Shown here in pieces: positions 1 through 64,000 of a DNA stretch of 64,000 nucleotides. Source of the DNA: a virus. A program made the translations under genes and the position numbers. The DNA is taken from IMG/VR virus record IMGVR_UViG_3300046171_000208, positions 37,694-101,693 of that record; one strand, 5' to 3'. Position 1 is the first letter of the stretch; each line of letters opens with the position of its first letter. Below the pieces are notes generated by a model. That model made no database searches. It was not told the origin of the DNA and was given only the letters and a program-made list of their open reading frames with translations.

Positions 1-1
1 A

Positions 2-373
2 TGTATAATGCGGATTGGTTCTTCGAGTGGATATCAAACAGGTGGTTATTTTGATATAGGATATTACACTCAAGCTGGTGGTACACCAACTCGCACAAGA
101 GGACATAATCAAGGTCAATGGTATCCTCTTGATTATAATTTTACTAATAATTCTAATTTATACAGCGGTAAAATAGTGTTAACTCGAACTTTCAATCGTT
201 GGTCTTATCAAACATCCTGTGATGTAAGTTACAATGGTCAGAACACACAGTATGATGTCGGATGGAGAGGTCATAATCGTGATTTTTCATCATCATTAGA
301 TCGTGTAAATATGTATAATGATGGTGGTGGAACTTTCACTTCAGGGTATGTAACTATTTTAACACAATCATGA
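2..373 (+). CDS. Tail-fibre-associated structural protein, 5' end cut by window
   Basis: The reading frame is open to the left edge of the window; the first ATG is at position 8 but no ribosome site precedes it, so the true start probably lies outside. About 121 residues are visible, rich in Gly, Tyr, Asn and Ser, a composition typical of beta-structured phage fibre proteins. The product resembles in style the 197-residue protein at 5610-6203. Its stop overlaps the next ATG (ATGA), showing translational coupling to the structural gene that follows. No enzymatic motif is visible. The structural role is inferred from context. Confidence 0.6.
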   Translation, partial: CIMRIGSSSGYQTGGYFDIGYYTQAGGTPTRTRGHNQGQWYPLDYNFTNNSNLYSGKIVLTRTFNRWSYQTSCDVSYNGQNTQYDVGWRGHNRDFSSSLDRVNMYNDGGGTFTSGYVTILTQS

Positions 374-1566
374 GTACATTAAAAGTAGACGCAATAAGAC
401 ACAATAGTGCAACGAGTGATGCAATCACAACAGTATCAGATGGAACTTGCACTGCAAAATTAACTTCGGTAGGAGGAGGACAACTCTCTCATCGCAACAT
501 CATAATCAACGGAGCCATGAACGTGGCCCAAAGGGGAGTGACATCAACCAATACTGGTTATCAAACTGTTGATAGATTCTCTTGTGGTGCTGGTGGTGTT
601 AATGAGGCTCCTACTTTCGCACAAGTTGATGTTGCAAATGGAACTACTCCATACACTTTAGGTTTTAGAAAATCATTAAAAATAACTAATGGAAATCAAA
701 CATCTCTTGATACTGGTGATGAAATTAATATAGTTTATAATATTGAAGCTCAAGATTTAATTGCAAGTGGTTGGAATTATAAGTCAAGTTCAAGTTTTGC
801 TACTTGGTCTTTTTGGATAAAATCGAGTGTTGCACAAAACTTTCGTGGTTATATAAGAACTTATGATAATACTGCAACAGCTTATGCTTTTGAAACAGGA
901 ACTCTATCAGCTAACACTTGGACAAAAATTGTAAGAACAATTCCTGGTAATTCTGGTTTAGATATTGATAATGATAATGGAACAGGACTTCAAATAAGAC
1001 TTTTAGCGTACATAGGCACTGCTTATACCGACAACTCAACACCTACACATTCATGGGTTACTTATAATAGTTCAGCAAGAACTCCAGACAATACTTCAAC
1101 TTGGTATCAAACAAATGATGCAACATTGGAGATCACAGGTTATCAATTTGAAGTCGGGGACACAGCAACCTCGTTCGAGCACCGTACCTATCAAGATGAA
1201 TTCTTGCGTTGCTGTAGATATTATCAACAATTAACTGGTGATGATAGAGGATATAATGGAGGTGGTAGTACTGGGTCATTTAAAAACTCAGTAATAGGAA
1301 TTTATAATTCAGCAACTGATGTAAGATGCATCTACTATCATATGGTTCCCATGAGAGATTCTCCTACTTTTACTTTGCTTGGTGCAGTGTCTGATTTTGA
1401 TCTTGAACCATTTGATCGTGCACCAAGTAGTATTGCATCAAATAGGATGAGCCCCTTTCAATCAACACTTCTCATAGCTGATAGCACAGGTGCTACTACA
1501 GGTAATGCTTGTCAACTTACAATTGACCAAGCAGCTGGAGGATTAGCATTTTCAGCAGAACTATAA
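370..1566 (+). CDS. Tail fibre / carbohydrate-binding-like structural protein
   Basis: 398 residues starting at an ATG overlapping the previous stop. Residues about 41-56 carry the phage motif SHRNIIINGAMNVAQRG, followed by GYQTVDRF. Near residue 258 is GYQFEVGDTATSFEHR, a region common in virion proteins with a carbohydrate-binding-like beta-sandwich. The C-terminal third is Ser/Thr/Asp rich. It sits in a run of fibre genes, so it is probably part of the distal tail or a decoration protein that contacts the host envelope. The family recognition is from memory of phage proteins with these motifs; receptor specificity cannot be read. Confidence 0.65.
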   Translation: MSTLKVDAIRHNSATSDAITTVSDGTCTAKLTSVGGGQLSHRNIIINGAMNVAQRGVTSTNTGYQTVDRFSCGAGGVNEAPTFAQVDVANGTTPYTLGFRKSLKITNGNQTSLDTGDEINIVYNIEAQDLIASGWNYKSSSSFATWSFWIKSSVAQNFRGYIRTYDNTATAYAFETGTLSANTWTKIVRTIPGNSGLDIDNDNGTGLQIRLLAYIGTAYTDNSTPTHSWVTYNSSARTPDNTSTWYQTNDATLEITGYQFEVGDTATSFEHRTYQDEFLRCCRYYQQLTGDDRGYNGGGSTGSFKNSVIGIYNSATDVRCIYYHMVPMRDSPTFTLLGAVSDFDLEPFDRAPSSIASNRMSPFQSTLLIADSTGATTGNACQLTIDQAAGGLAFSAEL

Positions 1567-1618
1567 CTTGACACTTTGAAAACCTTGATATATAATAAAG
1601 TCAAATATATTTTTAGTA

Positions 1619-1831
1619 ATGGCAACTGATCAACAAAATCATTTAAAGTCTGTAACAGAGCAAGCACAAGGTCTTGTGAATGAAATTAATCAACTCGAAG
1701 GACAAGCAAAATCAAAAAGAGATATGCTTTTAAAACTTCAAGGTATCATTGAATATCTACAACAAACTGGTGTTGAAATGCCTGTAGAAGAGGAACCAGA
1801 GGTTGCTCCTGCAGAACCAGTTGAATCTTGA
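1619..1831 (+). CDS. Small coiled-coil protein next to fibre genes
   Basis: 70 residues, highly charged. Residues 5-50 have a heptad-like pattern (VTEQAQGLVNEINQLEGQAK) suggesting a coiled coil, and the C-terminus is an acidic Pro/Glu tail. No catalytic motif. The position between fibre genes suggests a fibre chaperone or trimerisation partner, but this is inference. A late-promoter-like TATAAATA follows the gene. Confidence 0.6.
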   Translation: MATDQQNHLKSVTEQAQGLVNEINQLEGQAKSKRDMLLKLQGIIEYLQQTGVEMPVEEEPEVAPAEPVES

Positions 1832-1832
1832 T

Positions 1833-1840
1833 TATAAATA
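1833..1840 (+). promoter_or_regulatory. Late promoter TATAAATA
   Basis: A perfect T4-type late promoter box lies 22 bp before the ATG at 1863, a spacing that puts the transcript start about 10 bp before the gene. A purine-rich AAAAAGAAAGAG stretch follows. Confidence 0.65.
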
Positions 1841-1862
1841 AAAAGAAAGAGTTAAAATTTAG

Positions 1863-2264
1863 ATGCCATATATTGGTCGTCCGCAATCATCAGGTGCGTT
1901 TGCTAAACTTGATGATGTAAGTTCACAATTCAATAATAGTAAAACTGTTTTCAATTTAACGATTGGTAATCAAGCATTTTTTCCTGGCAATCCTTATACA
2001 TTATTAGTATCATTAGGTGGTGTTATTCAAGAACCAATAACATCATTCACAATTAATGATGACCAAATAACTTTTGCATCAGCACCACAATCTGGTGCTA
2101 ACTTTTTTTGTGTAGTCTTATCTACAACACTCAATACTGAACCATTAAAAACTCTAACTGTAGGAGCAAGGTCAGGGGCACAAACTCTTGATTTACATGG
2201 AAGAACATTAGCAATAGCAGATCGCTCTGGTACTAAACATACTATCGGTTTCAACCTCACATAA
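1863..2264 (+). CDS. Short tail-fibre-like protein
   Basis: 133 residues beginning MPYIGRP, the same N-terminal signature (MPYIGR) as the 1118-residue fibre at 6553, which suggests a shared attachment domain. The middle holds beta-rich segments with a PxxLLVSLGGVIQEP pattern found in many phage fibre-like proteins, here LLVSLGGVIQ near residue 47. It has its own late promoter at 1833. It probably joins the tail-fibre network; the exact role is unknown. Confidence 0.65.
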   Translation: MPYIGRPQSSGAFAKLDDVSSQFNNSKTVFNLTIGNQAFFPGNPYTLLVSLGGVIQEPITSFTINDDQITFASAPQSGANFFCVVLSTTLNTEPLKTLTVGARSGAQTLDLHGRTLAIADRSGTKHTIGFNLT

Positions 2265-2267
2265 ATA
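2260..2267 (+). promoter_or_regulatory. Late promoter CATAAATA
   Basis: A one-mismatch T4 late box overlaps the stop codon of the preceding gene and lies 22 bp before the ATG at 2290, the same spacing as at 1833. Confidence 0.55.
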
Positions 2268-2289
2268 AAAAGAAAGCTTTAACGATATA

Positions 2290-5200
2290 ATGGCGAATAG
2301 ATTTCCGTTAATACTGAATACGAGCTCCAATCAAATACAAGAGTTAGCATCTGGAGATACTCTTGACTTGACTGGATCTGGATTGAACTTGACTGGTATT
2401 ACTACATTATCTAGTTCTGCACAATTAAATTTACAAGGTGGTACAAACTTAAATACTGGTACAAGAGGAGATATATTATTTTATAATGCAAGTGGAACAA
2501 TACAAAAATTAAGTTTAGGTGCATCTGGAAAGGTATTAAAATCAAATGGTTCTGATTTAGTATATGGTGATACTGGTTCAATAGCAAATGTATATTATGT
2601 TTCTACAAGTGGTACAGATGCAAGTGGTTTTGGTTCTGCAATAGACAGACCATTTAGATCCATCAAATATGCAGTTGCTAATATTGGCACACCATCAGCA
2701 ACAGCACCTGCGATTATATTTGTAAAAGCAGGTGTATATGAAGAAGCACAATTGCCGATTGTAGTTCCTGCACATACAACTGTTGCAGGTGATAGTTTAA
2801 GAGCAACAATAGTTAAACCAGCATCTGGATTAGATTCAGGTGGTTCGATACAAAATAATCGTTCAACTCTATTCAAAATGAGTAATGCAAGTGTATTGCA
2901 GGATCTCGTGATGGATGGAATGGGTGGTTATACACCAGGAAGTCCAAATTATAAACCAGAAAGTGCAACAGTTGGTGGTGTCTATCTCGCATTAAACAAT
3001 GCAAGTCCAGTCTTAACGAAGTCACCATATATTTACAACGTAACATCATTTGGTAATGGTGCAACTGGTGCTGTATTAGATGGTTCAGTACATGCGAGTG
3101 GTAATCGTAGTATGTTATTCCATACTTATACTGCTGTACATAGTGATGGATTAGGTATTTGGTTGAAAGCAAATGCGAACGCAGAATTAATATCAACATT
3201 TACATATTATTGTACGATTGGTCTTGCTGTTACAGGTGGTTCAAAGATAAGATCTCTTAACTCAAGTAATGCTTATGGAGAGTATGGTGTTTATTCTGCT
3301 GGATTCGATTCAGGAGAAACAGCAAACTCTGGAACAATTAAAGGACAGATGCTTGTTTATACAAACGTCCTTACAACATCGTTTACAGATGGTGAACAAG
3401 TAACTGGTGGAACATCAGGTGCAACTGCTTACGTTGTAAACGTACAGGCAGAACCGAAGAGAATGTATATTGTTCAAAGGTCTGGAACATTCCAGTCAAA
3501 TGAAACAGTTACAGGTGGAAGTTCTGGTGCAACTGCAACGATGACATCAGGAACTGCAACAGTCAATCAGTCAGGAAGAATACTTGTAACAACATTTTCA
3601 ACTGCACCTGATGCTGGTGACTCTCTCCAATTTGCATCCACAGATGGTAATGCATATCAAATTCAATCAGTAAGTTCCGTAACTGCAAATAGTGTTGCAT
3701 ATAAGATATTAGTATTTTCAACATCAAGAGCAACTGCAGTCGCAGCAGATGTTGCAGTACACGCACGAAAGGAATATAGTCTTGCAAGATTAACTGGTCA
3801 CGATTTCCTACAAGTAGGTACTGGTGGAACTGATACAACTAACTGGCCAAATAATCCAACACAATCTCCCGCACAAGCAGATCAAATAGTTACAAACGAA
3901 ACCGATCCTGGTCGTGTTTACTATACTGCAACTGATGATTTAGGTAACTTCTATGTTGGAGATCAATTTAAAGTAGACCAAGCAACAGGTAATGTTACTT
4001 TGGATGCGTCTGCATTTAACTTATCTGGTCTTGAATCATTAAGACTTGGTTCAGTTGGTGGTTTGATTGGTGCTGCTGTTGGTGAGTTCTCAACAGATAT
4101 CACTATGTCACAGAATAGTGATACAAAAGTTTCAACACAGAAAGCAGTTAAGACATATGTTGATACACTAGATGACATCACTCCAACTGGTGGAACATTT
4201 ACACTTGCTGGCATATCCACAGTCACAGGAACTACACAATTTACAAAGCAATTAAACGTATCTGGTGTTTCTACATTCCACGGTAATGTAAATCTATTAG
4301 ATGGAGATCGTCTTCGTGTCGGAAGTTCGGAAGATTTACAAATATATCATGATTCAAATCACTCATACATCGCAGAAAATGGTGGTGGTGACTTAAAGAT
4401 ACAAGCAAGTGCTGGTAGTATATTCATACAAAAATCTACTGGCGAAGAGATGATCAAAGCGACTGTCGATGGTTCAGTCGAATTGTATCATAATGATATT
4501 GTTAGATTAACCACTACATCAACGGGTGTGAGTATCGGTGGTTCTTTAACAGTTCCTGGTAATGTATCAATTGGTGGAACATTAACATATGAAGATGTAA
4601 CAAATATTGATTCTGTAGGAGTTGTAACAGCGAGAAGTGGTGTAATTTCACCTTATGCTGATATTGATGACTTTATAAGTGTAGGTAGTAATATTCATCT
4701 TGGTAATGCAGGAGTATGTACTGCAACAACATTTAGCGGTTCTGGTGCGTCTTTAACTAATTTAAATGGTTCTAATATTGCATCAGGAACTGTTCCTGTT
4801 GCACGTATTGGAACTGGAACCAAGAGCACTTCAACATTCTATCGTGGTGATGGTACGTTTGCTACAGTTACTCCACCTGCAATTACTACAATCAATAGTG
4901 CATCTAATAATCGAATAGTTACATCTGATGGTGGAACAACTGTAACCGCTGAAGCAGATATAACCTATAATGGTACTTCTTTAGGTTTAGCTGCTGGTAA
5001 AGATATTAGACTTACAACTGGAACTTGGACAGGAGAAGTAGCTGGTAAGATACAATATCATTCAAATAAAATGTATTTCCAAGGTGGTACTAGTGGACAT
5101 CAATTAAGAGATCCTTCTGGAGGCACTACATTTGAAATAGGCACTACTGGTACCTGTGCTGGAGTGAATCTTACACTGGGTCAAGATGTCACATTTAACG

Positions 5201-5610
5201 GTGGAGCTGGTGCTGTAACTGTTAATGCTAATAGTGATATTAGACTTTCTAGTGGAAGCTGGACAGGAGAGGCTACAAAAATTCAACATCATGCTGACCA
5301 TTTATACTTACAAGGTGGTTCTGGTACTTATGGAATTATTTTTAGAGATCACGCTGGAACAGATAGGTGGTCAATACTAGATAGTGGTAACTTACACCCT
5401 ATGGCTAACAACAGTTACGATATAGGTTCTTCATCAAACAGAGTAAGAAACATCTATACTATGGATTTACAATTAAGTAATGAAGGTAGTAAAAATGATG
5501 TCGATGGAACTTGGGGAGATTTCACAATTCAAGAAGGTGAAAGTGATTTATTCCTAATAAATAAACGTAATGGTAAAAAGTATAAATTTAATCTAACAGA
5601 GGTTTCATAA
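2290..5610 (+). CDS. Large tail fibre protein with beta-helix-like region
   Basis: 1106 residues. The N-terminal part (about 100-450) contains a pectate-lyase-like beta-helix pattern: DRPFRSIKYAVANIG, then FVKAGVYEEAQLPI, also seen in the large protein at 33115. The central part has fibre modules shared with other genes here, including LTYEDVTNIDSVGVVTA and DLQIYHDSNHSYIAENGG. It ends by overlapping the next start (TAATG). It is probably a trimeric fibre that recognises the host. No enzyme active site can be assigned; a polysaccharide-binding role is inference from the beta-helix pattern. Confidence 0.75.
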   Translation: MANRFPLILNTSSNQIQELASGDTLDLTGSGLNLTGITTLSSSAQLNLQGGTNLNTGTRGDILFYNASGTIQKLSLGASGKVLKSNGSDLVYGDTGSIANVYYVSTSGTDASGFGSAIDRPFRSIKYAVANIGTPSATAPAIIFVKAGVYEEAQLPIVVPAHTTVAGDSLRATIVKPASGLDSGGSIQNNRSTLFKMSNASVLQDLVMDGMGGYTPGSPNYKPESATVGGVYLALNNASPVLTKSPYIYNVTSFGNGATGAVLDGSVHASGNRSMLFHTYTAVHSDGLGIWLKANANAELISTFTYYCTIGLAVTGGSKIRSLNSSNAYGEYGVYSAGFDSGETANSGTIKGQMLVYTNVLTTSFTDGEQVTGGTSGATAYVVNVQAEPKRMYIVQRSGTFQSNETVTGGSSGATATMTSGTATVNQSGRILVTTFSTAPDAGDSLQFASTDGNAYQIQSVSSVTANSVAYKILVFSTSRATAVAADVAVHARKEYSLARLTGHDFLQVGTGGTDTTNWPNNPTQSPAQADQIVTNETDPGRVYYTATDDLGNFYVGDQFKVDQATGNVTLDASAFNLSGLESLRLGSVGGLIGAAVGEFSTDITMSQNSDTKVSTQKAVKTYVDTLDDITPTGGTFTLAGISTVTGTTQFTKQLNVSGVSTFHGNVNLLDGDRLRVGSSEDLQIYHDSNHSYIAENGGGDLKIQASAGSIFIQKSTGEEMIKATVDGSVELYHNDIVRLTTTSTGVSIGGSLTVPGNVSIGGTLTYEDVTNIDSVGVVTARSGVISPYADIDDFISVGSNIHLGNAGVCTATTFSGSGASLTNLNGSNIASGTVPVARIGTGTKSTSTFYRGDGTFATVTPPAITTINSASNNRIVTSDGGTTVTAEADITYNGTSLGLAAGKDIRLTTGTWTGEVAGKIQYHSNKMYFQGGTSGHQLRDPSGGTTFEIGTTGTCAGVNLTLGQDVTFNGGAGAVTVNANSDIRLSSGSWTGEATKIQHHADHLYLQGGSGTYGIIFRDHAGTDRWSILDSGNLHPMANNSYDIGSSSNRVRNIYTMDLQLSNEGSKNDVDGTWGDFTIQEGESDLFLINKRNGKKYKFNLTEVS

Positions 5611-6203
5611 TGGGGATAAATTTTTCAAACGGTACAATGGATTATCCGTCGTATGTTTATCATACGGTTTATGTGCAGGATAATACGAGAGAAAGTTTTA
5701 GTAATGGTACCTCTAGTAGAGCGTTAGATCGTTATCAACTAAACAATATAAAAGTTGCCACTACAACTGATATAGTTCATCTTGATTGTAGAATTTATAA
5801 TCAGTTTGACGATCACGATGATGAATTTGGATACTCTTGGGAATACAAGAATAGTGGTGGTGGTTGGACAGAAATTAATCAAAATAAAACTAGAGGTATT
5901 GATATAAACAGTAGAACAGGATTCGCTGGTCACGGTACTCATGACCGTCTTCATTCTAGATACGGTGGACATACATATAGTTGGGGAATAATTTGGAAAC
6001 CAGGAAGCATATCAGGTGTTTCACCTGGTGCAATCGATGTCAGACCCTTCATTAAATGTCATGGTAATACAGGTCACACTATGCGTATAAATCATTTTGA
6101 TGATGGATACAATGGTAATAATAGTGAATGGAATAGAGCATCATCAAGTTGGGCTATGGCAGTAGTTTACAGTACAAACGGAGTTATAGATGACACGAAC
6201 TAG
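5610..6203 (+). CDS. Fibre-associated protein of unknown function
   Basis: 197 residues, Tyr/Gly/Asn/His rich, with no recognised catalytic motif. The start overlaps the stop of the large fibre (TAATG), so it is translationally coupled. Composition and position resemble the protein at the left edge of the window, suggesting a paralogous fibre-tip or collar component. The C-terminus ends shortly before the next coupled gene at 6190. Confidence 0.6.
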   Translation: MGINFSNGTMDYPSYVYHTVYVQDNTRESFSNGTSSRALDRYQLNNIKVATTTDIVHLDCRIYNQFDDHDDEFGYSWEYKNSGGGWTEINQNKTRGIDINSRTGFAGHGTHDRLHSRYGGHTYSWGIIWKPGSISGVSPGAIDVRPFIKCHGNTGHTMRINHFDDGYNGNNSEWNRASSSWAMAVVYSTNGVIDDTN

Positions 6204-6546
6204 AATCGACATGATAACTGCCATAAAATTGGTGGTTGATTTAAAAAAAGAGGAATGGAATGGTTTCGCTGTTATAGAACCTGATGATGGATTTTGGTCT
6301 GATTTTACAGATGAACAGTGGAATACTTATGTCACGATACCTGCTAGTTCAACAGTGACTGCTGTTGATGTTAGGGCAAATTTAGATACACATATTTCTA
6401 ATTTAAATCTTAATGTGGTAAGGGAAAATCGTAGATCTGAATATCCTTCAATAGAGGATCAATTAGATGTGATTTATCATAGTGGAATAGATGCGTGGAA
6501 ATCAAAAATTAAAGAAACAAAAGATAAGTATCCAAAATCATCATAA
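6190..6546 (+). CDS. Tail-assembly-chaperone-like domain protein
   Basis: 118 residues overlapping the preceding gene by 14 bp. The C-terminal half reads RRSEYPSIEDQLDVIYHSG and later KETKDKYPK, which matches the YPSIxDQLD signature widespread in phage fibre-associated and tail-assembly-chaperone-like proteins. It lies between two fibre genes and may assist folding of the following 1118-residue fibre. The family assignment is from the motif; the chaperone role is inference. Confidence 0.65.
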   Translation: MTRTRIDMITAIKLVVDLKKEEWNGFAVIEPDDGFWSDFTDEQWNTYVTIPASSTVTAVDVRANLDTHISNLNLNVVRENRRSEYPSIEDQLDVIYHSGIDAWKSKIKETKDKYPKSS

Positions 6547-6552
6547 AAAATA

Positions 6553-9500
6553 ATGCCTTATATTGGTCGAAATCATATAGCGGGTGATCACACAAGCAAT
6601 TTCAAAGTGTTAGATGACATCTCATCTTATACTGCGACTTTTGATGGTTCATCAACTAATGTAGTATCTACTGCAAATGAAACATTAAGAATAGTAGAAC
6701 ATCGTTTCATACAAGGACAGAGAGTAACATATACAAATGGTGGTGGTGGAAATATTGGTGGTTTAACAACAGGTACAGCATACTTCGTTACCCTTGATAC
6801 TCATAATACAATAAAGTTAGCAACAAGTTTAGCAAACGCAAATAGTAATACAAATATAAATTTATCATCTGTTGGTAGTGGTTCATCTCACACATTGACT
6901 GCTGCTTTTGATGGTGTTAATCAAAATTTTAAAGCAACTCATAGTGGTGGTTCTGATGTAAGAATTAATAATTCAACTCAATTACAAATTGCAATCAATA
7001 ATGTAATTCAAAAACCAAATAATAATTCATCATATACTGAAGGTTTTAGAGTTGTTGATCGTGAAAAAATACAATTTAAAACTGCTCCTACATCAAATGA
7101 TGTATTTTGGGGAACTGTAATTTCAAATACGATTGAATCATTTGATATAAGTGATCATACAGTTGATAATTTTACTGGTGATGGTAGTACTACTCAATTT
7201 TCACTTTCAAAAGATGTTCCAAATACTCAAAGTTTACTGGTTACTCTAGATGGTGTCACACAACATTCAAGCGATAAGTCAACAACAAGATCATACAGTT
7301 TAATTACTGATAATACACTTCAATTTACAGCAGCACCAGGTAATGGTGTTGAAATACAAGTTAAACATCTTGGATTTGCTGGAGCCGCAACTGGAGGAGT
7401 TTCTGGTTTTTATGGAAGAACTGGCAATGTTACACTTACTTCTAGTGATCATATTACAACTGGAGACATCACACCTAGAAATATAAATGCATCAGGAATT
7501 GTTACCGCATCTACTTTTAGTGGTGGTTTTTCAGGTAACATAGTAGGAACATCTGCAACATTTACTGGTAATCTATCAGTCGGTGGTGTATTGACATATG
7601 AAGATGTAACTAACGTAGATTCAGTTGGCATTATAACAGCACAAAAAGATATTCACGTTGGTGCTGGTGTTTCTGCTGTTGGTGTAGGAACTTTTGGTAG
7701 TTTAGATATAAGTGGGGATATAGATGTAGATGGTCATACAAATTTAGATAATTTAAGTGTTGCTGGTGTTACCACTATGAGTGGAAATTTAGAACTAAGT
7801 TCTGGTTTTCCAAAAATAACATTTACTGATACTAACAATGATTCCGATTATGAAATAGCTAATGCCAATGGATTATTTCGTATCAGAGATGCTAGTAATT
7901 CAGTTGATAGACTTACTATCGCAGCAAATGGTGATGTTACCATAAATCAAGACCAAAGAGTACAAGAAAATCTTACTGTCGATGGTGATATAGACGTAGA
8001 TGGACATACAAATTTAGATAACGTAAGTGTCGCTGGTATAACCACGATGACTGGTAATTTACATGTCGCTAATAGTCAGCCATCAATTTACCTTAATGAT
8101 CTTGATAGTGAAAATGATTATTCATTAATGAATAATAATGGTACTTTTGTAATAAGAGATAATGATAGAGGTGTCAACGCATATGAATTATTGGCAAATG
8201 GCACTAATAAATTTAATGGACTAGTTAATATTGTAAATGGTTTAAATATTGATACAGATTTAGATGTAGATGGTCATACAAATTTAGATAATGTAAACAT
8301 TGTCGGTGTCACTACTGCTGCTGGTAATGTTCACGTTGGAACTGGTGTCACAATTGAAACAAATGGTCAGGCAACCTTTGTTGGTGTTGTCACCTTCGGT
8401 TCAGGTTCAACTACGATTGATAATAATGTAGTAAATGTTGGAACAGCATTAACAATAGGACATACACAGGGTTTACAGTTTCATACACAAAATTTACACT
8501 CTGCAGGATTTGAAGTAAATCAAATTAATTCTTCAGGAATTATTACAGCATCATCGTTCAGTGGTTCAGTTGCTGCATCTAATTTAACAGGAACAGTTCC
8601 TACTGCTAGATTGGGTTCTGGAACTGCTAATAACACCACATTCTTGAGAGGAGACTCAACATTCCAAACTGTTGTTACAGATTTAGTTAATGATAGTTCA
8701 CCGCAACTAGGAGCTAACTTAGATACTAATACCAAATGTATTGATTTTGGAGATAGTAATACTGGTACAGTTAATCGTTTAAGATTTGGAGCTAGCACAG
8801 ATTTAGAAATATTTCATAATGGTACGAACAATCATATTGACTGTCATACTGCTGGACAAGATCTTTATATAAGACCCACCAAAGATGTTTATATTCAGGA
8901 TTATAGCACTGATGATATTCATATAAAAATGATAAAAGATGGAGCCGTAGAATTATATCACAACAACGTTAAAAAGCTTGAAACAGGAGCAGATAGAGTA
9001 AGTTTCTATGGTCATGTAACTATAGCAGATGGCTCTGCATTGTTTATACAGAATGGTTTTACAAATGCTTCGGTTCAAATGAGAAACTCTGGTGGTTCTA
9101 CTGATGGAAACTTTGAATTTCTTGTAAGAGATGGTGGAGGTTCATTAGTTGAAGCATTAGAAATTACAAAAGATGCTCATATACGAATACCAAATGATAA
9201 TAAAAGATTAAAACTTGGAGCTGGTGATGATTTTGAAATCTTCCATGATGGTACAACGAATAGATTCCAAAGTAATGGATTAAAAAATTTCCAATTTAAT
9301 CCTAAAGATACTGATGTAGGATTAAAAATTATCGGAGATGGAGCCGTTGAACTCTACCATGATGGTACAAAGAAGGCTGAAACGGTTTCGGGTGGGTTTA
9401 CAATTTCAGGAACTTGTACTGCTACTGCATTTAGTGGTGATGGCTCAAATCTAAGTGGAGTTGCTGCATTTCCTGCTGGAACCCGAATGCTATTCCAACA

Positions 9501-9909
9501 ATCATCAGCACCAACTGGATGGACAAAAGTAACTTCTGGAGTTGAAAACAAAGCTCTAAGAATTACCACTGGTACTGTTGGTAGTGGTGGTAGTAATAAT
9601 TTTACAAGTGTTTTAAACAACAATGTTAGTAGTGGTGGTTCTGGATCTGTATCTGCACATACAGTATCAGAAAATGAATTGCCGAATCACAGACATAATG
9701 TTGATACATATAATGAATTTGGTAACAGATATAGCAACTGGACTACTGAAGGTGGATATAGACAGGCACACGCTCACGGTACTAGAAGACCTCCATACAC
9801 ATCTTACAGTGGTGGTGGTAATTCACACAATCACTCATTCTCTTTCTCTGCTGGAACATTTAACTTGAATGTTCAGTATGAAGATGTTATAATAGCAGCA
9901 AAGAATTAA
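6553..9909 (+). CDS. Long tail fibre with collar-like, histidine-rich tip
   Basis: 1118 residues. The N-terminus MPYIGRNH matches the short protein at 1863. The middle contains the LTYEDVTNVDSVGIITA module and three copies of a 21-residue unit starting DIDVDGHTNLDN (DNA copies at 7717, 7987 and 8257). Two blocks of the ELYHDG/LEIFHDGT type follow. The C-terminal 150 residues look like a phage collar or short-tail-fibre tip: PAGTRMLFQQSSAPTGWTK, then three HxH pairs (HRH, HAH, HNH). In T4 gp37, HxH motifs bind iron along the fibre needle. It is likely a receptor-binding fibre. It is preceded by a coupled chaperone-like gene. Confidence 0.75.
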   Translation: MPYIGRNHIAGDHTSNFKVLDDISSYTATFDGSSTNVVSTANETLRIVEHRFIQGQRVTYTNGGGGNIGGLTTGTAYFVTLDTHNTIKLATSLANANSNTNINLSSVGSGSSHTLTAAFDGVNQNFKATHSGGSDVRINNSTQLQIAINNVIQKPNNNSSYTEGFRVVDREKIQFKTAPTSNDVFWGTVISNTIESFDISDHTVDNFTGDGSTTQFSLSKDVPNTQSLLVTLDGVTQHSSDKSTTRSYSLITDNTLQFTAAPGNGVEIQVKHLGFAGAATGGVSGFYGRTGNVTLTSSDHITTGDITPRNINASGIVTASTFSGGFSGNIVGTSATFTGNLSVGGVLTYEDVTNVDSVGIITAQKDIHVGAGVSAVGVGTFGSLDISGDIDVDGHTNLDNLSVAGVTTMSGNLELSSGFPKITFTDTNNDSDYEIANANGLFRIRDASNSVDRLTIAANGDVTINQDQRVQENLTVDGDIDVDGHTNLDNVSVAGITTMTGNLHVANSQPSIYLNDLDSENDYSLMNNNGTFVIRDNDRGVNAYELLANGTNKFNGLVNIVNGLNIDTDLDVDGHTNLDNVNIVGVTTAAGNVHVGTGVTIETNGQATFVGVVTFGSGSTTIDNNVVNVGTALTIGHTQGLQFHTQNLHSAGFEVNQINSSGIITASSFSGSVAASNLTGTVPTARLGSGTANNTTFLRGDSTFQTVVTDLVNDSSPQLGANLDTNTKCIDFGDSNTGTVNRLRFGASTDLEIFHNGTNNHIDCHTAGQDLYIRPTKDVYIQDYSTDDIHIKMIKDGAVELYHNNVKKLETGADRVSFYGHVTIADGSALFIQNGFTNASVQMRNSGGSTDGNFEFLVRDGGGSLVEALEITKDAHIRIPNDNKRLKLGAGDDFEIFHDGTTNRFQSNGLKNFQFNPKDTDVGLKIIGDGAVELYHDGTKKAETVSGGFTISGTCTATAFSGDGSNLSGVAAFPAGTRMLFQQSSAPTGWTKVTSGVENKALRITTGTVGSGGSNNFTSVLNNNVSSGGSGSVSAHTVSENELPNHRHNVDTYNEFGNRYSNWTTEGGYRQAHAHGTRRPPYTSYSGGGNSHNHSFSFSAGTFNLNVQYEDVIIAAKN
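7717..7779 (+). repeat. Fibre internal repeat, copy 1 of 3
   Basis: A 63-bp unit encoding DIDVDGHTNLDN followed by (L/V)SVAGVTTM. Further copies lie at 7987-8049 and 8257-8319, and a related copy is in the fibre gene at about 39490. Confidence 0.7.
7987..8049 (+). repeat. Fibre internal repeat, copy 2 of 3
   Basis: Same 21-residue unit as 7717, differing at many third codon positions and little at the protein level. Confidence 0.7.
8257..8319 (+). repeat. Fibre internal repeat, copy 3 of 3
   Basis: Third copy (DLDVDGHTNLDNVNIVGVTT). The protein repeat is more diverged after the first 12 residues. Confidence 0.6.
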
Positions 9910-9928
9910 TTATTTTATAAAATTTGGT

Positions 9929-10240
9929 ATGAAACTTGAAGTTGGTAAATTTTGTCCTCTAATTGGAAAAGATTGTATAGGTATGGAATGCTCTTGGTTC
10001 ACTCAAGTTAGAGGTAGACATCCACAAACTGGAGAAGAAATTGATGAATGGGGTTGTGCAGTTACTTGGATGCCCGTTCTTTTGATAGATAATACTCAAC
10101 AACAAAGACAAACAGGTGCTGCTGTTGAATCATTTAGAAATGAAACTGTAAAAAAACTACAAGATTCGGTTACTCAAATGAAAATAAAAAACTCAAGTAA
10201 CACTAATAGTTTTGACATAAATAAATTGAAGGAAGTATAA
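9929..10240 (+). CDS. Conserved Cys-containing phage protein
   Basis: 103 residues. The first half has four cysteines (CPLIGKDCIGMEC and WGCAV) around VRGRHPQTGEEIDEW, which may bind a metal or form disulphides. The middle is QQQRQTGAAVESFRNET. I recognise the pattern as a conserved phage protein of unknown function that often follows fibre genes. The C-terminus is a charged helix. No role can be assigned. Confidence 0.65.
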   Translation: MKLEVGKFCPLIGKDCIGMECSWFTQVRGRHPQTGEEIDEWGCAVTWMPVLLIDNTQQQRQTGAAVESFRNETVKKLQDSVTQMKIKNSSNTNSFDINKLKEV

Positions 10241-10252
10241 GATAAAAAAAAA

Positions 10253-10711
10253 ATGAACACTTCATTAACTATATTAGTACCAGATAGATTTATTAGCATT
10301 GGAGGAACAGGAATAACTGGAATTACTACAGATTTATCTTGGATACCAAGTGATGTATGGGCGGTTCAGTGGAATGGTTCTACAGGACATATAGAATATA
10401 ATGATGGGAAGAATAATTTAGATATCAATGATATAGGAATATATTCACAAGCTCAGACTTCATATGATAATGAATTAAGTTGTATTGCAAATGATCCAAA
10501 TTCTTATGATAACAATGTAACTTATCAATGGGAAGTTTTGAGAAATGAAAGAGATGATTTATTATTAATGTCGGATTTTAGTCAATTAGAAGATGTTGGA
10601 TTCACAACCAGTAAAAAAGCAGAGTGGATTGCATATAGAAAATCACTTCGTGATATGCCATTGAACACAAGTGATCCAAAAAATCCTACTTGGCCAACAA
10701 AACCTTCATAG
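10253..10711 (+). CDS. Phage tail assembly chaperone-like protein
   Basis: 152 residues. The C-terminal 60 residues (WEVLRNERDDLLLMSDF, then WIAYRKSLRDMP and WPTKPS) match the Phage_tail_APC-type domain (RxxLLxxSDW then YRxxLRDxP). The N-terminal half is a less conserved, beta-rich region. Such proteins usually sit just after tail fibres and are thought to aid fibre assembly. It is preceded by an A-rich stretch and no strong Shine-Dalgarno site. Confidence 0.7.
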   Translation: MNTSLTILVPDRFISIGGTGITGITTDLSWIPSDVWAVQWNGSTGHIEYNDGKNNLDINDIGIYSQAQTSYDNELSCIANDPNSYDNNVTYQWEVLRNERDDLLLMSDFSQLEDVGFTTSKKAEWIAYRKSLRDMPLNTSDPKNPTWPTKPS

Positions 10712-10716
10712 TGTGA

Positions 10717-10722
10717 TATAAT
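10717..10722 (+). promoter_or_regulatory. Extended -10 promoter element before glutaredoxin
   Basis: TGATATAAT gives an extended -10 box (TGn-TATAAT) 41 bp upstream of the glutaredoxin ATG. No good -35 is visible at 17 bp, so confidence is limited. Confidence 0.4.
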
Positions 10723-10763
10723 AAGAAAACATTAAATTTATAAATCATTATTTAACAAGACAT

Positions 10764-11003
10764 ATGAACTTCGCAGTTTATTCAAAAGAGAGTTGCCCAT
10801 ATTGTGATAAAATCAAACAAGTATTAGACTTGACAAAAACCAGTTATGTAGTGTATAATTTAAATGAACACTTTGATCGTAATTCATTTGAGGATGAATT
10901 TGGTCAAGGATCAACCTTTCCACAAGTGGTGGTTGATGGTAAAAAACTAGGAGGTTGTTCTGACACAATCGAATTCTTGCGAGAAAACCAAATCGCAAAA
11001 TAA
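10764..11003 (+). CDS. grx: Glutaredoxin
   Basis: 79 residues, a normal length for a phage glutaredoxin. The redox motif CPYC is at residues 11-14, the cis-proline loop is in STFPQVVV, and the glutathione-site GG is in KKLGGCSD. It reduces disulphides using glutathione and in T4-like phages serves as electron donor to ribonucleotide reductase (T4 nrdC analogue). It follows the fibre genes and probably has its own early promoter at 10717. Confidence 0.9.
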   Translation: MNFAVYSKESCPYCDKIKQVLDLTKTSYVVYNLNEHFDRNSFEDEFGQGSTFPQVVVDGKKLGGCSDTIEFLRENQIAK

Positions 11004-11178
11004 CGACATAAATAAATCAACCGACCACATTGATCGTGGTTTTGAGTTGATTCTCTCAGGAGGTAAAAGAAAGAGACCTAAAACATTTCGTCTATTGTTA
11101 GATAAGATGATATCTTTCTTTAACAAGGACATAAACATTCACCTTGACTTTTATGTGAATGTAAAAACCAAAAAATAA
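10960..11178 (+). CDS. Small basic protein, possible CTG start
   Basis: A 72-codon frame overlaps the end of the glutaredoxin gene. It reads RGFELILSGGKRKRPKTF and then LLLDKMISFFNKDI, which looks like real coding sequence and continues to a TAA at 11176. No ATG, GTG or TTG lies in frame before the conserved part. The only site with a ribosome-binding sequence (TAGGAGG at 10948) is followed by CTG at 10960, so a CTG start is my best guess. A shorter ATG-initiated form (11109) would lose the conserved basic region. Confidence 0.45.
   Translation: MTQSNSCEKTKSQNNDINKSTDHIDRGFELILSGGKRKRPKTFRLLLDKMISFFNKDINIHLDFYVNVKTKK
11007..11014 (+). promoter_or_regulatory. Late-like box CATAAATA
   Basis: A near-consensus late box just after the glutaredoxin stop. 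It lies inside the small frame at 10960-11178, so it may be fortuitous or may drive the genes from 11192 on. Confidence 0.35.
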
Positions 11179-11191
11179 TCTCAGGAGAATT

Positions 11192-11413
11192 ATGTTAGCA
11201 GTAAGCATTGTGTTCGCAGCATTTCTGTTTATATTGTTTCTAATTGTAGGAGTAATAGGTGGATGGGTTGCAAGGGATTACATGATGAATTATCAAGAGG
11301 TTGAAAAAATTCATCCAGAGATGTATGATAGAAATGGTAATATAGTTCCTGACGAAATAGTAGCATTCAGATTTGAAAATCATGACAACAACGACGAAGA
11401 TGACGACGACTAA
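11192..11413 (+). CDS. Small single-pass membrane protein
   Basis: 73 residues. Residues 3-26 are a strong transmembrane helix (VSIVFAAFLFILFLIVGVIG). Then comes HPEMYDRNGNIVPDEI, a pattern I associate with a conserved cyanophage protein, and a poly-Asp tail. It has a good ribosome site (CAGGAG). The acidic tail probably faces the cytoplasm. Function unknown. Confidence 0.7.
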   Translation: MLAVSIVFAAFLFILFLIVGVIGGWVARDYMMNYQEVEKIHPEMYDRNGNIVPDEIVAFRFENHDNNDEDDDD

Positions 11414-11978
11414 ACCAAAAGTGGTAAAAGCAAAGACAACAGCAATTCCAAAATTACCTAACATTCCATTTTGTTATGAGGTATTGGAAGCTGCATCAAA
11501 ACAAAGAACTAAAGCAAAGAAAATTGAAGTTCTAAAAACATATGCACACGATTCTATAATGGCAGTATTGATTTGGAATTTTGATGAATCAATAGTATCA
11601 TTACTTCCAGAGGGTGATGTTCCTTATGGTAATACAAGAGAAGATAACAGTGTGACTGGTTCTTTATCTGATAAGATTAATGATGCAGTCGGTATGATGA
11701 GAGAATCAGGTTCAGCATCATTGGGGTCTCAAGACCAAGGGAAGGCATCAATTCGTGGAGAGTATACAAAGTTCTATAACTTCTTAAAAGGAGGTAACAG
11801 TGGACTTTCTGGACTCCGTAGAGAGACAATGTTCATCAATATTCTTGAAGGATTACATCCACTTGAAGCAGAGATACTTGTTTTGGTTAAAGATAAAAAA
11901 TTAACTGATAGATATAAAATTACAAAGGATATTGTATCTGCTGCATATCCACAAATTACTTGGGGAGGACGTTCATGA
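11382..11978 (+). CDS. DUF6433-like conserved phage protein
   Basis: About 198 residues. The ATG at 11382 overlaps the end of the membrane-protein gene; a second ATG at 11397 is also possible. The body IPFCYEVLEAASKQRTKAKKI and the end ITKDIVSAAYPQITWGG are typical of a T4-like phage family of unknown function (I believe DUF6433). It is mostly helical with no catalytic motif. It is coupled by ATGA overlap to the next gene, so the two probably act together. Confidence 0.7.
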   Translation: MTTTTKMTTTKPKVVKAKTTAIPKLPNIPFCYEVLEAASKQRTKAKKIEVLKTYAHDSIMAVLIWNFDESIVSLLPEGDVPYGNTREDNSVTGSLSDKINDAVGMMRESGSASLGSQDQGKASIRGEYTKFYNFLKGGNSGLSGLRRETMFINILEGLHPLEAEILVLVKDKKLTDRYKITKDIVSAAYPQITWGGRS

Positions 11979-12343
11979 CTAAACCACTAGGTGAATTATC
12001 ACAATCTGAAAAATCAGAGAAACCAGAAAAGAGAGAAACATATTGGACTTCAACTGAAAAAGAATCTCTTAAAGAATCATATGGTACAGAAATATTAGTT
12101 GAAAATGGTGCTCCTGCTGATGTACGGACAAAAGATGCACCAACTGATGCATCTATCGTAACCTATACTGTTGATGGTAAAGAGCATCAAGATTTAACTA
12201 GAGGTCCCAGAGTCAAGTTGTTTGATATGTATTATGATAAGTTTACGAATCTCAAACGTATTGACTACGGACAGGGAATGATTAAACCATCCTTATGGGG
12301 ATACAGTGGTGAAGCAGCACCCAAAAAGAAAAAACGGAAGTAG
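11975..12343 (+). CDS. Conserved hypothetical phage protein
   Basis: 122 residues. I chose the ATG at 11975 because GGGGAGG precedes it and it overlaps the previous stop (ATGA). The N-terminus is Glu/Lys/Ser rich and probably disordered. The central part KLFDMYYDKFTNLKRIDYGQG looks folded, and the C-terminus is a Lys/Arg cluster. It ends the operon right before a strong terminator. Function unknown. Confidence 0.65.
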   Translation: MTKPLGELSQSEKSEKPEKRETYWTSTEKESLKESYGTEILVENGAPADVRTKDAPTDASIVTYTVDGKEHQDLTRGPRVKLFDMYYDKFTNLKRIDYGQGMIKPSLWGYSGEAAPKKKKRK

Positions 12344-12352
12344 TTTTCAAAT

Positions 12353-12382
12353 ATGGCGGGAAAAAATCCCGCCATTTTTTTT
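12353..12382 (+). terminator. Rho-independent terminator
   Basis: A 9-bp perfect stem (ATGGCGGGA / TCCCGCCAT) with an AAAAA loop is followed by eight Ts. It closes the block of genes ending at 12343. Confidence 0.9.
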
Positions 12383-12491
12383 GTCCTGTAGGGTTTTCAC
12401 GAAACAAAACCAATTATTTAGATTAAAAACAGGTTAAAAATCAGTTAAATGTAAAGAATATATAAAAATGTATCGTAAATTACAAAACTAC

Positions 12492-12520
12492 TTGCATATA
12501 TAGAGTGAATGTGTTACTAT
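12492..12520 (+). promoter_or_regulatory. Sigma70-type promoter
   Basis: TTGCAT, 17 bp, TACTAT, ending 18 bp before the ATG at 12539. It is the first promoter after the terminator at 12353 and should drive the riboswitch/peptide unit. Confidence 0.6.
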
Positions 12521-12538
12521 TAACACAACGTTCATCTT

Positions 12539-12733
12539 ATGGGCATCCTATTATCAGCTTTAACTCTTATTGCTAGTCACGAACCAGTCCATTGGACTAT
12601 TAAGTGTGATAGGTGGATGGAACTCGCTTATGAAATCAAACAAGATCCATATCTTGATGATGCAAGTAAGTTGGGTTTAATCAACCATTTCAAGTATAAA
12701 GTAGAAGAAGCTTGTAATGTCGGGGAGACATAA
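12539..12733 (+). CDS. Small conserved cyanophage-type protein
   Basis: 64 residues with a hydrophobic N-terminus (LLSALTLIAS), then HEPVHWTIKCDRWMELAYEI and a second Cys near the end (EEACNVG). It may be a short secreted or membrane-anchored peptide. It lies between the sigma70 promoter and the candidate riboswitch, so it is probably transcribed with the downstream peptide genes. No function recognised. Confidence 0.6.
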   Translation: MGILLSALTLIASHEPVHWTIKCDRWMELAYEIKQDPYLDDASKLGLINHFKYKVEEACNVGET

Positions 12734-12754
12734 GACGCAAGTAAGCCGACTCGG

Positions 12755-12806
12755 AACGGGTTCGTTCATCTCCTACGGGAGACGCACAAGTTGACTGAAG
12801 GAACGG
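12755..12806 (+). ncRNA. Candidate glutamine-II (downstream-peptide) riboswitch
   Basis: The leader shows the core pattern I know for glutamine aptamers: CGTTCATC (12763), then a small hairpin TCTCC-TACG-GGAGA (12769-12782), then GACGCA, and finally CTGAAGGAACG whose GAACG (12801-12805) pairs back to CGTTC. A nearby GGAACGGGTTCG (12752-12763) could form a competing helix. It ends 37 bp before a 35-codon YRG-motif gene, exactly the arrangement of downstream-peptide RNAs described from marine cyanobacteria and cyanophages. The Shine-Dalgarno AGGAG lies after the aptamer, so translation control is likely. Not folded computationally. Confidence 0.75.
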
Positions 12807-12842
12807 ATATTAAAAACATCCAATTACTTTAGGAGAAAACCA

Positions 12843-12950
12843 ATGGCAAAAGTCACTTATCGTGGTGTTGTTTACGACACCAACAGAAACAAAGCTCAGC
12901 AAACAAAAGAGGTCGAACTCACATATCGTGGCATTGCTCACGCTAAGTAA
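12843..12950 (+). CDS. YRG-motif downstream peptide (DUF4278/PirA-like)
   Basis: 35 residues with a good AGGAG ribosome site. Two YRG motifs (residues 6-8 and 28-30) follow the DUF4278 pattern (TYRGVVYD). In cyanobacteria, short YRG peptides downstream of glutamine riboswitches include PirA-type regulators that bind PII and tune arginine synthesis and nitrogen flow. A phage copy could modify host nitrogen signalling during infection. The motif and riboswitch context are seen in the sequence; the PII link is inference from the cyanobacterial family. Confidence 0.7.
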   Translation: MAKVTYRGVVYDTNRNKAQQTKEVELTYRGIAHAK

Positions 12951-13042
12951 TGTTAGTTACTGCAGAAATTTTAGCAGCATCTGCTATATTTCTAACTATC
13001 ATTTACGCTGAAGCTAGATTCTTGTATGGATACAAGTTCTAA
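12950..13042 (+). CDS. 30-residue transmembrane peptide
   Basis: The ATG overlaps the stop of the YRG peptide (TAATG), so translation is coupled. The product is one hydrophobic helix (residues about 6-20, EILAASAIFLTIIYAEA) with a short aromatic tail RFLYGYKF. It lies directly before a terminator, so it is the last gene of the riboswitch unit. Function unknown; the small size lowers confidence. Confidence 0.5.
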   Translation: MLVTAEILAASAIFLTIIYAEARFLYGYKF

Positions 13043-13047
13043 ATTAT

Positions 13048-13075
13048 AAGGAGGGGTTGTTACCCTCCTTTTTTT
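13048..13075 (+). terminator. Terminator interlocked with the next promoter
   Basis: Stem AAGGAGGG / CCCTCCTT with loop GTTGTTA followed by a T run. The loop contains the -35 box (TTGTTA) of the promoter at 13057-13085. Confidence 0.85.
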
Positions 13076-13085
13076 GTGCTATAAT
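13057..13085 (+). promoter_or_regulatory. Sigma70-type promoter overlapping a terminator
   Basis: TTGTTA (13057-13062), 17-bp spacer formed by the terminator arm and T run, TATAAT (13080-13085). It drives the gene at 13105. Confidence 0.7.
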
Positions 13086-13104
13086 AGTTGAAACAATAAT
13101 AACT

Positions 13105-13269
13105 ATGGACAGAGACAAACTCAAACTAATGGTTCGTAATTTGGAATTATTGGTAGATGACATAAAGGCAGAGGTCTTTTCTGATGTGGAATCTTATGTT
13201 GCTCCACCTCCTTCTATATCTCAAGATTATGATGAAATATTAGAGGACGACGATGGCTACCCCGATTAG
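13105..13269 (+). CDS. Small acidic hypothetical protein
   Basis: 54 residues starting MDRDKLKLMV, 19 bp after the TATAAT box and without a clear Shine-Dalgarno site. The N-terminal 30 residues form an amphipathic helix, and the tail is Pro and Asp/Glu rich. It overlaps the next gene (13253) and is the first of an operon leading to ThyX and the halogenase. Function unknown. Confidence 0.6.
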   Translation: MDRDKLKLMVRNLELLVDDIKAEVFSDVESYVAPPPSISQDYDEILEDDDGYPD

Positions 13270-13423
13270 CAGAGTAAAAAGATTAGTTAAAATGCTTGAA
13301 AGATTAAATAAACAACCTTATCTTTATGATGAGGATCAAGTCAAATTAATTAAAGAACAACTAAAGATTGCTAAAAATGAATTAGCAATGATTGAAGAAA
13401 AAACATCAAAAGGATTTAAATGA
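13253..13423 (+). CDS. Small helical basic protein
   Basis: 56 residues, almost wholly helical and Lys rich (RVKRLVKMLERLNKQ, then VKLIKEQLKIAKNEL), with a heptad pattern suggesting a coiled coil. The start overlaps the preceding gene and the stop overlaps the oxygenase start (ATGA). It may be a small nucleic-acid-binding or regulatory protein; this is inference from charge only. Confidence 0.6.
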   Translation: MATPISRVKRLVKMLERLNKQPYLYDEDQVKLIKEQLKIAKNELAMIEEKTSKGFK

Positions 13424-13956
13424 TTGAAATTTTAGATTGTCCATTTGCCGATGAAATCAAAGGTAATTTAATTAAATGGTTTAAATTAGAAAAACAAAAT
13501 AAAGCATCTGGACTTGTTTTGAAGTCAAAGGAACATACTGAACCAGAGACTCCAGAGATTAAAAGATTATTTGAATGGATAGAGAGTGTAGTTCCTGATG
13601 TTGCTATAAAATTAGCACAAAGTTCAAATTCATTATTTAATGCTGAATATAGAAGGCATACAGCTAATTTTAAAATAGATGCATATTGGGGTCTTTATTA
13701 TAATTCAAATTCATTCGTATATCCTCACTCTCATTTTCCTCACGCACTATCTTTTGGATATTATATAAATGTTCCTGTAGGAAGTTCTCCTTTTACATTA
13801 ATGCAAAATAATAAAGAGGATATGGATTTTTATCCTAAAGAAGGAAATTTATTCATTTTTGATAGTTCTATTCAGCATGTTGTAAATCCATCTCCAGTTG
13901 CAGGTCGAATGATGCTTGCAGGAGATATTGCATACCTATCACGTTTTGGTAATTAA
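13420..13956 (+). CDS. 2OG-Fe(II) oxygenase
   Basis: 178 residues. The iron-binding part is VYPHSHFPHALSFGYY (His103, His105, His108), followed by the distal strand GNLFIFDSSIQHVVNPSP and a conserved Arg in AGRMMLAGDI that would bind 2-oxoglutarate. This is the double-stranded beta-helix order of phage 2OG-FeII_Oxy-type enzymes, here with an HxH rather than HxD motif. It hydroxylates an unknown substrate. It is coupled by ATGA to the gene before it and abuts ThyX. Confidence 0.8.
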   Translation: MIEILDCPFADEIKGNLIKWFKLEKQNKASGLVLKSKEHTEPETPEIKRLFEWIESVVPDVAIKLAQSSNSLFNAEYRRHTANFKIDAYWGLYYNSNSFVYPHSHFPHALSFGYYINVPVGSSPFTLMQNNKEDMDFYPKEGNLFIFDSSIQHVVNPSPVAGRMMLAGDIAYLSRFGN

Positions 13957-14598
13957 ATGGAAGTTAAATTAATTAGTGTTTCACCTGATGCCGAAAAACA
14001 TATGGCATATTGTGCTCGTGTGAGCAATCCAAATAATCAGGAAAATGATAATTACGCAGGTCTTTTAAAATACTGCATCAAACATCAGCATTGGTCAATT
14101 TTTGAGCAAGCATTTATGACTCTTGAAATCAATACGACAAGAGGACTTGCTGCACAAATATTAAGGCATCGCTCTTTTACATTTCAAGAGTTTAGTCAAA
14201 GATATGCAGATACAAATTTATTAGATGTAAATATACCTTTACCAGAATTAAGAAGACAGGATACAAAGAATCGTCAGAATAGTATTGATGATATACCAGA
14301 GGAACAAAGTAAAATGTTACTTGGTAGAATACAAAATTATTTTAATGAAGGACTTGATTTATATAATGAACTATTGAGAGAAGGTATTGCAAAAGAATGT
14401 GCAAGATTTGTTCTTCCATTAGCAACACCAACCCGCATTTATATGTCTGGAAGTGTTCGTTCTTGGGTACATTATATTGACCTTCGTTCTGGACACGGAA
14501 CACAAAAAGAACATATGGATATTGCAAATGCCTGTAAGTCAATATTTATTGAACAATTTCCTACTGTATCAGAGGCATTAGAGTGGAGTGAGAGTTAA
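13957..14598 (+). CDS. thyX: Flavin-dependent thymidylate synthase ThyX
   Basis: 213 residues. The ThyX signature RHR-x7-S is at residues 70-80 (RHRSFTFQEFSQRY), and the C-terminal region contains IYMSGSVRSWVHYIDLR, the substrate-binding part. It makes dTMP from dUMP with FAD and methylene-tetrahydrofolate, feeding phage DNA synthesis. It follows the oxygenase directly and overlaps the halogenase start. ThyX is common in T4-like cyanophages. Confidence 0.95.
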   Translation: MEVKLISVSPDAEKHMAYCARVSNPNNQENDNYAGLLKYCIKHQHWSIFEQAFMTLEINTTRGLAAQILRHRSFTFQEFSQRYADTNLLDVNIPLPELRRQDTKNRQNSIDDIPEEQSKMLLGRIQNYFNEGLDLYNELLREGIAKECARFVLPLATPTRIYMSGSVRSWVHYIDLRSGHGTQKEHMDIANACKSIFIEQFPTVSEALEWSES

Positions 14599-16084
14599 AT
14601 CAATTTGTATAGTTGGTGGTGGTTCATCAGGATGGATGTCTGCTGCACTATTATCAAAAAACTTACCAGAAACGAAAATAATATTAATTGAATCAAACAC
14701 CATCAAACCAATTGGTGTTGGTGAGTCAACTTTGGCTGAATTTAATTATTATTTGAATGCTCTCGGATTGGAAGATAAAGATTGGATGCCATATTGTGAT
14801 GCTACTTATAAAACATCAATAGCATTTAAAAATTTTAGAGATGGAGACGGTGAAAGATTTCATTATCCATTTGGTCATTATGATTTGAGTGGCAAAGAAT
14901 CTTTGGAAATTTTTTACTTACTACAAAAAAAATATGGTGAAGAAATATATTCCCCCGAAGAGTTTGCAAGATTTGTTAATAAAGATGTATATTTGGCAGA
15001 ATTTAATAAAATTTCAAAAACTACACCGAATTCAACATTTGACTTTAAATTTAATATAGCATATCATTTGAATGCCAATAAATTTGGAGAATTTTTAAAG
15101 AATAAATTTGCAATACCAAATGGAGTTACAATAATAAATGCTGATTTAAATACTATCAAACTTGATGATCAAGGATACATTGATTATATAATTGCTGACA
15201 ATAAACTTGTAAAAGCAGATTTGTTTCTAGATTGCACTGGATTTAAATCTTTATTACTTGAAAATTCAGTAAATTCTGAATTTATATCTTTTGAAGATCA
15301 ACTACCTAATAATTCTGCATTAGTTTCGCATATACCATATACTAATAAAGAGACTGAAATGAAGAATTACACCGATTGTGTTGCCATGAATTATGGATGG
15401 TCATGGAATATTCCATTATGGAGTGATATTGGTGTCGGTTATGTTTACTCAGATAAATTTGTTGATGATAAAGAAGTCGAAAGTGAATTCAAAAAATTTT
15501 TAAACATAGATTGTGATTTGAGAAAGATTAATATCAAACATGGTAAACATAAAAAGGCTTGGTTAAAAAATGTGATTGGTATAGGATTATCATATGCTTT
15601 TATCGAACCTTTAGAGTCAACAGGTTTACTAACCACTCATCAAAATTTACTTGTATTATCTAACATCCTTAAAGATAGAAAAGTAATTAATAAATTTGAT
15701 ATTGATTTCTTTAATCAAAAAACCGATAATTACATTGATGTAATGAAAAATTTTGTTGTATTACATTGGATTCTATCATCAAGAGATGATAATGAATATT
15801 GGAATTTTTGTAGAGAAAAAATTGATTATAGAGGAGATATTTTTAACGTGATGGAATCTTTACTTAATAAAAAAACAGATAATGTAGGATTTACTTATAT
15901 TATGGCAGGTATGAACTACAAATTGCAATTTCCAATCATTGATGATTATTCATATTATTATGGTGATAAGTGTAATCATATTCATGATGGATATATGCAA
16001 GAAAAGAAATATATGTTACAATGGATAGAGGATCAACAATCTCACTATCATTTTTTATGTGATAATGTATATGGGTCTAAATAG
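14588..16084 (+). CDS. Tryptophan halogenase-like flavoenzyme
   Basis: 498 residues, GTG start overlapping thyX by 11 bp. The FAD-binding motif IVGGGSSGW is at residues 8-16. The halogenase motif WxWxIP appears as GWSWNIPLW near residue 271. Lys in TYKTSIAF (about residue 78) fits the catalytic lysine region of PrnA. It probably uses reduced FAD and halide to modify an aromatic substrate. Homologues occur in marine cyanophages, substrate unknown. The sequence is more AT-rich than thyX, which may point to separate acquisition. Confidence 0.85.
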   Translation: MRVKSICIVGGGSSGWMSAALLSKNLPETKIILIESNTIKPIGVGESTLAEFNYYLNALGLEDKDWMPYCDATYKTSIAFKNFRDGDGERFHYPFGHYDLSGKESLEIFYLLQKKYGEEIYSPEEFARFVNKDVYLAEFNKISKTTPNSTFDFKFNIAYHLNANKFGEFLKNKFAIPNGVTIINADLNTIKLDDQGYIDYIIADNKLVKADLFLDCTGFKSLLLENSVNSEFISFEDQLPNNSALVSHIPYTNKETEMKNYTDCVAMNYGWSWNIPLWSDIGVGYVYSDKFVDDKEVESEFKKFLNIDCDLRKINIKHGKHKKAWLKNVIGIGLSYAFIEPLESTGLLTTHQNLLVLSNILKDRKVINKFDIDFFNQKTDNYIDVMKNFVVLHWILSSRDDNEYWNFCREKIDYRGDIFNVMESLLNKKTDNVGFTYIMAGMNYKLQFPIIDDYSYYYGDKCNHIHDGYMQEKKYMLQWIEDQQSHYHFLCDNVYGSK

Positions 16085-16105
16085 TACACATAACTTTATA
16101 ATTAT

Positions 16106-16354
16106 ATGGCAACATACCCTGTAGTAAATACAAAAACTGGTGAACAGAAAGAAGTGATGATGAGTATCACAAAATGGGATCAGTGGTGTAAAGATAATCC
16201 TGATTGGTTGAGGGATTATTCTGATCCCTCTACTATGCCAGGTGTTGGTGAAGTCGGAGAATGGAAAGATAAGTTAAGAAAGAGTAAACCAGGTTGGAAT
16301 GATGTGCTTAAAAAAGCACAAAAATCACCAGGTTCTAGAGTAAAACCACTTTAA
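16106..16354 (+). CDS. Conserved cyanophage hypothetical protein
   Basis: 82 residues. It starts YPVVNTKTGEQKEV and contains WDQWCKDNPDWLRDYSDPST and GVGEVGEWKDKL. I recognise this order as a conserved T4-like cyanophage protein that sits before phoH. The Trp-rich core suggests a small folded domain, and the C-terminus is Lys rich. Function unknown. Confidence 0.7.
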   Translation: MATYPVVNTKTGEQKEVMMSITKWDQWCKDNPDWLRDYSDPSTMPGVGEVGEWKDKLRKSKPGWNDVLKKAQKSPGSRVKPL

Positions 16355-16358
16355 TCAA

Positions 16359-17117
16359 ATGCCAAGAAAAAAGAAGACTAATGGGGATCAACCCATAGGT
16401 ATCGGTTTAACTACGAAACAAATGAAACGTAAGAAACCGATTGGAAATAGTTACCTTCTTGATATTGAACCCATCACAGATAATCAAAAAAAACTTTTTG
16501 ATGCATATGCAGAGGATAAACATCTAGTTGCATATGGTACTGCAGGGACAGGTAAAACATTTATTTCATTATATAATGCTCTTGCAGATATTCTTGATGA
16601 AACTACACCATACGAAAGAATATATCTCGTTCGTTCTTTAGTTTCAACTCGTGAGATTGGGTTTTTACCTGGTGACCACGAAGATAAAGCTGATATTTAC
16701 CAGATACCATATAAAAATATGGTTAAGTATATGTTTCAAATGCCAACTGATGCTGACTTTGAAATGTTGTATGGTAATTTAAAAGCACAAGAGAGTATAA
16801 AATTTTGGAGTACTTCTTTTATAAGAGGAACTACATTAGATAATGCGATTGTAATTGTTGATGAATTTCAGAATCTTAATTTTCACGAATTAGATTCAAT
16901 TATGACTCGTATTGGTGAAAATAGTCGCATTATGTTTTGTGGTGATGCTAGTCAATCTGATTTGGTTAAAACAAATGACAGGAATGGCATACACGACTTT
17001 CTTAACATCTTGCGTAAAATGCCATCCTTTGATATAATAGAGTTTGGTATCAATGACATAGTTCGTTCTGGACTTGTCAAAGAATATATTATTGCAAAAC
17101 TTGATATTGGTCTTTAA
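16359..17117 (+). CDS. phoH: PhoH-like ATPase
   Basis: 252 residues. Walker A GTAGTGKT is at residues 60-67 and Walker B is in VIVDEFQN. The C-terminal region RIMFCGDASQSDL resembles helicase superfamily I sensor sequences. The first 30 residues are basic. PhoH is a marker of marine phages; its exact role is unsettled (RNA metabolism or phosphate-stress ATPase). It overlaps the exonuclease gene by one base (TAATG). Confidence 0.93.
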   Translation: MPRKKKTNGDQPIGIGLTTKQMKRKKPIGNSYLLDIEPITDNQKKLFDAYAEDKHLVAYGTAGTGKTFISLYNALADILDETTPYERIYLVRSLVSTREIGFLPGDHEDKADIYQIPYKNMVKYMFQMPTDADFEMLYGNLKAQESIKFWSTSFIRGTTLDNAIVIVDEFQNLNFHELDSIMTRIGENSRIMFCGDASQSDLVKTNDRNGIHDFLNILRKMPSFDIIEFGINDIVRSGLVKEYIIAKLDIGL

Positions 17118-17800
17118 TGTTTAATCATGTTGATATTGATCTTCCAAAATTAAAAAGGGAAACTATAGATGGTGTTCGTTACTATTCTGTTCCTGACGAA
17201 GATGAATTAATTAAATTAGTTTCAATCACATCTGTTACCAGTCATTTTAATAAAGACATCTTTGTTAAATGGCGAAAAAGAGTAGGTGATGAAGAAGCAA
17301 ACCGTGTTACTAAGGCAGCTACCACCCGTGGTACTGATTTTCACACTCTAACTGAACATCATTTATTGAATGATGAGAAACTTCCAAAAGTTCCTCCGAT
17401 TTCTAATTTTCTGTTCAGTGTGGCGAAACAAAAAATTGGTAATATAAATAATATTTACGCTTTAGAGGGTTCGCTCTACAGTAGGCAACTAGGAATTGCT
17501 GGAACTGTTGATTGTATTGCAGAATACGAGGACGAGTTAGCGATAATAGACTTTAAGACTTCAAAGAAACCAAAACCAAGAGACTGGATAGAACATTACT
17601 TCGTCCAGTGTATGGCATACGGTTGTATGTTGTATGAATTAACGGGTATATCTGTTAAAAAATTAGTAATTATTATGTCCTGTGAAAATGGAGAATGCAT
17701 CGTCTATGAAGAATACAACAAAGCAAAGTACATCAAACTCCTCGGAGAATACATTAACAAATTTGTTCAAGATAAACTGGAAATCTATGGAACCGAATAA
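17117..17800 (+). CDS. PD-(D/E)XK exonuclease
   Basis: 227 residues. The nuclease core is TRGTDFHTLTEHHL, then GTVDCIAEYEDELAIIDFKTSK, giving the Asp...Asp-x-Lys active site, and a following QCMAYGCMLYELTG helix of the RecB/Cas4 type. In cyanophages this family is annotated as an exonuclease and may take part in recombination or host DNA breakdown. It sits in the replication cluster between phoH and gene 33 and overlaps both. Confidence 0.85.
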   Translation: MFNHVDIDLPKLKRETIDGVRYYSVPDEDELIKLVSITSVTSHFNKDIFVKWRKRVGDEEANRVTKAATTRGTDFHTLTEHHLLNDEKLPKVPPISNFLFSVAKQKIGNINNIYALEGSLYSRQLGIAGTVDCIAEYEDELAIIDFKTSKKPKPRDWIEHYFVQCMAYGCMLYELTGISVKKLVIIMSCENGECIVYEEYNKAKYIKLLGEYINKFVQDKLEIYGTE

Positions 17801-18050
17801 AGAACTAGAACAGGCAATCGAGAATAAATTCTTGACCCCATCTAAATTTGCAATCGAAATCGAAAAGATTGTTGCAGCAGAAGAAGACTTCAATTACATT
17901 GATGCAATCTGCTACTATTGCGAAACTAACAATATTGAGGTAGAATCAGTATCGAAGTTAATATCCAAACCTTTAAAAGAAAGATTAAAATGGGATGCAA
18001 CCCGTCTTAACTTTATGAAACCTACATCAAGAGCAAAATTGCCTTTATAA
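17787..18050 (+). CDS. 33: Late transcription co-activator gp33-like
   Basis: 87 residues, start MEPNKELEQAIENKFL overlapping the exonuclease end. The pattern FAIEIEKIVAAEEDFNYIDAI, then YYCETNNIEVESVSKLIS, parallels T4 gp33 (IIEKMVEEFGMSYLEAT, EENSIPETQFAKFI). gp33 links RNA polymerase to the sliding clamp for late transcription with gp55. Late boxes are plentiful in this window. Its place next to gene 59 and 32 fits the T4 order. Confidence 0.7.
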   Translation: MEPNKELEQAIENKFLTPSKFAIEIEKIVAAEEDFNYIDAICYYCETNNIEVESVSKLISKPLKERLKWDATRLNFMKPTSRAKLPL

Positions 18051-18253
18051 TGAAAAAATCAGAATTGATTCATTGGAGATTGCAAGCGATGCTTCGTGAG
18101 CATTCTTTCCCTGATTTACAATACTTGGGTGTAAGACCTGACAGTATCGGTGTTGACCAACACTGGTATAAAATAGGAGAAGCAGAAGTTCCTGTTGACT
18201 CAATTACAGAATTAGATAGTGAAGAGGAAGAAGATGAAAGTGACTCCATTTGA
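18050..18253 (+). CDS. Conserved small cyanophage protein
   Basis: 67 residues starting at TAATG with gene 33. The N-terminus is KKSELIHWRLQAMLREHSF followed by LQYLGVRPDSIGVDQHW, a pattern I recognise as conserved among T4-like cyanophages; the tail is acidic. It lies between gp33 and gp59, so a role in replication or late transcription is possible but not shown. Confidence 0.65.
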   Translation: MKKSELIHWRLQAMLREHSFPDLQYLGVRPDSIGVDQHWYKIGEAEVPVDSITELDSEEEEDESDSI

Positions 18254-18830
18254 AACCTACCAATCATATCTATCAATGAAAAGTCATTTTACGAACCGTA
18301 AGTATGACTTTTTTAGGTATGGTGGTAAATCTCGTGCAACTATGACATCCTTTAATAAAAGGAAAGATAAGTATTGGTTTGAGAAAACGTCGAGAAAATA
18401 TTCTGATGACCAGATTGTTGATTTTCTATTAGCAAATTTTGTGACTACAGATAATCCAAAAAACTTATGGATTGGTGAGATTATCAATTCTGGGGAAAGA
18501 ACATATGCAGATTGGACAAGAAGACAACAGAGTATTTCTTATCTGTTTAAAGAAGAATGTTCTAAATTATTGGAAGAATATAAACTTGATGAGTTGTTTG
18601 AGTGTGGAAAAGGACATCCGATTATATTGAAGAGATTTCTAGGTGGTGATATATCATTAGAAACATTTGTTATCTTTGATATTATATTTGCGTTTTCAGA
18701 TAAGTTTGATGAAAAACTACTCGATCCCGTATGGGAAACCGTAAGTTTGAAGATAAGGAAGTATAAACCTTTCCTAAATATTAATGTATTCAACTTTAAA
18801 AAAATACTACGGGAAATCGTAAATGAGTGA
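18234..18830 (+). CDS. 59: gp59-like helicase loader
   Basis: 198 residues from the ATG at 18234, which follows GAGGAAG; an upstream in-frame ATG at 18219 is less likely. MKVTPFETYQSYLSMKSHF is typical of T4 gp59 proteins, and the body contains FLLANFVTTDNPKNLWIGEI. gp59 loads the gp41 helicase onto gp32-coated single-stranded DNA. It overlaps the gene before it and the DUF1825 gene after it. Confidence 0.85.
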   Translation: MKVTPFETYQSYLSMKSHFTNRKYDFFRYGGKSRATMTSFNKRKDKYWFEKTSRKYSDDQIVDFLLANFVTTDNPKNLWIGEIINSGERTYADWTRRQQSISYLFKEECSKLLEEYKLDELFECGKGHPIILKRFLGGDISLETFVIFDIIFAFSDKFDEKLLDPVWETVSLKIRKYKPFLNINVFNFKKILREIVNE

Positions 18831-19155
18831 TTTTTTCGATTCAAACATAGTTCGTGAAGAACTACAAGAGATAAACGAATTGCAGTTATCTATTTACAAG
18901 AATGCAATGAAGTTTGGAACTTTTAGTCGTGAAGATAAAGTTGACCACATAGAAAGACTTACTGAATTATTAGAAAGACAAAAAGTAATGTACACTCGCA
19001 TTAGTCTCTCTGATGACCCAGAAGCAATTGAACTCAAGATTCATTTACAAAAATCAGTTGAACTTATGGGTTTCCCAGAAGGAACTGATATGTTGTTATT
19101 ATTCTCTGGTATGTCAAATACTATCGAGAATCTTAAGAACTCTATTGACAATTGA
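18823..19155 (+). CDS. DUF1825-like protein
   Basis: 110 residues. The start SDFFDSNIVREELQEINELQ matches the FFDSxIVxxE beginning of DUF1825, a family known mainly from cyanobacteria. The rest (FSREDKVDHIERLTELLERQ) is helical, as in that family. Its place between gene 59 and gene 32 suggests a replication-linked role. This is a good host marker, since the family is nearly confined to cyanobacteria and their phages. Function unknown. Confidence 0.7.
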   Translation: MSDFFDSNIVREELQEINELQLSIYKNAMKFGTFSREDKVDHIERLTELLERQKVMYTRISLSDDPEAIELKIHLQKSVELMGFPEGTDMLLLFSGMSNTIENLKNSIDN

Positions 19156-19173
19156 TTCTTAATCTGTTATAAT
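19145..19173 (+). promoter_or_regulatory. Consensus sigma70 promoter for gene 32
   Basis: TTGACA, 17 bp, TATAAT: a perfect host sigma70 promoter, 39 bp before the gene 32 ATG and overlapping the end of the DUF1825 gene. It fits heavy early expression of the single-strand DNA-binding protein. Confidence 0.85.
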
Positions 19174-19212
19174 CTAATTATCCAAAATATCCAATTTATC
19201 CGAGGTATCTAA

Positions 19213-20100
19213 ATGTCTTTTAAAGACCTTAAAAAGCAGTCTAAACTTGGCTCTTTAACAGCAAAACTAGTTAAAGAAGTTGAGAAGATGAACAACACGG
19301 GCGGTAACGCTGATGACCGAATCTGGAAGCTAGATGTAGACAAAGGAGGTAACGGTTATGCTGTTATCAGATTCCTACCTGCACCCGAAGGTGAAGATTT
19401 ACCATTTGTAAAACTATATTCACACGCATTCCAAGGACCTGGTGGATGGTTCATTGAGAACTCACTCACAACACTTGGACAGAAAGACCCAGTTTCCGAG
19501 TATAACTCATTACTCTGGAACAATGGTACTGATGCTGGAAAAGAAACAGCAAGAAAGCAGAAGCGTAAGTTAACTTATGTCAGCAACATTTATGTTGTAA
19601 AAGACCCTGCAAATCCTGATAACGAAGGTAAAGTATTTCTATACAAGTATGGAAAGAAAATCTTTGACAAGCTTACTGCAGCAATGCAACCAGAGTTTGA
19701 AGATGAGGAAGCAATCGATCCATTCGATTTCTGGCAAGGTGCTAACTTTAAGTTAAAAGCAAAGAATGTCGCAGGTTATAGAAACTACGATAGTTCTGAA
19801 TTTGCAGCACAAAGTCCTCTACTTGATGACGATGATGCAATGGAAACACTCTGGAAAAAACAGTTCTCACTTTCTGAAATTGTTGCACCAGACCAGTTCA
19901 AGGCATATGATGAGTTAAAGACTCGTCTAGATTATGTTCTTGGAAATAAGAAGTCCGCTGCACCACAGTTTGAAGAGGAAGATAATGATCGTGGTCAAGC
20001 AGAAGAGTTAGTAACTGCTGCTGTATCAAAACCAACTCCTGCTGTTGCAGAAGAAGAGGATGATGCACTATCATACTTTGCGAAACTCGCAGAAGAATAA
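19213..20100 (+). CDS. 32: Single-stranded DNA-binding protein gp32
   Basis: 295 residues. N-terminal SFKDLKKQSKLGSL matches the gp32 cooperative domain. The core has GNGYAVIRFLPAPEGED and IYVVKDPANPDNEGKVFLYKYGKKIFDKL, diagnostic of the family, and the C-terminus is acidic as expected for partner binding. T4 gp32 binds zinc through one His and three Cys. Here the His (YSHAF) is kept but the protein has no cysteine, so the zinc site is absent. It covers ssDNA in replication and recombination. Confidence 0.95.
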   Translation: MSFKDLKKQSKLGSLTAKLVKEVEKMNNTGGNADDRIWKLDVDKGGNGYAVIRFLPAPEGEDLPFVKLYSHAFQGPGGWFIENSLTTLGQKDPVSEYNSLLWNNGTDAGKETARKQKRKLTYVSNIYVVKDPANPDNEGKVFLYKYGKKIFDKLTAAMQPEFEDEEAIDPFDFWQGANFKLKAKNVAGYRNYDSSEFAAQSPLLDDDDAMETLWKKQFSLSEIVAPDQFKAYDELKTRLDYVLGNKKSAAPQFEEEDNDRGQAEELVTAAVSKPTPAVAEEEDDALSYFAKLAEE

Positions 20101-20118
20101 TTACAAAGTAATTGTGTA

Positions 20119-20144
20119 GGGGGTCAAACGACCCCCTTTTTTTT
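20119..20144 (+). terminator. Terminator after gene 32
   Basis: Stem GGGGGTC / GACCCCC with AAAC loop and eight Ts. It stands between convergent gene 32 and the minus-strand baseplate genes; on the minus strand no T run follows the stem. Confidence 0.9.
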
Positions 20145-20868
20145 ATGGATTTACAGTTTCGGTATTATCTGTTGCAACTAAACTTGATGTTATATAATTT
20201 GAACTCTTATCATACCTAAGAATATCTCTTAAATCATTAATAAATGTTTGAACAAATCCATTTTTTAATACATTTATTTTTCTCTTTTCTTCATTTTTCT
20301 TATATTCATATTCTAAATTAGTTACTGCCCTCGCTATTTTATCTGTGGTTACTGTGTATTCAGTTTTATCATCAAGTTGATTGTTTCCCTCTTGTGAAAT
20401 TAAATTGTATCTATTTGTACCAAATTGAGTCGATGATCCATATATTTTAAAATCAACATCAACAATAAGATTAGGTGGTAATATTTGACGATCCTGACTA
20501 TCTCTTATTTCAAAGGTTTCATAATATCTTATAGCACTCATTTTTTCTTCTGAACCATATTTTTCTAAGGCATAGTCATAAACTTGGTAATCTTGTAATG
20601 GCCATTCGTGATTGATGTTAGTTATTCCAGCAACTAAAATTACAATATAATCTAATGAAGAATCACCATATAGAAAGTCTGCAAGTGTATCAGGTCTATC
20701 TCCATCTTTTATAACTAATTTTTGTTGAGCGATTACACCACTTCTTACATAATCCATCAACTTAGCACTACGAAATATATTTTTTATAATAATGTAATCA
20801 CTTGCTGAATTTTTATGTGATAATGGCGATTGATATGCTATATCTGGTAATTCTCTGAATAATCCCAT
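20143..20868 (-). CDS. 53: Baseplate wedge subunit gp53
   Basis: 241 residues. The segment DTLADFLYGDSSLDYIVILV with NHEWPL is typical of gp53, whose fold includes a LysM-like part. The N-terminus (MGLFRELPDIAYQSP) also fits. gp53 joins neighbouring baseplate wedges. The gene overlaps the gp48 stop by one base, so the minus-strand operon runs gp4, small protein, gp48, gp53. Confidence 0.9.
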   Translation of the reverse strand: MGLFRELPDIAYQSPLSHKNSASDYIIIKNIFRSAKLMDYVRSGVIAQQKLVIKDGDRPDTLADFLYGDSSLDYIVILVAGITNINHEWPLQDYQVYDYALEKYGSEEKMSAIRYYETFEIRDSQDRQILPPNLIVDVDFKIYGSSTQFGTNRYNLISQEGNNQLDDKTEYTVTTDKIARAVTNLEYEYKKNEEKRKINVLKNGFVQTFINDLRDILRYDKSSNYITSSLVATDNTETVNP

Positions 20869-22100
20869 TAGTATCCAACTCCTGGTCCTGCACCTACTTG
20901 CTGATAATCTTCATGATAGATTGGATTGAGCTCTTTAAATGTTAAACTCATTCTGATATTCACTGGTGTTCCATCTTCATATGAAGTATATGTACCTGCA
21001 TTAGTATAATTAACACTCATACCAGTTAACGCACATAATTTGAATGAATGTAGAAATGGATGATCAACATCATCTTTTAAAAATTTAAGTTGAAAAACAT
21101 CTGGTGATTGTATGAATATACCTGCAGCAGTTCCGTTAAATTCTCCTGCTTTTGCTGCCATTGATGCTTTTAAGCGTCTTATAATTTGTTTTACAACATC
21201 GCCTTCTTTGGGACTTCTTGGAGAAAATGTTATACTATATGGAAAAGTTCTTAAATTTACTCCTTTGAAAAGTAGTTCTAAATTATTATTAAGAATTTGA
21301 CCTGTAGAACGTGAGATAACACTTTGTGGACTCACGTTTGAACCTAATGCTCCAATCGCTGCACCAGATAATGCTGCTCTTACTGCACCTTGAGTTTCAG
21401 GTTTCAAACCAGGAATATCAATTCCAGTATTTAATGCAGTAACTGCTGCTTGTGCTGCAGCTACTCCATCTTCGACAAGATTGCCACCCATTGCTTTTTG
21501 TGCAACTGCAAGTGCACCAAGTTCAAGTGCGTTTGCACGATCTTCACCCCAAGTAATTGAATTTGAATCAGTTAAATCTTGAGGGATAGGTAGTTCAATT
21601 AAATATTTCATTAATCTATTTGCATCTTTACTCATTCTTGAGTTAGCATCAGTTACTTTAAAATCTATTCCTGGTCTTTCTGAACCATTCATCAATTTTC
21701 CTTTCTCATTATATACCTTTAGTTTATTCTTATCACCTTCAGGTAGAGCCATCTTTTTTTTATCTTCTGAAGTTATTGCACTAACTTTACCGTTAGCACC
21801 TTTTTCTTTTTTAAACATATTAACTGGTGTTACTGTTGCTCCAGCACCAGATTCTGGTGGTTCAAATTTTAGACATTTTATGACAAGTCTGTCACCAGTT
21901 CTTTGACTTGGACCTGTAGCAAGTGGGTAACTCAATGGTGGTAATTTTTTATTTCTTGCTCTACTTGTAATTTTTCTATCTCGTGTAGCATAAGTAGGTA
22001 ATTGATTGCCAGTTTCCAAAGCCTGTTCAACACCATCCTTATACTCTTGTGAAGCGTAATATGATTCTTGCTGTTTATAATCGGCAGGATAATTAGGCAT
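20868..22100 (-). CDS. 48: Baseplate tail-tube cap gp48
   Basis: 410 residues. The C-terminal half contains LFKGVNLRTFPYSITFSPR and FKLCALTGMSVNYTNAGTY, the tube-type fold shared with gp19 and gp54. The N-terminal half has an Ala-rich insertion. gp48 caps the hub and starts tail-tube growth. A minus-strand late box (CTAAATAG) precedes it. Confidence 0.88.
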   Translation of the reverse strand: MPNYPADYKQQESYYASQEYKDGVEQALETGNQLPTYATRDRKITSRARNKKLPPLSYPLATGPSQRTGDRLVIKCLKFEPPESGAGATVTPVNMFKKEKGANGKVSAITSEDKKKMALPEGDKNKLKVYNEKGKLMNGSERPGIDFKVTDANSRMSKDANRLMKYLIELPIPQDLTDSNSITWGEDRANALELGALAVAQKAMGGNLVEDGVAAAQAAVTALNTGIDIPGLKPETQGAVRAALSGAAIGALGSNVSPQSVISRSTGQILNNNLELLFKGVNLRTFPYSITFSPRSPKEGDVVKQIIRRLKASMAAKAGEFNGTAAGIFIQSPDVFQLKFLKDDVDHPFLHSFKLCALTGMSVNYTNAGTYTSYEDGTPVNIRMSLTFKELNPIYHEDYQQVGAGPGVGY

Positions 22101-22111
22101 ATATAATTTTT

Positions 22112-22459
22112 TTAACTATTTAGACGGATTTTGACAAAAGGCAGAGTTCTTAAATCTCTTAACTCCATTTCATCTACTTTATACAGTCCTCCAACAACTT
22201 CTGGGAATGTATATTGTCTCATTTCACCCCAGTGATAATTTAATCCTTTGAAACCCCAAGAGTAAACGTTAGTTACTGCAACGAGTGGATGTTCATCATA
22301 TGCAATGTTGGGTGTCTTTGGTTTATATACAAAAACGTAGTAATTTCCTTCTTCAGGTACATTACTTCCTTCAGTTAAAACACCTAGTATTTCCTGTGTT
22401 AAATCATCAGCACTCTCGGTGCCATACAGGTTTTGCATTATAGGATCTAAACGACTCAT
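22112..22459 (-). CDS. Conserved baseplate-region small protein
   Basis: 115 residues. Features include YYVFVYKPKTPNIAYDEHPL and YSWGFKGLNYHWGEMRQYTF. The pattern (FKPKTxxIxYDxHPL, then GxNYHW) is conserved in T4-like cyanophages between gp48 and gp4. The start overlaps the gp4 stop (ATGA on the minus strand). A structural or assembly role is likely from context. Confidence 0.65.
   Translation of the reverse strand: MSRLDPIMQNLYGTESADDLTQEILGVLTEGSNVPEEGNYYVFVYKPKTPNIAYDEHPLVAVTNVYSWGFKGLNYHWGEMRQYTFPEVVGGLYKVDEMELRDLRTLPFVKIRLNS
22116..22123 (-). promoter_or_regulatory. Minus-strand late promoter CTAAATAG
   Basis: A late-type box 15 bp before the gp48 ATG, inside the end of the upstream minus-strand gene. 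Confidence 0.5.
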
Positions 22460-22890
22460 ATATCTAACTCTTTTTCTGTAATTACTTTAAACTCCCACAT
22501 TCGGTCAGCACAATACTCTCTTGCTGCTTTCCATTTTGCTTGGTTTCTTGCATATTCAAATGCTTCACGAATATAACCTTTGGTTTGTCTTTTTGGTCTT
22601 TTTGGTTTAGTTGTTTGTTTAAGTGGTTTCACTTCAATCAGATATCTTTTTATTTTACCTGTGTTCTCTTGAACCTTGATATAAAAATCTGGAAAGTACC
22701 TATGTACTCGACTATCGTGAGGTGAGATGTATGGGAGAGCAATCTCTTCACTTCCCCACTCAAGAATTTTAGTGTTTTTATCACAGTACACCATAAACTT
22801 TCTTTCCCAAAGTGACCTGTAAATAATATTAGTCGGATCACCTTTATACTTTCTAGGATATGATGGATAGTATTTTCCCCTATAAGCCAT
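22456..22890 (-). CDS. 4: Head completion protein gp4
   Basis: 144 residues. It shows the gp4/gp50 pattern: YRSLWERKFMVYCDKNTKI, YFPDFYIKV, and KRYLIEVKPLKQ, giving the Glu...Asp...Glu-x-Lys order of a PD-(D/E)XK nuclease fold. In T4, gp4 seals and trims the packaged head before tail joining. It is the first gene of the minus-strand operon, with a late promoter at 22912. Confidence 0.88.
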   Translation of the reverse strand: MAYRGKYYPSYPRKYKGDPTNIIYRSLWERKFMVYCDKNTKILEWGSEEIALPYISPHDSRVHRYFPDFYIKVQENTGKIKRYLIEVKPLKQTTKPKRPKRQTKGYIREAFEYARNQAKWKAAREYCADRMWEFKVITEKELDI

Positions 22891-22898
22891 CTAAATAA
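22891..22898 (+). promoter_or_regulatory. Late promoter CTAAATAA for the gp54 operon
   Basis: A plus-strand late box 22 bp before the GTG start at 22921. It faces the minus-strand box at 22912-22919 within 30 bp. Confidence 0.6.
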
Positions 22899-22911
22899 CT
22901 ATACTATAGAA

Positions 22912-22919
22912 GTATTTAG
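22912..22919 (-). promoter_or_regulatory. Minus-strand late promoter CTAAATAC for gp4
   Basis: The minus-strand late box is 21 bp before the gp4 start, mirroring the plus-strand box at 22891 so that both transcripts start around 22905. Confidence 0.6.
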
Positions 22920-22920
22920 A

Positions 22921-23751
22921 GTGCCAGCACCAAGACCAAGAGGGATATCAGATATAATGCCTAAGTTACAGAATGTAGCTCAGACATCTCAATTTTTAGT
23001 TAAATTTGTTGTACCAAGAGGTGATTGTCGTAGATTTTTAAGACAGAAAGGAATAAATGATCGTTTTATATCAGATAATGTAGGATTACTTTGTAGTGAT
23101 GCAGTTTTGCCTGGAAGTGCAATGGCAACTCTTAATACTGCTGGTGATTATCAAGGTGTTATAGAAAGATTTGCTCATACAAGAAATTTTACACAAATTA
23201 ATTTTGATTTTTATGTTGATAATGAATATAAATCGTTAAAATTTTTAGAGCACTGGATGGAATTTATATCAAGTGGATCAATTGCCGATCCTTCATCTGA
23301 TACCTATCATTTTAAAATGAAATATCCTGATGAATATAAATCAAATGATACGAGGGTAGTTAAGTTTGAAAGAAATCATTCTCAATTTTTAGAATATAGA
23401 TTTATTGGAATGTTTCCACTGTCTCTTAATTCTACACGAGTTTCATATCAAAATTCCACTGTACTAAAAGCAACTGCAACGTTTAGTTTTGACAGATACG
23501 TTTGTGGTGAAACTAGTTCTCTTGCAAGAGCTTTAGGATTAGATTTGAATAATCAAGCTGCGAGAGATAAAAGAGCATCAGCAAGGCAAACTGAAAGAAA
23601 TAATAATAGTTTGAGTAGAATAATGAATGACGATTTAGCACTACTTAATTCTGGAACAGCATATAGAAATCTACCTCCTGAATTAGTTGGTGGAGGAATC
23701 ACAAGAAGATTTGGAACAAATACTACTTTGACACCATTTAGCGAAAGATAG
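22921..23751 (+). CDS. 54: Baseplate tail-tube initiator gp54
   Basis: 276 residues. I kept the GTG at 22921 because the frame has no earlier ATG and the spacing to the late box is right. TSQFLVKFVVPRGDCRRFL and the tube-fold strand FTQINFDFYVDNEYKSLKFL match gp54, a gp19-like protein that starts tail-tube assembly on gp48. The C-terminal 60 residues are Asn/Arg rich. It heads the hub operon. Confidence 0.85.
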   Translation: MPAPRPRGISDIMPKLQNVAQTSQFLVKFVVPRGDCRRFLRQKGINDRFISDNVGLLCSDAVLPGSAMATLNTAGDYQGVIERFAHTRNFTQINFDFYVDNEYKSLKFLEHWMEFISSGSIADPSSDTYHFKMKYPDEYKSNDTRVVKFERNHSQFLEYRFIGMFPLSLNSTRVSYQNSTVLKATATFSFDRYVCGETSSLARALGLDLNNQAARDKRASARQTERNNNSLSRIMNDDLALLNSGTAYRNLPPELVGGGITRRFGTNTTLTPFSER

Positions 23752-23765
23752 ATTCCAAAAACACC

Positions 23766-23773
23766 TATAAATA
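23766..23773 (+). promoter_or_regulatory. Late promoter TATAAATA
   Basis: A perfect late box 25 bp before the gp26 ATG. Confidence 0.65.
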
Positions 23774-23798
23774 ATCATACTGAAGTGTAGTAATTATT

Positions 23799-24518
23799 AT
23801 GCCTTTACCAACCATTTCAACTCCAACGTATGAGTTGACATTACCATCATCTAATAGAAAAATTAAATATCGTCCTTTTTTAGTTAAAGAGGAAAAGATT
23901 TTAATTATAGCGATGGAAACCCAAGATACAAAACAAATTGCAAGAGCAGTAAAAGATGTTCTAGCAAAATGTATATTGACAAAAGGAATCAAAGTTGATA
24001 AACTTGCAACTTTTGATATTGAATATTTGTTTTTAAATATTCGTGGAAAATCTGTGGGAGAACATATTGAAGTGATGGTCACTTGTCCTGACGATGAAAA
24101 GACTCAAGTTCCAATGTCAATCAATATTGATGATATTAAAATTAAAAAAGAGAAAGATCATTCTACTGACATTTCTTTAGATGGTACTTATACTTTAAGA
24201 ATGAAATATCCATCTTTGAGCGAATTTATTAAAAATAATTTCGATTCAATGACTGATATGAAAGTTGAAGATACTTTTGAATTAATTTCATCTTGTATTG
24301 ATCAAGTATATTCAGAGGAAGAAACGTGGTCGCATCAAGAATGTACAAAGAAAGAGTTATCAGATTTTGTTGAATCTCTTAATTCCAATCAATTTAAGTT
24401 GGTTGAAAATTTCTTTACAACTATGCCTAAATTATCTCATACTGTTAAAGTTACTAATCCAAATACAAAAGTTGATAGTGAAATTAAACTAGAGGGGCTG
24501 CAGAGTTTTTTCGGATAA
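23799..24518 (+). CDS. 26: Baseplate hub protein gp26
   Basis: 239 residues. The N-terminus (LPTISTPTYELTLPSSNRKIK, shortened here to its first motif TPTYELTLPS) and FDIEYLFLNIRGKSVGEHIE are typical of the T4 gp26 baseplate family. The protein probably acts in hub assembly rather than remaining as a major part. It is followed after 2 bp by gene 51. Confidence 0.88.
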   Translation: MPLPTISTPTYELTLPSSNRKIKYRPFLVKEEKILIIAMETQDTKQIARAVKDVLAKCILTKGIKVDKLATFDIEYLFLNIRGKSVGEHIEVMVTCPDDEKTQVPMSINIDDIKIKKEKDHSTDISLDGTYTLRMKYPSLSEFIKNNFDSMTDMKVEDTFELISSCIDQVYSEEETWSHQECTKKELSDFVESLNSNQFKLVENFFTTMPKLSHTVKVTNPNTKVDSEIKLEGLQSFFG

Positions 24519-24520
24519 GT

Positions 24521-24700
24521 ATGGCACACGAGGATCTTGTGTCATACTATAAGTTAAATTTTGCTTTGATGCAACACCATAAATATAGTTTAACTGAACT
24601 TGAGAATATGATTCCGTGGGAGAGAGAAATTTATGTTTCACTTTTACAACAGTATATTGAAGAGGAAAATTTAAAAGCACAACAAGAACGTAATGGATGA
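24521..24700 (+). CDS. 51: Baseplate hub assembly catalyst gp51
   Basis: 59 residues. HEDLVSYYKLNFALMQHHKY and IPWEREIYVSLL match the short gp51-like proteins that follow gp26 in cyanophages. It overlaps the start of the next gene by 8 bp (24693). In T4, gp51 is needed for hub assembly but is not in the virion. Confidence 0.75.
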   Translation: MAHEDLVSYYKLNFALMQHHKYSLTELENMIPWEREIYVSLLQQYIEEENLKAQQERNG

Positions 24701-26324
24701 GGAACAAGGTTTACAATCACCAATAGCAGGAGGTATTAGAGGCATCAGGAGAAGTGTATCCTCCAGTGTCTTTACAGGTCGTGCTGTTGCACCTCAAGCA
24801 GTTCAACCTGTTTCTCCAATGATTCAGGCACCACCTCAACCACCACAACCAGATCCACAAACAACAAGTTTACTTAGTCAGAACTCATTAACTTTAACAA
24901 GTGTTTCGGGACAATTATCTGCCATATCTGAACAGATATTTTCTTTGAATAGTTCACTATCAGTAATTAAATCAAATTTAGATGTAAGTGATCAAATAGA
25001 TAGACAAAGAGAAGGAGCAAAACAAAAAAGAGATGCGATATTAGCAGAGCAAGGATTAAGGGAAGGAAAAGAATCAGAACTAGAAAGAAAAATACAAACT
25101 GCTTTACTTGCTCCAGTAAGAAGAGTTGCAGGTTTTGCTCAAGGTATATTAAGTAGATTGGGTAATTTTTTATTCATTCTTACTGCAGGTTGGTTAACTG
25201 ACAAAACTTTATCATTTTTAAGACTAACATCCGAAGGAAATGTTGATAAATTAAATGAATTTAAAAGAAAATTCTTAATTGACCTTGCACTTTTAGGAGG
25301 TATAGGTTTAGCACTGACTATAGGAATTGGAAAAATAGTTGCAACAGTAGGTGCAATATCAGGTTTAGCTTTAAAATTTGCATTCTCTGCATTACTAGCA
25401 GCACCATTTCTTGCAGCATTAAAATTTATTAAAAATAATGTTGATAATTTTGTCAAGAATTTTGGATTATATGTGCGAAATCTTCTTACAAAAGGTCCAG
25501 GAAAAGTTGTACAAAAGTTAGGATTACCTTTGTTAGGAGTGGGTGGTGTTGCAGCACTGTTCCCTAAAAAAATTGGAAAATTTTTTAAATCAGTATTTGG
25601 AAAGAAGATAATTGGTGAAGCAGTAGAAGGAGCTGCGAAAACAGGTGCAAAAACGGGAGCAAAAAGTGGTTTAAAAGCTTTAGGACCAATTGGAATAGGT
25701 CTTGAATTAGCATTAGCACCTATCTTCGCATTCTTTGATTATAAAGACAGAAAAGAAAATCTAGGTCAAACAGAGGGACAGGCAAAAACTGGAGCAAGTG
25801 CAACTGCGATTGGTGGTATAGCTGGTACTCTAATTGGATTAACTTTAATACCAGAACCACTAACAAGTGCTACTGGTTTGATAGGTCTTGCATTATTAAG
25901 CATGTTCGGTGGAATGGGTGCTGGAAAATTAGCTGATACAGTAACTGGGGCTAATAAGAATAAGGGGGATTCAGCTCCAGAATATACAGTTGAAGGAAGG
26001 GCAGATGGTGGTCCTGTCGATGCTAAAAAACCATATGTAGTTGGAGAAAAAGGACCTGAACTATTCAGTTCAGAAGTTGCTGGAATGATAACACCAATTA
26101 ACTTTAAAAAAGATTCAAAAGTATCAGACCTTATATCATCGTTTGATCAATCGGCAGAGGTCACAGTTATTCCTTTAAGCACTTCAGAAAAAGGAATACC
26201 AGCAAGTGCAACTATGGCAACTAGTTCAAGCACTCCGAGTGATTCTTTACCAAATATACCATCATCTGATTTTGCAAATAGTTTTATTGGATTTTCTGAA
26301 TCTGTGTATAATGTGGTGGTATAA
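24693..26324 (+). CDS. Tape-measure-like tail/hub protein (gp29 analogue)
   Basis: 543 residues. The N-terminus is Pro/Gln rich. Residues about 70-135 look like a coiled coil. Residues 150-250 contain several hydrophobic segments (FLFILTAGWL; ALLGGIGLALTIGIGKIVA), and the C-terminus has GGPVDAKKPYVVGEKGPELF, a motif common at the end of phage tape-measure proteins. Position between gp51 and gp27 fits the T4 gp29 hub/tape measure. The assignment is by context and motif rather than clear homology. Confidence 0.65.
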   Translation: MDEEQGLQSPIAGGIRGIRRSVSSSVFTGRAVAPQAVQPVSPMIQAPPQPPQPDPQTTSLLSQNSLTLTSVSGQLSAISEQIFSLNSSLSVIKSNLDVSDQIDRQREGAKQKRDAILAEQGLREGKESELERKIQTALLAPVRRVAGFAQGILSRLGNFLFILTAGWLTDKTLSFLRLTSEGNVDKLNEFKRKFLIDLALLGGIGLALTIGIGKIVATVGAISGLALKFAFSALLAAPFLAALKFIKNNVDNFVKNFGLYVRNLLTKGPGKVVQKLGLPLLGVGGVAALFPKKIGKFFKSVFGKKIIGEAVEGAAKTGAKTGAKSGLKALGPIGIGLELALAPIFAFFDYKDRKENLGQTEGQAKTGASATAIGGIAGTLIGLTLIPEPLTSATGLIGLALLSMFGGMGAGKLADTVTGANKNKGDSAPEYTVEGRADGGPVDAKKPYVVGEKGPELFSSEVAGMITPINFKKDSKVSDLISSFDQSAEVTVIPLSTSEKGIPASATMATSSSTPSDSLPNIPSSDFANSFIGFSESVYNVVV

Positions 26325-27718
26325 TGGCAGATATTAAGAGAAGAAGAGATGCAGTTCTCAAATCAAATATTAGTATTAATTCAATAAGAGATTCAGTAGT
26401 TAAATTTACAAAAGGTTTGACTGCTGCAAGACAAACATCATCTGAAATTGTTAAGAGTACAGATAAAAATAACAAATTTAAAAGAACTCTAATAGGTAAT
26501 GATAATACTTATTTTACAAAGAGAAGAGAAAATGCAAGGAGAAGGCAAAGAGAAGATGAATTAGAAGCATCAACTGTTCAAGGAACAACGAAGAGGCAAG
26601 GTAATGTTGTTTCAAGAAGTACAAAAGGTTTTCTTGGTAGAATACTTGATTTCTTTGGTATCGTATTGATAGGATGGTTTGTTAATACGTTACCTCAAAT
26701 TTTAAAATCAATTCAGGGATTGATAAAACGAATACAAGCAGTAATTACAACTCTTACAGATTATTTGAATGGTATAGGAGATTTTTTGGTTGCTATAGGA
26801 ACAGGAATTTCTAATGCAATACAAAGTATAAAATCAGTAGTAGATTTAGTATTATTGAGAAGACAAAATGAAGAAAGTCTTGAAAGTGCTGATAATAATT
26901 TGAATAAAGTAAGAAAAAATATGATGACGACTGCGTTTGCATATAATAATCCTGCTAATGCAGGTCTAAAGGATTTTTCAGGAGATCAATTAATAGAATC
27001 AGAATTAGATGAAAAGAAGGATAAAAAAGAGGACGAGAATCCTAAACAAGAAAAACCAAAAGAAGGAAATGCAGACAATGTTGAGGGTGAAAAAGGTGAT
27101 TTTACTGTTGATAACACACCTAATAGTGGAACTGATAAACAACAGGAAGAAGATCCTAATGATCAGAACTTAATCCAAGGAATAAGTAATGATAAAGATT
27201 TCAAAAATTTAGAATCTAATAAAGCTCAAGACAAAGGAGAAACTATAAGTGACAGAGATGAGGCTAATAGAGCATCTAAAGATGAACAAGAACAGACAAA
27301 AGGAATATTTTCAAAAACAAAAAATTTCATTGCTGGTTTTTTTGGTGGTGATGGACAACAACAGTCAGATAATCAAAAAAGAGAAACAGATAGTAAGAAA
27401 GATAGTAGTTCGTCAGTAAGTGGTGTTGTATCAAAAATAAGACAAATAGCAACTAATGCCAATAAACAAGTAAAAGGTGAAAAGAAAAACTTAAGTATAG
27501 AACCTTCAAAGAGAGAAAGAAATAATATGAATACTAGAAAAAACAAAAATAGAAGTCAAGTTTTGATAATTGAAAAAGGAGTATCAACTAATACTCCATC
27601 TGCTCCTTCTGGTGGTAGCGGTGGTGGATCTAGCTTAAATAGTATTGACGGACTTCAAGATTCCGATGCGATGAAAAAAGGAATTAAAAAACTTCAATCA
27701 GTTATACTTGCAAACTAA
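26324..27718 (+). CDS. Tail structural protein, tape-measure-associated
   Basis: 464 residues, coupled by overlap at both ends. The N-terminal 100 residues are very basic (RRENARRRQREDELE). Residues about 105-150 contain a hydrophobic segment (ILDFFGIVLIGWFVNTLP) that resembles FLFILTAGWL in the preceding protein, suggesting the two are related. The C-terminal half is a low-complexity Lys/Glu/Asp/Asn tract. A gp28-like hub role is possible. Family not recognised. Confidence 0.55.
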   Translation: MADIKRRRDAVLKSNISINSIRDSVVKFTKGLTAARQTSSEIVKSTDKNNKFKRTLIGNDNTYFTKRRENARRRQREDELEASTVQGTTKRQGNVVSRSTKGFLGRILDFFGIVLIGWFVNTLPQILKSIQGLIKRIQAVITTLTDYLNGIGDFLVAIGTGISNAIQSIKSVVDLVLLRRQNEESLESADNNLNKVRKNMMTTAFAYNNPANAGLKDFSGDQLIESELDEKKDKKEDENPKQEKPKEGNADNVEGEKGDFTVDNTPNSGTDKQQEEDPNDQNLIQGISNDKDFKNLESNKAQDKGETISDRDEANRASKDEQEQTKGIFSKTKNFIAGFFGGDGQQQSDNQKRETDSKKDSSSSVSGVVSKIRQIATNANKQVKGEKKNLSIEPSKRERNNMNTRKNKNRSQVLIIEKGVSTNTPSAPSGGSGGGSSLNSIDGLQDSDAMKKGIKKLQSVILAN

Positions 27719-29052
27719 TGGCAGCAATAGATAAATCAATTTATCAAAAATTTATAGTTGAATCAGCAGATGGATCTAAAAGTGCTGATATATCTGAAGG
27801 TGTCATAGCGTTCACATACTTTGAAAATATTTTTTCTCCATATCTGACAGCAAGAGTTATTGTTACTAATACCAGTGGTTCAATAGAAGGTGATGATGGA
27901 AATTTGCAATCAGTGTATAATGGATTACCTTTGAGAGGGGGTGAAAGAGTATTAATAAAAATAGCAGGAAATTCAAAAACAAATGAGGGTTTAGACTTTT
28001 CAGTATCCCCTGATCAATATTTTTACGTTGCTTCAGTGACAAATGTTTTACTTAACGAAGGTACTGAAAGTTTTACTTTGAATTTGGTTTCAAGAGAGGC
28101 AATAACAAATGAGACAACTAGGGTCGGTAAAAAGTTTCCCACTTCGCAAAAAATATCTGGGTCTGTAGAAGATATACTTAAAAACTATTTGAAAGCTGAT
28201 AAAATCGGTGATATTGAAGAGACTCAAAACACTTATGGTTTTATTGGTAATATGAAAAAACCATTTACAATAATAACTTGGTTAGCATCTAAATCAGTTT
28301 CGGGTTCAGCAAAACCAGGTGAAGATTCTAGTGCTGGATATGTATTTTATGAAACACAATCAGGATTTAACTTTGTATCTCTAGATAAAATTATGGAGTC
28401 AAAACCTTATAATGTTGATTTCATATACTCACCTGGAATAATTTCTACTGATGATCCAAATAAAGATTTCAGAATACTAACATATGCTACTAATAGAAAT
28501 CAAGATTTAATTGGTAAACTTGAAAGAGGTGCTTATAGTAGTGTTCGTTATTATGTTAATCCTGTATCTTTCGCACCATCTATTTCAGTATTTAATTCTG
28601 ATGATTATCAGGGTAAAGCTAATAATTTGGGTGATAAGGAGGTTGCTTTACCAAGAATTGATGATAAAAGTGAAAAAACACTAGGTGACTTGCCAAGTCG
28701 TATATTTGTTGGTATGCTAGATGTTGGTACTCTTGAAAAGGATGCGAGTGATGAGGGATGGAATGATCCTGTTAAAAGAAATGCAGATCCACAGAGAATT
28801 CATTCCCAATCGATGATGAGATATAATCAGATATTTACTCAAGTGGTCGATATTACTATTCCTCTAAACACAAATCTAAATGCTGGTTCTATCATAAGAT
28901 GCGAATTCCCCCAATTATCAAATGTTAAAAGAAAGCAACCTGATCCTGAACTCAGTGGTCTATATATGATAAAAGAACTAGCACATTATTTTGATGGTAA
29001 AGGTTCATATTCAAAATTAAAAATAGTTAGAGATACGTTTGGAAGAAAATGA
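27718..29052 (+). CDS. 27: Baseplate hub protein gp27
   Basis: 444 residues. IAFTYFENIFSPYLTARVIV and TESFTLNLVSREAITNET are typical of the gp27 family, which has two tube-like barrel domains forming the hub trimer that holds gp5. The middle part FDFIYSP/ILTYATNRNQDL also fits. It overlaps gp5 by 4 bp (ATGA), giving balanced synthesis of the two hub partners. Confidence 0.85.
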   Translation: MAAIDKSIYQKFIVESADGSKSADISEGVIAFTYFENIFSPYLTARVIVTNTSGSIEGDDGNLQSVYNGLPLRGGERVLIKIAGNSKTNEGLDFSVSPDQYFYVASVTNVLLNEGTESFTLNLVSREAITNETTRVGKKFPTSQKISGSVEDILKNYLKADKIGDIEETQNTYGFIGNMKKPFTIITWLASKSVSGSAKPGEDSSAGYVFYETQSGFNFVSLDKIMESKPYNVDFIYSPGIISTDDPNKDFRILTYATNRNQDLIGKLERGAYSSVRYYVNPVSFAPSISVFNSDDYQGKANNLGDKEVALPRIDDKSEKTLGDLPSRIFVGMLDVGTLEKDASDEGWNDPVKRNADPQRIHSQSMMRYNQIFTQVVDITIPLNTNLNAGSIIRCEFPQLSNVKRKQPDPELSGLYMIKELAHYFDGKGSYSKLKIVRDTFGRK

Positions 29053-31679
29053 TAGAAAATAATTTACTTAAAACAAATTTCTTAGGTAAGGATGGATTCC
29101 GTTGGTGGATAGGTCAAGTTGCACCTGAAGCAGCACAAGGAAATCAAATTAACCAAACTGGTAGTACTTGGGGTTGTAGAGTAAAAGTTCGTATATATGG
29201 ATATCATCCAGCAGATATAACTGAATTAGCAGATGATGATTTACCTTGGGCACAAGTATTGTTATCATCACAAGGGGGTTCTGGAAAAGCAAATCGTTCA
29301 AGGTCAATTCGTATATCACCTGGTGATACTGTTATGGGATTTTTCCTTGATGGTGATGATGCACAACTTCCTGTAATTTTAGGAATTTTTGCGAATACTA
29401 ATAATTATTATGCTAGTGATGAAGATTATAAATCTCCATTTCAACCATTTACAGGATATACAAGTAAGATAAAACCTAATAATGATTTTATTGCTAAAAA
29501 TGAGGGTGGAGATGATTCTAAAAAAAGTCAAAAATCACCAAGATTTTTAACGAAGGAAATTGTAGAAGATTTAAATGACCAATTAGACAAAGGTAAAGCA
29601 CAAATAGAAGAACTTGTAGATTCTGGAGAACTTCAAAACGCAGCATCTGAAGCATCTGCAGAATTAAAACAGGTTCTTGATTCAGGTGCAATTCAAACAG
29701 GATTAAAAAATACAGCAGCAAATGCTAAACCAATAGTTGAAAATTTAAAAAAACAATTTAGTAATATTGATACTCAAGCATTTAAAGCAATGGGTCAAGA
29801 GATAATATTAGGAAGTGGAGTACAAGCTGCTGTTAACAATACAAAGTCTACTAATAAAATAAAAAATACACTCAAAAATACTTTAAGTGAAGTTCAAAAT
29901 TCTATTCCTAAAGATAAGTTTAAAGGACTAGCAGAGGGAGCAGCAGAGATTGTTTCAGCATCAAAACCAATGATTAAAGATATGGTGAATACAACCTTTG
30001 ATGATTTAGCACCACAATTGAATGGTGGGTTACATAAACTTTATAAGAGTAAATTTAATGAGATTATGGGTAAAACAGGTAATTTGGCACTTGCAAAGAA
30101 AGCAGCACAAGCAGCACAAGTAGCAATGGTCGGTCCCGTTGGAGCTCTTCAAAATTTAATGCCTTGTGCTGTAAAAAATATAACAGATAAATTAACTGGT
30201 GATGTAGCAAATTTACTTGCAGAGTTTGTTAACAACGTAGATAATTTTACAGACTGTATCGGTGATCAATTTGTAGGTGCAATATTCAATGACATTATTA
30301 AAGGAATAAACACAGAATTGGGAGATGCAATTAAAGGAGTTGCTGACATATTTCCAAGCGGAGATATAGAAGGATTATTAAGAGGAAAAGCAGAGGGGTT
30401 ACTTGGAATAGCAAGTGTCTTTGATGATTGTGATATTCCAACTGCTGATTTAGGAGGAAAAACTAATAAATGGATACTTGGTGGTGGACCTGGTAATTTA
30501 GATTTAGGAAATATTGCTGGAAAAGTTTTAGCAATTGCAAATGCTGCACAAGAATTAAAAGAAGCAATCGGAAGTCCTGGTGGAGTTTTAGGTAATCTTG
30601 GTATTTTTGATTTTATGAGACCTGATGTAAGCACACCTGGTTTTAGTAGCACATTGAGTGATTGCTATACAGGACCTCCACTTAATTGTTCAGGTATTAA
30701 AGTTAATCTATTTGGTGGAGGTGGTTCAGGAGCACAGGTAAATCCAATTTTAGGTGCAATAGTAAGTGACACATTCGCAGTTCAGACTGCAAGTTTAATT
30801 GGAATGAAAGTTATAAATCCTGGTTCAGGTTACAAATCACCACCATTTGTCGAGATAGAAGATACTTGTCGTAAAGGTTATGGTGCAGTTGCTAGATCGG
30901 TAATAGATTATGATCCATCATCTCCTACTTACGAACAAGTAACTGATGTGTATATTGTTAGTGCTGGTGAAAATTATCCAGTAATTGAACCAGAAGAAGG
31001 AGATGAAGGAGTGTATACAGTCGATCACGTTGTTGTAGTTAAACCAGGTCAAAATTATAAACAAGAAGATACTGTCATAGACGATAAGGGAAACGTATAT
31101 GAAAAATTCCTAGATGAACAAGGTAGAATATTAAATGTTATCCCACCTGACTCATCTACAAATAACTTAGAACCATTTACGACTTTACCAGATTTAGAAG
31201 TTATTTCGTCAACTGGAATAGGAGCATTATTAAAAGCTCAATTATTACCAAGACCAACTTATCAAGGTGAAGTAAGACAAGTAATTGATTGTGTTTCTCC
31301 TCGTAATACTAATATTGTTGGATTTATAAATGGTGAACCATATTATGGACCTTTCCATGTTCATCCAACTACTGGTGCTAAAATGGTTGGTATTGCACAT
31401 ACCACCGCACCTCATGCTATAATATATGATACACCTCAAGAAAGTAGAACATCTAGATCGATAGTAACAACATCTACTTCTTATACAACAGTTTCATCAT
31501 CGGTACAAACAAATGTTTCCAGCACCACAACACAATCTGATACAAGTAGTATCCCTCAAACTGACCCAGTTGACACATCAAGCCAACAAACGTCTGGACA
31601 GAGTTACACTCCTCCTCCTAGTAGTCCTCCTAGTGGTGGCGGGTCTTCGGGATCAGGTGGGGGATACTCAGGTTACTAA
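29049..31679 (+). CDS. 5: Baseplate hub gp5 without visible lysozyme domain
   Basis: 876 residues. Residues 1-120 form the gp5 OB-fold region (WWIGQVAPE; DDLPWAQVLLSSQGGSG; GDTVMGFFLDGDDAQLP). Residues 150-480 are helical and Ala rich. Residues 575-760 contain repeated GYKSPPFVEI-like beta units and a conserved YGPFHVHPTTGAKMVG motif. The tail is Ser/Thr/Pro/Gly rich. I see no T4-lysozyme catalytic motif, so this hub lacks the peptidoglycan-cutting domain of T4 gp5. It pairs with gp27. Confidence 0.8.
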   Translation: MIENNLLKTNFLGKDGFRWWIGQVAPEAAQGNQINQTGSTWGCRVKVRIYGYHPADITELADDDLPWAQVLLSSQGGSGKANRSRSIRISPGDTVMGFFLDGDDAQLPVILGIFANTNNYYASDEDYKSPFQPFTGYTSKIKPNNDFIAKNEGGDDSKKSQKSPRFLTKEIVEDLNDQLDKGKAQIEELVDSGELQNAASEASAELKQVLDSGAIQTGLKNTAANAKPIVENLKKQFSNIDTQAFKAMGQEIILGSGVQAAVNNTKSTNKIKNTLKNTLSEVQNSIPKDKFKGLAEGAAEIVSASKPMIKDMVNTTFDDLAPQLNGGLHKLYKSKFNEIMGKTGNLALAKKAAQAAQVAMVGPVGALQNLMPCAVKNITDKLTGDVANLLAEFVNNVDNFTDCIGDQFVGAIFNDIIKGINTELGDAIKGVADIFPSGDIEGLLRGKAEGLLGIASVFDDCDIPTADLGGKTNKWILGGGPGNLDLGNIAGKVLAIANAAQELKEAIGSPGGVLGNLGIFDFMRPDVSTPGFSSTLSDCYTGPPLNCSGIKVNLFGGGGSGAQVNPILGAIVSDTFAVQTASLIGMKVINPGSGYKSPPFVEIEDTCRKGYGAVARSVIDYDPSSPTYEQVTDVYIVSAGENYPVIEPEEGDEGVYTVDHVVVVKPGQNYKQEDTVIDDKGNVYEKFLDEQGRILNVIPPDSSTNNLEPFTTLPDLEVISSTGIGALLKAQLLPRPTYQGEVRQVIDCVSPRNTNIVGFINGEPYYGPFHVHPTTGAKMVGIAHTTAPHAIIYDTPQESRTSRSIVTTSTSYTTVSSSVQTNVSSTTTQSDTSSIPQTDPVDTSSQQTSGQSYTPPPSSPPSGGGSSGSGGGYSGY

Positions 31680-31690
31680 TAAATAAAATT

Positions 31691-32299
31691 ATGACAACAC
31701 CAGCAGAAAATCAAAATTGGCAGAAGAGACAGTATGACTCTTTTGGTCCACATTTCAGAATCGAAACAGCAAACCCAGAACTAGGACTTGTGGGAAATGT
31801 TGCATATAATTTATATGGATACTCAGATTCAAAAGATGTAAGTAATCTAGGTATGATGGGCGATGGTCAATTTCAAATTATGGCAGATCAATGTATAACT
31901 ATCGCAGGTGGTGCAAGTGTTGAAGGTGGAGGATTGTGTATTAATATTGTTGGAACAAAAGGTGATGTTGCAATATCAGCAGAGAAAAATGGTGATGTAA
32001 GAATTAAAGGGAGAAATATTTTTCTAGATGCATCAGAAAATATAGAGTTAACCACAGGTGGAAAAATTGAATTAGATTCAGCAGAATTGTTAGCAACAAC
32101 ACAAAATACAACAAGAATTCATGCCAGAAAAACTAAGGTAAGTGGTAGGAATATTGATATTGGTGGTTCAACAGATATAACTTTAATTACACCTAAAGGA
32201 TCAATCAAAGTTAAAAGAATTGTAGCAAGAGAAGTAGATTGGTCAGGAGCAGTCTTTGCTAATACATCTGTTCCAGCTAATGCATTAAAGAGTATATAA
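31691..32299 (+). CDS. Spike beta-helix-like structural protein
   Basis: 202 residues. It begins FGPHFRIETANPELGLVGNV and then shows short repeating beta strands: VAISAEKNGDVRIKGRNIFLD, then NIELTTGGKIELDS, the style of the triangular beta-helix at the gp5/VgrG C-terminus. It follows gp5 directly, so it may be the membrane-piercing spike encoded as a separate chain. Family membership is inferred from pattern and position. Confidence 0.6.
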   Translation: MTTPAENQNWQKRQYDSFGPHFRIETANPELGLVGNVAYNLYGYSDSKDVSNLGMMGDGQFQIMADQCITIAGGASVEGGGLCINIVGTKGDVAISAEKNGDVRIKGRNIFLDASENIELTTGGKIELDSAELLATTQNTTRIHARKTKVSGRNIDIGGSTDITLITPKGSIKVKRIVAREVDWSGAVFANTSVPANALKSI

Positions 32300-32511
32300 T
32301 GGCTGACTTTAAATCGGGTGGAGTTCCAAATCCAGACTATGATTCTGAAGATATAAATTTTGTAAATCAAAAAACAGAATTTACAGAGGATGTTTTTTGT
32401 TATGGTGATGCCTATGCTCAATCATTTAATAATGTAGAGATAAGTGTGGTTGGTTCAACACTCACATTTACTGTCGCTGGTATTGGGAGTACAAGTTTGA
32501 CACTATCATAG
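32299..32511 (+). CDS. Small hub-operon protein
   Basis: 70 residues, start overlapping the previous stop (TAATG). The C-terminal half is beta-rich (FNNVEISVVGSTLTFTVAGIG). It may cap the spike or the hub, but no PAAR motif is seen. It ends the hub operon: its stop is adjacent to a sigma70 promoter. Confidence 0.6.
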   Translation: MADFKSGGVPNPDYDSEDINFVNQKTEFTEDVFCYGDAYAQSFNNVEISVVGSTLTFTVAGIGSTSLTLS

Positions 32512-32539
32512 TTGACTGATTTTATACATATGCTATAAT
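32512..32539 (+). promoter_or_regulatory. Sigma70 promoter giving a leaderless transcript
   Basis: TTGACT, 16 bp, TGC-TATAAT. The ATG at 32547 lies 7 bp after the -10 box, so transcription should start at or within one base of the start codon. Confidence 0.75.
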
Positions 32540-32546
32540 AAGAATA

Positions 32547-32756
32547 ATGTATTATCAAGGTATGGATGATTTCGTATTCGAGGTTGTAGTAGACATCTGT
32601 TCTAGAACCTTTAAATTAAAAAGCGACAACGGAGATAATAAGATAATAGCTTGTGAAGATAGTGACGAGTTTATGAGAGTTTTAGAAGTTTGTGACAAAA
32701 TGCTTGAACCAGGAATGATTGTTTATGCAGATTTGGCAATAACCTCAGATAAATAA
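32547..32756 (+). CDS. Small conserved phage protein, leaderless
   Basis: 69 residues. FVFEVVVDICSRTFKLKSDNGD and CEDSDEFMRVLEVC match a small protein I associate with T4-like cyanophages. No ribosome site is possible because the ATG sits at the predicted transcript start. An early gene placed between two late structural operons. Function unknown. Confidence 0.65.
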   Translation: MYYQGMDDFVFEVVVDICSRTFKLKSDNGDNKIIACEDSDEFMRVLEVCDKMLEPGMIVYADLAITSDK

Positions 32757-33053
32757 ATGAAATACAAGATAACCACTCATTTCTGTTGGTTTCGTAATCG
32801 AAGTATAATTGTCAAAATGTATTTCATCAACGGAATGCCTTTCACCTTTGACGAATTACCTGATAGTCATTTAGAAGATCAAGAGTTAATCGAAGAAGCA
32901 GATAAACATCCCACATTTAATGATGATGAGATGTACCAATATTATGGATACCTTGTAGAAGAAGAATTACACCCGTGTTTGTTCCCAATTGATTTAGAGA
33001 ACCCAGAAGAATTGCCAGATGATATCTCAATTCATATAGACACGGAGGAGTAA
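32757..33053 (+). CDS. Small acidic conserved protein
   Basis: 98 residues from the ATG right after the previous stop. The conserved part seems to begin at the internal ATG at 32817 (MYFINGMPFTFDELPDSHLED), so the true product may be 78 residues; a TATAAT lies just before that ATG. It contains YYGYLVEEELHPCLFPID. Strongly acidic, possibly a DNA mimic or regulator, but that is only charge-based inference. Confidence 0.55.
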   Translation: MKYKITTHFCWFRNRSIIVKMYFINGMPFTFDELPDSHLEDQELIEEADKHPTFNDDEMYQYYGYLVEEELHPCLFPIDLENPEELPDDISIHIDTEE

Positions 33054-33057
33054 CCAG

Positions 33058-33065
33058 CTAAATAA
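33058..33065 (+). promoter_or_regulatory. Late promoter CTAAATAA
   Basis: A late-type box 49 bp before the giant structural gene at 33115. Confidence 0.55.
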
Positions 33066-33114
33066 ACCTAGTATGCACGGTCTATTAGATCACATTTTAT
33101 AGTAGTTAAAAAAG

Positions 33115-34815
33115 ATGCCTCTTAATAAGTTAGAGAATTTTATAAAGAATACAGAGGGTCGTGTTCTTTATGTAAATCCAAATGATCTTGATTCCACTGA
33201 TGGTATTGAAAATCAAGGTAATTCATTAACCAAACCCTTCAAAACGATTCAGAGAGCACTGATAGAGGCTGCTAGATTCTCATATCTTCGTGGAAACGAT
33301 AACGATTTAGTAGAAAGAACAACAATATTAATATTTCCAGGCGACCATGTAATTGATAATAGACCAGGATTTGGAATCAGAAACGAGTCAGGTATAGCAA
33401 AAGCAATAAGTCCAAGTGGTTCAGCGACAGGTGCACAAAATACTTTAACACTTACATTAAACTCTAACTTTGATTTAACACAAGAAGATAATATTTTATA
33501 TAAGTTCAATAGTGTGAACGGTGGTATTGTTGTACCTAGAGGTACTTCAATTGTTGGACTCGATTTAAGAAAGACAAGAATTAGACCTTTATATGTTCCA
33601 AACCCAACAGATAGTAATGTAGCATCATCTGCTATATTCAGAATTACTGGTGCTTGTTATTTCTGGCAGTTTACATTCTTTGATGGAGATGAAGCAGGTT
33701 TAGTATATACAGACCCATCAGACTTTAGTGCAAACAACCAATCAAAACCAACATTCTCTCACCACAAGTTAACTGCATTTGAATATGCAGATGGTGTGAA
33801 TACTCTTGATAACTTTAGTGACTTAACTGATTTAGACATATACTATAGTAAGTTAACAAATGCATTTAACAGAGCATCAAATCGTGAGATAGACCAGAAA
33901 TATCCATCAGCACCTGCTGCTTTCTCACCTCAAAGACCAGAATTTGAAATTGTTGGTGCTTTTGCAACTGACCCACTTAATGTTTCAAATATTGAATCTG
34001 GTGATGGAGCAACACCAGGTCAGGTTGTTACAGTCACCACTGCAACTGACCATAATCTTACAGGTGGAACACCAATCAAGATTCGTGGTATTAACGTAGC
34101 AGACTATAATATATCAACAAAAGTATCAAATGTTATTGATGCAACTAGATTCCAATACTCACTACCATTTGTAAGACCAAACTTACCAGCAGGATCTGCT
34201 GGAGGTTTAAGTTCAGCGAACGGGCAAGTACAAGTTGAGACTGATACAGTATCGGGTGCATCTCCATATATCTTTAACTGTTCAATGCGTTCTGTATTTG
34301 GTATGCAGGGTTTACACGCAGATGGAAATAAGGCAACTGGTTTCAAATCAATGGTTACTGCACAGTTTACTGCAGTTTCACTTCAGAAAGATGACAGAGC
34401 ATTTGTCAAGTATGATAAGACTAACAGAAGATATAGTGGTATTGCTTTCTCAAAACAGACAGGAGCATTATTATCATCTGAATCATCATCAACTAACCCA
34501 GAGACAGTATTTCACTTAGATCAAGAAGCAAATTACAGAAAAGAATTTAGAACCACACATATTAAAGTATCTAACGATGCTGTTGTACAGATTGTATCAG
34601 TGTTTGCGATTGGATTCCACGCACACTTTGAGATGATAAACGGTGCTGACGCATCAATCACAAACTCAAACTCAAACTTTGGTACATTTGCACTTCTTGC
34701 TGAAGGATTTAAGAAAGAAGCATTTGCAAAAGACGATAAAGGATTTATCACATCCATTATTACTCCTCGTTCAGTTGTGTCTGCAGATCAGCAGATTGAA
34801 TTTCTTACAGATTGA
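33115..34815 (+). CDS. Giant virion structural protein, part 1 of 4 (frame broken)
   Basis: 566 residues, then a stop. The same protein clearly continues one frame over, so 33115-38847 is best read as one gene of about 1,910 codons interrupted by three +1 shifts. The N-terminus (VLYVNPNDLDSTDG, then LTKPFKTIQRALIEAARF) is a beta-helix/pectate-lyase-like region related to the fibre at 2290. It lies downstream of the hub operon with its own late promoter. Probably a baseplate or side-fibre component. The break lies near 34801-34812 (TTTCTTACAG). Confidence 0.7.
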   Translation: MPLNKLENFIKNTEGRVLYVNPNDLDSTDGIENQGNSLTKPFKTIQRALIEAARFSYLRGNDNDLVERTTILIFPGDHVIDNRPGFGIRNESGIAKAISPSGSATGAQNTLTLTLNSNFDLTQEDNILYKFNSVNGGIVVPRGTSIVGLDLRKTRIRPLYVPNPTDSNVASSAIFRITGACYFWQFTFFDGDEAGLVYTDPSDFSANNQSKPTFSHHKLTAFEYADGVNTLDNFSDLTDLDIYYSKLTNAFNRASNREIDQKYPSAPAAFSPQRPEFEIVGAFATDPLNVSNIESGDGATPGQVVTVTTATDHNLTGGTPIKIRGINVADYNISTKVSNVIDATRFQYSLPFVRPNLPAGSAGGLSSANGQVQVETDTVSGASPYIFNCSMRSVFGMQGLHADGNKATGFKSMVTAQFTAVSLQKDDRAFVKYDKTNRRYSGIAFSKQTGALLSSESSSTNPETVFHLDQEANYRKEFRTTHIKVSNDAVVQIVSVFAIGFHAHFEMINGADASITNSNSNFGTFALLAEGFKKEAFAKDDKGFITSIITPRSVVSADQQIEFLTD

Positions 34816-36334
34816 TGTTTCAGAAACAACAGCAACTAAATTATTCTTATTTGCACAACCAACTCTAACACTACCACCAGCACATATTGCTCAAGGTTTC
34901 AGAATTGGTGCAAGGTCTGACGATAAATTATACATTGATAATGGAGGAAGCACATTCTCTGCTACAGTTGTAATGCCAAATGGTGCATCAGGAACTACAA
35001 ATGTTGGTGAGAAGAATTACGAAGCAATACATTCAGATGCAAGTGCATCAACTAAGTCAGTATTTACAATTAACGCAGGTCACGAACTCGCAAACGGTGA
35101 ATCAATCAGAGTTATTGCTGATAATGGTGACTTACCAGAGAATTTAGATCCTCATACAGTATACTTTGCAATCACAAGCACTCAAGATTCTGCTCTTGGT
35201 GCAAATCAAATTCGTATTGCATCATCAAAAACAAACGCTGATTTAGCAGTTCCTGTTTTTGTTGCAACAGTTGCAAGTGTAACTGATAAGTTTAGAATTA
35301 TAAGTAGAGTATCAGATAAGAAACCAAATGATGCTGGACATCCGATTCAATATGATGCGAGTGCAGGTCAATGGTTTGTTCATACTTTAGCTTCAGGTAA
35401 TACTATTCATAATGGTTCATCAATATATGCAAACGCAACAGATGATGACATTACATATGTTCTTAGAAAGGATGATGACAGAAGTTTAGATGAGAAGATA
35501 TACAAATTAAGATATGTTGTTCCAAAAGAATTAACAAATGGTAGAGATCCAACAGATGGATTTGTTCTACAAGATTCAAGTTCAACTAATGTTCTAGCAA
35601 ATACTGACTTTAGTAAGACAACAATTACTGCAAACGATTATGCTTTTGATCGTAATACACGATTCATATCTCAAGCAAGTTTTGATAGCACAGAGAACTT
35701 AATTAAAATTCGTTCAGACAAACCACATAATTTAGGTGTTGGTGATCAAGTTGTTGTTAAAAATGTCCAGAGTACAACAAACTCAACTGCTCTTGAGAAT
35801 AAAGGATACAATGGAACATTCTTGGTTGCTGAAATTACAAATGATAAGGAGTTTAGATATTCTAATGTAGATACTTCAGGTGTAACTCATACAACTGGAA
35901 CATTTACTAACAATACTCAAACTCGTTCAACATTATTACCACGATTTGATCGTAATAATAATAGTGGTAACTTCTTTGTATACAGAACTGAAACTATTAC
36001 ACCTTATATTCAGGGAGTTCAAGATGGTGTGCATCATCTATTCGTATTGAATAGTAACAATGCGATGAATGAACCATCGAATGAATTTGTTGAGAACAAG
36101 TATAATCAGAATATTGTTAACTTATTCCCAGAATATGATCGTGATAATGTAGATGCTAACCCACCAGCAGCGGTATCTTATGCAAAAAGATTCCCAATTG
36201 GTGAAGTTATAACCAACGATTTAAAGAAAAGTATTACCAGAGAAACAACAAACCAGTTCTTAAAGAATTTTGATGGTTCAATTGGTATTACTTCAGTTGT
36301 TAATAATAGTACAAACTGCTGTTATCAATCTTGA
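34796..36334 (+). CDS. Giant virion structural protein, part 2 of 4
   Basis: Continuation in the +1 frame: QIDVSETTATKLFLFAQPTL follows directly on QQIEFL of part 1 if one A is removed. The segment is beta-rich with repeats of the type HNLGVGDQVVVKNV and HELANGESIRVI, suggesting short beta-sandwich modules. It reaches LLPRFDRNNNSGNFFVYRTE and ends at 36334. The frame changes again near 36308-36320. No independent start codon or ribosome site precedes this part. Confidence 0.65.
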   Translation: MNFLQIDVSETTATKLFLFAQPTLTLPPAHIAQGFRIGARSDDKLYIDNGGSTFSATVVMPNGASGTTNVGEKNYEAIHSDASASTKSVFTINAGHELANGESIRVIADNGDLPENLDPHTVYFAITSTQDSALGANQIRIASSKTNADLAVPVFVATVASVTDKFRIISRVSDKKPNDAGHPIQYDASAGQWFVHTLASGNTIHNGSSIYANATDDDITYVLRKDDDRSLDEKIYKLRYVVPKELTNGRDPTDGFVLQDSSSTNVLANTDFSKTTITANDYAFDRNTRFISQASFDSTENLIKIRSDKPHNLGVGDQVVVKNVQSTTNSTALENKGYNGTFLVAEITNDKEFRYSNVDTSGVTHTTGTFTNNTQTRSTLLPRFDRNNNSGNFFVYRTETITPYIQGVQDGVHHLFVLNSNNAMNEPSNEFVENKYNQNIVNLFPEYDRDNVDANPPAAVSYAKRFPIGEVITNDLKKSITRETTNQFLKNFDGSIGITSVVNNSTNCCYQS

Positions 36335-38747
36335 TGAAGAACATAGTTTTGATTCACTTAAGTATCACGCTACTTTAAATGGTGGTTCAGGTCATACTGA
36401 CGGAACATATTATAATGTAAGATTATTGAATACTAACGCAACTCCTGCGACTGCACCTTGGGATGGTGCGACTGCAAAGGTTGTTGTATCAAGTAATGCT
36501 GTAACTTCAGTCGAGATTACTGACGGTGGTTCTGCATATACAAATGGTGAAACATTATTCTTTGACGCACAAACTCCTGCTTTAGGTGGTATTGGTGGTT
36601 CACCAAATGCAAATCTTACAATTGCAACTGCTGGTATTTCATCAGCAACTGGTAATTATATTCAAGTCACTGGTATTACAACTGGAACTGATTCTTATCA
36701 TCGTATTTCAAGTATTAACAGCACAAAGCAAATTACTGTTGCTAAATCTGCTGCTGATACTTTACTTGATGGACAACAGATTCATGATATGGGTCCTTGG
36801 GTAGCAGTTGGATCTGCATCCACAACATCAGGAACTACTACATTTACTACTACTGTAGACCACGGACTTGCAGTTGGTAATAAATTTAGGATTCTTAATA
36901 GCAGTGATACAAACCTTGGAGATTTTGTTGTTACATCAGTTGTTGGTATTACACAATTTGCTGCTAAAACAACAACTTCACTTGCAGACGCAAAATACAT
37001 TCTGAAACACGGTTTATCAGATAATGAATCAATTTCAGGAGTTGCTGGAGAGAACATAGATGTAAGAGGATTTAATATATTCGACCACGAAACACTGATT
37101 CTAAATGAAGCAGTCGGAACTGGTGATTCTGCATTTAAAGTTAAACTTCCTGATGGAACAACAACTGCAACATCAATCGTCAATCGTTTCCCACTTGGTT
37201 CATACATTCAGATTGGTGGTGAGATTATGCGTATCGCATCAAGCTCACTTTCTGGTGGAGGTGGAGATGAGATAACTGTTATTCGTGGTTCACTTGGAAC
37301 AAATACAGCAACCCATCTTATTAATTCAAGAATCAAGAAAGTTAAACCACTACCGATTGAACTTCGTAGACCTTCAATATTAAGGTCATCAGGACATACA
37401 TTTGAATACGTTGGTTTTGGTCCAGGTAACTATTCAACTGCATTACCACAGTTACAGAATAGATCACTTACTGAAAGAGAGGAGTTCTTAAATCAAGCAC
37501 AAGAAACATCTTGCGGTAACGTAGTTTACACAGGTATGAATGATAAAGGTGACTTCTATATTGGAAACACCAAGATTGCATCTGCGAGTGGACAACAAAC
37601 TACATTTGATATTCCAGTTGCAACTGTTACTGGTGAAGATCCAAATCGTTTAAGTGCTGTATTTGATGAAGTAGTTGTTAAAGAGAGACTACTTGTTGAA
37701 GGTGGTGCATCGAAACAGATTCTATCACAGTTTGATGGTCCTGTCACATTCAACAGTGACTTAAGACTATCAGATAGTACAAAGCAACTTATTACTGAAG
37801 CAGAAATTCGTGCTCAAGATGCTAAATTTAGAGATACCACTAACTCAACTGCTGTAACTAATGGTTCAGTTGTTATTGATGGTGGTATGGGTATTGCTAA
37901 AGATATTGTTATCGGTGGTAATATAGTTGGTGATACTGCATCAACCCTATCTGGATTTAATAATGTTACCGCAACAAACTTCATTGGTGATGGTGCTCAA
38001 TTAACAAATACTGGTGCTCAATTATCAGCAACATCAGGAACACAAAGGGTTGTTCTCACAAGTCTAACCAGTGGAACTATGACATCTGCTTCAACAGATG
38101 GTGATTTAACATTTAATCCAACTGGTAATGTATTAAGTTGCGTTACCTTTAGTGGTGGATTAGCTGGTAATGCAGATACAGCAACATTAACATCCCACGT
38201 TGTTGGAACTGCTAATAGAGTTTTATTTAACAATAACACTAATACAACCACAACATCTGCTGCATTAACATTTGATGGAACTCAACTTAATGTAACCAAT
38301 AACATAAGGGCAAACAACCTTACACTTGGATTGACTGCTGGTACTACAATCAACACTACAACTGGTGATTTAGTTCTAGATTCATCAAACAACAAAGTTC
38401 ATATGACTGCTAACGCAGAAGTTGATGGAACATTAACTGTTGATAGTAGCACTAACGCATCAAGTAAAGATACAGGTGCATTGATTATTACTGCTGGTGG
38501 ACTTGGAGTTGAAGGTAACATTCACTCTGGTGGAGATATAGTTGCGTTCAGTTCATCTGATATGACACTTAAAGAAGACATATCACCTATTGAAGATGCA
38601 CTTGGATTGATAAACTCATTGAGTGGAAACACATTTGCTTGGAAACCAGAAGCAGGTATCTTTGGTAACTCTGGTATGGATACTGGTATTATTGCTCAAG
38701 AAGTTGAAGCACTTAATCTTACCTGGTCTTTCCAAGAGAAGAGGTGA
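36270..38747 (+). CDS. Giant virion structural protein, part 3 of 4
   Basis: Continues as TAVINLDEEHSFDSLKYH after removal of one base. It contains HGLAVGNKFRIL, GSYIQIGGEIMRIASS and IELRRPSILRSSGHTFEYVG, then a fibre-like region of thin repeats. The end is the start of an S74 intramolecular chaperone domain: SSSDMTLKEDISPIEDALGL and GIIAQEVEALNL. The frame breaks again near 38712-38724, inside that domain. Confidence 0.65.
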   Translation: MMVQLVLLQLLIIVQTAVINLDEEHSFDSLKYHATLNGGSGHTDGTYYNVRLLNTNATPATAPWDGATAKVVVSSNAVTSVEITDGGSAYTNGETLFFDAQTPALGGIGGSPNANLTIATAGISSATGNYIQVTGITTGTDSYHRISSINSTKQITVAKSAADTLLDGQQIHDMGPWVAVGSASTTSGTTTFTTTVDHGLAVGNKFRILNSSDTNLGDFVVTSVVGITQFAAKTTTSLADAKYILKHGLSDNESISGVAGENIDVRGFNIFDHETLILNEAVGTGDSAFKVKLPDGTTTATSIVNRFPLGSYIQIGGEIMRIASSSLSGGGGDEITVIRGSLGTNTATHLINSRIKKVKPLPIELRRPSILRSSGHTFEYVGFGPGNYSTALPQLQNRSLTEREEFLNQAQETSCGNVVYTGMNDKGDFYIGNTKIASASGQQTTFDIPVATVTGEDPNRLSAVFDEVVVKERLLVEGGASKQILSQFDGPVTFNSDLRLSDSTKQLITEAEIRAQDAKFRDTTNSTAVTNGSVVIDGGMGIAKDIVIGGNIVGDTASTLSGFNNVTATNFIGDGAQLTNTGAQLSATSGTQRVVLTSLTSGTMTSASTDGDLTFNPTGNVLSCVTFSGGLAGNADTATLTSHVVGTANRVLFNNNTNTTTTSAALTFDGTQLNVTNNIRANNLTLGLTAGTTINTTTGDLVLDSSNNKVHMTANAEVDGTLTVDSSTNASSKDTGALIITAGGLGVEGNIHSGGDIVAFSSSDMTLKEDISPIEDALGLINSLSGNTFAWKPEAGIFGNSGMDTGIIAQEVEALNLTWSFQEKR

Positions 38748-38847
38748 TGGTACACTCGGTGTTCGTTATGATAGATTAATTCCAGTTTTAATTGAAGCAG
38801 TCAAAGAACTTTCTGCTAAAGTTAACTCTCTTGAATCAAATAAATAA
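38719..38847 (+). CDS. Giant virion structural protein, part 4 of 4 (S74 chaperone end)
   Basis: The last part of the S74 domain: PGLSKRRGDGTLGVRYDRL followed by IPVLIEAVKELSAKV. In intact S74 domains this helix-rich tail drives trimerisation and is cut off after folding at a Ser-Asp site; here SSSD lies at the domain start in part 3. It joins part 3 if one A near 38721 is removed. Confidence 0.6.
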   Translation, partial: LPGLSKRRGDGTLGVRYDRLIPVLIEAVKELSAKVNSLESNK

Positions 38848-38862
38848 CTAAAAATATAACTG

Positions 38863-40956
38863 ATGGCAAATATCAAGAAGAATTTTAATTTTCGTAACGG
38901 TGTACAGGTAGATGATGACAACCTGTTGGTAACTGATACTGGTCTGGTGGGTATCGGGACCACCATACCAAATGAGTCTCTTGATGTCAGAGGTAATGTG
39001 ATTGTTACTGGATTTACCAGCACAACCACCGCACAAATTGGTATATTAACAGTAACAACATTTGTACCAAATCAGATTACTGGTGCAGGACTTAGTGTTT
39101 TTAGTGGAATAGTTACAGCACAAGGTGCAGGTATATTAACGTACTTTGGTGATGCTAGAAATCTACAGGGGATGCCAACTTCTCAATGGGAAGATAAGGA
39201 TGTAGGTTTAGGATTCACAAGTATATACAACACAGGAGGCAATGTGGGTGTGGGGACCGAAGATCCCCGTTCGACCTTCCAAGTTGGTAACAATGCTGAT
39301 GCTGGAGAGAAAGGTGTAGGTATCAGTTCAGTCGGAAATATCAATATGACTGGTATTGTTACAGCATCAAGTTTTGTTGGTAATGTAACAGGTGATGTTA
39401 CAGGAAGAATTACTGGTGATGTAGTAGGAAATATCAATTCAGCAGGTGTATCTACAGCAGTTACACTAGATGTAAATGGAGATTTAGATGTAGATGGACA
39501 TGCAAATATTGACAATTTAAGTGTTGCTGGTGTATCAACATTCACAGGACTTATTGATGGTAATGGTGGTGCAAATATTGATAATGTTCAGATTGGAGTT
39601 ACGGGTGATAATGAAATTGATACATCTACTGGTAATCTAACGATTGATTCTGCTGGTGGAACAGTTACAGTTGACGACCAGTTTGCAGTCACAGGTCTTT
39701 CTACATTCACAGGTGCGATTGATGCAAATGGTGGAGCAACTATTGACAATGTGCAAATCGGTGTCACAGGTAATAATGAAATTGATACTTCAACAGGAAA
39801 TCTAACAATTGACTCTGCTGGTGGTACAATCACAGTTGATGATAATTTAGGAGTTACAGGTACATCAACCTTTAGTGATGATGTTGGAGTTGTTGGATTG
39901 ACAACTACTAAAACTTTATTAGTTACAGGTATAACAACATTAACAGGAAATGTTAATGCATCATATGTTGGAGCATCATCAACATCGTTCGCTACAAAAC
40001 TTGGTGTAGGAACAACTGAAGCTCCAGTAAATGATATTCAGGTAAGAAAATCAGGTGATGCAGAAATTCAGGTGACAAGTGAAACTGGATCTGCTGGACT
40101 TACAGTTGGTAGAGAAACAGGTAATGTAGATACAAACAATGCAGAGTTTAGATATGGTGAAGTATCAGCTGGAGTTCCTTATAGTTCTGCACAGTCACTT
40201 GATATACTAAACTATGGTACAGGTAATTTTAATTATCATATAAGTGCAAATAATGCAGGTGCAGTTGATGGTGATTTCCATTGGCATAGAGGTAAGAACT
40301 CTATTCGATTGATGACACTCACTGGTATCGGTGGTTCACTTGGTATTGGTAATACTCAACCCACTAAAGCATTAGATGTAACTGGAGCTGGTAATTTTAG
40401 TGGTGATATATTTGTTGGCAATAATGTTAATGTAACTGGAACTGTTATTGGTAATGTTCAAGGTTCATTGACAGGAAACGTTGCTGGAACTCTTGCTGGT
40501 AATGCAAATGCAACTGTTGGTATATCAACATTAAATAACCTCACTATTGCAGGTGTTGCGACATTTATAAATGCGGTTGAAACAGCACTAATAGGAATTG
40601 GAACAACTGCTCAAAATCATCCAGTTCAAATTAATGATACAGCTGCAAATCGTATTATTGTAACAAATAATGGTCAAATTTCAATCAAGTCTACTGACAT
40701 ATTAGACGATACAGATATTAATGCTGTAAATGCTTCTGTTTGTTTTGGAGGAGTAGGTGTTGGTGCAACTATCTTGAAATCAGCGGTTGACTTTGCTGAT
40801 GCAGGAACAGCAACAACTAGATTTATGTTACCTCCAAAAATTACTACAACTCAAAGAGGTAATCTATCTGGTGTTGTTGCAGGTGCAGTAATATACAACA
40901 CATCTACTAATAAATTACAGGTCTTTAATGGGTCTGCTTGGCAAGATTGTAACTAA
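38863..40956 (+). CDS. Tail fibre protein with tandem repeats
   Basis: 697 residues. It starts ANIKKNFNFRNGVQVDDDNLL, a common cyanophage fibre N-terminus. The middle contains a DLDVDGHANIDNLSVAGVST unit and two 41-residue repeats (DNA at 39556 and 39721). The C-terminus ends QVFNGSAWQDCN, a widespread fibre ending. It overlaps the adhesin gene by one base. It probably forms a shaft to which the Gly-rich protein attaches. Confidence 0.75.
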   Translation: MANIKKNFNFRNGVQVDDDNLLVTDTGLVGIGTTIPNESLDVRGNVIVTGFTSTTTAQIGILTVTTFVPNQITGAGLSVFSGIVTAQGAGILTYFGDARNLQGMPTSQWEDKDVGLGFTSIYNTGGNVGVGTEDPRSTFQVGNNADAGEKGVGISSVGNINMTGIVTASSFVGNVTGDVTGRITGDVVGNINSAGVSTAVTLDVNGDLDVDGHANIDNLSVAGVSTFTGLIDGNGGANIDNVQIGVTGDNEIDTSTGNLTIDSAGGTVTVDDQFAVTGLSTFTGAIDANGGATIDNVQIGVTGNNEIDTSTGNLTIDSAGGTITVDDNLGVTGTSTFSDDVGVVGLTTTKTLLVTGITTLTGNVNASYVGASSTSFATKLGVGTTEAPVNDIQVRKSGDAEIQVTSETGSAGLTVGRETGNVDTNNAEFRYGEVSAGVPYSSAQSLDILNYGTGNFNYHISANNAGAVDGDFHWHRGKNSIRLMTLTGIGGSLGIGNTQPTKALDVTGAGNFSGDIFVGNNVNVTGTVIGNVQGSLTGNVAGTLAGNANATVGISTLNNLTIAGVATFINAVETALIGIGTTAQNHPVQINDTAANRIIVTNNGQISIKSTDILDDTDINAVNASVCFGGVGVGATILKSAVDFADAGTATTRFMLPPKITTTQRGNLSGVVAGAVIYNTSTNKLQVFNGSAWQDCN
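39556..39678 (+). repeat. 41-codon fibre repeat, copy 1
   Basis: Encodes NIDNVQIGVTGDNEIDTSTG and following residues. It is paired with 39721-39843 at a spacing of 165 bp. Proteins differ at four positions only, DNA at many synonymous sites. Confidence 0.8.
39721..39843 (+). repeat. 41-codon fibre repeat, copy 2
   Basis: Second copy, with the protein almost identical to copy 1 but third codon positions much diverged. Confidence 0.8.
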
Positions 40957-41957
40957 TGACTATTAAATCTTCTGGAAGTTCACTATCATTTTCTGAAATA
41001 GAAACCGAGTTCGGTGCAAACGGATCTAGATCGTTAGGTGGTTATCGTACTACACAAAGTGTAGGTTCATTATCAAATTTACCTTTAGATGGTGGTATTC
41101 CAACATCAGGACAGATAAAATTTAGTGATTTTTATAGTAAACAATTAAATGTAGTTGTTAATTGTCATAGTGGTAGTAGGGAAGATAGAAAGAGTGCAAA
41201 GAATGATAAGTGGAATAATAATGATGTTACTGTTATTGGTGGATTCCGAAGTAAAAAAGAGAGTGGTAGTAAAATTATAATCAATGTAAATAAAAAATTC
41301 TGTTCAAATAAAGATCAACAGAACAGATGTGCATTAAGAACTGGGAGTTGGGATGGTTCTGCAACAGTTCAAGTTGATATAGGTGGTAGTGCACAAATTC
41401 TTGGTGCTGGAGGAGATGGTGGTAAGGGTGCTGACGGTATTAATAATAATGGTAATGCTGGTGGCGATGGAACAAGTGGATTAGGTATTGAACAGAATAA
41501 TGTAACAGTTAATATTGCAAGTGGTGCAATTCTCCGTGCTGGTTTTGGTGGTGGAGGAGGTGGCGGTGGAGGTCGCCAACAAGATAAAAGAAGAGATAGA
41601 AGAGCTGGCGGTGGAGGCGGTGGCGGTGGCATGGGCTGCCCTGCAGGTAATGGTGGACAAGGTGGATCTACTGGGGGAGGATTTGGATCTGGTAGTGGAC
41701 AACCTGGTGGAGCAGGTACTGAAACCTCTGGTGGAGGTGGCGGTGGCGGTGGTAATAACTCTGGACAAGCAGGTGGTTCATCTGGAGGTTCAGGTGGTCA
41801 AGCATCTGGAAACGCTGGAGCAGGTGGTAATAACAACACATCAGGAGGATCTGGTGGAGGAAATGGGGCTGCCATTAGACGAATTTCAGGTTATAATGTT
41901 ACAATAAATAATAGTGGTTCAATTACAGGTAGCACATCTGCTACTGGTGTAACTTAA
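40956..41957 (+). CDS. Glycine-rich adhesin, gp38-like candidate
   Basis: 333 residues. The N-terminus (LSFSEIETEFGANGSRSLGGY, here from residue 10, core SEIETEFG) is a common cyanophage attachment motif. Residues about 145-310 are dominated by Gly runs of 6-9 residues separated by short linkers, as in the polyglycine-II sandwich of T-even gp38 adhesins, whose linker loops contact the receptor. It directly follows a fibre gene (TAATG). A receptor-binding role is inferred. It contains KDKRRDRRAG-like basic linkers and few cysteines. Confidence 0.65.
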   Translation: MTIKSSGSSLSFSEIETEFGANGSRSLGGYRTTQSVGSLSNLPLDGGIPTSGQIKFSDFYSKQLNVVVNCHSGSREDRKSAKNDKWNNNDVTVIGGFRSKKESGSKIIINVNKKFCSNKDQQNRCALRTGSWDGSATVQVDIGGSAQILGAGGDGGKGADGINNNGNAGGDGTSGLGIEQNNVTVNIASGAILRAGFGGGGGGGGGRQQDKRRDRRAGGGGGGGGMGCPAGNGGQGGSTGGGFGSGSGQPGGAGTETSGGGGGGGGNNSGQAGGSSGGSGGQASGNAGAGGNNNTSGGSGGGNGAAIRRISGYNVTINNSGSITGSTSATGVT

Positions 41958-41976
41958 ATTTTTTCATTCTTTTATT

Positions 41977-42549
41977 ATGACAACTGAATTTGACTTGATA
42001 AGAAGGTATAGAGGTGCTTTCTCAAAAGATGAATGTGAAAAGTTTATAGAATTTATTGATGAATTTGATAAGCATAATATATTAGTACATGATACAGAAA
42101 ATCTACATCAGGTAAATCATAAGACTGCAAATGTATCTTTTAGTTATGATTTCCCTTCATATAGTCAATTAGCAGATGATATAATACCTAAATTTAAACC
42201 TTGTATTGATGAATATCTAGAAGCAGTAAGTATATTAAAAGATTTTAAATTTTTAATCTATGATTTGAAAGTCAAGAAGATACCAATTTGTGGTGGGTTT
42301 CACTCTTGGCATTTTGAAAATGGTTCAATACCCTATAGTCAAAGAAAATTTGTTCTACAACTTTATTTAAATGATGATTTTGAGGGTGGTGAAACTGAAT
42401 TTTTATACCAGAATCGTAGAGAATTAGCAAAACAAGGTGATGTTTTGATTTTTCCCGCAGGATTCACACATACGCATCGTGGTAATCCACCGATAGGAGG
42501 AACAAAATATTTAATTACATCATGGGCAATGGTGCAAGATAATGACTAG
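41977..42549 (+). CDS. 2OG-Fe(II) oxygenase (prolyl-4-hydroxylase-like)
   Basis: 190 residues. Iron-binding HxE at residues 112-114 in FHSWHFENG, then RKFVLQLYLNDDFEGGETEF, the typical P4H strand, then GDVLIFPAGFTHTHRG with the distal His, and a Lys in GTKYLITSW for 2-oxoglutarate. The HxE form replaces the usual HxD. First of a series of such genes directly after the adhesin. Substrate unknown. Confidence 0.85.
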   Translation: MTTEFDLIRRYRGAFSKDECEKFIEFIDEFDKHNILVHDTENLHQVNHKTANVSFSYDFPSYSQLADDIIPKFKPCIDEYLEAVSILKDFKFLIYDLKVKKIPICGGFHSWHFENGSIPYSQRKFVLQLYLNDDFEGGETEFLYQNRRELAKQGDVLIFPAGFTHTHRGNPPIGGTKYLITSWAMVQDND

Positions 42550-43249
42550 ACAAATATTTAATATCTTCCCAACCACAATTTATGTCAGCGAGATTCCTAA
42601 CCATAAAAAATATAAAGATACTTTTTATAAATTATATCCCAAGTATGATTATGAACAAGTAACTTATCAAGATGGTGAAGAGTGGTTTAATACTACAAGT
42701 GAAAATACAGGAAATCCATTTATTCATCTAGATAATGAACTCGAAGAATTGTTTGAAAATATTATATCAGAGACAAAAATTTATGTACACGAAGTTTTAA
42801 AATACAAAGATATTTTTGATTATATAATTACTAAAAGCTGGATTTCTCGTTCAAGAGCATATCACGAAACTATTAAATGGCACACTCATTCAACAAGTCA
42901 TATTTCGTTTTCTTATTATTTAAATACACCACCTAATTCTCACGTTTTAAAATTTGCGAATACAAATAATCTAAATGGATTATTTGATGGATTGAATACA
43001 AGTGATATTAAAGATGGTGTTCGAGAAAGCAATGAACTTAATGCTTCGAGTTTTTATATAAATCCAGAGGAAGGTTCTTTAATTTTATTTCCAAGTGCTA
43101 TGGAACATTGTACTGCAACTCACTCAAATGATTTTGAAGGTGAGAGATTGGCAATAGTTGGTGATATAACACTTGTGTATAAGGAGGATGGTGATAATGA
43201 TTATTCAATGGGTTTTGTAAATCCAAAATATTGGAGGACATACAAATGA
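42542..43249 (+). CDS. 2OG-Fe(II) oxygenase (Oxy_5-like)
   Basis: 235 residues, overlapping the previous gene by 8 bp. The core is WHTHSTSHISFSYYLNTP with HxH, followed by EEGSLILFPSAMEHCTATHS and GERLAIVGDI holding the distal His and the Arg. The N-terminus IFPTTIYVSEI is the usual start of this family in marine phages. It ends in an ATGA overlap with a small conserved gene. Confidence 0.85.
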   Translation: MTRQIFNIFPTTIYVSEIPNHKKYKDTFYKLYPKYDYEQVTYQDGEEWFNTTSENTGNPFIHLDNELEELFENIISETKIYVHEVLKYKDIFDYIITKSWISRSRAYHETIKWHTHSTSHISFSYYLNTPPNSHVLKFANTNNLNGLFDGLNTSDIKDGVRESNELNASSFYINPEEGSLILFPSAMEHCTATHSNDFEGERLAIVGDITLVYKEDGDNDYSMGFVNPKYWRTYK

Positions 43250-43590
43250 AGGTGATTGTTAAAATTGAAGAGTACTTACCTGATACTCAACAGATTGTTA
43301 TAAAAATATGCAGATTACACTCACACAAACCTATAGATGATCATAGAACTTTTGCAATCGAAATATATGATTTAGATATGACTGATAATGAATCTTTTAT
43401 TGATAGTTTAGTTTTTAAAGTAAAACATTTACTTCAAGAACAAGAAGAGAATGAACCTATACTAGATGAAAACACACCCATCGAGATTGGTGGTGAACTT
43501 GATATTGAAAATTTATTAGGAAAGAATATTGAGGGTAAAATCTGGTACAGGGGAACTAGATTACTAAAAATGAGGAGAGTGGAATTATGA
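43246..43590 (+). CDS. Conserved small cyanophage protein
   Basis: 114 residues from the ATG overlapping the previous stop. KVIVKIEEYLPDTQQIVIKI and CRLHSHKPIDDHRT, later ELDIENLLGKNIEGKIWYRG, form a pattern I recognise as conserved in T4-like cyanophages. It lacks catalytic residues and ends with ATGA overlap to the next gene. Function unknown. Confidence 0.65.
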   Translation: MKVIVKIEEYLPDTQQIVIKICRLHSHKPIDDHRTFAIEIYDLDMTDNESFIDSLVFKVKHLLQEQEENEPILDENTPIEIGGELDIENLLGKNIEGKIWYRGTRLLKMRRVEL

Positions 43591-44054
43591 GACATTTTTT
43601 TAAAAAGTGTGAAGAATTTACTTTATGTGGTGGTGTAGGGGATGGTGATGGGTTATTTACACATGGTTATCCAGATAACTATGCGATATATCACATAATT
43701 ATTAAAGGAAATGTAAGAATGGCAAGACCATTTGAAACAGAGTATATTTCTCTAGATGCAGATGGAAATAATTTTGTAAATGTTAAAGATTATCTTTTTT
43801 CAAAAAGATATTACACATCATCAACTCCATATCATATGTTTGGATTCAACGCACTTACACCAAGTCAAGATTGGGATGGTAAATTGGTGAAAGAATCTTT
43901 TGATGGTGATAATAAAAGTTGGTTGATTTGTTTTAGTGGTAAACCTATCATCAATGGTGTTATAGTAAAACCACTAGATTATGCTAAACTAGATAACAAA
44001 CACTATGAAGTTACACTCAATGATGCAATCATTGGGGTTTTTACTAAATTATGA
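43587..44054 (+). CDS. Possible cupin-like protein
   Basis: 155 residues. Alternating hydrophobic strands (NYAIYHIIIKGNVRMARPF; LICFSGKPIINGVIV; KHYEVTLNDAIIGVF) suggest a beta-barrel of cupin type, but the metal-binding His set is not evident. It is tightly embedded in the oxygenase operon by ATGA overlaps on both sides. It could be a partner or a degenerate relative of the neighbouring oxygenases; low certainty. Confidence 0.5.
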   Translation: MRHFFKKCEEFTLCGGVGDGDGLFTHGYPDNYAIYHIIIKGNVRMARPFETEYISLDADGNNFVNVKDYLFSKRYYTSSTPYHMFGFNALTPSQDWDGKLVKESFDGDNKSWLICFSGKPIINGVIVKPLDYAKLDNKHYEVTLNDAIIGVFTKL

Positions 44055-44536
44055 TTACAAAGGAACAATTAACAAAACTATATCATTGGGGTAATAGAAC
44101 AACATTTCCATTAAGAAAGGAAGGTATTACTTCAAAATATATGAGATACGATGTTTTTATTTCTTATGTTAAATATGGTAAGAATGAAAAAAGATATAGA
44201 AAGAAATTATTTGATGATAATATTTACGAAATTATAAAAAATGATGAGATTTATGGTGTTGCATATCTAAAATATTCAGCACACGTTGATGCAAAACCAC
44301 ATAAGGATTTTAATTTATGGGGTAAAGATTTCTTAAGAATACAAATACCTCTGAAGATGCCACAGGGAAATAAATGTTACATTGAGTTTATTGAAACAGG
44401 GGAAAGATTTTATTGGCAAAAGGGAAAAGTAGAGATATTTAATGTAGAAAAATTGCATCAAGGTAAGAATGATTCTGATCAAACAATGGAGTTTTTATAT
44501 GTTGACATCAATCCTGATACAGAAGTTGAATTATGA
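44051..44536 (+). CDS. Aspartyl/asparaginyl beta-hydroxylase-like enzyme
   Basis: 161 residues. It follows the Asp/Asn beta-hydroxylase order: KPHKDFNLWGKDFLRIQIPL (HxD), then GERFYWQKGKVEIFNVEKLHQGKNDS with the distal His. The family uses 2-oxoglutarate, oxygen and Fe(II) to hydroxylate side chains. The N-terminal 50 residues are basic. Coupled to both neighbours by ATGA overlaps, so the enzymes are made together. Confidence 0.75.
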   Translation: MITKEQLTKLYHWGNRTTFPLRKEGITSKYMRYDVFISYVKYGKNEKRYRKKLFDDNIYEIIKNDEIYGVAYLKYSAHVDAKPHKDFNLWGKDFLRIQIPLKMPQGNKCYIEFIETGERFYWQKGKVEIFNVEKLHQGKNDSDQTMEFLYVDINPDTEVEL

Positions 44537-45102
44537 ATGATAGTGAAATCATTGTGATTGATAATATAATTGACCTAGATTATCAAGAACAAATAAAGGG
44601 TATATTATTAGGAGATATTAATTACAAAGACTATGAGTTTCCGTGGTATTATACGAAAGATGTAACCAAATCAGATTCTCCCAATAGTCAGAAAAGACCC
44701 GCATTTACACACGGATATGTTAAATTATCAGGTCAAGTAATAAGTGAGTTTCACGATATATTTTTAAATCTTATTAAGGTTTGTTGTCATAGATTACAAA
44801 TCACAGAGGTTGATGTAATTCAAGGTCGTTCATTTTTACAATTACCTTTAAGTCAAAAAACAAATGTTGATACACCACATATAGACACAGATGATAAACA
44901 TTTTGTGATGTTGTACTATGTTTTGGATAGTGATGGAGATACAATTATATACAATGAGAAGGTTGAGAGTAAAGAATATACAGTAAATAAAAGTATTACA
45001 CCAAAGCAAGGTCGTGTGGTGTTATTTGATGGTGGTTTATATCATACAGCAGAGCAACCGACAAAGGATACAAGATGTGTTGTGAACTATAATTTAGTGT
45101 GA
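44533..45102 (+). CDS. 2OG-Fe(II) oxygenase
   Basis: 189 residues. TPHIDTDDKHFVMLYYVLDSDGD gives HxD, followed by QGRVVLFDGGLYHTAEQPT with the distal His and Arg in DTRCVVNYN. Related in layout to the gene at 46726. It ends the first oxygenase transcript: a sigma70 promoter follows. Confidence 0.85.
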   Translation: MNDSEIIVIDNIIDLDYQEQIKGILLGDINYKDYEFPWYYTKDVTKSDSPNSQKRPAFTHGYVKLSGQVISEFHDIFLNLIKVCCHRLQITEVDVIQGRSFLQLPLSQKTNVDTPHIDTDDKHFVMLYYVLDSDGDTIIYNEKVESKEYTVNKSITPKQGRVVLFDGGLYHTAEQPTKDTRCVVNYNLV

Positions 45103-45117
45103 TAATAAAAAAGTTCC

Positions 45118-45146
45118 TTGCACAAGGGGTATTTTTATGCTATAAT
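45118..45146 (+). promoter_or_regulatory. Sigma70 promoter, near-leaderless
   Basis: TTGCAC, 17 bp, TGC-TATAAT, ending 8 bp before the methyltransferase ATG at 45155. Confidence 0.7.
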
Positions 45147-45154
45147 AAAGACAA

Positions 45155-45928
45155 ATGAATGAAACAATGAAATTATATAATGATGATATGTTTGATGTGT
45201 TTTCTAATATCAAACCCCAAAGTGTTGATTTATTATTGACAGATTTTCCGTATGGAACATTGAACAAAAAGCGTAATGAGTGGGATAAGATTATTGATTA
45301 TGATAAATTCTGGTATTATGTTGATATTATATGTAAACCTAATTGTGCAATTGTAAGCACAGCAGCTCAACCATTTACATCTGTACTCATATCCACTAAC
45401 TATGCTAATTTTAAATATTGTTTAGTGTGGGAGAAATCAAAGTCAACTGGTTATCTCAATGCGAAGAAACAACCTATGAGGTCACACGAAGACATAGTTG
45501 TATTTTATAAGAAACAACCAACATATAATCCACAAATGACAGTAGGCAAACCTTACGATAAGGGTAAAGCAGTTCGTGATGCAATTCAGTATGGAAAGCA
45601 AACTAAAGCAGTTCACGTTAAAAATACCGAAGGTACAAGATACCCAAGAAGTGTTTTATATTTTAAAACAGCAGAAGATGAGGGTAAACTACATCCAACA
45701 CAAAAACCAATAGCACTATATGAGTATTTGGTAAAAACTTATTCAAATGAGGGAGATACAATTCTTGACCCTTGCATGGGGTCAGGAACTACTGGTATTG
45801 CTTGTCTGAATACCGACAGAGAATTTATTGGTATTGAGAGGGATGAGAATTATTATACCATAGCAGAGAAAAGATTAAAGACAATGACACAAGAGGAATC
45901 CAATCCACTAACAGAGTTGCTATACTAA
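45155..45928 (+). CDS. DNA (N4/N6) methyltransferase, variant DFPY motif
   Basis: 257 residues. The catalytic motif is TDFPYG (residues 29-34), a variant of DPPY with Phe for the first Pro. SAM motif I lies at the end in TILDPCMGSGTTG, so this is a beta-class order. HPTQKP before motif I is typical of the family. It may protect phage DNA or mark host DNA. No adjacent nuclease. The mRNA has almost no leader. Confidence 0.85.
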   Translation: MNETMKLYNDDMFDVFSNIKPQSVDLLLTDFPYGTLNKKRNEWDKIIDYDKFWYYVDIICKPNCAIVSTAAQPFTSVLISTNYANFKYCLVWEKSKSTGYLNAKKQPMRSHEDIVVFYKKQPTYNPQMTVGKPYDKGKAVRDAIQYGKQTKAVHVKNTEGTRYPRSVLYFKTAEDEGKLHPTQKPIALYEYLVKTYSNEGDTILDPCMGSGTTGIACLNTDREFIGIERDENYYTIAEKRLKTMTQEESNPLTELLY

Positions 45929-45970
45929 TAATATCTAATGATGAAAAATATTGGAAAAAATATGATTAAT

Positions 45971-45998
45971 TTGCAAATTTTTTGATATATGCTATAAT
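45971..45998 (+). promoter_or_regulatory. Sigma70 promoter, leaderless
   Basis: TTGCAA, 16 bp, TGC-TATAAT. The ATG at 46005 is 6 bp downstream, at the predicted start of transcription. Confidence 0.75.
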
Positions 45999-46004
45999 TA
46001 CATT

Positions 46005-46745
46005 ATGAAAAATAATGAGACACCTGTAGGATGGTCAGTATGTATGTCTGATGATTCTTTTTTGGACAACTTATCAGACATACCTAAAAAAATCAACTCA
46101 AGAAAATTTGTGAGTGGAGGAATATTATATTGCCCTGCATTTGGAGGGTTTTATGATAATGTATTTGCTATTAAAATGCCAACTACAGTTATTTTTAGCA
46201 AAGTAAATGGTACGTTGAGTGTGGATTCATCTCCAAATTTAGAACCCAAAGCAAAATATGAGTCATTTTTTAGCATTGAACAAGATGAAAATGGATTTTC
46301 AATTCAAGTAATTTTGAATAATATTTTTGTTAGTGATAAACCATACACCACTATTGAGACATTACCACCAATATTACATAGAGTTAGAAATGATATAATT
46401 TATCTTAATGGTAGATTTGATTGTCACGCTTGGCAAAGACCAGTTCATTTTGGATTTAGAATTACAAAAGAAGTATTCGATGAAATGAAACCAAATGATA
46501 AAATTATTTTTAATCAAGATGAAGTTGTAATGTATGTTAGACTCAATACTCCTGATAATAGTGAAGTAAAACTATATCAATTAAGTCCAGATGATGAAAA
46601 AGATTTAATGAAGTATGTGAACAGAAATGTAAATCTTATAAGTTATGTCAGTTTGATGGACTTCAGAACAATATGGAATAGAGTTAGAAATCGCAGACCA
46701 AACAAATTTTTGAGAGATTTAAATTATGGTAGTAAAAGTAATTGA
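46005..46745 (+). CDS. Unknown protein in oxygenase island
   Basis: 246 residues with no family I can name. Features include CPAFGGFYDNVFAIKMPTTV, then IIYLNGRFDCHAWQRPVHFG and IIFNQDEVVMYVRLN. Beta-rich N-terminus, helical C-terminus with FRTIWNRVRNRRPNKFL. It is coupled to the following oxygenase by overlap (46726), so it might act on or present its substrate. It has a leaderless promoter of its own. Confidence 0.6.
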   Translation: MKNNETPVGWSVCMSDDSFLDNLSDIPKKINSRKFVSGGILYCPAFGGFYDNVFAIKMPTTVIFSKVNGTLSVDSSPNLEPKAKYESFFSIEQDENGFSIQVILNNIFVSDKPYTTIETLPPILHRVRNDIIYLNGRFDCHAWQRPVHFGFRITKEVFDEMKPNDKIIFNQDEVVMYVRLNTPDNSEVKLYQLSPDDEKDLMKYVNRNVNLISYVSLMDFRTIWNRVRNRRPNKFLRDLNYGSKSN

Positions 46746-47247
46746 TGATGTAGTCAGTAAAGGTTATCAAAATCTTATCGAGAATACTATTTGCTCCCCT
46801 AATTTTAATTGGAGTTATATTACAGGACTCACTTTTAATGATGATTCTAATACGGGATTTGTTAATAAAATTTTTAGTTCAGAGCATCAATTTAGAACAC
46901 CAGAAACTGATTTATTGATACCACTATTGTATGAAGCAATAGACAAATATGAAAAAGGATTAGTAGTTAAAGACTTATACCGTATTATTGCAAGAATGAA
47001 TTTAAAAGGTCAAAATAAATCTAAACATCTTCCTCATATTGATGTTGAATTTCCTCATTATACAATGGTTTATTACGTTAATAATAGTGATTTGGGAACT
47101 AACATTCATGAAGGAGATAAAATTATTCAAAATGTAGAACATAAAAAAGGGAGAGCAGTTATAATGTCTGGAGATATTTTACACTCATCATCTACCCCAA
47201 AAAAATCTCTTAATAGGGTAGTATTAAATTTTAATTTTATGATATGA
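46726..47247 (+). CDS. 2OG-Fe(II) oxygenase
   Basis: 173 residues. KHLPHIDVEFPHYTMVYYVN gives HxD; KKGRAVIMSGDILHSSSTPK has the distal His, and Arg in LNRVVLNFNF. The same subfamily as the product of 44533. Overlaps both neighbours. Substrate unknown. Confidence 0.85.
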   Translation: MVVKVIDDVVSKGYQNLIENTICSPNFNWSYITGLTFNDDSNTGFVNKIFSSEHQFRTPETDLLIPLLYEAIDKYEKGLVVKDLYRIIARMNLKGQNKSKHLPHIDVEFPHYTMVYYVNNSDLGTNIHEGDKIIQNVEHKKGRAVIMSGDILHSSSTPKKSLNRVVLNFNFMI

Positions 47248-47843
47248 CCCTACAAGAATTTAATCCAAGTTGGTACTTTCGATCTAGATTGAGTGATGAA
47301 GATATACAAAAAGTAAAAAATATTTTCGTATCATTTATAGATGATGATAATAATTTTCATAATCCACCACAATGGGGAGCAAATGTAAAAAGTTCTTTTT
47401 ATCATCCAAATAACGATAATCCTAAATGGGATTCTTTTTTAGAAATTTTAAAACCATTTACTGATGAATTTATTAGTATAATGAAACCTAAAATGCCAGT
47501 AGAAGTATTTGCACAAGAAGGATGGGTCAATAAGTATTCGTGGCAATATTTTCAAGAATATCATACACATGCATCCCCAGACATTAATTTAAGTATGATA
47601 TATTTTTACAAGGTAAAAAAGGATGATGAGTGTTTTAAATTTGTAACTGATCATTCATTGTATTCATCAAATGGATATAATAAGATGTTTCAAATTCCAA
47701 ATAGACCAGTAACAGTTCCAAAGGTGAATAGCGGTGATGTGATTTATTTTCCATCATTTTACCCTCACTTTGTCACTCCACATTTCTTAAAAGGATTTGA
47801 AAGAGTGACTTTTAGCACTAATTTTTTAATTGTGCCAGTTTAG
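47244..47843 (+). CDS. 2OG-Fe(II) oxygenase (Oxy_5-like)
   Basis: 199 residues. EYHTHASPDINLSMIYFY gives HxH, followed by SGDVIYFPSFYPHFVTPHF with distal His residues and Arg in FERVTFSTNF. N-terminal half helical with WGANVKSSFYHP. ATGA overlap with the previous gene. The stop is followed by the dyad promoter at 47834. Confidence 0.85.
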   Translation: MTLQEFNPSWYFRSRLSDEDIQKVKNIFVSFIDDDNNFHNPPQWGANVKSSFYHPNNDNPKWDSFLEILKPFTDEFISIMKPKMPVEVFAQEGWVNKYSWQYFQEYHTHASPDINLSMIYFYKVKKDDECFKFVTDHSLYSSNGYNKMFQIPNRPVTVPKVNSGDVIYFPSFYPHFVTPHFLKGFERVTFSTNFLIVPV

Positions 47844-47887
47844 AAAGTGTCTAATATGATTACAATTGTATTTTCATATGCTATAAT
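47834..47887 (+). promoter_or_regulatory. Dyad-type early promoter (offset by 2 bp)
   Basis: Dyad GCCA-N10-TGTC (47834-47851), then TTACAA and TATAAT (47882-47887). Same dyad as in seven further promoters between 50983 and 61532, but 2 bp closer to the -10 box. Drives the helicase gene. Confidence 0.65.
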
Positions 47888-47908
47888 AAAGACATCTAAA
47901 GAACACTA

Positions 47909-49084
47909 ATGCAATTAAGACCTCATCAAGAGCAAGCAATCCAATCAATGTTGGACAATGACAAAGGACAAATCATTGTTCCTACTGGTGGTGGTAAGAC
48001 TATCTGTATGATTATGGATGCTGTCAAGCAGTTGGAAACCTATGGCACGATTGTTGTAGTTGCACCACGCATATTACTTGCAGAGCAACTATCTCACGAA
48101 TTTATGGAAATCATTGATGAGAAGTATAATGATGTAGAAGTAATGCACGTTCATAGTGGTAAAGTCAAAGGTGTATTCAGCAGCACTAATCCATTTCAGA
48201 TACAACAGTTTGTAGAGTCAAACTTGGGTGGTAGAAGAATTATATTTACAACTTATCATTCATTACATAGAGTTGAAGAGTCAGGTATCAATGTTGACAC
48301 TATCTACTTTGATGAAGCACATAATTCAGTTCAGAGAAACTTCTTCCCTGCTACTGATTACTTCTCAATACACGCACAAAGATGTTACTTCTTTACAGCA
48401 ACACCAAAGCATAGTCGTTCTGTAAAACCAGGTATGAATTGGACAGAGGTATATGGTGGTGTTATATGTCAAATACCTGCACCAAAGTTAGTCAAGCAAG
48501 GTTATATTTTACCACCTAAAGTTAAGGTGTATCGTTCAAGAATACTCAAGAAAGATGAGTTAGTTGCAGACAGAGATAATGAGCAAATGATTGGTGCTAT
48601 AGATAATCTTGACAAGGACAAAGTATTAATTTGTGCCAAGTCAACGAGACAAATTGTAAGTCTAATATCACAGACAGATTTTGTACATCAACTTGCAATT
48701 CGTGGTTACTCTTATATGTTTATCACAGCAAAGACAGGTGCTATGATTGATGGAGAGAAGGTCGATAGAGAGACTTTCTTTAATACTCTTAATGAGTGGG
48801 GTAGAAACGGAAAGAAGTTTGTTGTACTTCATCACAGCATACTTTCAGAGGGTATCAATGTCAATGGACTTGAAGCAGTATTGTTTATGCGTTCTATGGA
48901 TTACATAGGTATTAGTCAGACTATTGGTAGGGTTATTCGTAAGGGTAATGCTGACAAAGTATTCGGACTTGTATGTGTACCAGTTTACTCTAATGTTGGT
49001 ATTACTACCGCAAGAAAGGTTGAAGCAGTAGTCGATACTATCTTCAACAAAGGTCAAGCAGCTACAACAGTTATCACAAGATGA
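47909..49084 (+). CDS. Superfamily 2 DEAH helicase
   Basis: 391 residues. Q-like start LRPHQEQAI, Walker A in VPTGGGKT, Walker B DEAH, motif III FFTATPK, and motif VI QTIGRVIRKG. Similar to UvsW/type-III-restriction-type helicases but shorter than T4 UvsW. Possible roles: fork remodelling, recombination, or work with the nearby methyltransferases. It overlaps the oxygenase at 49081 by 4 bp. Confidence 0.88.
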   Translation: MQLRPHQEQAIQSMLDNDKGQIIVPTGGGKTICMIMDAVKQLETYGTIVVVAPRILLAEQLSHEFMEIIDEKYNDVEVMHVHSGKVKGVFSSTNPFQIQQFVESNLGGRRIIFTTYHSLHRVEESGINVDTIYFDEAHNSVQRNFFPATDYFSIHAQRCYFFTATPKHSRSVKPGMNWTEVYGGVICQIPAPKLVKQGYILPPKVKVYRSRILKKDELVADRDNEQMIGAIDNLDKDKVLICAKSTRQIVSLISQTDFVHQLAIRGYSYMFITAKTGAMIDGEKVDRETFFNTLNEWGRNGKKFVVLHHSILSEGINVNGLEAVLFMRSMDYIGISQTIGRVIRKGNADKVFGLVCVPVYSNVGITTARKVEAVVDTIFNKGQAATTVITR

Positions 49085-49644
49085 TTAACATACCATTTTC
49101 ATCTGATTTTTTTACACTTTTCCCTGCACCTAACGCAGAGGAATTAATATCCTCTATTGAAGAGATATGTAAAACTAAAAAAGTGGATAATGATTTTCGT
49201 GATTGGGGTAAGACTTGTAGAGTTGATACAATACCATTAATATGGCAAGACTTCCTTGACTTATATCAACCTAGTATTAAAGTTTTTTGTCATTTATTCA
49301 AAAAAGATATAAAATACACAATGTATAACCCTTGGCTTAATTTATATAAAAAGGGTTATTATCAAGAAATTCATGACCACGCAGGTCATGATATATCAAG
49401 TGTTTTCTTTGTAAATACTGGTGTTGATTTTGGTAAATTCTTTTTTTATGATAGACATTCTTGTAATTTTTCAGATAATTATGAGGATTTTATTTCATAC
49501 GAAAATCAGAAAAGACCACCTATAAAAAGAGGAGATATTATGTTTTTCTCTAGTCATCTCTTACATGGAGTGACTTCTCACGAAAATGATGAGATAAGAA
49601 AAACTCTCTCTGTAAATTTTAACATTGATGAGGTAGTAAAATGA
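49081..49644 (+). CDS. 2OG-Fe(II) oxygenase (Oxy_5-like)
   Basis: 187 residues. YYQEIHDHAGHDISSVFFVN gives the HxH pattern, then KRGDIMFFSSHLLHGVTSHE with the distal His and Arg in IRKTLSVNF. N-terminus IPFSSDFFTLFPAPN. Overlaps both the helicase and the nucleotidylyltransferase, so it is in the same transcript. Confidence 0.85.
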   Translation: MINIPFSSDFFTLFPAPNAEELISSIEEICKTKKVDNDFRDWGKTCRVDTIPLIWQDFLDLYQPSIKVFCHLFKKDIKYTMYNPWLNLYKKGYYQEIHDHAGHDISSVFFVNTGVDFGKFFFYDRHSCNFSDNYEDFISYENQKRPPIKRGDIMFFSSHLLHGVTSHENDEIRKTLSVNFNIDEVVK

Positions 49645-50078
49645 GTGCAATTATTTTAGTTACAGGTGGATTTGACCCCATACATAGTGGTCACATCGCA
49701 TATTTTAAAGATGCAAAGGAGTTCAATCCTAGTGTGCCATTGTGTGTAGGATTAAATTCTGATGAGTGGTTAATTCGTAAGAAAGGAAAGTATTTCTTAC
49801 CAATGGCAGAGAGAAGATTGATAGTCAAAGAACTCAAACCAGTTGACTTGACGATTACTTATGATGATACAGATAATACATCTTGTATGGCAATCCATAA
49901 GTGTTTACAAATGTATGATAGAGTGATATTCTGTAATGGAGGAGATAGAGTTGACACCAATGTTCCAGAATATCTTAAATTTAAAGATAATGAAAGAGTT
50001 GTCTTTGAGTGGGGTGTCGGTGGCGATAATAAGATGAATAGTAGTAGTTGGATTTTGAATGAATTTTTAAAACGATGA
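49641..50078 (+). CDS. Cytidylyltransferase-like nucleotidyltransferase
   Basis: 145 residues. The HxGH motif appears as GGFDPIHSGHIAYF (residues 9-22), with a later PMAERRLIVKEL resembling the second nucleotide-binding helix. The family (TagD/RfaE C-terminal) transfers CMP or AMP to small phosphorylated or sugar substrates. The lack of a clear ISSTxxR-type C-terminal motif (SSSWIL instead) leaves the substrate open. ATGA overlap with the next methyltransferase. Confidence 0.8.
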   Translation: MSAIILVTGGFDPIHSGHIAYFKDAKEFNPSVPLCVGLNSDEWLIRKKGKYFLPMAERRLIVKELKPVDLTITYDDTDNTSCMAIHKCLQMYDRVIFCNGGDRVDTNVPEYLKFKDNERVVFEWGVGGDNKMNSSSWILNEFLKR

Positions 50079-51037
50079 GAGACACAATTTTATTTGGAGA
50101 TTGTCGAGAGACACTCAAAGAGTTTGATGAGAAGGCAAGGATGTGTGTAACATCCCCACCATACTACGGACTTCGGGATTATGGTGGAGAAGATAATCAA
50201 ATTGGTCAGGAACAAACCCCAGAGGAATTTATTGAACAATTAGTATCAGTATTCCGAGAGGTAAAAAATGTTCTTACTGATGACGGAACTTGTTGGGTTA
50301 ATCTTGGGGATAGTTACTATAACTATCGACCTGGTAAAGGTCAAGCACTTGTTAAACAATCAGTATCTAAAACGAAACAAGACCTACCAGATAAATGTGC
50401 AAAGAGAGCAAATAAATTAGAAGGATTGAAAGAAAAAGATTTGATTGGTATTCCGTGGCTGTTCGCATTTGCAATGAGAAATGATGGATGGTATCTACGT
50501 CAGGATATAATATGGCATAAACCAAATCCAATGCCAGAGAGTGTGAGAGACAGGTGTACGAAGTCACACGAATATATATTTTTATTCAGTAAAAACAAAA
50601 AGTATTACTACAATAATGAAGCAATCAAAGAACCCGCAAAAGATTGGGGAACAAGAGATAGAACAAACGGAAAATATCACAACGAAGGAACAGGACTCCA
50701 ACCGCATAGTGGACTTACAAAATCATATCCAACAAAGAATAAACGCTCTGTCTGGTCAGTAACAAACAAACCATATCGTGAAGCACATTTTGCAACATAT
50801 CCACCTGACTTGATTGAACCTTGCATACTGGCAGGGAGTGAGATAGGAGACATTGTACTAGACCCATTTATGGGGTCAGGTACTACAGCAGCAGTCGCAA
50901 AGGCACTTGGTAGAGATTATATTGGATGTGAACTCCACGAAGACTATGGTAACTTAATTCAGAAGAGAGTGCAAGAATATAAACCAGTTCAAGAAGTGGC
51001 ACAAGAACCTTGCATTAACATCTTGGATATTATATAA
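50075..51037 (+). CDS. DNA (N4/N6) methyltransferase, SPPY type
   Basis: 320 residues. Catalytic motif TSPPYYGLRDYG at residues 26-37; SPPY is typical of N4-cytosine enzymes, though some act on adenine. SAM motif I VLDPFMGSGTTAAVA is near residue 270. DIIWHKPNPMPESV is a family hallmark. Ends over the regulated promoter at 50983. Confidence 0.88.
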   Translation: MRDTILFGDCRETLKEFDEKARMCVTSPPYYGLRDYGGEDNQIGQEQTPEEFIEQLVSVFREVKNVLTDDGTCWVNLGDSYYNYRPGKGQALVKQSVSKTKQDLPDKCAKRANKLEGLKEKDLIGIPWLFAFAMRNDGWYLRQDIIWHKPNPMPESVRDRCTKSHEYIFLFSKNKKYYYNNEAIKEPAKDWGTRDRTNGKYHNEGTGLQPHSGLTKSYPTKNKRSVWSVTNKPYREAHFATYPPDLIEPCILAGSEIGDIVLDPFMGSGTTAAVAKALGRDYIGCELHEDYGNLIQKRVQEYKPVQEVAQEPCINILDII

Positions 51038-51038
51038 T
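50983..51038 (+). promoter_or_regulatory. Dyad early promoter
   Basis: Dyad half-sites ACCA and TGGC 10 bp apart, then 32 bp to TATAAT (51033) with TTGCAT 17 bp before it. Total 56 bp, the standard length of this promoter type. It lies inside the end of the methyltransferase gene. Confidence 0.65.
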
Positions 51039-51063
51039 AGAAGAGTAAACAAAGGAAAAACAA

Positions 51064-51204
51064 ATGCGTTGTAAAGTAGAACTCTATGTAGCAGGTCAAA
51101 CTTTTACTGAAGAAGTAAGAGCAGTTGACTATCAGGAAGCAAGACAAGTAGCACTTGCAAGAAATCCTAACGCTAGGATTATAAGTGTAACAGCAGTATT
51201 TTAA
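51064..51204 (+). CDS. 46-residue conserved phage protein
   Basis: CKVELYVAGQTFTEEVRAVD and YQEARQVALARNPNARII form a small alpha/beta protein I recognise from T4-like cyanophages. A good AAAGGAA ribosome site precedes it. Coupled by TAATG to the next gene. Function unknown. Confidence 0.7.
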   Translation: MRCKVELYVAGQTFTEEVRAVDYQEARQVALARNPNARIISVTAVF

Positions 51205-51467
51205 TGGCAAGAAAAGTTAATTATCAAACTTCTTGCCCTACCACATTCCCCTCTTTGTTAGATGCCAAAGTTGGTCAACCAACTGGTTATGTAACAAAGG
51301 ATGGTTCGTGGGCTGCAGTTCCATCAAATGGTAGAAAATTTGCCATTGTTCATAATGGTATCATTGAACACTTCTCAAAGAATTTTGAATGTGCTATGAT
51401 ATACATACAAAAAGAATTAAAAAAGGAGAAGAGAAATGCACGATCAAAACTCAATCGATCAGAGTGA
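51204..51467 (+). CDS. Small conserved hypothetical protein
   Basis: 87 residues. Central part TGYVTKDGSWAAVPSNGRKF and VHNGIIEHFSKNFECAM; basic C-terminus (KKEKRNARSKLNR). Start overlaps the previous stop. The end overlaps the following gene by 32 bp. Function unknown. Confidence 0.6.
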   Translation: MARKVNYQTSCPTTFPSLLDAKVGQPTGYVTKDGSWAAVPSNGRKFAIVHNGIIEHFSKNFECAMIYIQKELKKEKRNARSKLNRSE

Positions 51468-51739
51468 AACTTCTGCTGAAAAATATCAGCGAGCGTTGGA
51501 TTTATTTACTGAATCAGTCATGAAACCTGATGCTGATTTGCGTGGTTGTGCATATAATCAAGGTTGTTACGATGACCTGATGGAAATAAGAGAACACGTT
51601 TTAGAATACCTTAAAAACTTTAAAAGAAGTCACACATCATACCTATGCAGATGAGAGTGATGAATTAGAGACAGCAAAATTAATTGAAGTAAAAGATAGA
51701 GTTGCAGTTGAGACAAAACCATTTACAAAATGGCGGTAA
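51436..51739 (+). CDS. Small conserved protein, apparently frameshifted
   Basis: The first 72 residues (MHDQNSIDQSETSAEKYQRA ... LEYLKN) run to an early stop at 51654. Removing one A from CTTAAAAAC (about 51610-51622) restores LEYLKTLKEVTHHTYADE and a further 28 codons to TAA at 51737. The intact protein would be about 100 residues. Strong GGAGAAG ribosome site. Confidence 0.55.
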
Positions 51740-51811
51740 TGTGTTCATACTAATACATTAATATTAGGGTAAATCTATTAAAATAAATAATGTGAACTAT
51801 AAAATTACCTT

Positions 51812-52111
51812 ATGTTATCTACCCAATACCGACTAAGATTAGAAGCAATTTGCAAGGATATTGCTTCGGGAACAGAAGTTTCATTAGAAGATATGATATG
51901 GGCAAACAAATTGGGAAAGGCGAATACAAGTGCAAGAGGAATGTTAAACAAAGCAAGGAAAATATCAAGGAATCCGAATGATTCTTTTTTGAATAACTTG
52001 AATATTGGAGACCCCGATTCAAGTAATCACAGAAGGGGTTTCAATAGTCCAGATGAGATTGTTGATTGGTTCAAACCTGACCGTTCAGACGATTGGAGAC
52101 AGAGAGATTAG
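51812..52111 (+). CDS. Conserved cyanophage protein
   Basis: 99 residues. LSTQYRLRLEAICKDIASGT, then SLEDMIWANKLGKAN and GDPDSSNHRRGFNSPDEI; this order is familiar from T4-like cyanophages. Helical first half. Function unknown. Confidence 0.7.
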   Translation: MLSTQYRLRLEAICKDIASGTEVSLEDMIWANKLGKANTSARGMLNKARKISRNPNDSFLNNLNIGDPDSSNHRRGFNSPDEIVDWFKPDRSDDWRQRD

Positions 52112-52177
52112 GAGTAGGTATATGTGCGTAGGCATAAATTTTTGTTAATCGTTTATGTAAATGTGTTGGATTAAACA

Positions 52178-52185
52178 CTAAATAA
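52178..52185 (+). promoter_or_regulatory. Late-like box CTAAATAA
   Basis: A late-type box in the gap before the gene at 52264. It overlaps a possible ATG at 52185. Confidence 0.45.
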
Positions 52186-52263
52186 TGGTAGAATTAGGGA
52201 GAACAAGATGCACTAAAACTTTTTGTATTATGGTTCAAATTAGTCCAACTATTATTCGATAAA

Positions 52264-52407
52264 ATGCACAACTTAATTCCACTAAATCAACTCAACGGTT
52301 ATAATGATGATAACGATTTAATCACAGAATACTATGAGTGCTTAATCGAATGTGACGATAAACAATCAGAGTGTAAAAGAATATGTAAGGAGGTTTTAAT
52401 TCGTTAA
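52264..52407 (+). CDS. 47-residue Cys-rich small protein
   Basis: HNLIPLNQLNGYNDDNDLIT then YYECLIECDDKQSECKRICK, with four cysteines spaced as in a small metal- or disulphide-stabilised helix pair. The frame is open upstream for about 25 codons (ALKLFVLWFKLVQLLFDK), which would be a membrane helix; a +1 shift from the ATG at 52185 could join it. Ends with no terminator. Confidence 0.6.
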   Translation: MHNLIPLNQLNGYNDDNDLITEYYECLIECDDKQSECKRICKEVLIR

Positions 52408-52476
52408 TTGTCGTTTACCGAGTTAGCAAATGTATCAATTCTACCATCCACCTTAAGTAAAATAGAATAAAAAAAC

Positions 52477-52505
52477 AACCCCTTGACTTTTTAAGTCAGG
52501 GGGTT
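52477..52505 (+). terminator. 13-bp hairpin containing a promoter
   Basis: AACCCCTTGACTT / AAGTCAGGGGGTT with a TTT loop (one G-T pair). On the minus strand it is followed by a T run, on the plus strand only by TTATAATT. The TTGACT -35 box lies in its left arm. Confidence 0.65.
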
Positions 52506-52511
52506 TATAAT
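52483..52511 (+). promoter_or_regulatory. Sigma70 promoter inside hairpin
   Basis: TTGACT (52483-52488), 17 bp, TATAAT (52506-52511); 18 bp before the ATG at 52530, with GGAG in the leader. Confidence 0.75.
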
Positions 52512-52529
52512 TGGAGAAACAATTTAATA

Positions 52530-52706
52530 ATGATTAGTCCTTTGAGATATGTTCAAAATGTAAGAACTGTTTATAGCAGATTTTACCAGAAAAATATTAA
52601 GGAAGTCGAAGTGCAGTTTAATGATGAAGAACCTGCTTGGATTCCTTATGATACACTACTATCAATTATGTCAATTATGGGGATAGATGATGAAAGTATT
52701 ATTTAA
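52530..52706 (+). CDS. 58-residue hypothetical protein
   Basis: ISPLRYVQNVRTVYSRFYQK then EVQFNDEEPAWIPYDTLLSI. A small alpha/beta protein with its own promoter. The end overlaps the next gene by 17 bp. Function unknown. Confidence 0.6.
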   Translation: MISPLRYVQNVRTVYSRFYQKNIKEVEVQFNDEEPAWIPYDTLLSIMSIMGIDDESII

Positions 52707-53008
52707 AATTAGAGAGTTTGCGTGGATGGTCGCAGACGAAATTGCTGATTGGTTATATCCATATCAGAAATAGATTGACACCAGAAGAACAGTTTGAAGT
52801 CAGAGTGAAAGACCCGATGAGTGGGGAACAATATATGATGGAAGAAATTATACAATCTCAAAATGAAAGGATAGAAAGATTACAGGATGAAATGATAAAT
52901 GTTCAGATGAGACTATCAGAACACGATGATAGATTTAAGACAAGAGTTAAGATTAAAAAGGATAGTTCATCTGTATCAGGAGACATCAAGAATATCTTTA
53001 ATTCCTGA
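52690..53008 (+). CDS. Coiled-coil protein, apparently frameshifted
   Basis: The start MKVLFKIREFAWMVADEIAD reaches a stop after 27 residues. Removing one A at CAGAAATAG (52765-52773) joins it to RLTPEEQFEVRVKDPMSGEQ and a long coiled coil (NERIERLQDEMINVQMRLSE), giving about 105 residues ending at 53008. Basic C-terminus. Confidence 0.55.
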
Positions 53009-53012
53009 TATA

Positions 53013-53020
53013 CTAAATAA
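53013..53020 (+). promoter_or_regulatory. Late-like box CTAAATAA
   Basis: A late-type box 23 bp before the ATG at 53044, standard spacing. Confidence 0.5.
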
Positions 53021-53043
53021 TTCTTAATATAACTTAAAACTTG

Positions 53044-53199
53044 ATGAAGGATAAGAAGGCAGCAAAGATATTGATTAAGAGAGCAAAAGCAAACCCAGAA
53101 TTATATACCGATACGGAAGTGAAATACGCAAGACTAATTAAACGAACTTTAAAACTTTCCAGTAATGAGCAACCAATCTCTGAAAATCAATCAAAATAA
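53044..53199 (+). CDS. 51-residue basic protein
   Basis: KDKKAAKILIKRAKANPELY then TDTEVKYARLIKRTLKL: a basic helical peptide, maybe nucleic-acid-binding. Overlaps the next gene by 35 bp. Function unknown. Confidence 0.55.
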   Translation: MKDKKAAKILIKRAKANPELYTDTEVKYARLIKRTLKLSSNEQPISENQSK

Positions 53200-53323
53200 A
53201 GACGGAACTTTTACCGTTGAATGGGATAAACAAGACCCCGAATGGAGTTGGATGAACAACTTGACATCCAAAGAAATTCAAGGTATCATGGAGAAAGCAA
53301 TTCACTTGGATAAGAACAAATGA
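53165..53323 (+). CDS. 52-residue hypothetical protein
   Basis: SNQSLKINQNKDGTFTVEWD then WSWMNNLTSKEIQGIMEKAI. The DGTFTVEWD strand plus C-terminal helix suggests a tiny folded domain. The stop overlaps the following ATG (53320). Confidence 0.6.
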   Translation: MSNQSLKINQNKDGTFTVEWDKQDPEWSWMNNLTSKEIQGIMEKAIHLDKNK

Positions 53324-53705
53324 TAGACGAATTTCTAGTCCATCACTTAATAATTTAAAGGACTCTATCGAGGATGCACTCACAGTAGAATCCCCACAGG
53401 ATATACTGGATTGTATTATGTTGACATTGAAAAGAAATTCACAATACCATCGTGTATGTGCAAGACATTCAAAGGAAGTCTTGGATTTATTGTATGGTGT
53501 GGACAAGAAAAACAATGTAGTTGAAATCAATGCAGGTGCGTTGGATGATGATTACCTTACAGACCCTAAAAAATGGATAGATTATACTGAATTACCAGAT
53601 AGTGGTAAGGTACAAACTGAACCAGAGAATACAGGTCTTATGGATGAGGATGAGTTGATAGCAAATGGTTATCAACTGACCGATACAGGATGGGTTAAAG
53701 CATAA
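53320..53705 (+). CDS. Hypothetical protein, apparently frameshifted near start
   Basis: The ATG at 53320 gives only MIDEFLV then a stop. Two frames on, an uninterrupted run (SLNNLKDSIEDALTVESPQD, then ILDCIMLTLKRNSQYHRVCA) continues to 53705. It either starts at the internal ATG 53418 (95 residues) or is a frameshifted product of about 126 residues; the upstream part looks coding. Acidic C-terminal half ending TGWVKA. Confidence 0.55.
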
Positions 53706-53939
53706 TGGCATTATCCGAAACTGTCAAGTCATCTTTAAGGGATGCACAGGAAGATTTAAAAAATGCTCTTGCGTGTGCAGCCGAGAACAGAGAAACCATT
53801 TATCAGTAAAAATATTGCTGATATGATAGCACAGATTGAAAATGTAATTGATGCAAGTGAAGTAATAGACCAAATAGAACAAAGGAAGGATGGGGATAGT
53901 GGTATGTTTGGTACATTTTTCAATCACGATTTACCATAG
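53705..53939 (+). CDS. Hypothetical protein, apparently frameshifted
   Basis: ALSETVKSSLRDAQEDLKNA stops after 34 residues. One base removed at AACAGAGAAACC (53786-53797) leads into KPFISKNIADMIAQIENVID and DQIEQRKDGDSGMFGTFFNH ending at 53939, about 77 residues. It shares the SLxDAxEDL style with the preceding gene. Confidence 0.5.
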
Positions 53940-53941
53940 TT

Positions 53942-54118
53942 ATGAAGTATCATTTGTATGACGAAAATTATGACCATAAGGGAGATTTCCAGACACTACA
54001 GGAAATGAGAAATTACTTGTGTGAATGGAAATATGACAATAATGATAGAAGTTATATGGATGATACCTTTGATTTTATCAAATCTATCAGATGGCATTGG
54101 GATTTAACCGAACATTAA
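53942..54118 (+). CDS. 58-residue hypothetical protein
   Basis: KYHLYDENYDHKGDFQTLQE then FIKSIRWHWDLTEH: a small aromatic-rich protein with a TLQEMRNYL helix. No ribosome site beyond TAGTT. Function unknown. Confidence 0.55.
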   Translation: MKYHLYDENYDHKGDFQTLQEMRNYLCEWKYDNNDRSYMDDTFDFIKSIRWHWDLTEH

Positions 54119-54132
54119 ATTATCATTAAAAA

Positions 54133-54140
54133 CATAAATA
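54133..54140 (+). promoter_or_regulatory. Late-like box CATAAATA
   Basis: A late-type box 25 bp before the CP12-like gene. Confidence 0.4.
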
Positions 54141-54165
54141 GTATTAACACAAACAAAAAAACATT

Positions 54166-54393
54166 ATGAAATCAATAGAAGACCATATCGAGTTCGATAA
54201 AAAGAAAATTGAAGACCCAACAGTATCTTCAGCAGCAAGAAGACACTATAAAGAGGAACTTCAAGAACTACAAGAATATGTCGGACATCACACAGAAGAG
54301 ATAAAAGCTGGCGACCATCACGACCCAAATGCTCTAGAATTATTTTGCGACTTGCACCCTGACGAACCAGAGTGTCTAGTGTATGACGACTAA
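54166..54393 (+). CDS. cp12: CP12-like Calvin-cycle regulator
   Basis: 75 residues. The C-terminus FCDLHPDEPECLVYDD matches the CP12 C-terminal loop (C...PxxxEC-x-YDD) that inserts into GAPDH. The preceding helix RRHYKEELQELQEYVGHH sits where CP12 has its core helix. The N-terminal Cys pair of plant CP12 is missing, as I recall for cyanophage forms. CP12 links PRK and GAPDH and blocks the Calvin cycle; phage CP12 is thought to divert carbon to the pentose phosphate path for nucleotides. Confidence 0.75.
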   Translation: MKSIEDHIEFDKKKIEDPTVSSAARRHYKEELQELQEYVGHHTEEIKAGDHHDPNALELFCDLHPDEPECLVYDD

Positions 54394-54632
54394 CCAGACA
54401 TTTCAATAGCAAAGTCAAGTGCTTTTTTGGCACTATCGGATAATCTTATTACCTTACTAGATTTAACAACTTGAAATCCGAGTAAATCCCCCTCTGGTTT
54501 TTCGGGTAAACCGAAAGGCAAAACTAGAAATATACCTGCGTTGGCAACACATTTCCAACCAACATCTACAAAACCTAATTCCCTTAATGCACATTCTAGT
54601 TTTAAAGAGTGGCAACCATCAATTAATTTCAT
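54390..54632 (-). CDS. Minus-strand small protein
   Basis: 80 residues, MKLIDGCHSLKLECALREL, then KCVANAGIFLVLPFGLPEKP and a C-terminal helix AKKALDFAIEMSG. It fills the gap between two plus-strand genes that otherwise has no plus gene, and its stop overlaps the CP12 stop tail to tail. A minus-strand late box lies 20 bp upstream. Function unknown. A longer in-frame version from 54848 would overlap the methyltransferase and is less likely. Confidence 0.6.
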   Translation of the reverse strand: MKLIDGCHSLKLECALRELGFVDVGWKCVANAGIFLVLPFGLPEKPEGDLLGFQVVKSSKVIRLSDSAKKALDFAIEMSG

Positions 54633-54652
54633 ACGGATAACCGAACTGTAAA

Positions 54653-54659
54653 TATTTAG
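54653..54659 (-). promoter_or_regulatory. Minus-strand late box CTAAATA
   Basis: On the minus strand CTAAATA lies 20 bp before the ATG at 54632, the spacing seen at other late genes here. Confidence 0.5.
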
Positions 54660-54661
54660 TG

Positions 54662-54690
54662 TGGACATTATACCGAAAGTGTGATATAAT
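54662..54690 (+). promoter_or_regulatory. Sigma70 promoter, leaderless
   Basis: TGGACA, 17 bp, TGA-TATAAT (54685-54690). The ATG at 54697 is 6 bp after the -10 box. Confidence 0.7.
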
Positions 54691-54696
54691 ATCTGT

Positions 54697-55254
54697 ATGG
54701 CATCAACAGCATTAAAAGCTTTAACAGCAACTACAGGAACTCGAACTGATTGTTGGAACACCCCACCAGAGTTTGTAGGGGATGTACTAGAATTTTTCGA
54801 TAACAAACTAGATTTAGACCCCTGTTGTAATGACATCGAGAATCCCAATGTACCCGCTAAAAAACTTTTCGACGAGAAAATAAATGGTTTAGCACAAAAT
54901 TGGGTTGCCGAGAGTGTGTTTATGAATCATCCATATAGTAATAGTAAAGAGTGGATACCCTATGCAGTATCACAGTATCAACTAGGACACGCAAAAGAGT
55001 TAGTCCTGTTGATTAAGATGGATGTATCGACAAGATGGTGGAAGTCAATATCAACCTATCCATTTCTAGCAATTAATAAAAGATTAAAATTTGGAAGTGG
55101 AAAAGGTGCAGCACCTTTTCAATCTGCAATAGTTTATCTTGGCGATAGACTTGGTAAGTTTAGACGAATATTCGGTAAATATGGAACCCTTTATATGCCA
55201 GTAATTGAAGTGTCACAAGAGAAGTTGAATCCTCTTGTAGAAGTGCTATATTAA
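54697..55254 (+). CDS. dam: Phage DNA N6-adenine methyltransferase (Dam-like)
   Basis: 185 residues. The catalytic motif is NHPYS (residues 77-81), a variant of DPPY. WNTPPEFVGDVLEFFDNKLD at the start and LDLDPCCN are typical of the phage Dam family. FGSGKGAAPFQSAIVYLG is the conserved end. It probably methylates adenine in phage DNA to avoid restriction. Leaderless mRNA. The C-terminus ends in a TATATT sequence. Confidence 0.88.
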   Translation: MASTALKALTATTGTRTDCWNTPPEFVGDVLEFFDNKLDLDPCCNDIENPNVPAKKLFDEKINGLAQNWVAESVFMNHPYSNSKEWIPYAVSQYQLGHAKELVLLIKMDVSTRWWKSISTYPFLAINKRLKFGSGKGAAPFQSAIVYLGDRLGKFRRIFGKYGTLYMPVIEVSQEKLNPLVEVLY

Positions 55255-55261
55255 TAGTGGG

Positions 55262-55350
55262 GAAACAAAATCGGCATCCAATGGGTTAGGTGCAAGTCCT
55301 AACTATCTCCGAAAGGATAAGGGAAATCATTGAGTGTAAGTCCGTATTTT
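55262..55350 (+). ncRNA. Possible structured RNA leader
   Basis: The gap between genes contains GGGTTAGG-TGCAAG-TCCTAAC (a 6-bp stem), then a small TATC..GAAA..GATA hairpin, then a second GTGTAAGTCC resembling the first GTGCAAGTCC. The dense pairing and lack of coding suggest a folded leader for the gene at 55383. The GGTGCAAGTCC hairpin recalls one cobalamin-aptamer stem, but the rest of that aptamer is not recognised. Confidence 0.35.
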
Positions 55351-55382
55351 TGTTTCTCGCACCTTATTAACAAACAACTCTT

Positions 55383-55826
55383 ATGTCAACCAGAGCAAGA
55401 ATAGGTATTCAATTACCTGATGATTCAATCCTTTCAGTATATCATCACTTTGATGGATACCCAGAGGGATTAGGTGTTAAACTTGTAGAACACTACAACA
55501 CTTATGAGAAAGTTACTGAACTTATAGATGGTGGCAATATGAGTAATTGCTATTCTGATAGTAAGTTTAATGTAGAAACAGGAGAGTTCACACCTATCGC
55601 TGACCCAAAACCTAGTTATTATGGTGGGGATAATGAAGAACCAGTATTAAGTAAGAACTTTGATGAGTTCACACGAATAGATTGTTGGCAAGAGTTTTCT
55701 TATGTGTTTGTCACAGACAGATGGGTAGCATACTCTACCGAACAAAAGTTTAATGAAGATTATAGTAAGATTACCAGAGTAATTGTCAAGGAGGTAGAAA
55801 TCCCAAAAAAGCAGACAGTTGAATAA
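55383..55826 (+). CDS. Conserved phage protein (STRARIGI family)
   Basis: 147 residues. STRARIGIQLPDDSILSVYH then HFDGYPEGLGVKLVEHYNT is a pattern widely found in phages and some bacteria, of unknown function. The C-terminus is beta-rich with DRWVAYSTEQKF. Its end carries the dyad of the next promoter, and a terminator follows. Confidence 0.75.
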   Translation: MSTRARIGIQLPDDSILSVYHHFDGYPEGLGVKLVEHYNTYEKVTELIDGGNMSNCYSDSKFNVETGEFTPIADPKPSYYGGDNEEPVLSKNFDEFTRIDCWQEFSYVFVTDRWVAYSTEQKFNEDYSKITRVIVKEVEIPKKQTVE

Positions 55827-55869
55827 GTGGCACAAGGGGGTGGTCAACCCCCTTTTTTATTGCTATAAT
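55814..55869 (+). promoter_or_regulatory. Dyad early promoter with embedded terminator
   Basis: Dyad GACA-N10-TGGC (55814-55831), 32 bp, TATAAT (55864). The -35 TGGTCA is in the terminator loop at 55841-55846. Leader AAAGAAACACCCCTATG follows. Length 56 bp, identical to the other members. Confidence 0.7.
55836..55858 (+). terminator. Terminator inside promoter
   Basis: GGGGGT / ACCCCC stem with loop GGTCA and six Ts, ending the gene at 55826. Confidence 0.85.
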
Positions 55870-55895
55870 AGATGTATAAACAAAGAAACACCCCT

Positions 55896-56352
55896 ATGGA
55901 AAAAGTAATCGGAGAATCAGTAAGAGAAACAAATCAAGACATTTCTAAACAGATATGTTGATGACTATTGCAAAGCACTTAATGAGAACTACAAACAGGA
56001 CACAATTAGAAGTCTTGAGCATAACTTGAAGCGTGACCCTGATTGCACTTATTCAGCAAATCAACTTGTTAAAATTATGCAAGGTAAAGCAAACCTAGAC
56101 AGATTTAGATATAGTGAAGGTAAGAAGTATTTAAAAGTGACCAGAGAAGAGTATAACGAAAAAACTGGTTATTGGAGAGATACTACAGTTCACGCATTTG
56201 TAGATAAAAAAACTGGGGATGTATTCAAACCTGCATCTTGGAAAGCACCCGCAAAACACGTTAGATTTAGTTTTTGCAACAAAAAAGACTATGTTGTTCT
56301 AACTGACCCTAGATGTGTAGGATGGGCGGGTGGATACTTATACTTAAGGTAA
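55896..56352 (+). CDS. Conserved cyanophage protein, apparently frameshifted
   Basis: EKVIGESVRETNQDISK stops after 21 residues; one base removed at TCTAAACAGATA (55944-55955) joins RYVDDYCKALNENYKQDTIR and on to VHAFVDKKTGDVFKPASWKA and GWAGGYLYLR, about 151 residues. VHAFVDxKTGxVxKPASWxxP is a motif I know from cyanophage proteins of unknown function. Confidence 0.6.
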
Positions 56353-56353
56353 A

Positions 56354-56494
56354 ATGAAATTATCAATCAGAGAAAAACTAATTTTTATTGTTTCATTTCT
56401 ATGGATGCTACATTGGGGAACTAATATAGCAAACCTAATTATTGACACATTCTTGTTAAAAAATGGTGTCAGATTATTACCATTTGGGTTATAA
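56354..56494 (+). CDS. 46-residue membrane protein
   Basis: KLSIREKLIFIVSFLWMLHW then NIANLIIDTFLLKNGVRLL: a basic N-terminus followed by one or two hydrophobic helices. Probably inner-membrane. Its end carries a TGTCAGA box 29 bp before a TATAAT (56503) that may drive the next gene. Confidence 0.5.
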   Translation: MKLSIREKLIFIVSFLWMLHWGTNIANLIIDTFLLKNGVRLLPFGL

Positions 56495-56583
56495 TTTTAC
56501 TATATAATCTCGTATGTGTTAATATAAGGTCAATAGAGAGAGAATAATATTAGTTTAAAAGCAAACTACTATCACTCAAACAA

Positions 56584-57501
56584 ATGCAACTCAAACACAT
56601 TGAACATCCCGAAGATACTATTCTTACTGGAGACTTATCAGCAATTAACTGGTTTACTATACAGGGAAAGGTATCTCTTAAAATAGATGGTTGCCCTGCT
56701 ATTGTATGGGGAACTAATCCCGAAAATGATAAATTTTTCGTAGGAACTAAATCAGTATTCAATAAAGTCAAGAAGATGGTATGTCACTCTCACGAAGAGA
56801 TTGATATATTATATGCAGATAAACCTGACTTGGCAAATAAATTACACTCTTGTTTTGATAATCTAATCAGAACAGATACAATATATCAGGGAGACTTACT
56901 TGGTATCGGTGGCGATGACTATTACCAACCGAATACAATAGGTTATCTATTTCCATTTAAGATAGACCATAATATTATTATTGCACCACACACAGAGTAT
57001 ATCGCTACAGGTAACACTTTAGTTGATACTCACGCAATACCATTAGACCATACACTTGAAACTGACCTTGATAAAGTCTTGTATGTTCAATGTGATGCAA
57101 TCGCTAAATTTCAAGAGTTTGTATATGATAGATGTCAGTTTGCAAAACAAATGGCAACTATGGTGGAATTTGTAGATAATAAAAAAGCACAAGAATTAAA
57201 GAAAACTATTAATCATTGTATTCGTATTGGAACAAGAATGACAGATGATGTGATTGATACTATATCAGATTCACATAATATTGACCCTAACTTGATGAGA
57301 CTTTGGAAGTTAGTCAAGTCAATCAAAATGGATGCACTCAAAAGATGTGAACACAATGCTTGGTGGTCAACATTTAATGACGATGGCGAAATAGATGGCG
57401 AAGGTTATGTAATGTGGAATAGGTGGGGTATATACAAATTAGTTGATAGGGATGAGTTTAGCAGATTAAACTTCCTTACAAGTGGAGCTTGGGACAGTTA
57501 A
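56584..57501 (+). CDS. KxDG protein, nucleotidyltransferase/ligase-like (DUF6267-like)
   Basis: 305 residues. KVSLKIDGCPAIVWGTNP contains K33-x-D-G36, the adenylated lysine motif of ligases, followed by FFVGTKSVFNKVKK and later YQGDLLGIGG. I associate this order with phage DUF6267 proteins. It may be a DNA/RNA ligase relative, but other ligase motifs are not clear. The C-terminus ends in a dyad element of the next promoter. Confidence 0.6.
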   Translation: MQLKHIEHPEDTILTGDLSAINWFTIQGKVSLKIDGCPAIVWGTNPENDKFFVGTKSVFNKVKKMVCHSHEEIDILYADKPDLANKLHSCFDNLIRTDTIYQGDLLGIGGDDYYQPNTIGYLFPFKIDHNIIIAPHTEYIATGNTLVDTHAIPLDHTLETDLDKVLYVQCDAIAKFQEFVYDRCQFAKQMATMVEFVDNKKAQELKKTINHCIRIGTRMTDDVIDTISDSHNIDPNLMRLWKLVKSIKMDALKRCEHNAWWSTFNDDGEIDGEGYVMWNRWGIYKLVDRDEFSRLNFLTSGAWDS

Positions 57502-57548
57502 ATATGTGTCACAACCTACCACGCATAGGTTATAAAATGCCCTATAAT
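57493..57548 (+). promoter_or_regulatory. Dyad early promoter
   Basis: GACA-N10-TGTC (57493-57510), 32 bp, TATAAT (57543-57548), no clear -35. It overlaps the end of the upstream gene. Leader ends TCAAGAAATCCCTTATTATG. Confidence 0.7.
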
Positions 57549-57575
57549 AGAGAAGTAATCAAGAAATCCCTTATT

Positions 57576-57863
57576 ATGAACTCAGGAACACCAAGCACAG
57601 CACTCAACGATATGCTTACAGATTTTGTGAAGTATGTTGATAGTTTCTATGGAGTAAATGACCCTTTATATCCTATGATAAATCAGGAGACAAAACAACC
57701 ATTAAACACAGTTGACATCTATAGTGCTACTCAATTCTATCTTTCACAATGTAGTGATGAGAGAGTCACTAATTGCACTTGGGGAGACGGAGACTCTCTT
57801 GACAGAGAAAGAGTCAGAGACATTCTACTTGAAGAGTACAACTACAAGTTTGTAGGAGAGTAA
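57576..57863 (+). CDS. Conserved small phage protein
   Basis: 95 residues from the ATG at 57576. The longer frame from 57489 is rejected because the promoter lies inside it. NSGTPSTALNDMLTDFVKYV then SATQFYLSQCSDERVTNCTW. Function unknown. Coupled to the following gene with 1 bp gap. Confidence 0.6.
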   Translation: MNSGTPSTALNDMLTDFVKYVDSFYGVNDPLYPMINQETKQPLNTVDIYSATQFYLSQCSDERVTNCTWGDGDSLDRERVRDILLEEYNYKFVGE

Positions 57864-57864
57864 G

Positions 57865-58093
57865 ATGACAAAAATCAGAGGAGACTTTCCACAGACACCT
57901 CTTAAGTTGACCTTGAGAGAAGAACAGATAAGCACTATTCTCTATTGTTTAGAGGGTTATGTGCAAGGTAACGATGATGACAGAATTGGTAGAAGAGTTA
58001 GACGAAATCTTTGAAGTCTTGGAAACAACTGTTGACAAGTTTTACAACAAGATTGAAAAGGCAAGAGCAAAACAACCAGAGGAGGAATGGTAA
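57865..58093 (+). CDS. Small helical protein, apparently frameshifted
   Basis: TKIRGDFPQTPLKLTLREEQ stops after 49 residues; one A removed at GACGAAATC (58001-58012) continues as RRIFEVLETTVDKFYNKIEK to 58093, about 75 residues. Alternatively the second half is a separate gene from an ATG near 57975 (MTELVEELDEIFEVLE). The fused reading fits the TLRxxQIxTILYxLEGYV pattern I know from cyanophages. Confidence 0.5.
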
Positions 58094-58344
58094 TGGCAAA
58101 ACACACACTTGAATTAGATGATATGGAATTGACAGCACTCATCATACACCTTGAAGGTCAAAATGAAATAATGTGTGAGTCAAGATTGAACTGTAGTAAC
58201 CCAAGTGAAACACCTGATAGAGAAGAAGTGCTATTGAATATGGTATATGAAAAGGCATTTACAATGGGTTGGGATAAACACATAAACCCAAAGGTCGATT
58301 TTGATTTAATTAAAAACCAAGATAGGATTTACAAGTACAAATGA
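58093..58344 (+). CDS. Small acidic helical protein
   Basis: 83 residues from the ATG at 58093, after AGGAGG and overlapping the previous stop. AKHTLELDDMELTALIIHLE then MCESRLNCSNPSETPDREEV. The pattern is a helical hypothetical; function unknown. ATGA overlap with the zinc-finger gene. Confidence 0.6.
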   Translation: MAKHTLELDDMELTALIIHLEGQNEIMCESRLNCSNPSETPDREEVLLNMVYEKAFTMGWDKHINPKVDFDLIKNQDRIYKYK

Positions 58345-58577
58345 CATCATCAAGTTATCAGGATTGGACACACGAAGTACTTAACACACACTTGAGAGTT
58401 TCAAGTATCATACCAACACGCACAGTTGACAAGTACACTAGGGCAGGGCGATATGGTAAAACCATAGTTTGCCCAGAGTGTAACAAAGTTGCCACAGTAT
58501 ATCACTTTAGTTGGTCAGCACTCGGTTGTCAAGAGTGTGGTGCTATGGTAGAAAAAAATCAATGGAGATTATTATGA
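58341..58577 (+). CDS. Small zinc-finger protein
   Basis: 78 residues. Four cysteines as CPEC (44-47) and CQEC (63-66), 15 residues apart, form a likely zinc ribbon, with VDKYTRAGRYGKTIV before it. May bind nucleic acid or protein. Conserved in cyanophages to my recollection. Coupled by ATGA to its neighbours. Confidence 0.7.
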   Translation: MTSSSYQDWTHEVLNTHLRVSSIIPTRTVDKYTRAGRYGKTIVCPECNKVATVYHFSWSALGCQECGAMVEKNQWRLL

Positions 58578-58741
58578 ATTTAGACAATTACGAACTAACA
58601 ACTATAGATTACGCATTAAAGTATTACCTTAAAGAAAATCCAAATCTTGATGAGGAAGATATTGAGTGGTGTAATTTAGTAAGAGAAAAAGTGGATAGCA
58701 TTATAATATCACAGGCAAAGTATGATATGGAATGTGGTTAG
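58574..58741 (+). CDS. Small acidic hypothetical protein
   Basis: 55 residues from the ATG overlapping the previous stop. NLDNYELTTIDYALKYYLKE then EEDIEWCNLVREKVDSIIIS. Helical; function unknown. It ends 1 bp before a dyad promoter. Confidence 0.55.
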   Translation: MNLDNYELTTIDYALKYYLKENPNLDEEDIEWCNLVREKVDSIIISQAKYDMECG

Positions 58742-58796
58742 GACAGTTAAATTACTGTCACACCACATTGATATATGGTAAAATTTTTGCTATAAT
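58742..58796 (+). promoter_or_regulatory. Dyad early promoter
   Basis: Perfect GACAGT-N6-ACTGTC palindrome (58742-58759), TTGATA (58768), 17 bp, TGC-TATAAT (58791-58796). Confidence 0.75.
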
Positions 58797-58811
58797 AGTA
58801 TTAGTTACAAA

Positions 58812-59312
58812 ATGATTATGACCCCCGAAGAAAAGTATCGTGACCTCTACGAACAAATGTATGACCTATGTGACGAACAGGGTTGGGGAGACCCATTCTC
58901 TTATGCAAGGTCAAGAGAAATCTATATGGCAGGTTTACTTGGTCATAAAGTTGCAGATGATTATTCTGGGGAAGATGCAATAGATGAAGATGGTGGATGT
59001 GAATACAAATCTACCATAGGTAAGAGTGTCAATGGAACTTATAATGGTATAAGTGTTCAAGATGATTGGGATGACCAAGCTAGGTATATCATAGAGGATA
59101 AAATTGGTAAGTATGAAAACCATTATTATGCAAGATTTGATGGTGGTAGAATTGCAGAGGTATGGAAGTTAGATGCTAACAACGTACTAAAGATTTTATT
59201 ACCGAAGATTAAGAAACAGTTTAATGAAGGTACATCACACAAGAAAGACCCTAGAATAGGGGTAAGTATCAGTACAAAACAAATCAAGGAATATGGTACA
59301 AGAATTAGATAG
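58812..59312 (+). CDS. Candidate endonuclease (ExK) next to methyltransferase
   Basis: 166 residues. The segment DYSGEDAIDEDGGCEYKSTI holds Asp55/Asp58 and Glu64-x-Lys66, the order of a PD-(D/E)XK site. EYKST is frequent in type II restriction enzymes. KYENHYYARFDGGRIAEVWK could be the following strands. It overlaps a DNA methyltransferase gene by 20 bp, which supports an R-M-like pair. No family was recognised outright, so this remains a candidate. Confidence 0.5.
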   Translation: MIMTPEEKYRDLYEQMYDLCDEQGWGDPFSYARSREIYMAGLLGHKVADDYSGEDAIDEDGGCEYKSTIGKSVNGTYNGISVQDDWDDQARYIIEDKIGKYENHYYARFDGGRIAEVWKLDANNVLKILLPKIKKQFNEGTSHKKDPRIGVSISTKQIKEYGTRIR

Positions 59313-59868
59313 TGGTAAGTTAATGTTCTCAGGTGGTAACAACGATGAGTGTTACACACCTGACTATGGTGTCAAACCTATTCTCAAGTATATTCCAGAG
59401 GGTGCTATAGTCTGGTGTCCTTTTGATACAGAGGAGAGTGAGTTTGTCAAGCAAATATCAAAACAGAATGAAGTTGAATACTCACACATATCAACTGGTC
59501 ATAACTTCTTTGATTATGAACCTGATGAGTGGGATGTAATGGTATCTAATCCACCTTTTACCAATAAGAGAAAGTACTTTGAGAGAGCATTATCACTTGG
59601 CAAACCTTTTGCCTTGATAATGACAAATACTTGGTTGAATGACTCAGCACCAAAACAACTATTCAAGGATAAGGACTTACAGTTGCTTATGTTTGATAAG
59701 AGAATGAAGTTTATTAGTCCAGATGGTAGAGACAATGATAAGATAACATTTAGTAGCAGTTACTATTGTTATAACATACTACCAAAACAAATAGTAATGG
59801 AGGAGTTGGATGTGCCACCTAAAAAAGTGTCCACTAAAGGTAGAAGTCAAGCAGTTTTACCACTATAA
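59293..59868 (+). CDS. DNA adenine methyltransferase, NPPF type
   Basis: 191 residues, AAGGA ribosome site. The catalytic motif is SNPPFTNK (residues 85-92). DECYTPDYGVKPILKYIPEG at the start is the SAM-binding region as found in phage adenine methylases. The end overlaps the TATAAT of the next promoter (stop TAA is within it). Functional partner probably the gene at 58812. Confidence 0.8.
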   Translation: MVQELDSGKLMFSGGNNDECYTPDYGVKPILKYIPEGAIVWCPFDTEESEFVKQISKQNEVEYSHISTGHNFFDYEPDEWDVMVSNPPFTNKRKYFERALSLGKPFALIMTNTWLNDSAPKQLFKDKDLQLLMFDKRMKFISPDGRDNDKITFSSSYYCYNILPKQIVMEELDVPPKKVSTKGRSQAVLPL

Positions 59869-59869
59869 T
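59814..59869 (+). promoter_or_regulatory. Dyad early promoter
   Basis: GCCA-N10-TGTC (59814-59831), 32 bp, TATAAT (59864-59869) which contains the stop codon of the methyltransferase. Leader AAAGAGAACCCCTATG. Confidence 0.65.
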
Positions 59870-59893
59870 AGTAATATAACAAAGAGAACCCCT

Positions 59894-60145
59894 ATGAAAA
59901 TCTCATCTGACAAACAACTTAAGAGAGACATCAAGTATCTCAAGAAACAACTTGACGATAACAAAGATGCAATTGATGAAATCCTAGAACACATTGAAAA
60001 AGTGGGTATAGGAAGTGCAGAGTATTTTTGCGAGGAGTTCGTATTTATCCCTGACGATGAAACACCAGAACAAGTTGCAAGACTACACGACCCACTATAC
60101 TTTGACATATCTGAATTTAATTACCACAACTGGGAGGGAAACTAA
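59894..60145 (+). CDS. Small helical protein
   Basis: 83 residues from the ATG after the CCCCT leader. KISSDKQLKRDIKYLKKQLD is a coiled coil, then YFCEEFVFIPDDETPEQVAR and FDISEFNYHNW. Function unknown. Coupled to the next gene (TAATG). Confidence 0.6.
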   Translation: MKISSDKQLKRDIKYLKKQLDDNKDAIDEILEHIEKVGIGSAEYFCEEFVFIPDDETPEQVARLHDPLYFDISEFNYHNWEGN

Positions 60146-60375
60146 TGACCACAAAAACAAGACAAAACATTTGGATTAACAACAAAGAGAGTTTTTCATC
60201 AAAGTTGAAGGAAAAGAACTTCGAGTCAACGAATATGGAGACAGATTACATAGTCTCATAGACTGACTTAGGTTGGGATTACCAAAGAATGAGTTGTAGT
60301 GGTAGAGAAGTCTATGACGAAATACAGCAACTTCTTGGTACGATTACAGAAAACGAAGTTTTTATGGAGATTTAA
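60145..60375 (+). CDS. Small protein, apparently frameshifted twice
   Basis: The ATG frame stops after 38 residues. A consistent product appears if a GA duplication near 60183-60196 and one T near 60258-60268 are removed: TKTRQNIWINNKEFFIKVEG, then LRVNEYGDRLHSLIDDLGW and GREVYDEIQQLLGTITENEV, about 75 residues ending at 60375. Every segment looks coding and fits a small folded protein. Confidence 0.5.
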
Positions 60376-60376
60376 G

Positions 60377-60805
60377 ATGACACAATTTGAATATTACTCT
60401 CATAATAAAATGAGTCAAGTAAAAAAAGATTTTACACCCGCACTAATCAAAGAACTTAAATCATTCTTGGTTGAGAGAGTGGTTGATAATATGTCAACCG
60501 AAGACTTGGTTCAGTATGTCACAGATGACCTTGACGATATGTATAAGAATATGGCAGATGAGGAATTTCTCAATGACGCAAAAAACTACTGGGATGATGG
60601 ATTTGACGATGTAGTTGAAGAAATCAGAGAGTATGCTGATTGTGATTTCAAAAAGGACAGGAGAGAAGATTTCCTTGATAGTCTATCAGAGGGTAAAGAC
60701 CTTGATGACTATGGTAGCAAAGTTGATGCACTTGTAGATAGTATGGGTGTGACAGATGAAGATGTGTCCACTACACACAGACGCAAGGACTTGGACTTGC
60801 TATAA
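60377..60805 (+). CDS. Acidic protein of a small repeated family
   Basis: 142 residues from the ATG at 60377. FLVERVVDNMSTEDLVQYVT is followed by very acidic helices (DDGFDDVVEEIREYADCD). The motif resembles those in the proteins at 62062 and 62537, so these look like paralogues. The end overlaps the next promoter's TATAAT. Function unknown; the charge could suggest DNA mimicry, unproven. Confidence 0.6.
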   Translation: MTQFEYYSHNKMSQVKKDFTPALIKELKSFLVERVVDNMSTEDLVQYVTDDLDDMYKNMADEEFLNDAKNYWDDGFDDVVEEIREYADCDFKKDRREDFLDSLSEGKDLDDYGSKVDALVDSMGVTDEDVSTTHRRKDLDLL

Positions 60806-60806
60806 T
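60751..60806 (+). promoter_or_regulatory. Dyad early promoter
   Basis: GACA-N10-TGTC (60751-60768), 32 bp, TGC-TATAAT (60801-60806), lying inside the end of the upstream gene. Leader CAGGAGAAACCCCTTATG. Confidence 0.7.
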
Positions 60807-60833
60807 AATAGTATAACACAGGAGAAACCCCTT

Positions 60834-61019
60834 ATGTCAAAAGAAATGTTATTCTTATGTGATGTGTACGATGCTTGGTTATCCAAGAACAAACTACCAC
60901 ATAGATGTGCAAGTGAGATACTTTATGGTGCTGACACTAAAGGCAGACTCACAGTAAATCAATCCTACTGGTTAGAGGACTTTATCTCTACTTGGGATGT
61001 TATCTCACAGAATACTTGA
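60834..61019 (+). CDS. 61-residue hypothetical protein
   Basis: SKEMLFLCDVYDAWLSKNKL then HRCASEILYGADTKGRLTV and WLEDFISTW. Compact helical protein. Good GGAG ribosome site in the leader. Function unknown. Confidence 0.6.
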   Translation: MSKEMLFLCDVYDAWLSKNKLPHRCASEILYGADTKGRLTVNQSYWLEDFISTWDVISQNT

Positions 61020-61020
61020 T

Positions 61021-61185
61021 ATGATTGATAAACTTAATGTATCAGTTTCCTTTACAGGCGATGAACTGTATGAAACTATCAAACTTTATGACATATTGAG
61101 AGATATGGACTTTGAGTTATCAGAAACACAAGTCGAAGTGTTTGAGAAACTACAAGACGCAGAAGTCAACGCAGGATTTTTCTAA
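61021..61185 (+). CDS. 54-residue hypothetical protein
   Basis: From the ATG at 61021: IDKLNVSVSFTGDELYETIK then LRDMDFELSETQVEVFEKLQ. Helical, acidic. TAATG coupling to the next gene. Confidence 0.55.
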   Translation: MIDKLNVSVSFTGDELYETIKLYDILRDMDFELSETQVEVFEKLQDAEVNAGFF

Positions 61186-61289
61186 TGGAACTTTTTATTT
61201 TATTGGGTGGTCTTTATGCCTTATATACTGTAGGTATGGCAATCGCCACAGAACTTGACTACAGAGAAGTAAACAGGAGAAGAAAATAA
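61185..61289 (+). CDS. 34-residue membrane peptide
   Basis: ELFILLGGLYALYTVGMAIA is one membrane helix, followed by a charged tail (ELDYREVNRRRK). Start and stop both overlap neighbours (TAATG at each end). Confidence 0.5.
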   Translation: MELFILLGGLYALYTVGMAIATELDYREVNRRRK

Positions 61290-61489
61290 TGGCAAAAAGA
61301 CAAAACTACAGAAGACCCTTTCACTACAGTATTGCAGGGATGCTAACTGATGAAGAAGTGCATAAGGTATGGGAGATAGTTGGCAATGCACTTGACCGCA
61401 ATGGTTTTGTAGATGCTGATGGAGAACTATCAATCAGAGTATATGACGAAACTCTTAAGAAAAATGTCAGAATTGTGCCAGAAGTATAA
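61289..61489 (+). CDS. 66-residue hypothetical protein
   Basis: AKRQNYRRPFHYSIAGMLTD then EEVHKVWEIVGNALDRNGFV. Basic N-terminus, possible small DNA-binding fold, not recognised. The end overlaps a dyad promoter. Confidence 0.6.
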   Translation: MAKRQNYRRPFHYSIAGMLTDEEVHKVWEIVGNALDRNGFVDADGELSIRVYDETLKKNVRIVPEV

Positions 61490-61532
61490 CTGTCACAACA
61501 GTAGTTGCAAACCAACCTATTTCGATTATAAT
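61477..61532 (+). promoter_or_regulatory. Dyad early promoter
   Basis: GCCA-N10-TGTC (61477-61494), TTGCAA (61505), 16 bp, TATAAT (61527-61532). Leader AAAGGAAAAACCCCTATG. Confidence 0.7.
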
Positions 61533-61557
61533 AGGTATATACAAAGGAAAAACCCCT

Positions 61558-61866
61558 ATGACCGCAAAAATGGAAATCCTACCTGATGACGGAACAGCAA
61601 TACTGTTCACAGTATCAGAAACATTAGGTATGCACTTTTGGATTGATGAAGATGCAGTTTTTATGTCAGCACCATCATACGCTACTGGCGATGGTTGTGA
61701 TATGGACAATGCAATCGCAGTTTCAGATTGGGAATCATTCACAGAGTTGACACCTGATGAGTTATCTCACTTATTCGGATATGTATTCACAATGTGCGTA
61801 CTCAAGAGAGACTATGTAAAAGTTGGTTATTATTCAAAAGCATTTGGAGGAACAAACAATGACTAA
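61558..61866 (+). CDS. 102-residue conserved hypothetical protein
   Basis: TAKMEILPDDGTAILFTVSE then FWIDEDAVFMSAPSYATGDG and WESFTELTPDELSHLFGYV. Beta N-terminus, helical C-terminus. First gene of an operon running to 62952. Function unknown. Confidence 0.6.
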   Translation: MTAKMEILPDDGTAILFTVSETLGMHFWIDEDAVFMSAPSYATGDGCDMDNAIAVSDWESFTELTPDELSHLFGYVFTMCVLKRDYVKVGYYSKAFGGTNND

Positions 61867-62059
61867 AACAAAATTTATCTTTGAAGAGAAGTTCATCTCT
61901 TATGCAAATGTTGAAATCTATGCAGAGAATGAAGAAGATGCAAGACTACAGTTTCAAAATGGAAACTATCAGTACTATGATGTATCTGACTTCACAGAAG
62001 GACACGAACTGATTAGCGTTACTGAAGAAGAACCAGTTAACTACTATCAAGGAGCATAA
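61859..62059 (+). CDS. 66-residue hypothetical protein
   Basis: From the ATG overlapping the previous gene: TKTKFIFEEKFISYANVEIY then AENEEDARLQFQNGNYQYYD. This alpha/beta layout (FxVEIxAENEEDAxxxxxxG) resembles the small protein at 51064. Function unknown. Confidence 0.6.
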   Translation: MTKTKFIFEEKFISYANVEIYAENEEDARLQFQNGNYQYYDVSDFTEGHELISVTEEEPVNYYQGA

Positions 62060-62061
62060 AA

Positions 62062-62304
62062 ATGAAATCAGAACTTAACAGCAAAGATTATGTTACCTTT
62101 GCAAGAAAATTTGTCAAAGAGACAGTTGATATAATGGACATTGAAGAACTCAAAAGTATTGTATCTGACCACATTCACGAAATGATACAGGAAGGAGAGG
62201 ATACTTATGGTCAGGAAGGTGCATTTGAAGAAATGAAGTCTTGGGATGAAGGTACATTCCTTTCAGTTGCAGAAGACTTTGAATTAGAATTGGAGGGAGT
62301 ATAA
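62062..62304 (+). CDS. Acidic small protein, paralogue family
   Basis: 80 residues. ARKFVKETVDIMDIEELKSI then VSDHIHEMIQEGEDTYGQEG. The VDxMDxEELxxxV motif matches the proteins at 60377 and 62537. Coupled TAATG to the next gene. Confidence 0.6.
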   Translation: MKSELNSKDYVTFARKFVKETVDIMDIEELKSIVSDHIHEMIQEGEDTYGQEGAFEEMKSWDEGTFLSVAEDFELELEGV

Positions 62305-62540
62305 TGATTACATCATTTTTGACAGGAGTTGCAGTCGCAGTTCCAACAGCACTTATCACAATGAAGTTACTTAACAGTTCACTCTTTATCAGTAATGAAG
62401 AACTGAAGGAAGCAAACTCAAGAATCAGTCTCATCATTAATAACCTTGATGATTTCCGAGAGGAGAGAATGAAGGACAAAATGGAAAGATTAGGCATCAC
62501 AGACAAATTAGACGAAAGACTATCCACTAAAATCAAATGA
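62304..62540 (+). CDS. Membrane-anchored coiled-coil protein
   Basis: 78 residues. Residues 4-24 hydrophobic (SFLTGVAVAVPTALITMKLL), then a charged coiled coil (NLDDFREERMKDKMERLGI). Function unknown. Confidence 0.55.
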   Translation: MITSFLTGVAVAVPTALITMKLLNSSLFISNEELKEANSRISLIINNLDDFREERMKDKMERLGITDKLDERLSTKIK

Positions 62541-62809
62541 ACTCACTATTTACACCCGACCAAATTCAAGACTTAAGAGAAGAGTTTATTGAATTTGAAA
62601 TCAATGATATGTCAACAGAGGAAATGGCATCATTCATTCGTAATCAAAAGTTAAAGGAATATAACCTTTATGATGAGGATATGTTGAGACAAGAGATTGA
62701 TGAGTATGACGAAAACTTGTATGAGATACTCGCATCTTATGTACTTGATGAACCAGACTCTTATTACAATATGTTAGATTTTATGAATGATAGGATGGAA
62801 TCAGTATAA
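62537..62809 (+). CDS. Acidic small protein, paralogue family
   Basis: 90 residues. REEFIEFEINDMSTEEMASF contains the same NDMSTEE motif as 60377, then acidic helices. Overlaps the next gene by 1 bp. Confidence 0.6.
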   Translation: MNSLFTPDQIQDLREEFIEFEINDMSTEEMASFIRNQKLKEYNLYDEDMLRQEIDEYDENLYEILASYVLDEPDSYYNMLDFMNDRMESV

Positions 62810-62952
62810 TGCCACTTATTAATCTATCAAAAGAAGAGTTAAGGAAGATTGAATTTTATCTGATGGGAGACACACATCCACTTGTTGTCAGCATCCTTGA
62901 AAAGATTAAAAATCTGGATGATGTATGTGAATGTGGAGGTCAAACCAATTGA
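62809..62952 (+). CDS. 47-residue hypothetical protein
   Basis: PLINLSKEELRKIEFYLMGD then VVSILEKIKNLDDVCECGGQ. Helical with a CxC near the end. TAATG coupling upstream. A TATAAT (62955-62960) overlaps just after its stop. Confidence 0.55.
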   Translation: MPLINLSKEELRKIEFYLMGDTHPLVVSILEKIKNLDDVCECGGQTN

Positions 62953-62983
62953 TATATAATACATCACAAACAGAGTAGTTACA

Positions 62984-63166
62984 ATGTCAGATGATGAAAT
63001 CAAAACCTTTATAACTACTTTGAAGTCGTTTATGCAACACGCAGACGTAGAGGAAATGAACTACTTACGCAGAGAATCTACACGCAAGTATAAACAACTA
63101 TACTATAAGAGTCAAGCAAAATTGCATAATGTCTCTTATGACTATTACCTATCAGAATTTACTTAA
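62984..63166 (+). CDS. 60-residue hypothetical protein
   Basis: SDDEIKTFITTLKSFMQHAD then KYKQLYYKSQAKLHNVSYDY. Helical. It follows a TATAAT at 62955 with a 23-bp leader. Function unknown. Confidence 0.55.
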   Translation: MSDDEIKTFITTLKSFMQHADVEEMNYLRRESTRKYKQLYYKSQAKLHNVSYDYYLSEFT

Positions 63167-63177
63167 GGAGTTACACA

Positions 63178-63336
63178 ATGAGTCGCAAGTACAGAGTTGA
63201 GCAAAAGTTTACTACAGGATGGGGTTTAGTAAGTGAACATTCATTTAAACTATCCAAAGATGAAGCAAAGAAAACTTTAGAAGAATTAATGAATGAGGGT
63301 GTTAACCCAGATGACTTAAGAGCAATTCCCGATTAA
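63178..63336 (+). CDS. 52-residue hypothetical protein
   Basis: SRKYRVEQKFTTGWGLVSEH then KLSKDEAKKTLEELMNEGVN. Good AAGGAG ribosome site. The beta-helix layout resembles small cyanophage proteins. Coupled by TAATG to the last gene. Confidence 0.6.
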   Translation: MSRKYRVEQKFTTGWGLVSEHSFKLSKDEAKKTLEELMNEGVNPDDLRAIPD

Positions 63337-63653
63337 TGTACGAACCACAAGTCGATGATTACGTCAAGTGGACTACCAAATTAGGTATGGTTCACGAAGG
63401 ATGGGTTTATTTAAATGTAACCTACACCCCAGAAAGAGGGTTCCGAAAGGCAGAGCATTATATAACCATTGAACTTGGAGTTAAGGATATGCCTTACAAA
63501 CAGGCAAAGACATCATTACATAAGAAGAATCACGTTTTATTACTATGCTATCATTGGAACTGGAATGAATTAGAATATGTCACGAATCGTAGAGATAGTA
63601 TAGATGTTCAGATGTATCACTCGCAAGAAGGTAGATACGCAGACGTTCAATAG
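63336..63653 (+). CDS. Conserved cyanophage protein
   Basis: 105 residues. YEPQVDDYVKWTTKLGMVHE, then GWVYLNVTYTPERGFRKAEH and LHKKNHVLLLCYHWNWNELE. I recognise this protein from T4-like cyanophages. SH3-like beta pattern at the start. Function unknown. Last gene in the window. Confidence 0.7.
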   Translation: MYEPQVDDYVKWTTKLGMVHEGWVYLNVTYTPERGFRKAEHYITIELGVKDMPYKQAKTSLHKKNHVLLLCYHWNWNELEYVTNRRDSIDVQMYHSQEGRYADVQ

Positions 63654-64000
63654 TACTCATAGTCTATCCCTCTCGCATACCAGAGAGAATCGCTGAATTT
63701 TATAGAGTGGTCTATCGAGGGGCTAGCGAGGTCAAATTTTATAAGACACTACCAAGATATGATAAATCATACATACCTTTGTATGGTCTGTTCGGAGACT
63801 TGTAAGTAATTTTAAAGAGATAAAACCAGAAGGATATAAGAGTCACGAAGAGTCGTAGAAAGTTGTAAGAATTAAGTGTCGCAAGATGAGAATGAGAGCG
63901 TATATAAGATTGTAGAGGAAATGAGCGTAGTGTGATATAAGTCATACAATATACAGCAAGAATGATACATAATAACAATGTTTTTACCCCTATAATCTGT
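63654..64000. other. Non-coding stretch with hairpins
   Basis: No convincing reading frame on either strand. It contains a CTCTC-GCATACCA-GAGAG hairpin (63670-63687), two copies of GTCTATC (63662 and 63710) with CCCTC and GAGGG arms that can pair, and a TATAAT at 63991 that may start the next gene to the right. It could hold a small RNA. Confidence 0.4.

Follow-up and report, generated by a model that had tools for sequence, protein, structure and literature searches.

Linkage of a prolyl-hydroxylase-like oxygenase to a Gly-rich adhesin suggests chemical finishing of host-binding proteins in marine T4-like phages

In an uncultured marine phage, a predicted 2OG-Fe(II) oxygenase of the prolyl hydroxylase type is encoded directly behind a Gly-rich adhesin, with its start 19 bp past the end of the adhesin gene. 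The same adjacency is found again and again among relatives, and this suggests that such phages modify their host-gripping part chemically as a finishing step. The source phage belongs to the P-SSM2-like cyanomyoviruses; a megablast search with 17.7 kb taken from the window, i.e. the whole stretch of 64,000 nucleotides analysed here (positions 37,694 to 101,693 of IMG/VR record IMGVR_UViG_3300046171_000208), placed it no finer than that. Genes are named by their first base in the window. From published accounts, many divergent 2OG oxygenases per cyanophage genome are already known, with 24 in S-SCSM1 (PMC3037559, PMC9602691, PMC9146016), and thus the cluster by itself is not new. As far as their accessible text goes, these accounts treat the genes as auxiliary metabolic, DNA-repair or 2OG-level genes and do not discuss a linkage to adhesins or fibres, which is the novelty here. 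No paper proposing adhesin or fibre hydroxylation was found in the open-access literature, where searches on phage fibre hydroxylation gave nothing relevant. We know of no routine modification of fibres by hydroxylation in tailed phages.

The sequence-only reading had counted seven oxygenase-type genes between 41977 and 49644 and an eighth at 13420. All eight open reading frames were recovered at these coordinates and Pfam and PHROG concur (Table 1); the metal motif classes HxE, HxH and HxD were as it had assigned them and the distal His was likewise confirmed. Five of the eight proteins lie above the Pfam gathering cut-offs and three (44533, 46726 and 13420) just under, the latter being firmly placed in PHROGs. 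44051 scored 30.2 bits against PF05118 (4.9e-7; cut-off 22.6), while 13420 reached 24.0 bits against PF13759 (cut-off 27), for which the other three proteins of this type are above the cut-off. The label 'DNA endonuclease V' carried by members of phrog_274 was rejected as a function, as the proteins match PF13640. BLASTP among the eight showed clear kinship only for 44533/46726 (25%) and 47244/49081 (31%), and this low mutual identity bears out the earlier view that they are not recent duplicates. Their clustering exceeds chance. The same families are found in other cyanophage repertoires (PHROG 61, 81 and 274), and in S-SCSM1 clusters of 2OG oxygenases alternate with tail fibre genes behind the helicase that also occurs here.

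Table 1. Predicted genes of the oxygenase island, the preceding adhesin and the eighth oxygenase (positions in the window).
Feature	Coordinates	Strand	Evidence
Gly-rich adhesin / tail-fibre tip protein, 333 aa	40956..41957	+	phrog_11439 tail fiber protein 2e-9; family alignment
P4H-like 2OG-Fe(II) oxygenase (HFE 112-114, H167, K177)	41977..42549	+	PF13640 5e-9; profile, fold, adjacency
PF13759-type oxygenase, HxH..H..R (H114, H116, H189, R202)	42542..43249	+	PF13759 9e-14; invariant residues
~115-aa protein, no assigned function	43246..43590	+	sequence
~155-aa protein, no assigned function	43587..44054	+	no Pfam match
Asp/Asn (Asp/Arg) hydroxylase-like 2OG oxygenase	44051..44536	+	PF05118; phrog_25655 2e-23
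2OG-Fe(II) oxygenase, HID, phrog_274 type	44533..45102	+	phrog_274 5e-35; PF13640 3e-5
DNA methyltransferase, opens swappable cassette	45155..45928	+	phrog_67 6e-69
Cassette protein, no assigned function	46005..46745	+	phrog_17480 3e-6
2OG-Fe(II) oxygenase, HID, phrog_274 type	46726..47247	+	phrog_274 9e-38; PF13640 2e-3
PF13759-type oxygenase, HTH	47244..47843	+	PF13759 2e-7; invariant HxH..H..R
DNA helicase closing variable region	47909..49084	+	phrog_16 2e-68
PF13759-type oxygenase, HDH, separate helicase-linked unit	49081..49644	+	PF13759 6e-11
Eighth oxygenase, PF13759-type, HSH	13420..13956	+	phrog_81 5e-17; PF13759 5e-5

Both profile and AlphaFold/Foldseek comparisons group 41977 with the protein prolyl hydroxylases (PBCV-1 vCPH, Bacillus P4H, PHD2). 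phmmer with the single sequence against the PDB gave weak matches (LH3, 0.008). The kinship was resolved by a profile of the 41977 family, which matched Bacillus P4H (3ITQ and 5HV0, each 5e-11), PBCV-1 (5C5T, 7e-8) and also LH3. The AlphaFold model (pLDDT 88.2) has the double-stranded beta-helix fold; its top 50 Foldseek matches were all prolyl hydroxylases (best 3e-10), and nucleic-acid oxygenase families were absent from these 50 and from the Pfam hits of 41977. Among 68 sequences, the iron ligands H112 and H167 are invariant, as is K177, which stands 10 residues beyond H167 at a position that fits the Lys/Arg of the 2OG carboxylate. The acidic ligand at position 114 is Glu in 63 of the 68, not the usual Asp. 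The enzyme thus shares the triad and the 2OG-binding Lys with vCPH and Bacillus anthracis P4H, its best fold matches. It differs from them in HxE instead of HxD, in an identity of 15-20%, in a substrate that we infer and in being encoded by a tailed phage beside an adhesin and not a collagen-like protein. Pseudomonas PPHD with EF-Tu (4IW3) and human PHD2 belong to the same fold class (TM ~0.7); these act on single protein prolines (EF-Tu and HIF, respectively) and have no linked substrate gene, whereas 41977 has a putative one.

The adhesin 40956, the proposed substrate of 41977, consists of a conserved N-terminal domain (~aa 1-150) followed by a Gly-rich distal half, as seen in the family alignment. 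Such a layout is reminiscent of the gp38-type adhesins of T4-like phages, small Gly-rich tip proteins with a conserved N-terminus and a variable Gly-rich distal part. To our knowledge, hydroxylation of gp38 has not been described. When the N-terminus of 40956 was sought among cultured phages, it was found only in one single-cell virus. In the Gly-rich half, Pro229 within GMGCPAG (bases 41640-41642) occupies an alignment column that is 89% conserved. A rule that the oxygenase needs this GxGxP proline was ruled out because motif and enzyme presence do not match: five adhesins without an adjacent oxygenase still keep the proline (L139, L170, L173, L181, L182), and four lack the motif although the oxygenase is retained (L045, L049, L050, L052).

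Linkage in uncultured relatives was followed from both genes. Starting from the best 80 of 371 adhesin matches, obtained with a query that was partly built from adhesins found beside the oxygenase and covers one subfamily, the next gene matched PF13640 in 46/52 non-redundant contigs. The second gene after the adhesin was a 2OG oxygenase in at least 28/50 loci of the same best 80 (PF13640 in 28/50 and PF13759 in 22/50, the two sets overlapping). Other genes on these contigs gave a background of 4/59 for PF13640 and 3/59 for PF13759. Starting from the oxygenase, most of 33 orthologues (at least 46% identity) directly follow a Gly-rich adhesin with 22-29% Gly and gaps of mostly 18-53 bp. Orthologues off this pattern lie in another fibre module (L031, L035, L037), one gene beyond the adhesin (L053, L057), after a 925-aa fibre-like ORF (L039) or next to replication/recombination genes (L055, L191). 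In Mantel tests, the Gly-rich half of the adhesin co-varied with the oxygenase (r = 0.65, p = 0.0002) more closely than with its own N-terminus (r = 0.44; bootstrap difference 0.09-0.33), while oxygenase and the gene upstream of the adhesin showed no significant correlation (r = 0.09); this gradient is also compatible with plain physical distance.

The linkage extends to cultured cyanophages with a different fibre. Taking the tail-assembly chaperone as starting point, an oxygenase homologue was found 34-70 bp directly upstream of it in 50/51 records, and where inspected (Syn1, S-CAM1, S-CAM3 and ACG-2014e) it follows a short tail fibre gene. The lone exception, Sf-FR1, has a different fibre and no oxygenase at the chaperone. 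Other homologues in isolates lie beside capsid, DNA replication or sugar genes, and the Gly-rich protein of P-SSM2 is followed by a different gene.

The idea of a single island with one role was not supported. The seven genes form three units whose neighbours differ from relative to relative: a block linked to the adhesin (41977-45102), a cassette that can be swapped (45155-47843) and the helicase-linked 49081. A one-pathway view was rejected on the gene arrangements in L010, L014 and L005-L015. Within the block, 42542 overlaps 41977 by 8 bp and has 3BVC/2RG4 as nearest folds. The proteins of 43246 and 43587 recur in the adhesin module, the former with or without oxygenases (L131, L139, L148, L170, L181 and others), the latter in L131, L170 and L177. 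Relatives of 44051 at 60-93% were found in five viral contigs, and 44533 is the last gene of the block retained in L010. In that contig 45155 is replaced by other genes and 46726 is missing from the site; judged by neighbours across relatives, 46726 and 47244 belong with the DNA methyltransferase cassette. The claimed interleaving with methyltransferases was loosely worded, as the island contains only one DNA methyltransferase (45155), with another (50075) beyond its end. The helicase, to which most blastn matches of the island DNA fell, is the same anchor in P-SSM2, S-SCSM1, Syn1 and S-CAM3. It is overlapped by 49081 by 4 bp, and the order helicase-49081-49641 is retained in 11/11 relatives found with it; phmmer of the single 49081 protein against the PDB was uninformative, and here too a profile gave the answer. 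The eighth oxygenase, 13420, lies between upstream fibre genes and thymidylate synthase (13957, phrog_85 2e-84). A tryptophan halogenase is also encoded in the window, and likewise in the corresponding region of relatives.

By sequence comparison, the HxH of 42542, 47244, 49081 and 13420 is an invariant signature of the PF13759 family and not as a quirk of single genes, since HxH..H..R was present in 26/26 sequences and in the structural-genomics entries 2RG4 and 3BVC, which have the same fold. Both entries are uncharacterised and therefore give no function. We know of no biochemistry on PF13759 concerning Fe(II) binding by three His or the use of 2OG.

Linkage is not proof of a substrate, because recombination can carry a neighbour along with a hypervariable adhesin. 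The oxygenases might accordingly be host-metabolism or general-purpose genes in a recombination hot spot, an explanation that we regard as rather unlikely. The interval between adhesin and helicase varies strongly in gene content (restriction-like helicase-methyltransferase, sulfotransferase, halogenase, methyltransferases) and oxygenase homologues are scattered over many further genome positions; however, in 16/79 close pairs the second gene after the adhesin switched family while the first kept its enzyme family, and in cultured phages this enzyme subfamily also goes with another, unrelated fibre type and the chaperone. Fibre proteins, surface sugars and DNA bases had all been offered as substrates by the sequence-only reading. 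For 41977, and probably 42542, linkage, co-variation and the P4H profile and fold favour a fibre or adhesin, while nothing pointed to DNA bases for 41977 and nothing to sugars.

DNA as the target, through AlkB-like repair or base modification together with methyltransferases and helicase, has been proposed for cyanophages (discussed in PMC9146016 and PMC3037559) and would suit 49081, which shares bases with the helicase gene and in relatives stands ahead of a DNA methyltransferase. We consider it improbable: the 50 best fold matches of 41977 are without exception protein prolyl hydroxylases, no AlkB, TET or JBP match came up for the eight proteins in Pfam or in the 50 best fold matches of either 41977 or 42542, and L010 keeps the adhesin-side block without the 45155 methyltransferase. 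Tuning of host metabolism (nitrogen status, NtcA) by 2-oxoglutarate consumption has been suggested for cyanophages with many such enzymes (PMC3037559), but appears very unlikely. It gives no account of several families, intact substrate-dependent active sites and the linkage to fibre genes. Moreover, uncoupled 2OG consumption is slow in 2OG oxygenases. Equally remote is a tailoring of small molecules or receptor surface glycans: the halogenase and, in S-SCSM1 and Sf-FS3, clusters of sugar genes that include 2OG genes would be in line with it, but the adhesin block has no glycosyltransferase and the predicted fold of 41977 is that of the protein-hydroxylase clade.

We therefore lean towards a reading in which P4H-clade enzymes of the 41977 type hydroxylate the adhesin or tail fibre as the phage is assembled, with 42542 probably adding a second oxidation. 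The enzyme would be made together with the adhesin and would hydroxylate it, most plausibly on a proline of the Gly-rich distal half, either ahead of tail assembly or while it proceeds; 42542 would probably oxidise that protein or a neighbouring fibre protein in a different way. Hydroxylation may stabilise or tune the host-binding tip. If the modification must match each adhesin allele, as we propose, enzyme and tip would travel together for this reason. Further oxygenases of the island are part of the other units, i.e. the methyltransferase cassette and the helicase-linked 49081. More tentatively, marine T4-like phages in general could carry dedicated hydroxylases that lie next to an adhesin or short tail fibre gene, are inherited with it and mature the fibre tip by hydroxylation, the oxygenase varying to suit the tip; we see this as possible, at not quite even chances.

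Of the gene families of marine phages that still lack an explanation, the 2OG oxygenases rank among the most frequent, and they tend to be classed as auxiliary metabolism or DNA repair. The oxygenase-chaperone pair beside the tail fibre in the cultured S-PM2, Syn1 and S-CAM1 makes the idea testable. If it is true for one large subgroup, these oxygenases would gain a concrete role in finishing host-binding proteins, which would give host recognition a chemical dimension and help to explain their number and diversity.

The source record is a 101,693-base uncultured virus, a T4-like cyanomyovirus whose nearest relatives are the Prochlorococcus phages P-SSM2 and P-SSM5. A sequence-only reading had described seven 2OG-Fe(II)-type oxygenase genes at 41977-49644 and an eighth at 13420, and this cluster was confirmed. 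All eight are real ORFs supported by PHROGs; in Pfam, five scored above the cut-off and three just below. The HxE, HxH and HxD motif classes were found as claimed, and none of the genes is a recent duplicate of another, the closest pairs sharing 31% and 25% identity. By itself, such a cluster is ordinary for cyanophages. Most cyanophages of Sullivan et al. carry one to five 2OG oxygenases, for which 2OG/NtcA effects and DNA repair were proposed (PMC3037559), S-SZBM1 carries nine (PMC9146016) and S-SCSM1 24 (PMC9602691), the genes are seasonally enriched (PMC11561400) and the PHROG 61 fold resembles human EGLN3 per Phold (PMC12774648). No proposal linking them to tail fibres was found in the mainly open-access literature covered.

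Features of the window and of related phage loci (L-numbers)
Feature	Locus	Position	Remark
Gly-rich adhesin (fibre tip)	window	40956-41957 (+)	directly upstream of oxygenase 41977
Small protein families	window	43246-43590; 43587-44054
phrog_274 members	window	44533-45102; 46726-47247
phrog_274 members	L192; L197	7170-7709; 7027-7536
Swappable cassette	window	45155-47843	begins with DNA methyltransferase
Helicase	window	47909-49084
Tryptophan halogenase	window	14588-16084	phrog_2928, 4e-145; adjoins thymidylate synthase and oxygenase 13420
Large fibre gene, overlapping ORFs	window	33115-34815; 34643-36334; 36270-38747
Tail fibre gene (5.7 kb)	L001 (P-SSM2)	14538-20264
Sulfotransferase	L002	6708-7583	Pfam-confirmed
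Sulfotransferase-like ORF	L055	4106-4951	by eye; upstream of 41977 orthologue
613-aa 'hypothetical protein'	L200 (S-CAM9)	8414-10255	directly after two 2OG genes and tail fibre

With 41977 as query, 80 relatives were retrieved. Most close orthologues (≥46% identity, L025-L057) lie directly 3' of a Gly-rich adhesin; in L031, L035, L037, L039, L053 and L057 the adhesin is not adjacent, but a fibre or adhesin gene occurs within a few genes, and L055 has neither within that distance. The reciprocal search used only the N-terminal domain of the adhesin (query A1, 12 sequences, at least 10 of them from loci found via an island oxygenase). Among its best 80 matches were 58 non-redundant adhesins, 52 with a downstream gene on the contig, and this gene matched PF13640 in 46 of the 52; a different gene follows in L139, L170, L173, L181 and L182. 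The second gene matched PF13640 in 28/50 and PF13759 in 22/50 of these best matches, the counts overlapping, compared with 4/59 and 3/59 for other genes of the same contigs.

The adhesin family is nearly absent from isolates, while oxygenase homologues are frequent there. Syn1, S-CAM1, S-CAM3 and ACG-2014e share one gene order, in which the short tail fibre is followed by a 2OG oxygenase, the tail-assembly chaperone, another 2OG oxygenase, a phrog_274-type oxygenase (labelled 'DNA endonuclease V') and two further genes, with the helicase next in Syn1 and S-CAM3. The chaperone was present in all 50 top-scoring oxygenase records. With the chaperone as query, an oxygenase lay 34-70 bp upstream in 50 of 51 records, which include many near-identical strains and represent about 15 named phages; the single exception is Sf-FR1, whose fibre protein is of another kind and whose site lacks an oxygenase. 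Other isolate homologues adjoin capsid, replication or sugar genes, and the oxygenase family overall therefore has more than one role.

The 41977 profile (68 sequences) matched the prolyl 4-hydroxylases of Bacillus (5e-11) and PBCV-1 (7e-8) as well as LH3 (2e-4). Its AlphaFold model (pLDDT 88) gave prolyl hydroxylases as all of the first 50 PDB matches; H112, H167 and K177 of the active site are invariant and E114 nearly so. Pro229 in the Gly-rich half of the adhesin is 89% conserved, and 66 of 70 family members carry a GxGxP motif. The motif and the enzyme do not co-occur one-to-one, so that proline as the target is a lead and not a conclusion.

In PF13759, H114, H116, H189 and R202 (42542 numbering) are invariant across 26 divergent sequences and have aligned counterparts in 2RG4 and 3BVC, two structural-genomics proteins; judging from these alignments, HxH characterises the family as such. 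The members 42542, 47244, 49081 and 13420 show HxH..H..R without a conserved acidic ligand, and a three-histidine iron site is therefore possible in this family filed as 2OG oxygenases. The nearest folds to the 42542 model (pLDDT 79) were 3BVC and 2RG4, then SyrB2 and other 2OG enzymes. The proteins that RefSeq cyanophage entries and PHROG 274 call 'DNA endonuclease V' match PF13640, a 2OG-Fe(II) oxygenase profile, and their name looks like a propagated misannotation. The S-CAM9 protein covers most of the phrog_61 profile at about three times the usual length.

The island consists of three units. L010 retains the adhesin through 44533 at 82-94% identity, and its cassette is swapped for a large helicase-methyltransferase protein together with a fragment resembling a methyltransferase. 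Gene 49081 immediately follows the helicase in all 11 contigs where it was found, with a nucleotidyltransferase and usually also a DNA methyltransferase downstream. L014 has two other 2OG oxygenases after the adhesin, one on the minus strand, and L002 a Gly-rich protein followed by the sulfotransferase. The adhesin-helicase interval is thus a plastic cassette site, and the L002 sulfotransferase and the sulfotransferase-like ORF of L055 hint that other tailoring enzymes share the slot. The two small protein families recur beside the adhesin with or without oxygenases (e.g. L139, L170, L181) and are candidate adhesin chaperones. Halogenases also occur around the adhesin in related contigs. The three large fibre ORFs align in order to the single P-SSM2 gene, so that the gene in the window seems to be interrupted by frameshifts, which may be sequencing errors.

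In a comparison of 37 loci, the Gly-rich half of the adhesin gave distances that correlated with those of the oxygenase (r = 0.65, p = 0.0002) more strongly than with those of the adhesin's first 150 residues (0.44; bootstrapped difference 0.09-0.33), and between the oxygenase and the gene preceding the adhesin there was no correlation (0.09, p = 0.19). Of 79 pairs of similar oxygenases, 16 are followed by genes of non-homologous families. These results identify adhesin tip and oxygenase as a travelling unit, although a similar gradient could come from physical proximity alone. Hitchhiking of the oxygenases is the main rival explanation and is considered rather unlikely. Modification of the fibre tip by the enzyme is the best explanation and is favoured by a modest degree. 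The finding that merits follow-up is the conserved pairing of an adhesin or tail fibre with an enzyme of the prolyl-hydroxylase type.

Follow-up and report, generated by a model that had tools for sequence, protein, structure and literature searches.

A 24-bp palindrome at constant spacing upstream of a promoter family in T4-like cyanophages

T4-like cyanophages are reported to lack both the Alt/Mod modification of RNA polymerase and MotA/AsiA (PMC2984593), and because of this the way in which they seize the host polymerase is an open question. The 64-kb stretch of viral DNA analysed here (the window) bears on that question, as a reading of its letters alone had noticed a dyad, G(A/C)CA-N10-TG(T/G)C, standing at a nearly constant distance from TATAAT at several promoters. 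Do these dyads mark one promoter family, how widely is it distributed, and what would read it? We find that a palindromic site stands at constant spacing 5' of a promoter family in this marine cyanophage and in almost all of the phages related to it.

Dyad promoters of the window

The dyads and their associated features lie at the following window coordinates.

47831-47854, + strand: dyad of the helicase gene, 24 bp, core GCCAGTTTAGAAAGTGTC, 30 bp 5' of the -10
47882-47887, + strand: TGC-extended TATAAT -10 of the UvsW-like helicase gene (47909-49084)
50980-51003, + strand: dyad, core ACCAGTTCAAGAAGTGGC, 32 bp 5' of TATAAT 51033-51038
55194-55217, + strand: dyad overlooked in the earlier reading, core GCCAGTAATTGAAGTGTC, 32 bp 5' of TATATT 55247-55252
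55811-55834, + strand: dyad, core GACAGTTGAATAAGTGGC, 32 bp 5' of TATAAT 55864-55869
55834-55855, + strand: intrinsic terminator nested in the interval between dyad and -10, AAGGGGGTGGTCAACCCCCTT-TTTT
56467-56522, + strand: membership doubtful, with the right half-site TGTC alone, 32 bp 5' of TATAAT (about 56517), with the DUF6267 gene (56584-57501) downstream
57490-57513, + strand: dyad, core GACAGTTAAATATGTGTC, 32 bp 5' of TATAAT 57543-57548, next ATG at 57576 (95 aa)
58739-58762, + strand: dyad, core GACAGTTAAATTACTGTC, 31 bp 5' of TATAAT 58791-58796, next gene 58812-59312
59811-59834, + strand: dyad, core GCCACCTAAAAAAGTGTC, 32 bp 5' of TATAAT 59864-59869, next ATG at 59894 (83 aa)
60748-60771, + strand: dyad, core GACAGATGAAGATGTGTC, 32 bp 5' of TATAAT 60801-60806, next ATG at 60834 (61 aa)
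61474-61497, + strand: dyad, core GCCAGAAGTATAACTGTC, 32 bp 5' of TATAAT 61527-61532, next gene 61558-61866

All nine window dyads have TATAAT or TATATT as the -10, and the first ATG mostly follows 25-35 bp 3' of it; with a TATAAT-type -10 at a fixed distance 5' of a gene, these promoters are of the sigma-70 type. In P-SSM2, S-SKS1, P-TIM40 and AG-345-L05, too, the helicase gene has a dyad site upstream, as does a DUF6267 gene in P-SSM7.

The sequence-only reading had described seven G(A/C)CA dyads, most of them spanning 56 bp from the start of the dyad to the end of TATAAT. That span holds at 50983, 55814, 57493, 59814, 60751 and 61477, and the coordinates and spacings given for 58742 (55 bp) and for 47834 (dyad 2 bp closer) are correct. 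The half-site at 50983 reads ACCA, although its spacing is right, and the list of members had missed the dyad at 55197 (32 bp 5' of TATATT). The half-site TGTC does stand 32 bp from TATAAT in the 56467 promoter, but its place in the family is doubtful. The centre of the dyad, described as near -52, was computed at -51.5 to -53.5 when the first T of TATAAT is taken as -12.

In the whole 101.7-kb record the exact dyad occurs eight times, all at 47.8–61.5 kb, with none in the remainder; every copy shares the strand of the genes and stands 30–32 bp 5' of TATAAT/TATATT. A dyad that was common or randomly spaced in late-gene DNA would count against a promoter family; those of the whole record are confined to this region and always in phase. 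The eight exact dyads of the window compare with 2.24 +/- 1.49 in shuffled sequence, where none of 100 shuffles reached 8, and a second-order Markov simulation gave 1.57 dyads per strand with none phased to TATAAT.

The refined site and its distribution

A search of the whole genome and of related phages for the dyad at this spacing, as the sequence-only reading had proposed, found the element throughout the lineage. Refinement gave a palindrome of 24 bp, TGTGMCASTT-N4-AASTGKCACA, with its centre near −52/−53 and with the promoter-proximal half the better conserved. The centre of the palindrome is A-rich, and the outer half-sites contain G/C, carry high information and are strictly symmetric. 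Across eleven T4-like cyanophages (2.04 Mb), a position matrix found 207 sites, compared with 1 for a mirror-image decoy. Without a spacing prior, 372 of 415 distinct matrix sites lay 30–34 bp from a -10 (mode 32), which bears out the proposal of a single phase-locked promoter family; exact dyads lay 30-33 bp from TATAAT in 56 of 149 cases (88 loci).

The exact phased pattern was present in 18 of 20 T4-like cyanophage genomes, and matrix matches were present in all 12 genomes scanned, weakly in P-TIM68. At a score of at least 18, genomes outside the training set contained 21 (S-PM2), 22 (P-RSM4), 16 (S-SSM5), 31 (S-CRM01) and 17 (P-HM2) matches with 0 decoys, and at the same threshold on both strands Syn9 contained 11 sites and P-TIM40 17 (decoy 0). 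S-CRM01 was negative by the exact pattern; the -10 elements at its matrix sites have drifted (TATGCTA, TAGAATA), while the dyad and the 32-bp spacing are retained. The site occurs in phages of Prochlorococcus and of Synechococcus, and a variant with a spacing of 33 is present in S-TIM5, whose annotation places it outside Kyanoviridae. The site is essentially absent from T4, which gave no match, and from P-SSP7 and PSS2. The earlier remark that the family was not one known from phages does not stand as a sign of novelty, since the element is in essentially all T4-like cyanophages tested.

Many members had been described as having a weak -35 box or none. The box is indeed weak, but it is not absent: a match to TTGACA of at least 4/6 was found in 39% of family members versus 15% of random positions, and a fair -35 persists in some members, among them 58742 (TTGATA, 17-bp spacer), a point against an activator. 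Additionally, 67 of 329 spacers contain an intrinsic terminator between the dyad and the −10, the hairpin of which occupies the -35 region. Hairpins in spacers numbered 83, compared with 8 in shuffles.

A candidate activator site and its alternatives

Judging from the arrangement of the sequence, we consider it likely that a dimeric activator binds the dyad and aids polymerase at promoters with a weak -35. An activator site had been suggested before, and the phase lock, the position of the dyad near -52 and the weak -35 support that suggestion. The rigidity of the spacing points to contact with polymerase. According to this proposal, a dimeric sequence-specific activator would occupy the dyad around -52, a helical turn farther upstream than the class II activator position. 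It would help a host-type RNA polymerase holoenzyme to start at a strong -10 (TGC-TATAATA) with a weak -35, contacting polymerase perhaps through the alpha-CTD. A single regulator could then switch on scattered short operons, composed of small host-takeover genes and having leaders of ~15-25 nt, and where a terminator is nested, in a fifth of the family, the element would insulate a small operon from its neighbour while starting it. The genes downstream of the dyads are plausibly early, given their position. We infer protein binding, activation rather than repression, polymerase contact and early timing.

The palindrome could instead be the operator of a phage repressor that closes early promoters later in infection, as it is of the operator type and absent from hosts, and early genes need shut-off. 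However, the site ends 31-33 bp 5' of the -10 and overlaps neither the -35, the -10 nor the start, and a repressor would tolerate several positions, whereas the lineage as a whole keeps the spacing to within about 3 bp. A weak -35 is also unexpected where promoters must fire unaided, and we regard a repressor as unlikely. An UP-like contact element, read by the alpha-CTD of RNA polymerase without an accessory protein, is less probable still: the site covers about -41 to -65, overlapping the region of UP elements, and its centre is suitably A-rich, but A-tract UP elements differ from this site with its informative, G/C-containing outer half-sites and its strict symmetry, and hosts that share this polymerase make no use of the site. 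The 3' end of the upstream gene is often where a dyad falls, and perfect palindromes could form the stem of an RNA element, such as a hairpin or a processing site, in transcripts that read through from upstream. Such an element gives no reason for the phasing to the -10, and between the half-sites there is no covariation (A/C versus T/G, Fisher p = 0.12; the G/C versus C/G deviation runs opposite to base pairing), with A opposite G or G opposite G at many sites. Half-sites that vary independently indicate a site read as DNA by a dimer and not as an RNA stem, which makes the RNA element highly improbable. The genome is AT-rich and TATAAT is abundant in it, yet chance or composition has a negligible claim on these results in view of the shuffles, simulations and decoys and of the replication in genomes outside the training set.

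A further alternative concerns the identity of the binder and overlaps with the activator proposal, namely that the phages exploit a host regulator. In its favour, the factor has to be there when the phage DNA is injected, the site is found in phages of both host genera, a variant is carried by S-TIM5, a phage annotated as outside Kyanoviridae, and host PhoB binds S-PM2d promoters (PMC10976474). Against this, the phased pattern was at control level in 26 host genomes, the full palindrome (at most 1 mismatch) occurred once in 201 picocyanobacterial genomes of the host family (~0.4 Gb) versus 16 times in 1.3 Mb of phage, and matrix scores of at least 25 numbered 0 in 0.78 Mb of host versus 137 in 2.04 Mb of phage. 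With all three scans at background, the reading of the site as part of a host regulon was rejected. Binding of host NtcA- or CRP-type factors, which the sequence-only reading had put forward for testing, is not supported by these scans, and the dyad contains neither GTA-N8-TAC nor TGTGA-N6-TCACA. It is not a Pho box either, and P-SSP7 and PSS2 are without it. Overall, an exploited host regulator keeps some probability but is less likely than not.

That hosts lack the site speaks for a factor encoded by the phage, either packaged in the virion or synthesised very early. Early genes are transcribed immediately, which requires any activator to be there beforehand; this need was counted against the activator proposal. 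Nor is -52 the optimal centre for activators of the CRP type, a further point against it. Tentatively, the phages themselves may encode the binder, a dimeric activator brought in with the virion or produced by basal transcription in the first minutes, common to the T4-like cyanophages and, as a variant, S-TIM5; it would apply an Ogr-like geometry to early genes, with nested terminators separating packed small operons.

Gene co-occurrence, comparing nine element-rich genomes with the element-poor P-TIM68, did not find the cognate protein: the only families in all nine and absent from P-TIM68 were 2OG-Fe(II) oxygenases, which are not DNA-binding. No obvious transcription factor was found among the families shared with S-TIM5. 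GC147, labelled 'DNA binding protein' and adjoining two conserved sites, was rejected because Pfam identifies it as a pyrimidine-dimer glycosylase and it is also in P-TIM68. The zinc-ribbon protein at 58341-58577, present in 3 of 11 genomes, was too patchy to be the regulator.

A 24-bp site of fixed spacing, found in nearly all such phages and missing from hosts, can serve as bait for the regulator from infected cells, as a means of recognising early operons in phages not in culture and as a clean target for mutagenesis. The terminator-in-promoter arrangement is a compact design of interest in its own right.

Comparison with known promoter systems

NtcA has been proposed as a host regulator exploited at cyanophage promoters. 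NtcA- and PhoB-dependent cyanophage promoters likewise place an activator box 5' of the -10, but their boxes differ from the dyad: the NtcA box is GTA-N8-TAC (PMC3037559), found in 0 of 9 window dyads, and the Pho box consists of direct repeats (PMC10976474). In the CRP site, TGTGA-N6-TCACA, the half-sites are closer together, whereas the TGTGMCA half-sites of the dyad are separated by N10 and the palindrome is 8 bp longer. Similarly, T4 middle promoters (MotA/AsiA) use an accessory activator in place of the -35, although the MotA box is single and lies at -30, whereas the site here is a palindrome at -52. Cyanomyoviruses are reported to be without motA and asiA (PMC2984593). The spacers contained no conserved MotA-type box at -30, only a degenerate -35.

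P2 Ogr and P4 Delta are phage-encoded zinc-finger activators that act from an inverted repeat near -55 at promoters without a good -35. The likeness lies in an inverted repeat upstream of such promoters. The consensus differs, being TGT-N12-ACA for Ogr and Delta (PMC3931495) and TGT-N18-ACA with extra conserved bases here, and they serve late genes, whereas the genes here are presumed early. A conserved Ogr-like small C4 protein was not found, the regional zinc-ribbon protein being as patchy as described above.

Finally, Doron et al. 2016 reportedly found an early-gene regulatory element in Syn9 and P-TIM40 that is conserved among T4-like cyanophages, which limits the novelty of the present site. 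To our knowledge, nested terminators and absence from host genomes were not part of that description. The two elements are likened by distribution and not by letters: they belong to the same phage group, and the dyad is itself in Syn9, in P-TIM40 and lineage-wide. Very probably, the dyad is the early-gene element already reported for T4-like cyanophages.

Anatomy of the phased palindrome

The virus record is 101,693 bp long. The window, its final 64 kb, matches best to T4-like cyanophages that infect Prochlorococcus and Synechococcus. The dyad G(A/C)CA-N10-TG(T/G)C occurs exactly eight times in the whole record, always on the gene strand and between window positions 47834 and 61477, and every copy has TATAAT or TATATT 30-32 bp downstream. 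In shuffled and simulated sequence the dyad was less frequent and phased copies were absent. The sequence-only reading had listed a phase-locked promoter family, which is indeed present; its list overlooked the dyad at 55197, and the site at 50983, a ninth, reads ACCA.

A two-block position matrix, trained on the window record together with 88 related loci, refined the site to a 24-bp palindrome, TGTGMCASTT-N4-AASTGKCACA, whose promoter-proximal half is the better conserved. In the trained family a spacer of 31-33 bp, with a -35 that is degenerate at most, leads to a -10 of consensus TGC-TATAATA and an A-rich leader, and the start codon lies mostly 25-35 bp downstream of the -10. The dyad centre, earlier placed near -52, was measured at -51.5 to -53.5. 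With the spacing prior removed, the gap was 30-34 bp in 372 of 415 distinct sites (32 bp in 212), and gaps of 21-29 and 35-44 bp were represented by only 1-4 sites each.

A stem formed in RNA would couple the A/C in one half-site to the T/G in the other. These positions were uncoupled across the half-sites (counts 113, 73, 97 and 89; p = 0.12); for the G/C pair, the deviation runs in the non-pairing direction. Thus each half-site is apparently read independently, as a dimer on DNA would read it, and the element appears to act as a DNA site rather than an RNA stem.

Two further features were observed in the window; the dyad-less sites may form a second promoter class of host-like type.

52483-52511 and 54662-54690: promoter-like sites without the dyad, with good -35 (TTGACT, TGGACA), 17-bp spacers and TATAAT
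58341-58577: zinc-ribbon-like protein of 78 aa, encoded in the presumed early region; among the compared genomes, only P-SSM7 and P-SSM2 have relatives

Distribution among phages and hosts

At a score of at least 18, the matrix found 207 sites in 2.04 Mb from eleven T4-like cyanophages versus one for the decoy, its mirror-image control; S-PM2, P-RSM4, S-SSM5, S-CRM01 and P-HM2, all outside the training set, behaved in the same way. The freshwater phage S-CRM01 (NC_015569, 78-177 kb) preserves the dyad and 32-bp spacing at about 30 sites, while the -10 has diverged, for example to TATGCTA and TAGAATA. Only four weak sites are left in P-TIM68, and the scan returned zero sites in T4, podovirus P-SSP7 and siphovirus PSS2. 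In S-TIM5 (NC_019516), a myovirus annotated outside Kyanoviridae, the dyad occurs seven times in a variant form, with 33-bp spacing at six of these sites; the variant could reflect a shared host factor or a regulator transferred between phages. Dyad sites also stand in pairs in P-SSM7 (NC_015290) and, similarly placed at 125-138 kb, in Syn9, P-RSM4, S-SSM5 and P-TIM40, which suggests that a second pair of operons, lying outside the small-gene cluster, is conserved.

S-TIM5, 163.7-171 kb: variant dyads, often GTCAGT...CTGGCCCAATAGCCC
P-SSM7, 128366 and 131228: dyad-site pair, the genes downstream being a large 'peptidase' gene and cobS

The small-gene region of P-TIM68 (NC_028955, about 51.4-51.7 kb) lacks the dyad; instead, a repeated leader, ACTAAATGTTAGTTACCTCTAAATTGATnTATTA, precedes at least two genes there and may substitute for it as a control element.

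In 26 cyanobacterial genomes the phased pattern was no commoner than in the controls. Allowing one mismatch at most, the full palindrome occurred once in 201 host-family genomes versus 16 occurrences in 1.3 Mb of phage sequence, and scores of at least 25 were reached by 0 sites in 0.78 Mb of host DNA versus 137 in 2.04 Mb of phage, comparisons tilted somewhat toward phages since matrix and palindrome were built from phage sites. The exact phased pattern, taken from the sites of the sequence-only reading, agrees with both on hosts. The sole near-perfect host palindrome, in Cyanobium CH-040 (G021:C1:114041), has no TATAAT at the family spacing. The binder may still be a host factor that accepts a looser site.

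Nested terminators and proposed mode of action

Between dyad and -10, 83 of 329 distinct spacers contain a GC-rich hairpin of 5 bp or more (shuffled mean 8), and in 67 of these 83 a T run follows, making them predicted intrinsic terminators; the fixed spacing is retained in such spacers.

55834-55855: predicted nested intrinsic terminator of the window, between dyad and -10

An upstream operon would therefore end within the promoter of the next. Because the hairpin fills the -35 region, a normal -35 can hardly drive these promoters, which supports aid from a putative dyad-bound factor. The terminator loops are often TTGCACA, TTACACA or TTCACA, which are -35-like.

The strict -10 spacing, the weak -35 and the palindrome at -52 together fit a dimeric activator that would touch RNA polymerase, the probable mode of action; contact through the alpha-CTD is a guess. 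A repressor bound at the dyad would not need a single spacing, and its site would usually be expected to overlap the core promoter. The sites lie among groups of small uncharacterized genes, a helicase and methylases, and from this placement we infer that the controlled genes are early.

Relation to known elements

Cyanomyoviruses lack alt, modA, modB, motA and asiA, and their early and middle control has been described as unclear (PMC2984593). The NtcA and Pho boxes, treated in a cyanophage context (PMC3037559, PMC10976474), differ in sequence from the cyanophage dyad. The matrix scan found the present element in both Syn9 and P-TIM40. A novel regulatory element, conserved among T4-like cyanophages, reportedly controls the early genes of these two phages in the study of Doron et al. 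2016, and it is quite likely the same element. The kind of element is probably already known, and what is new here is its anatomical detail.
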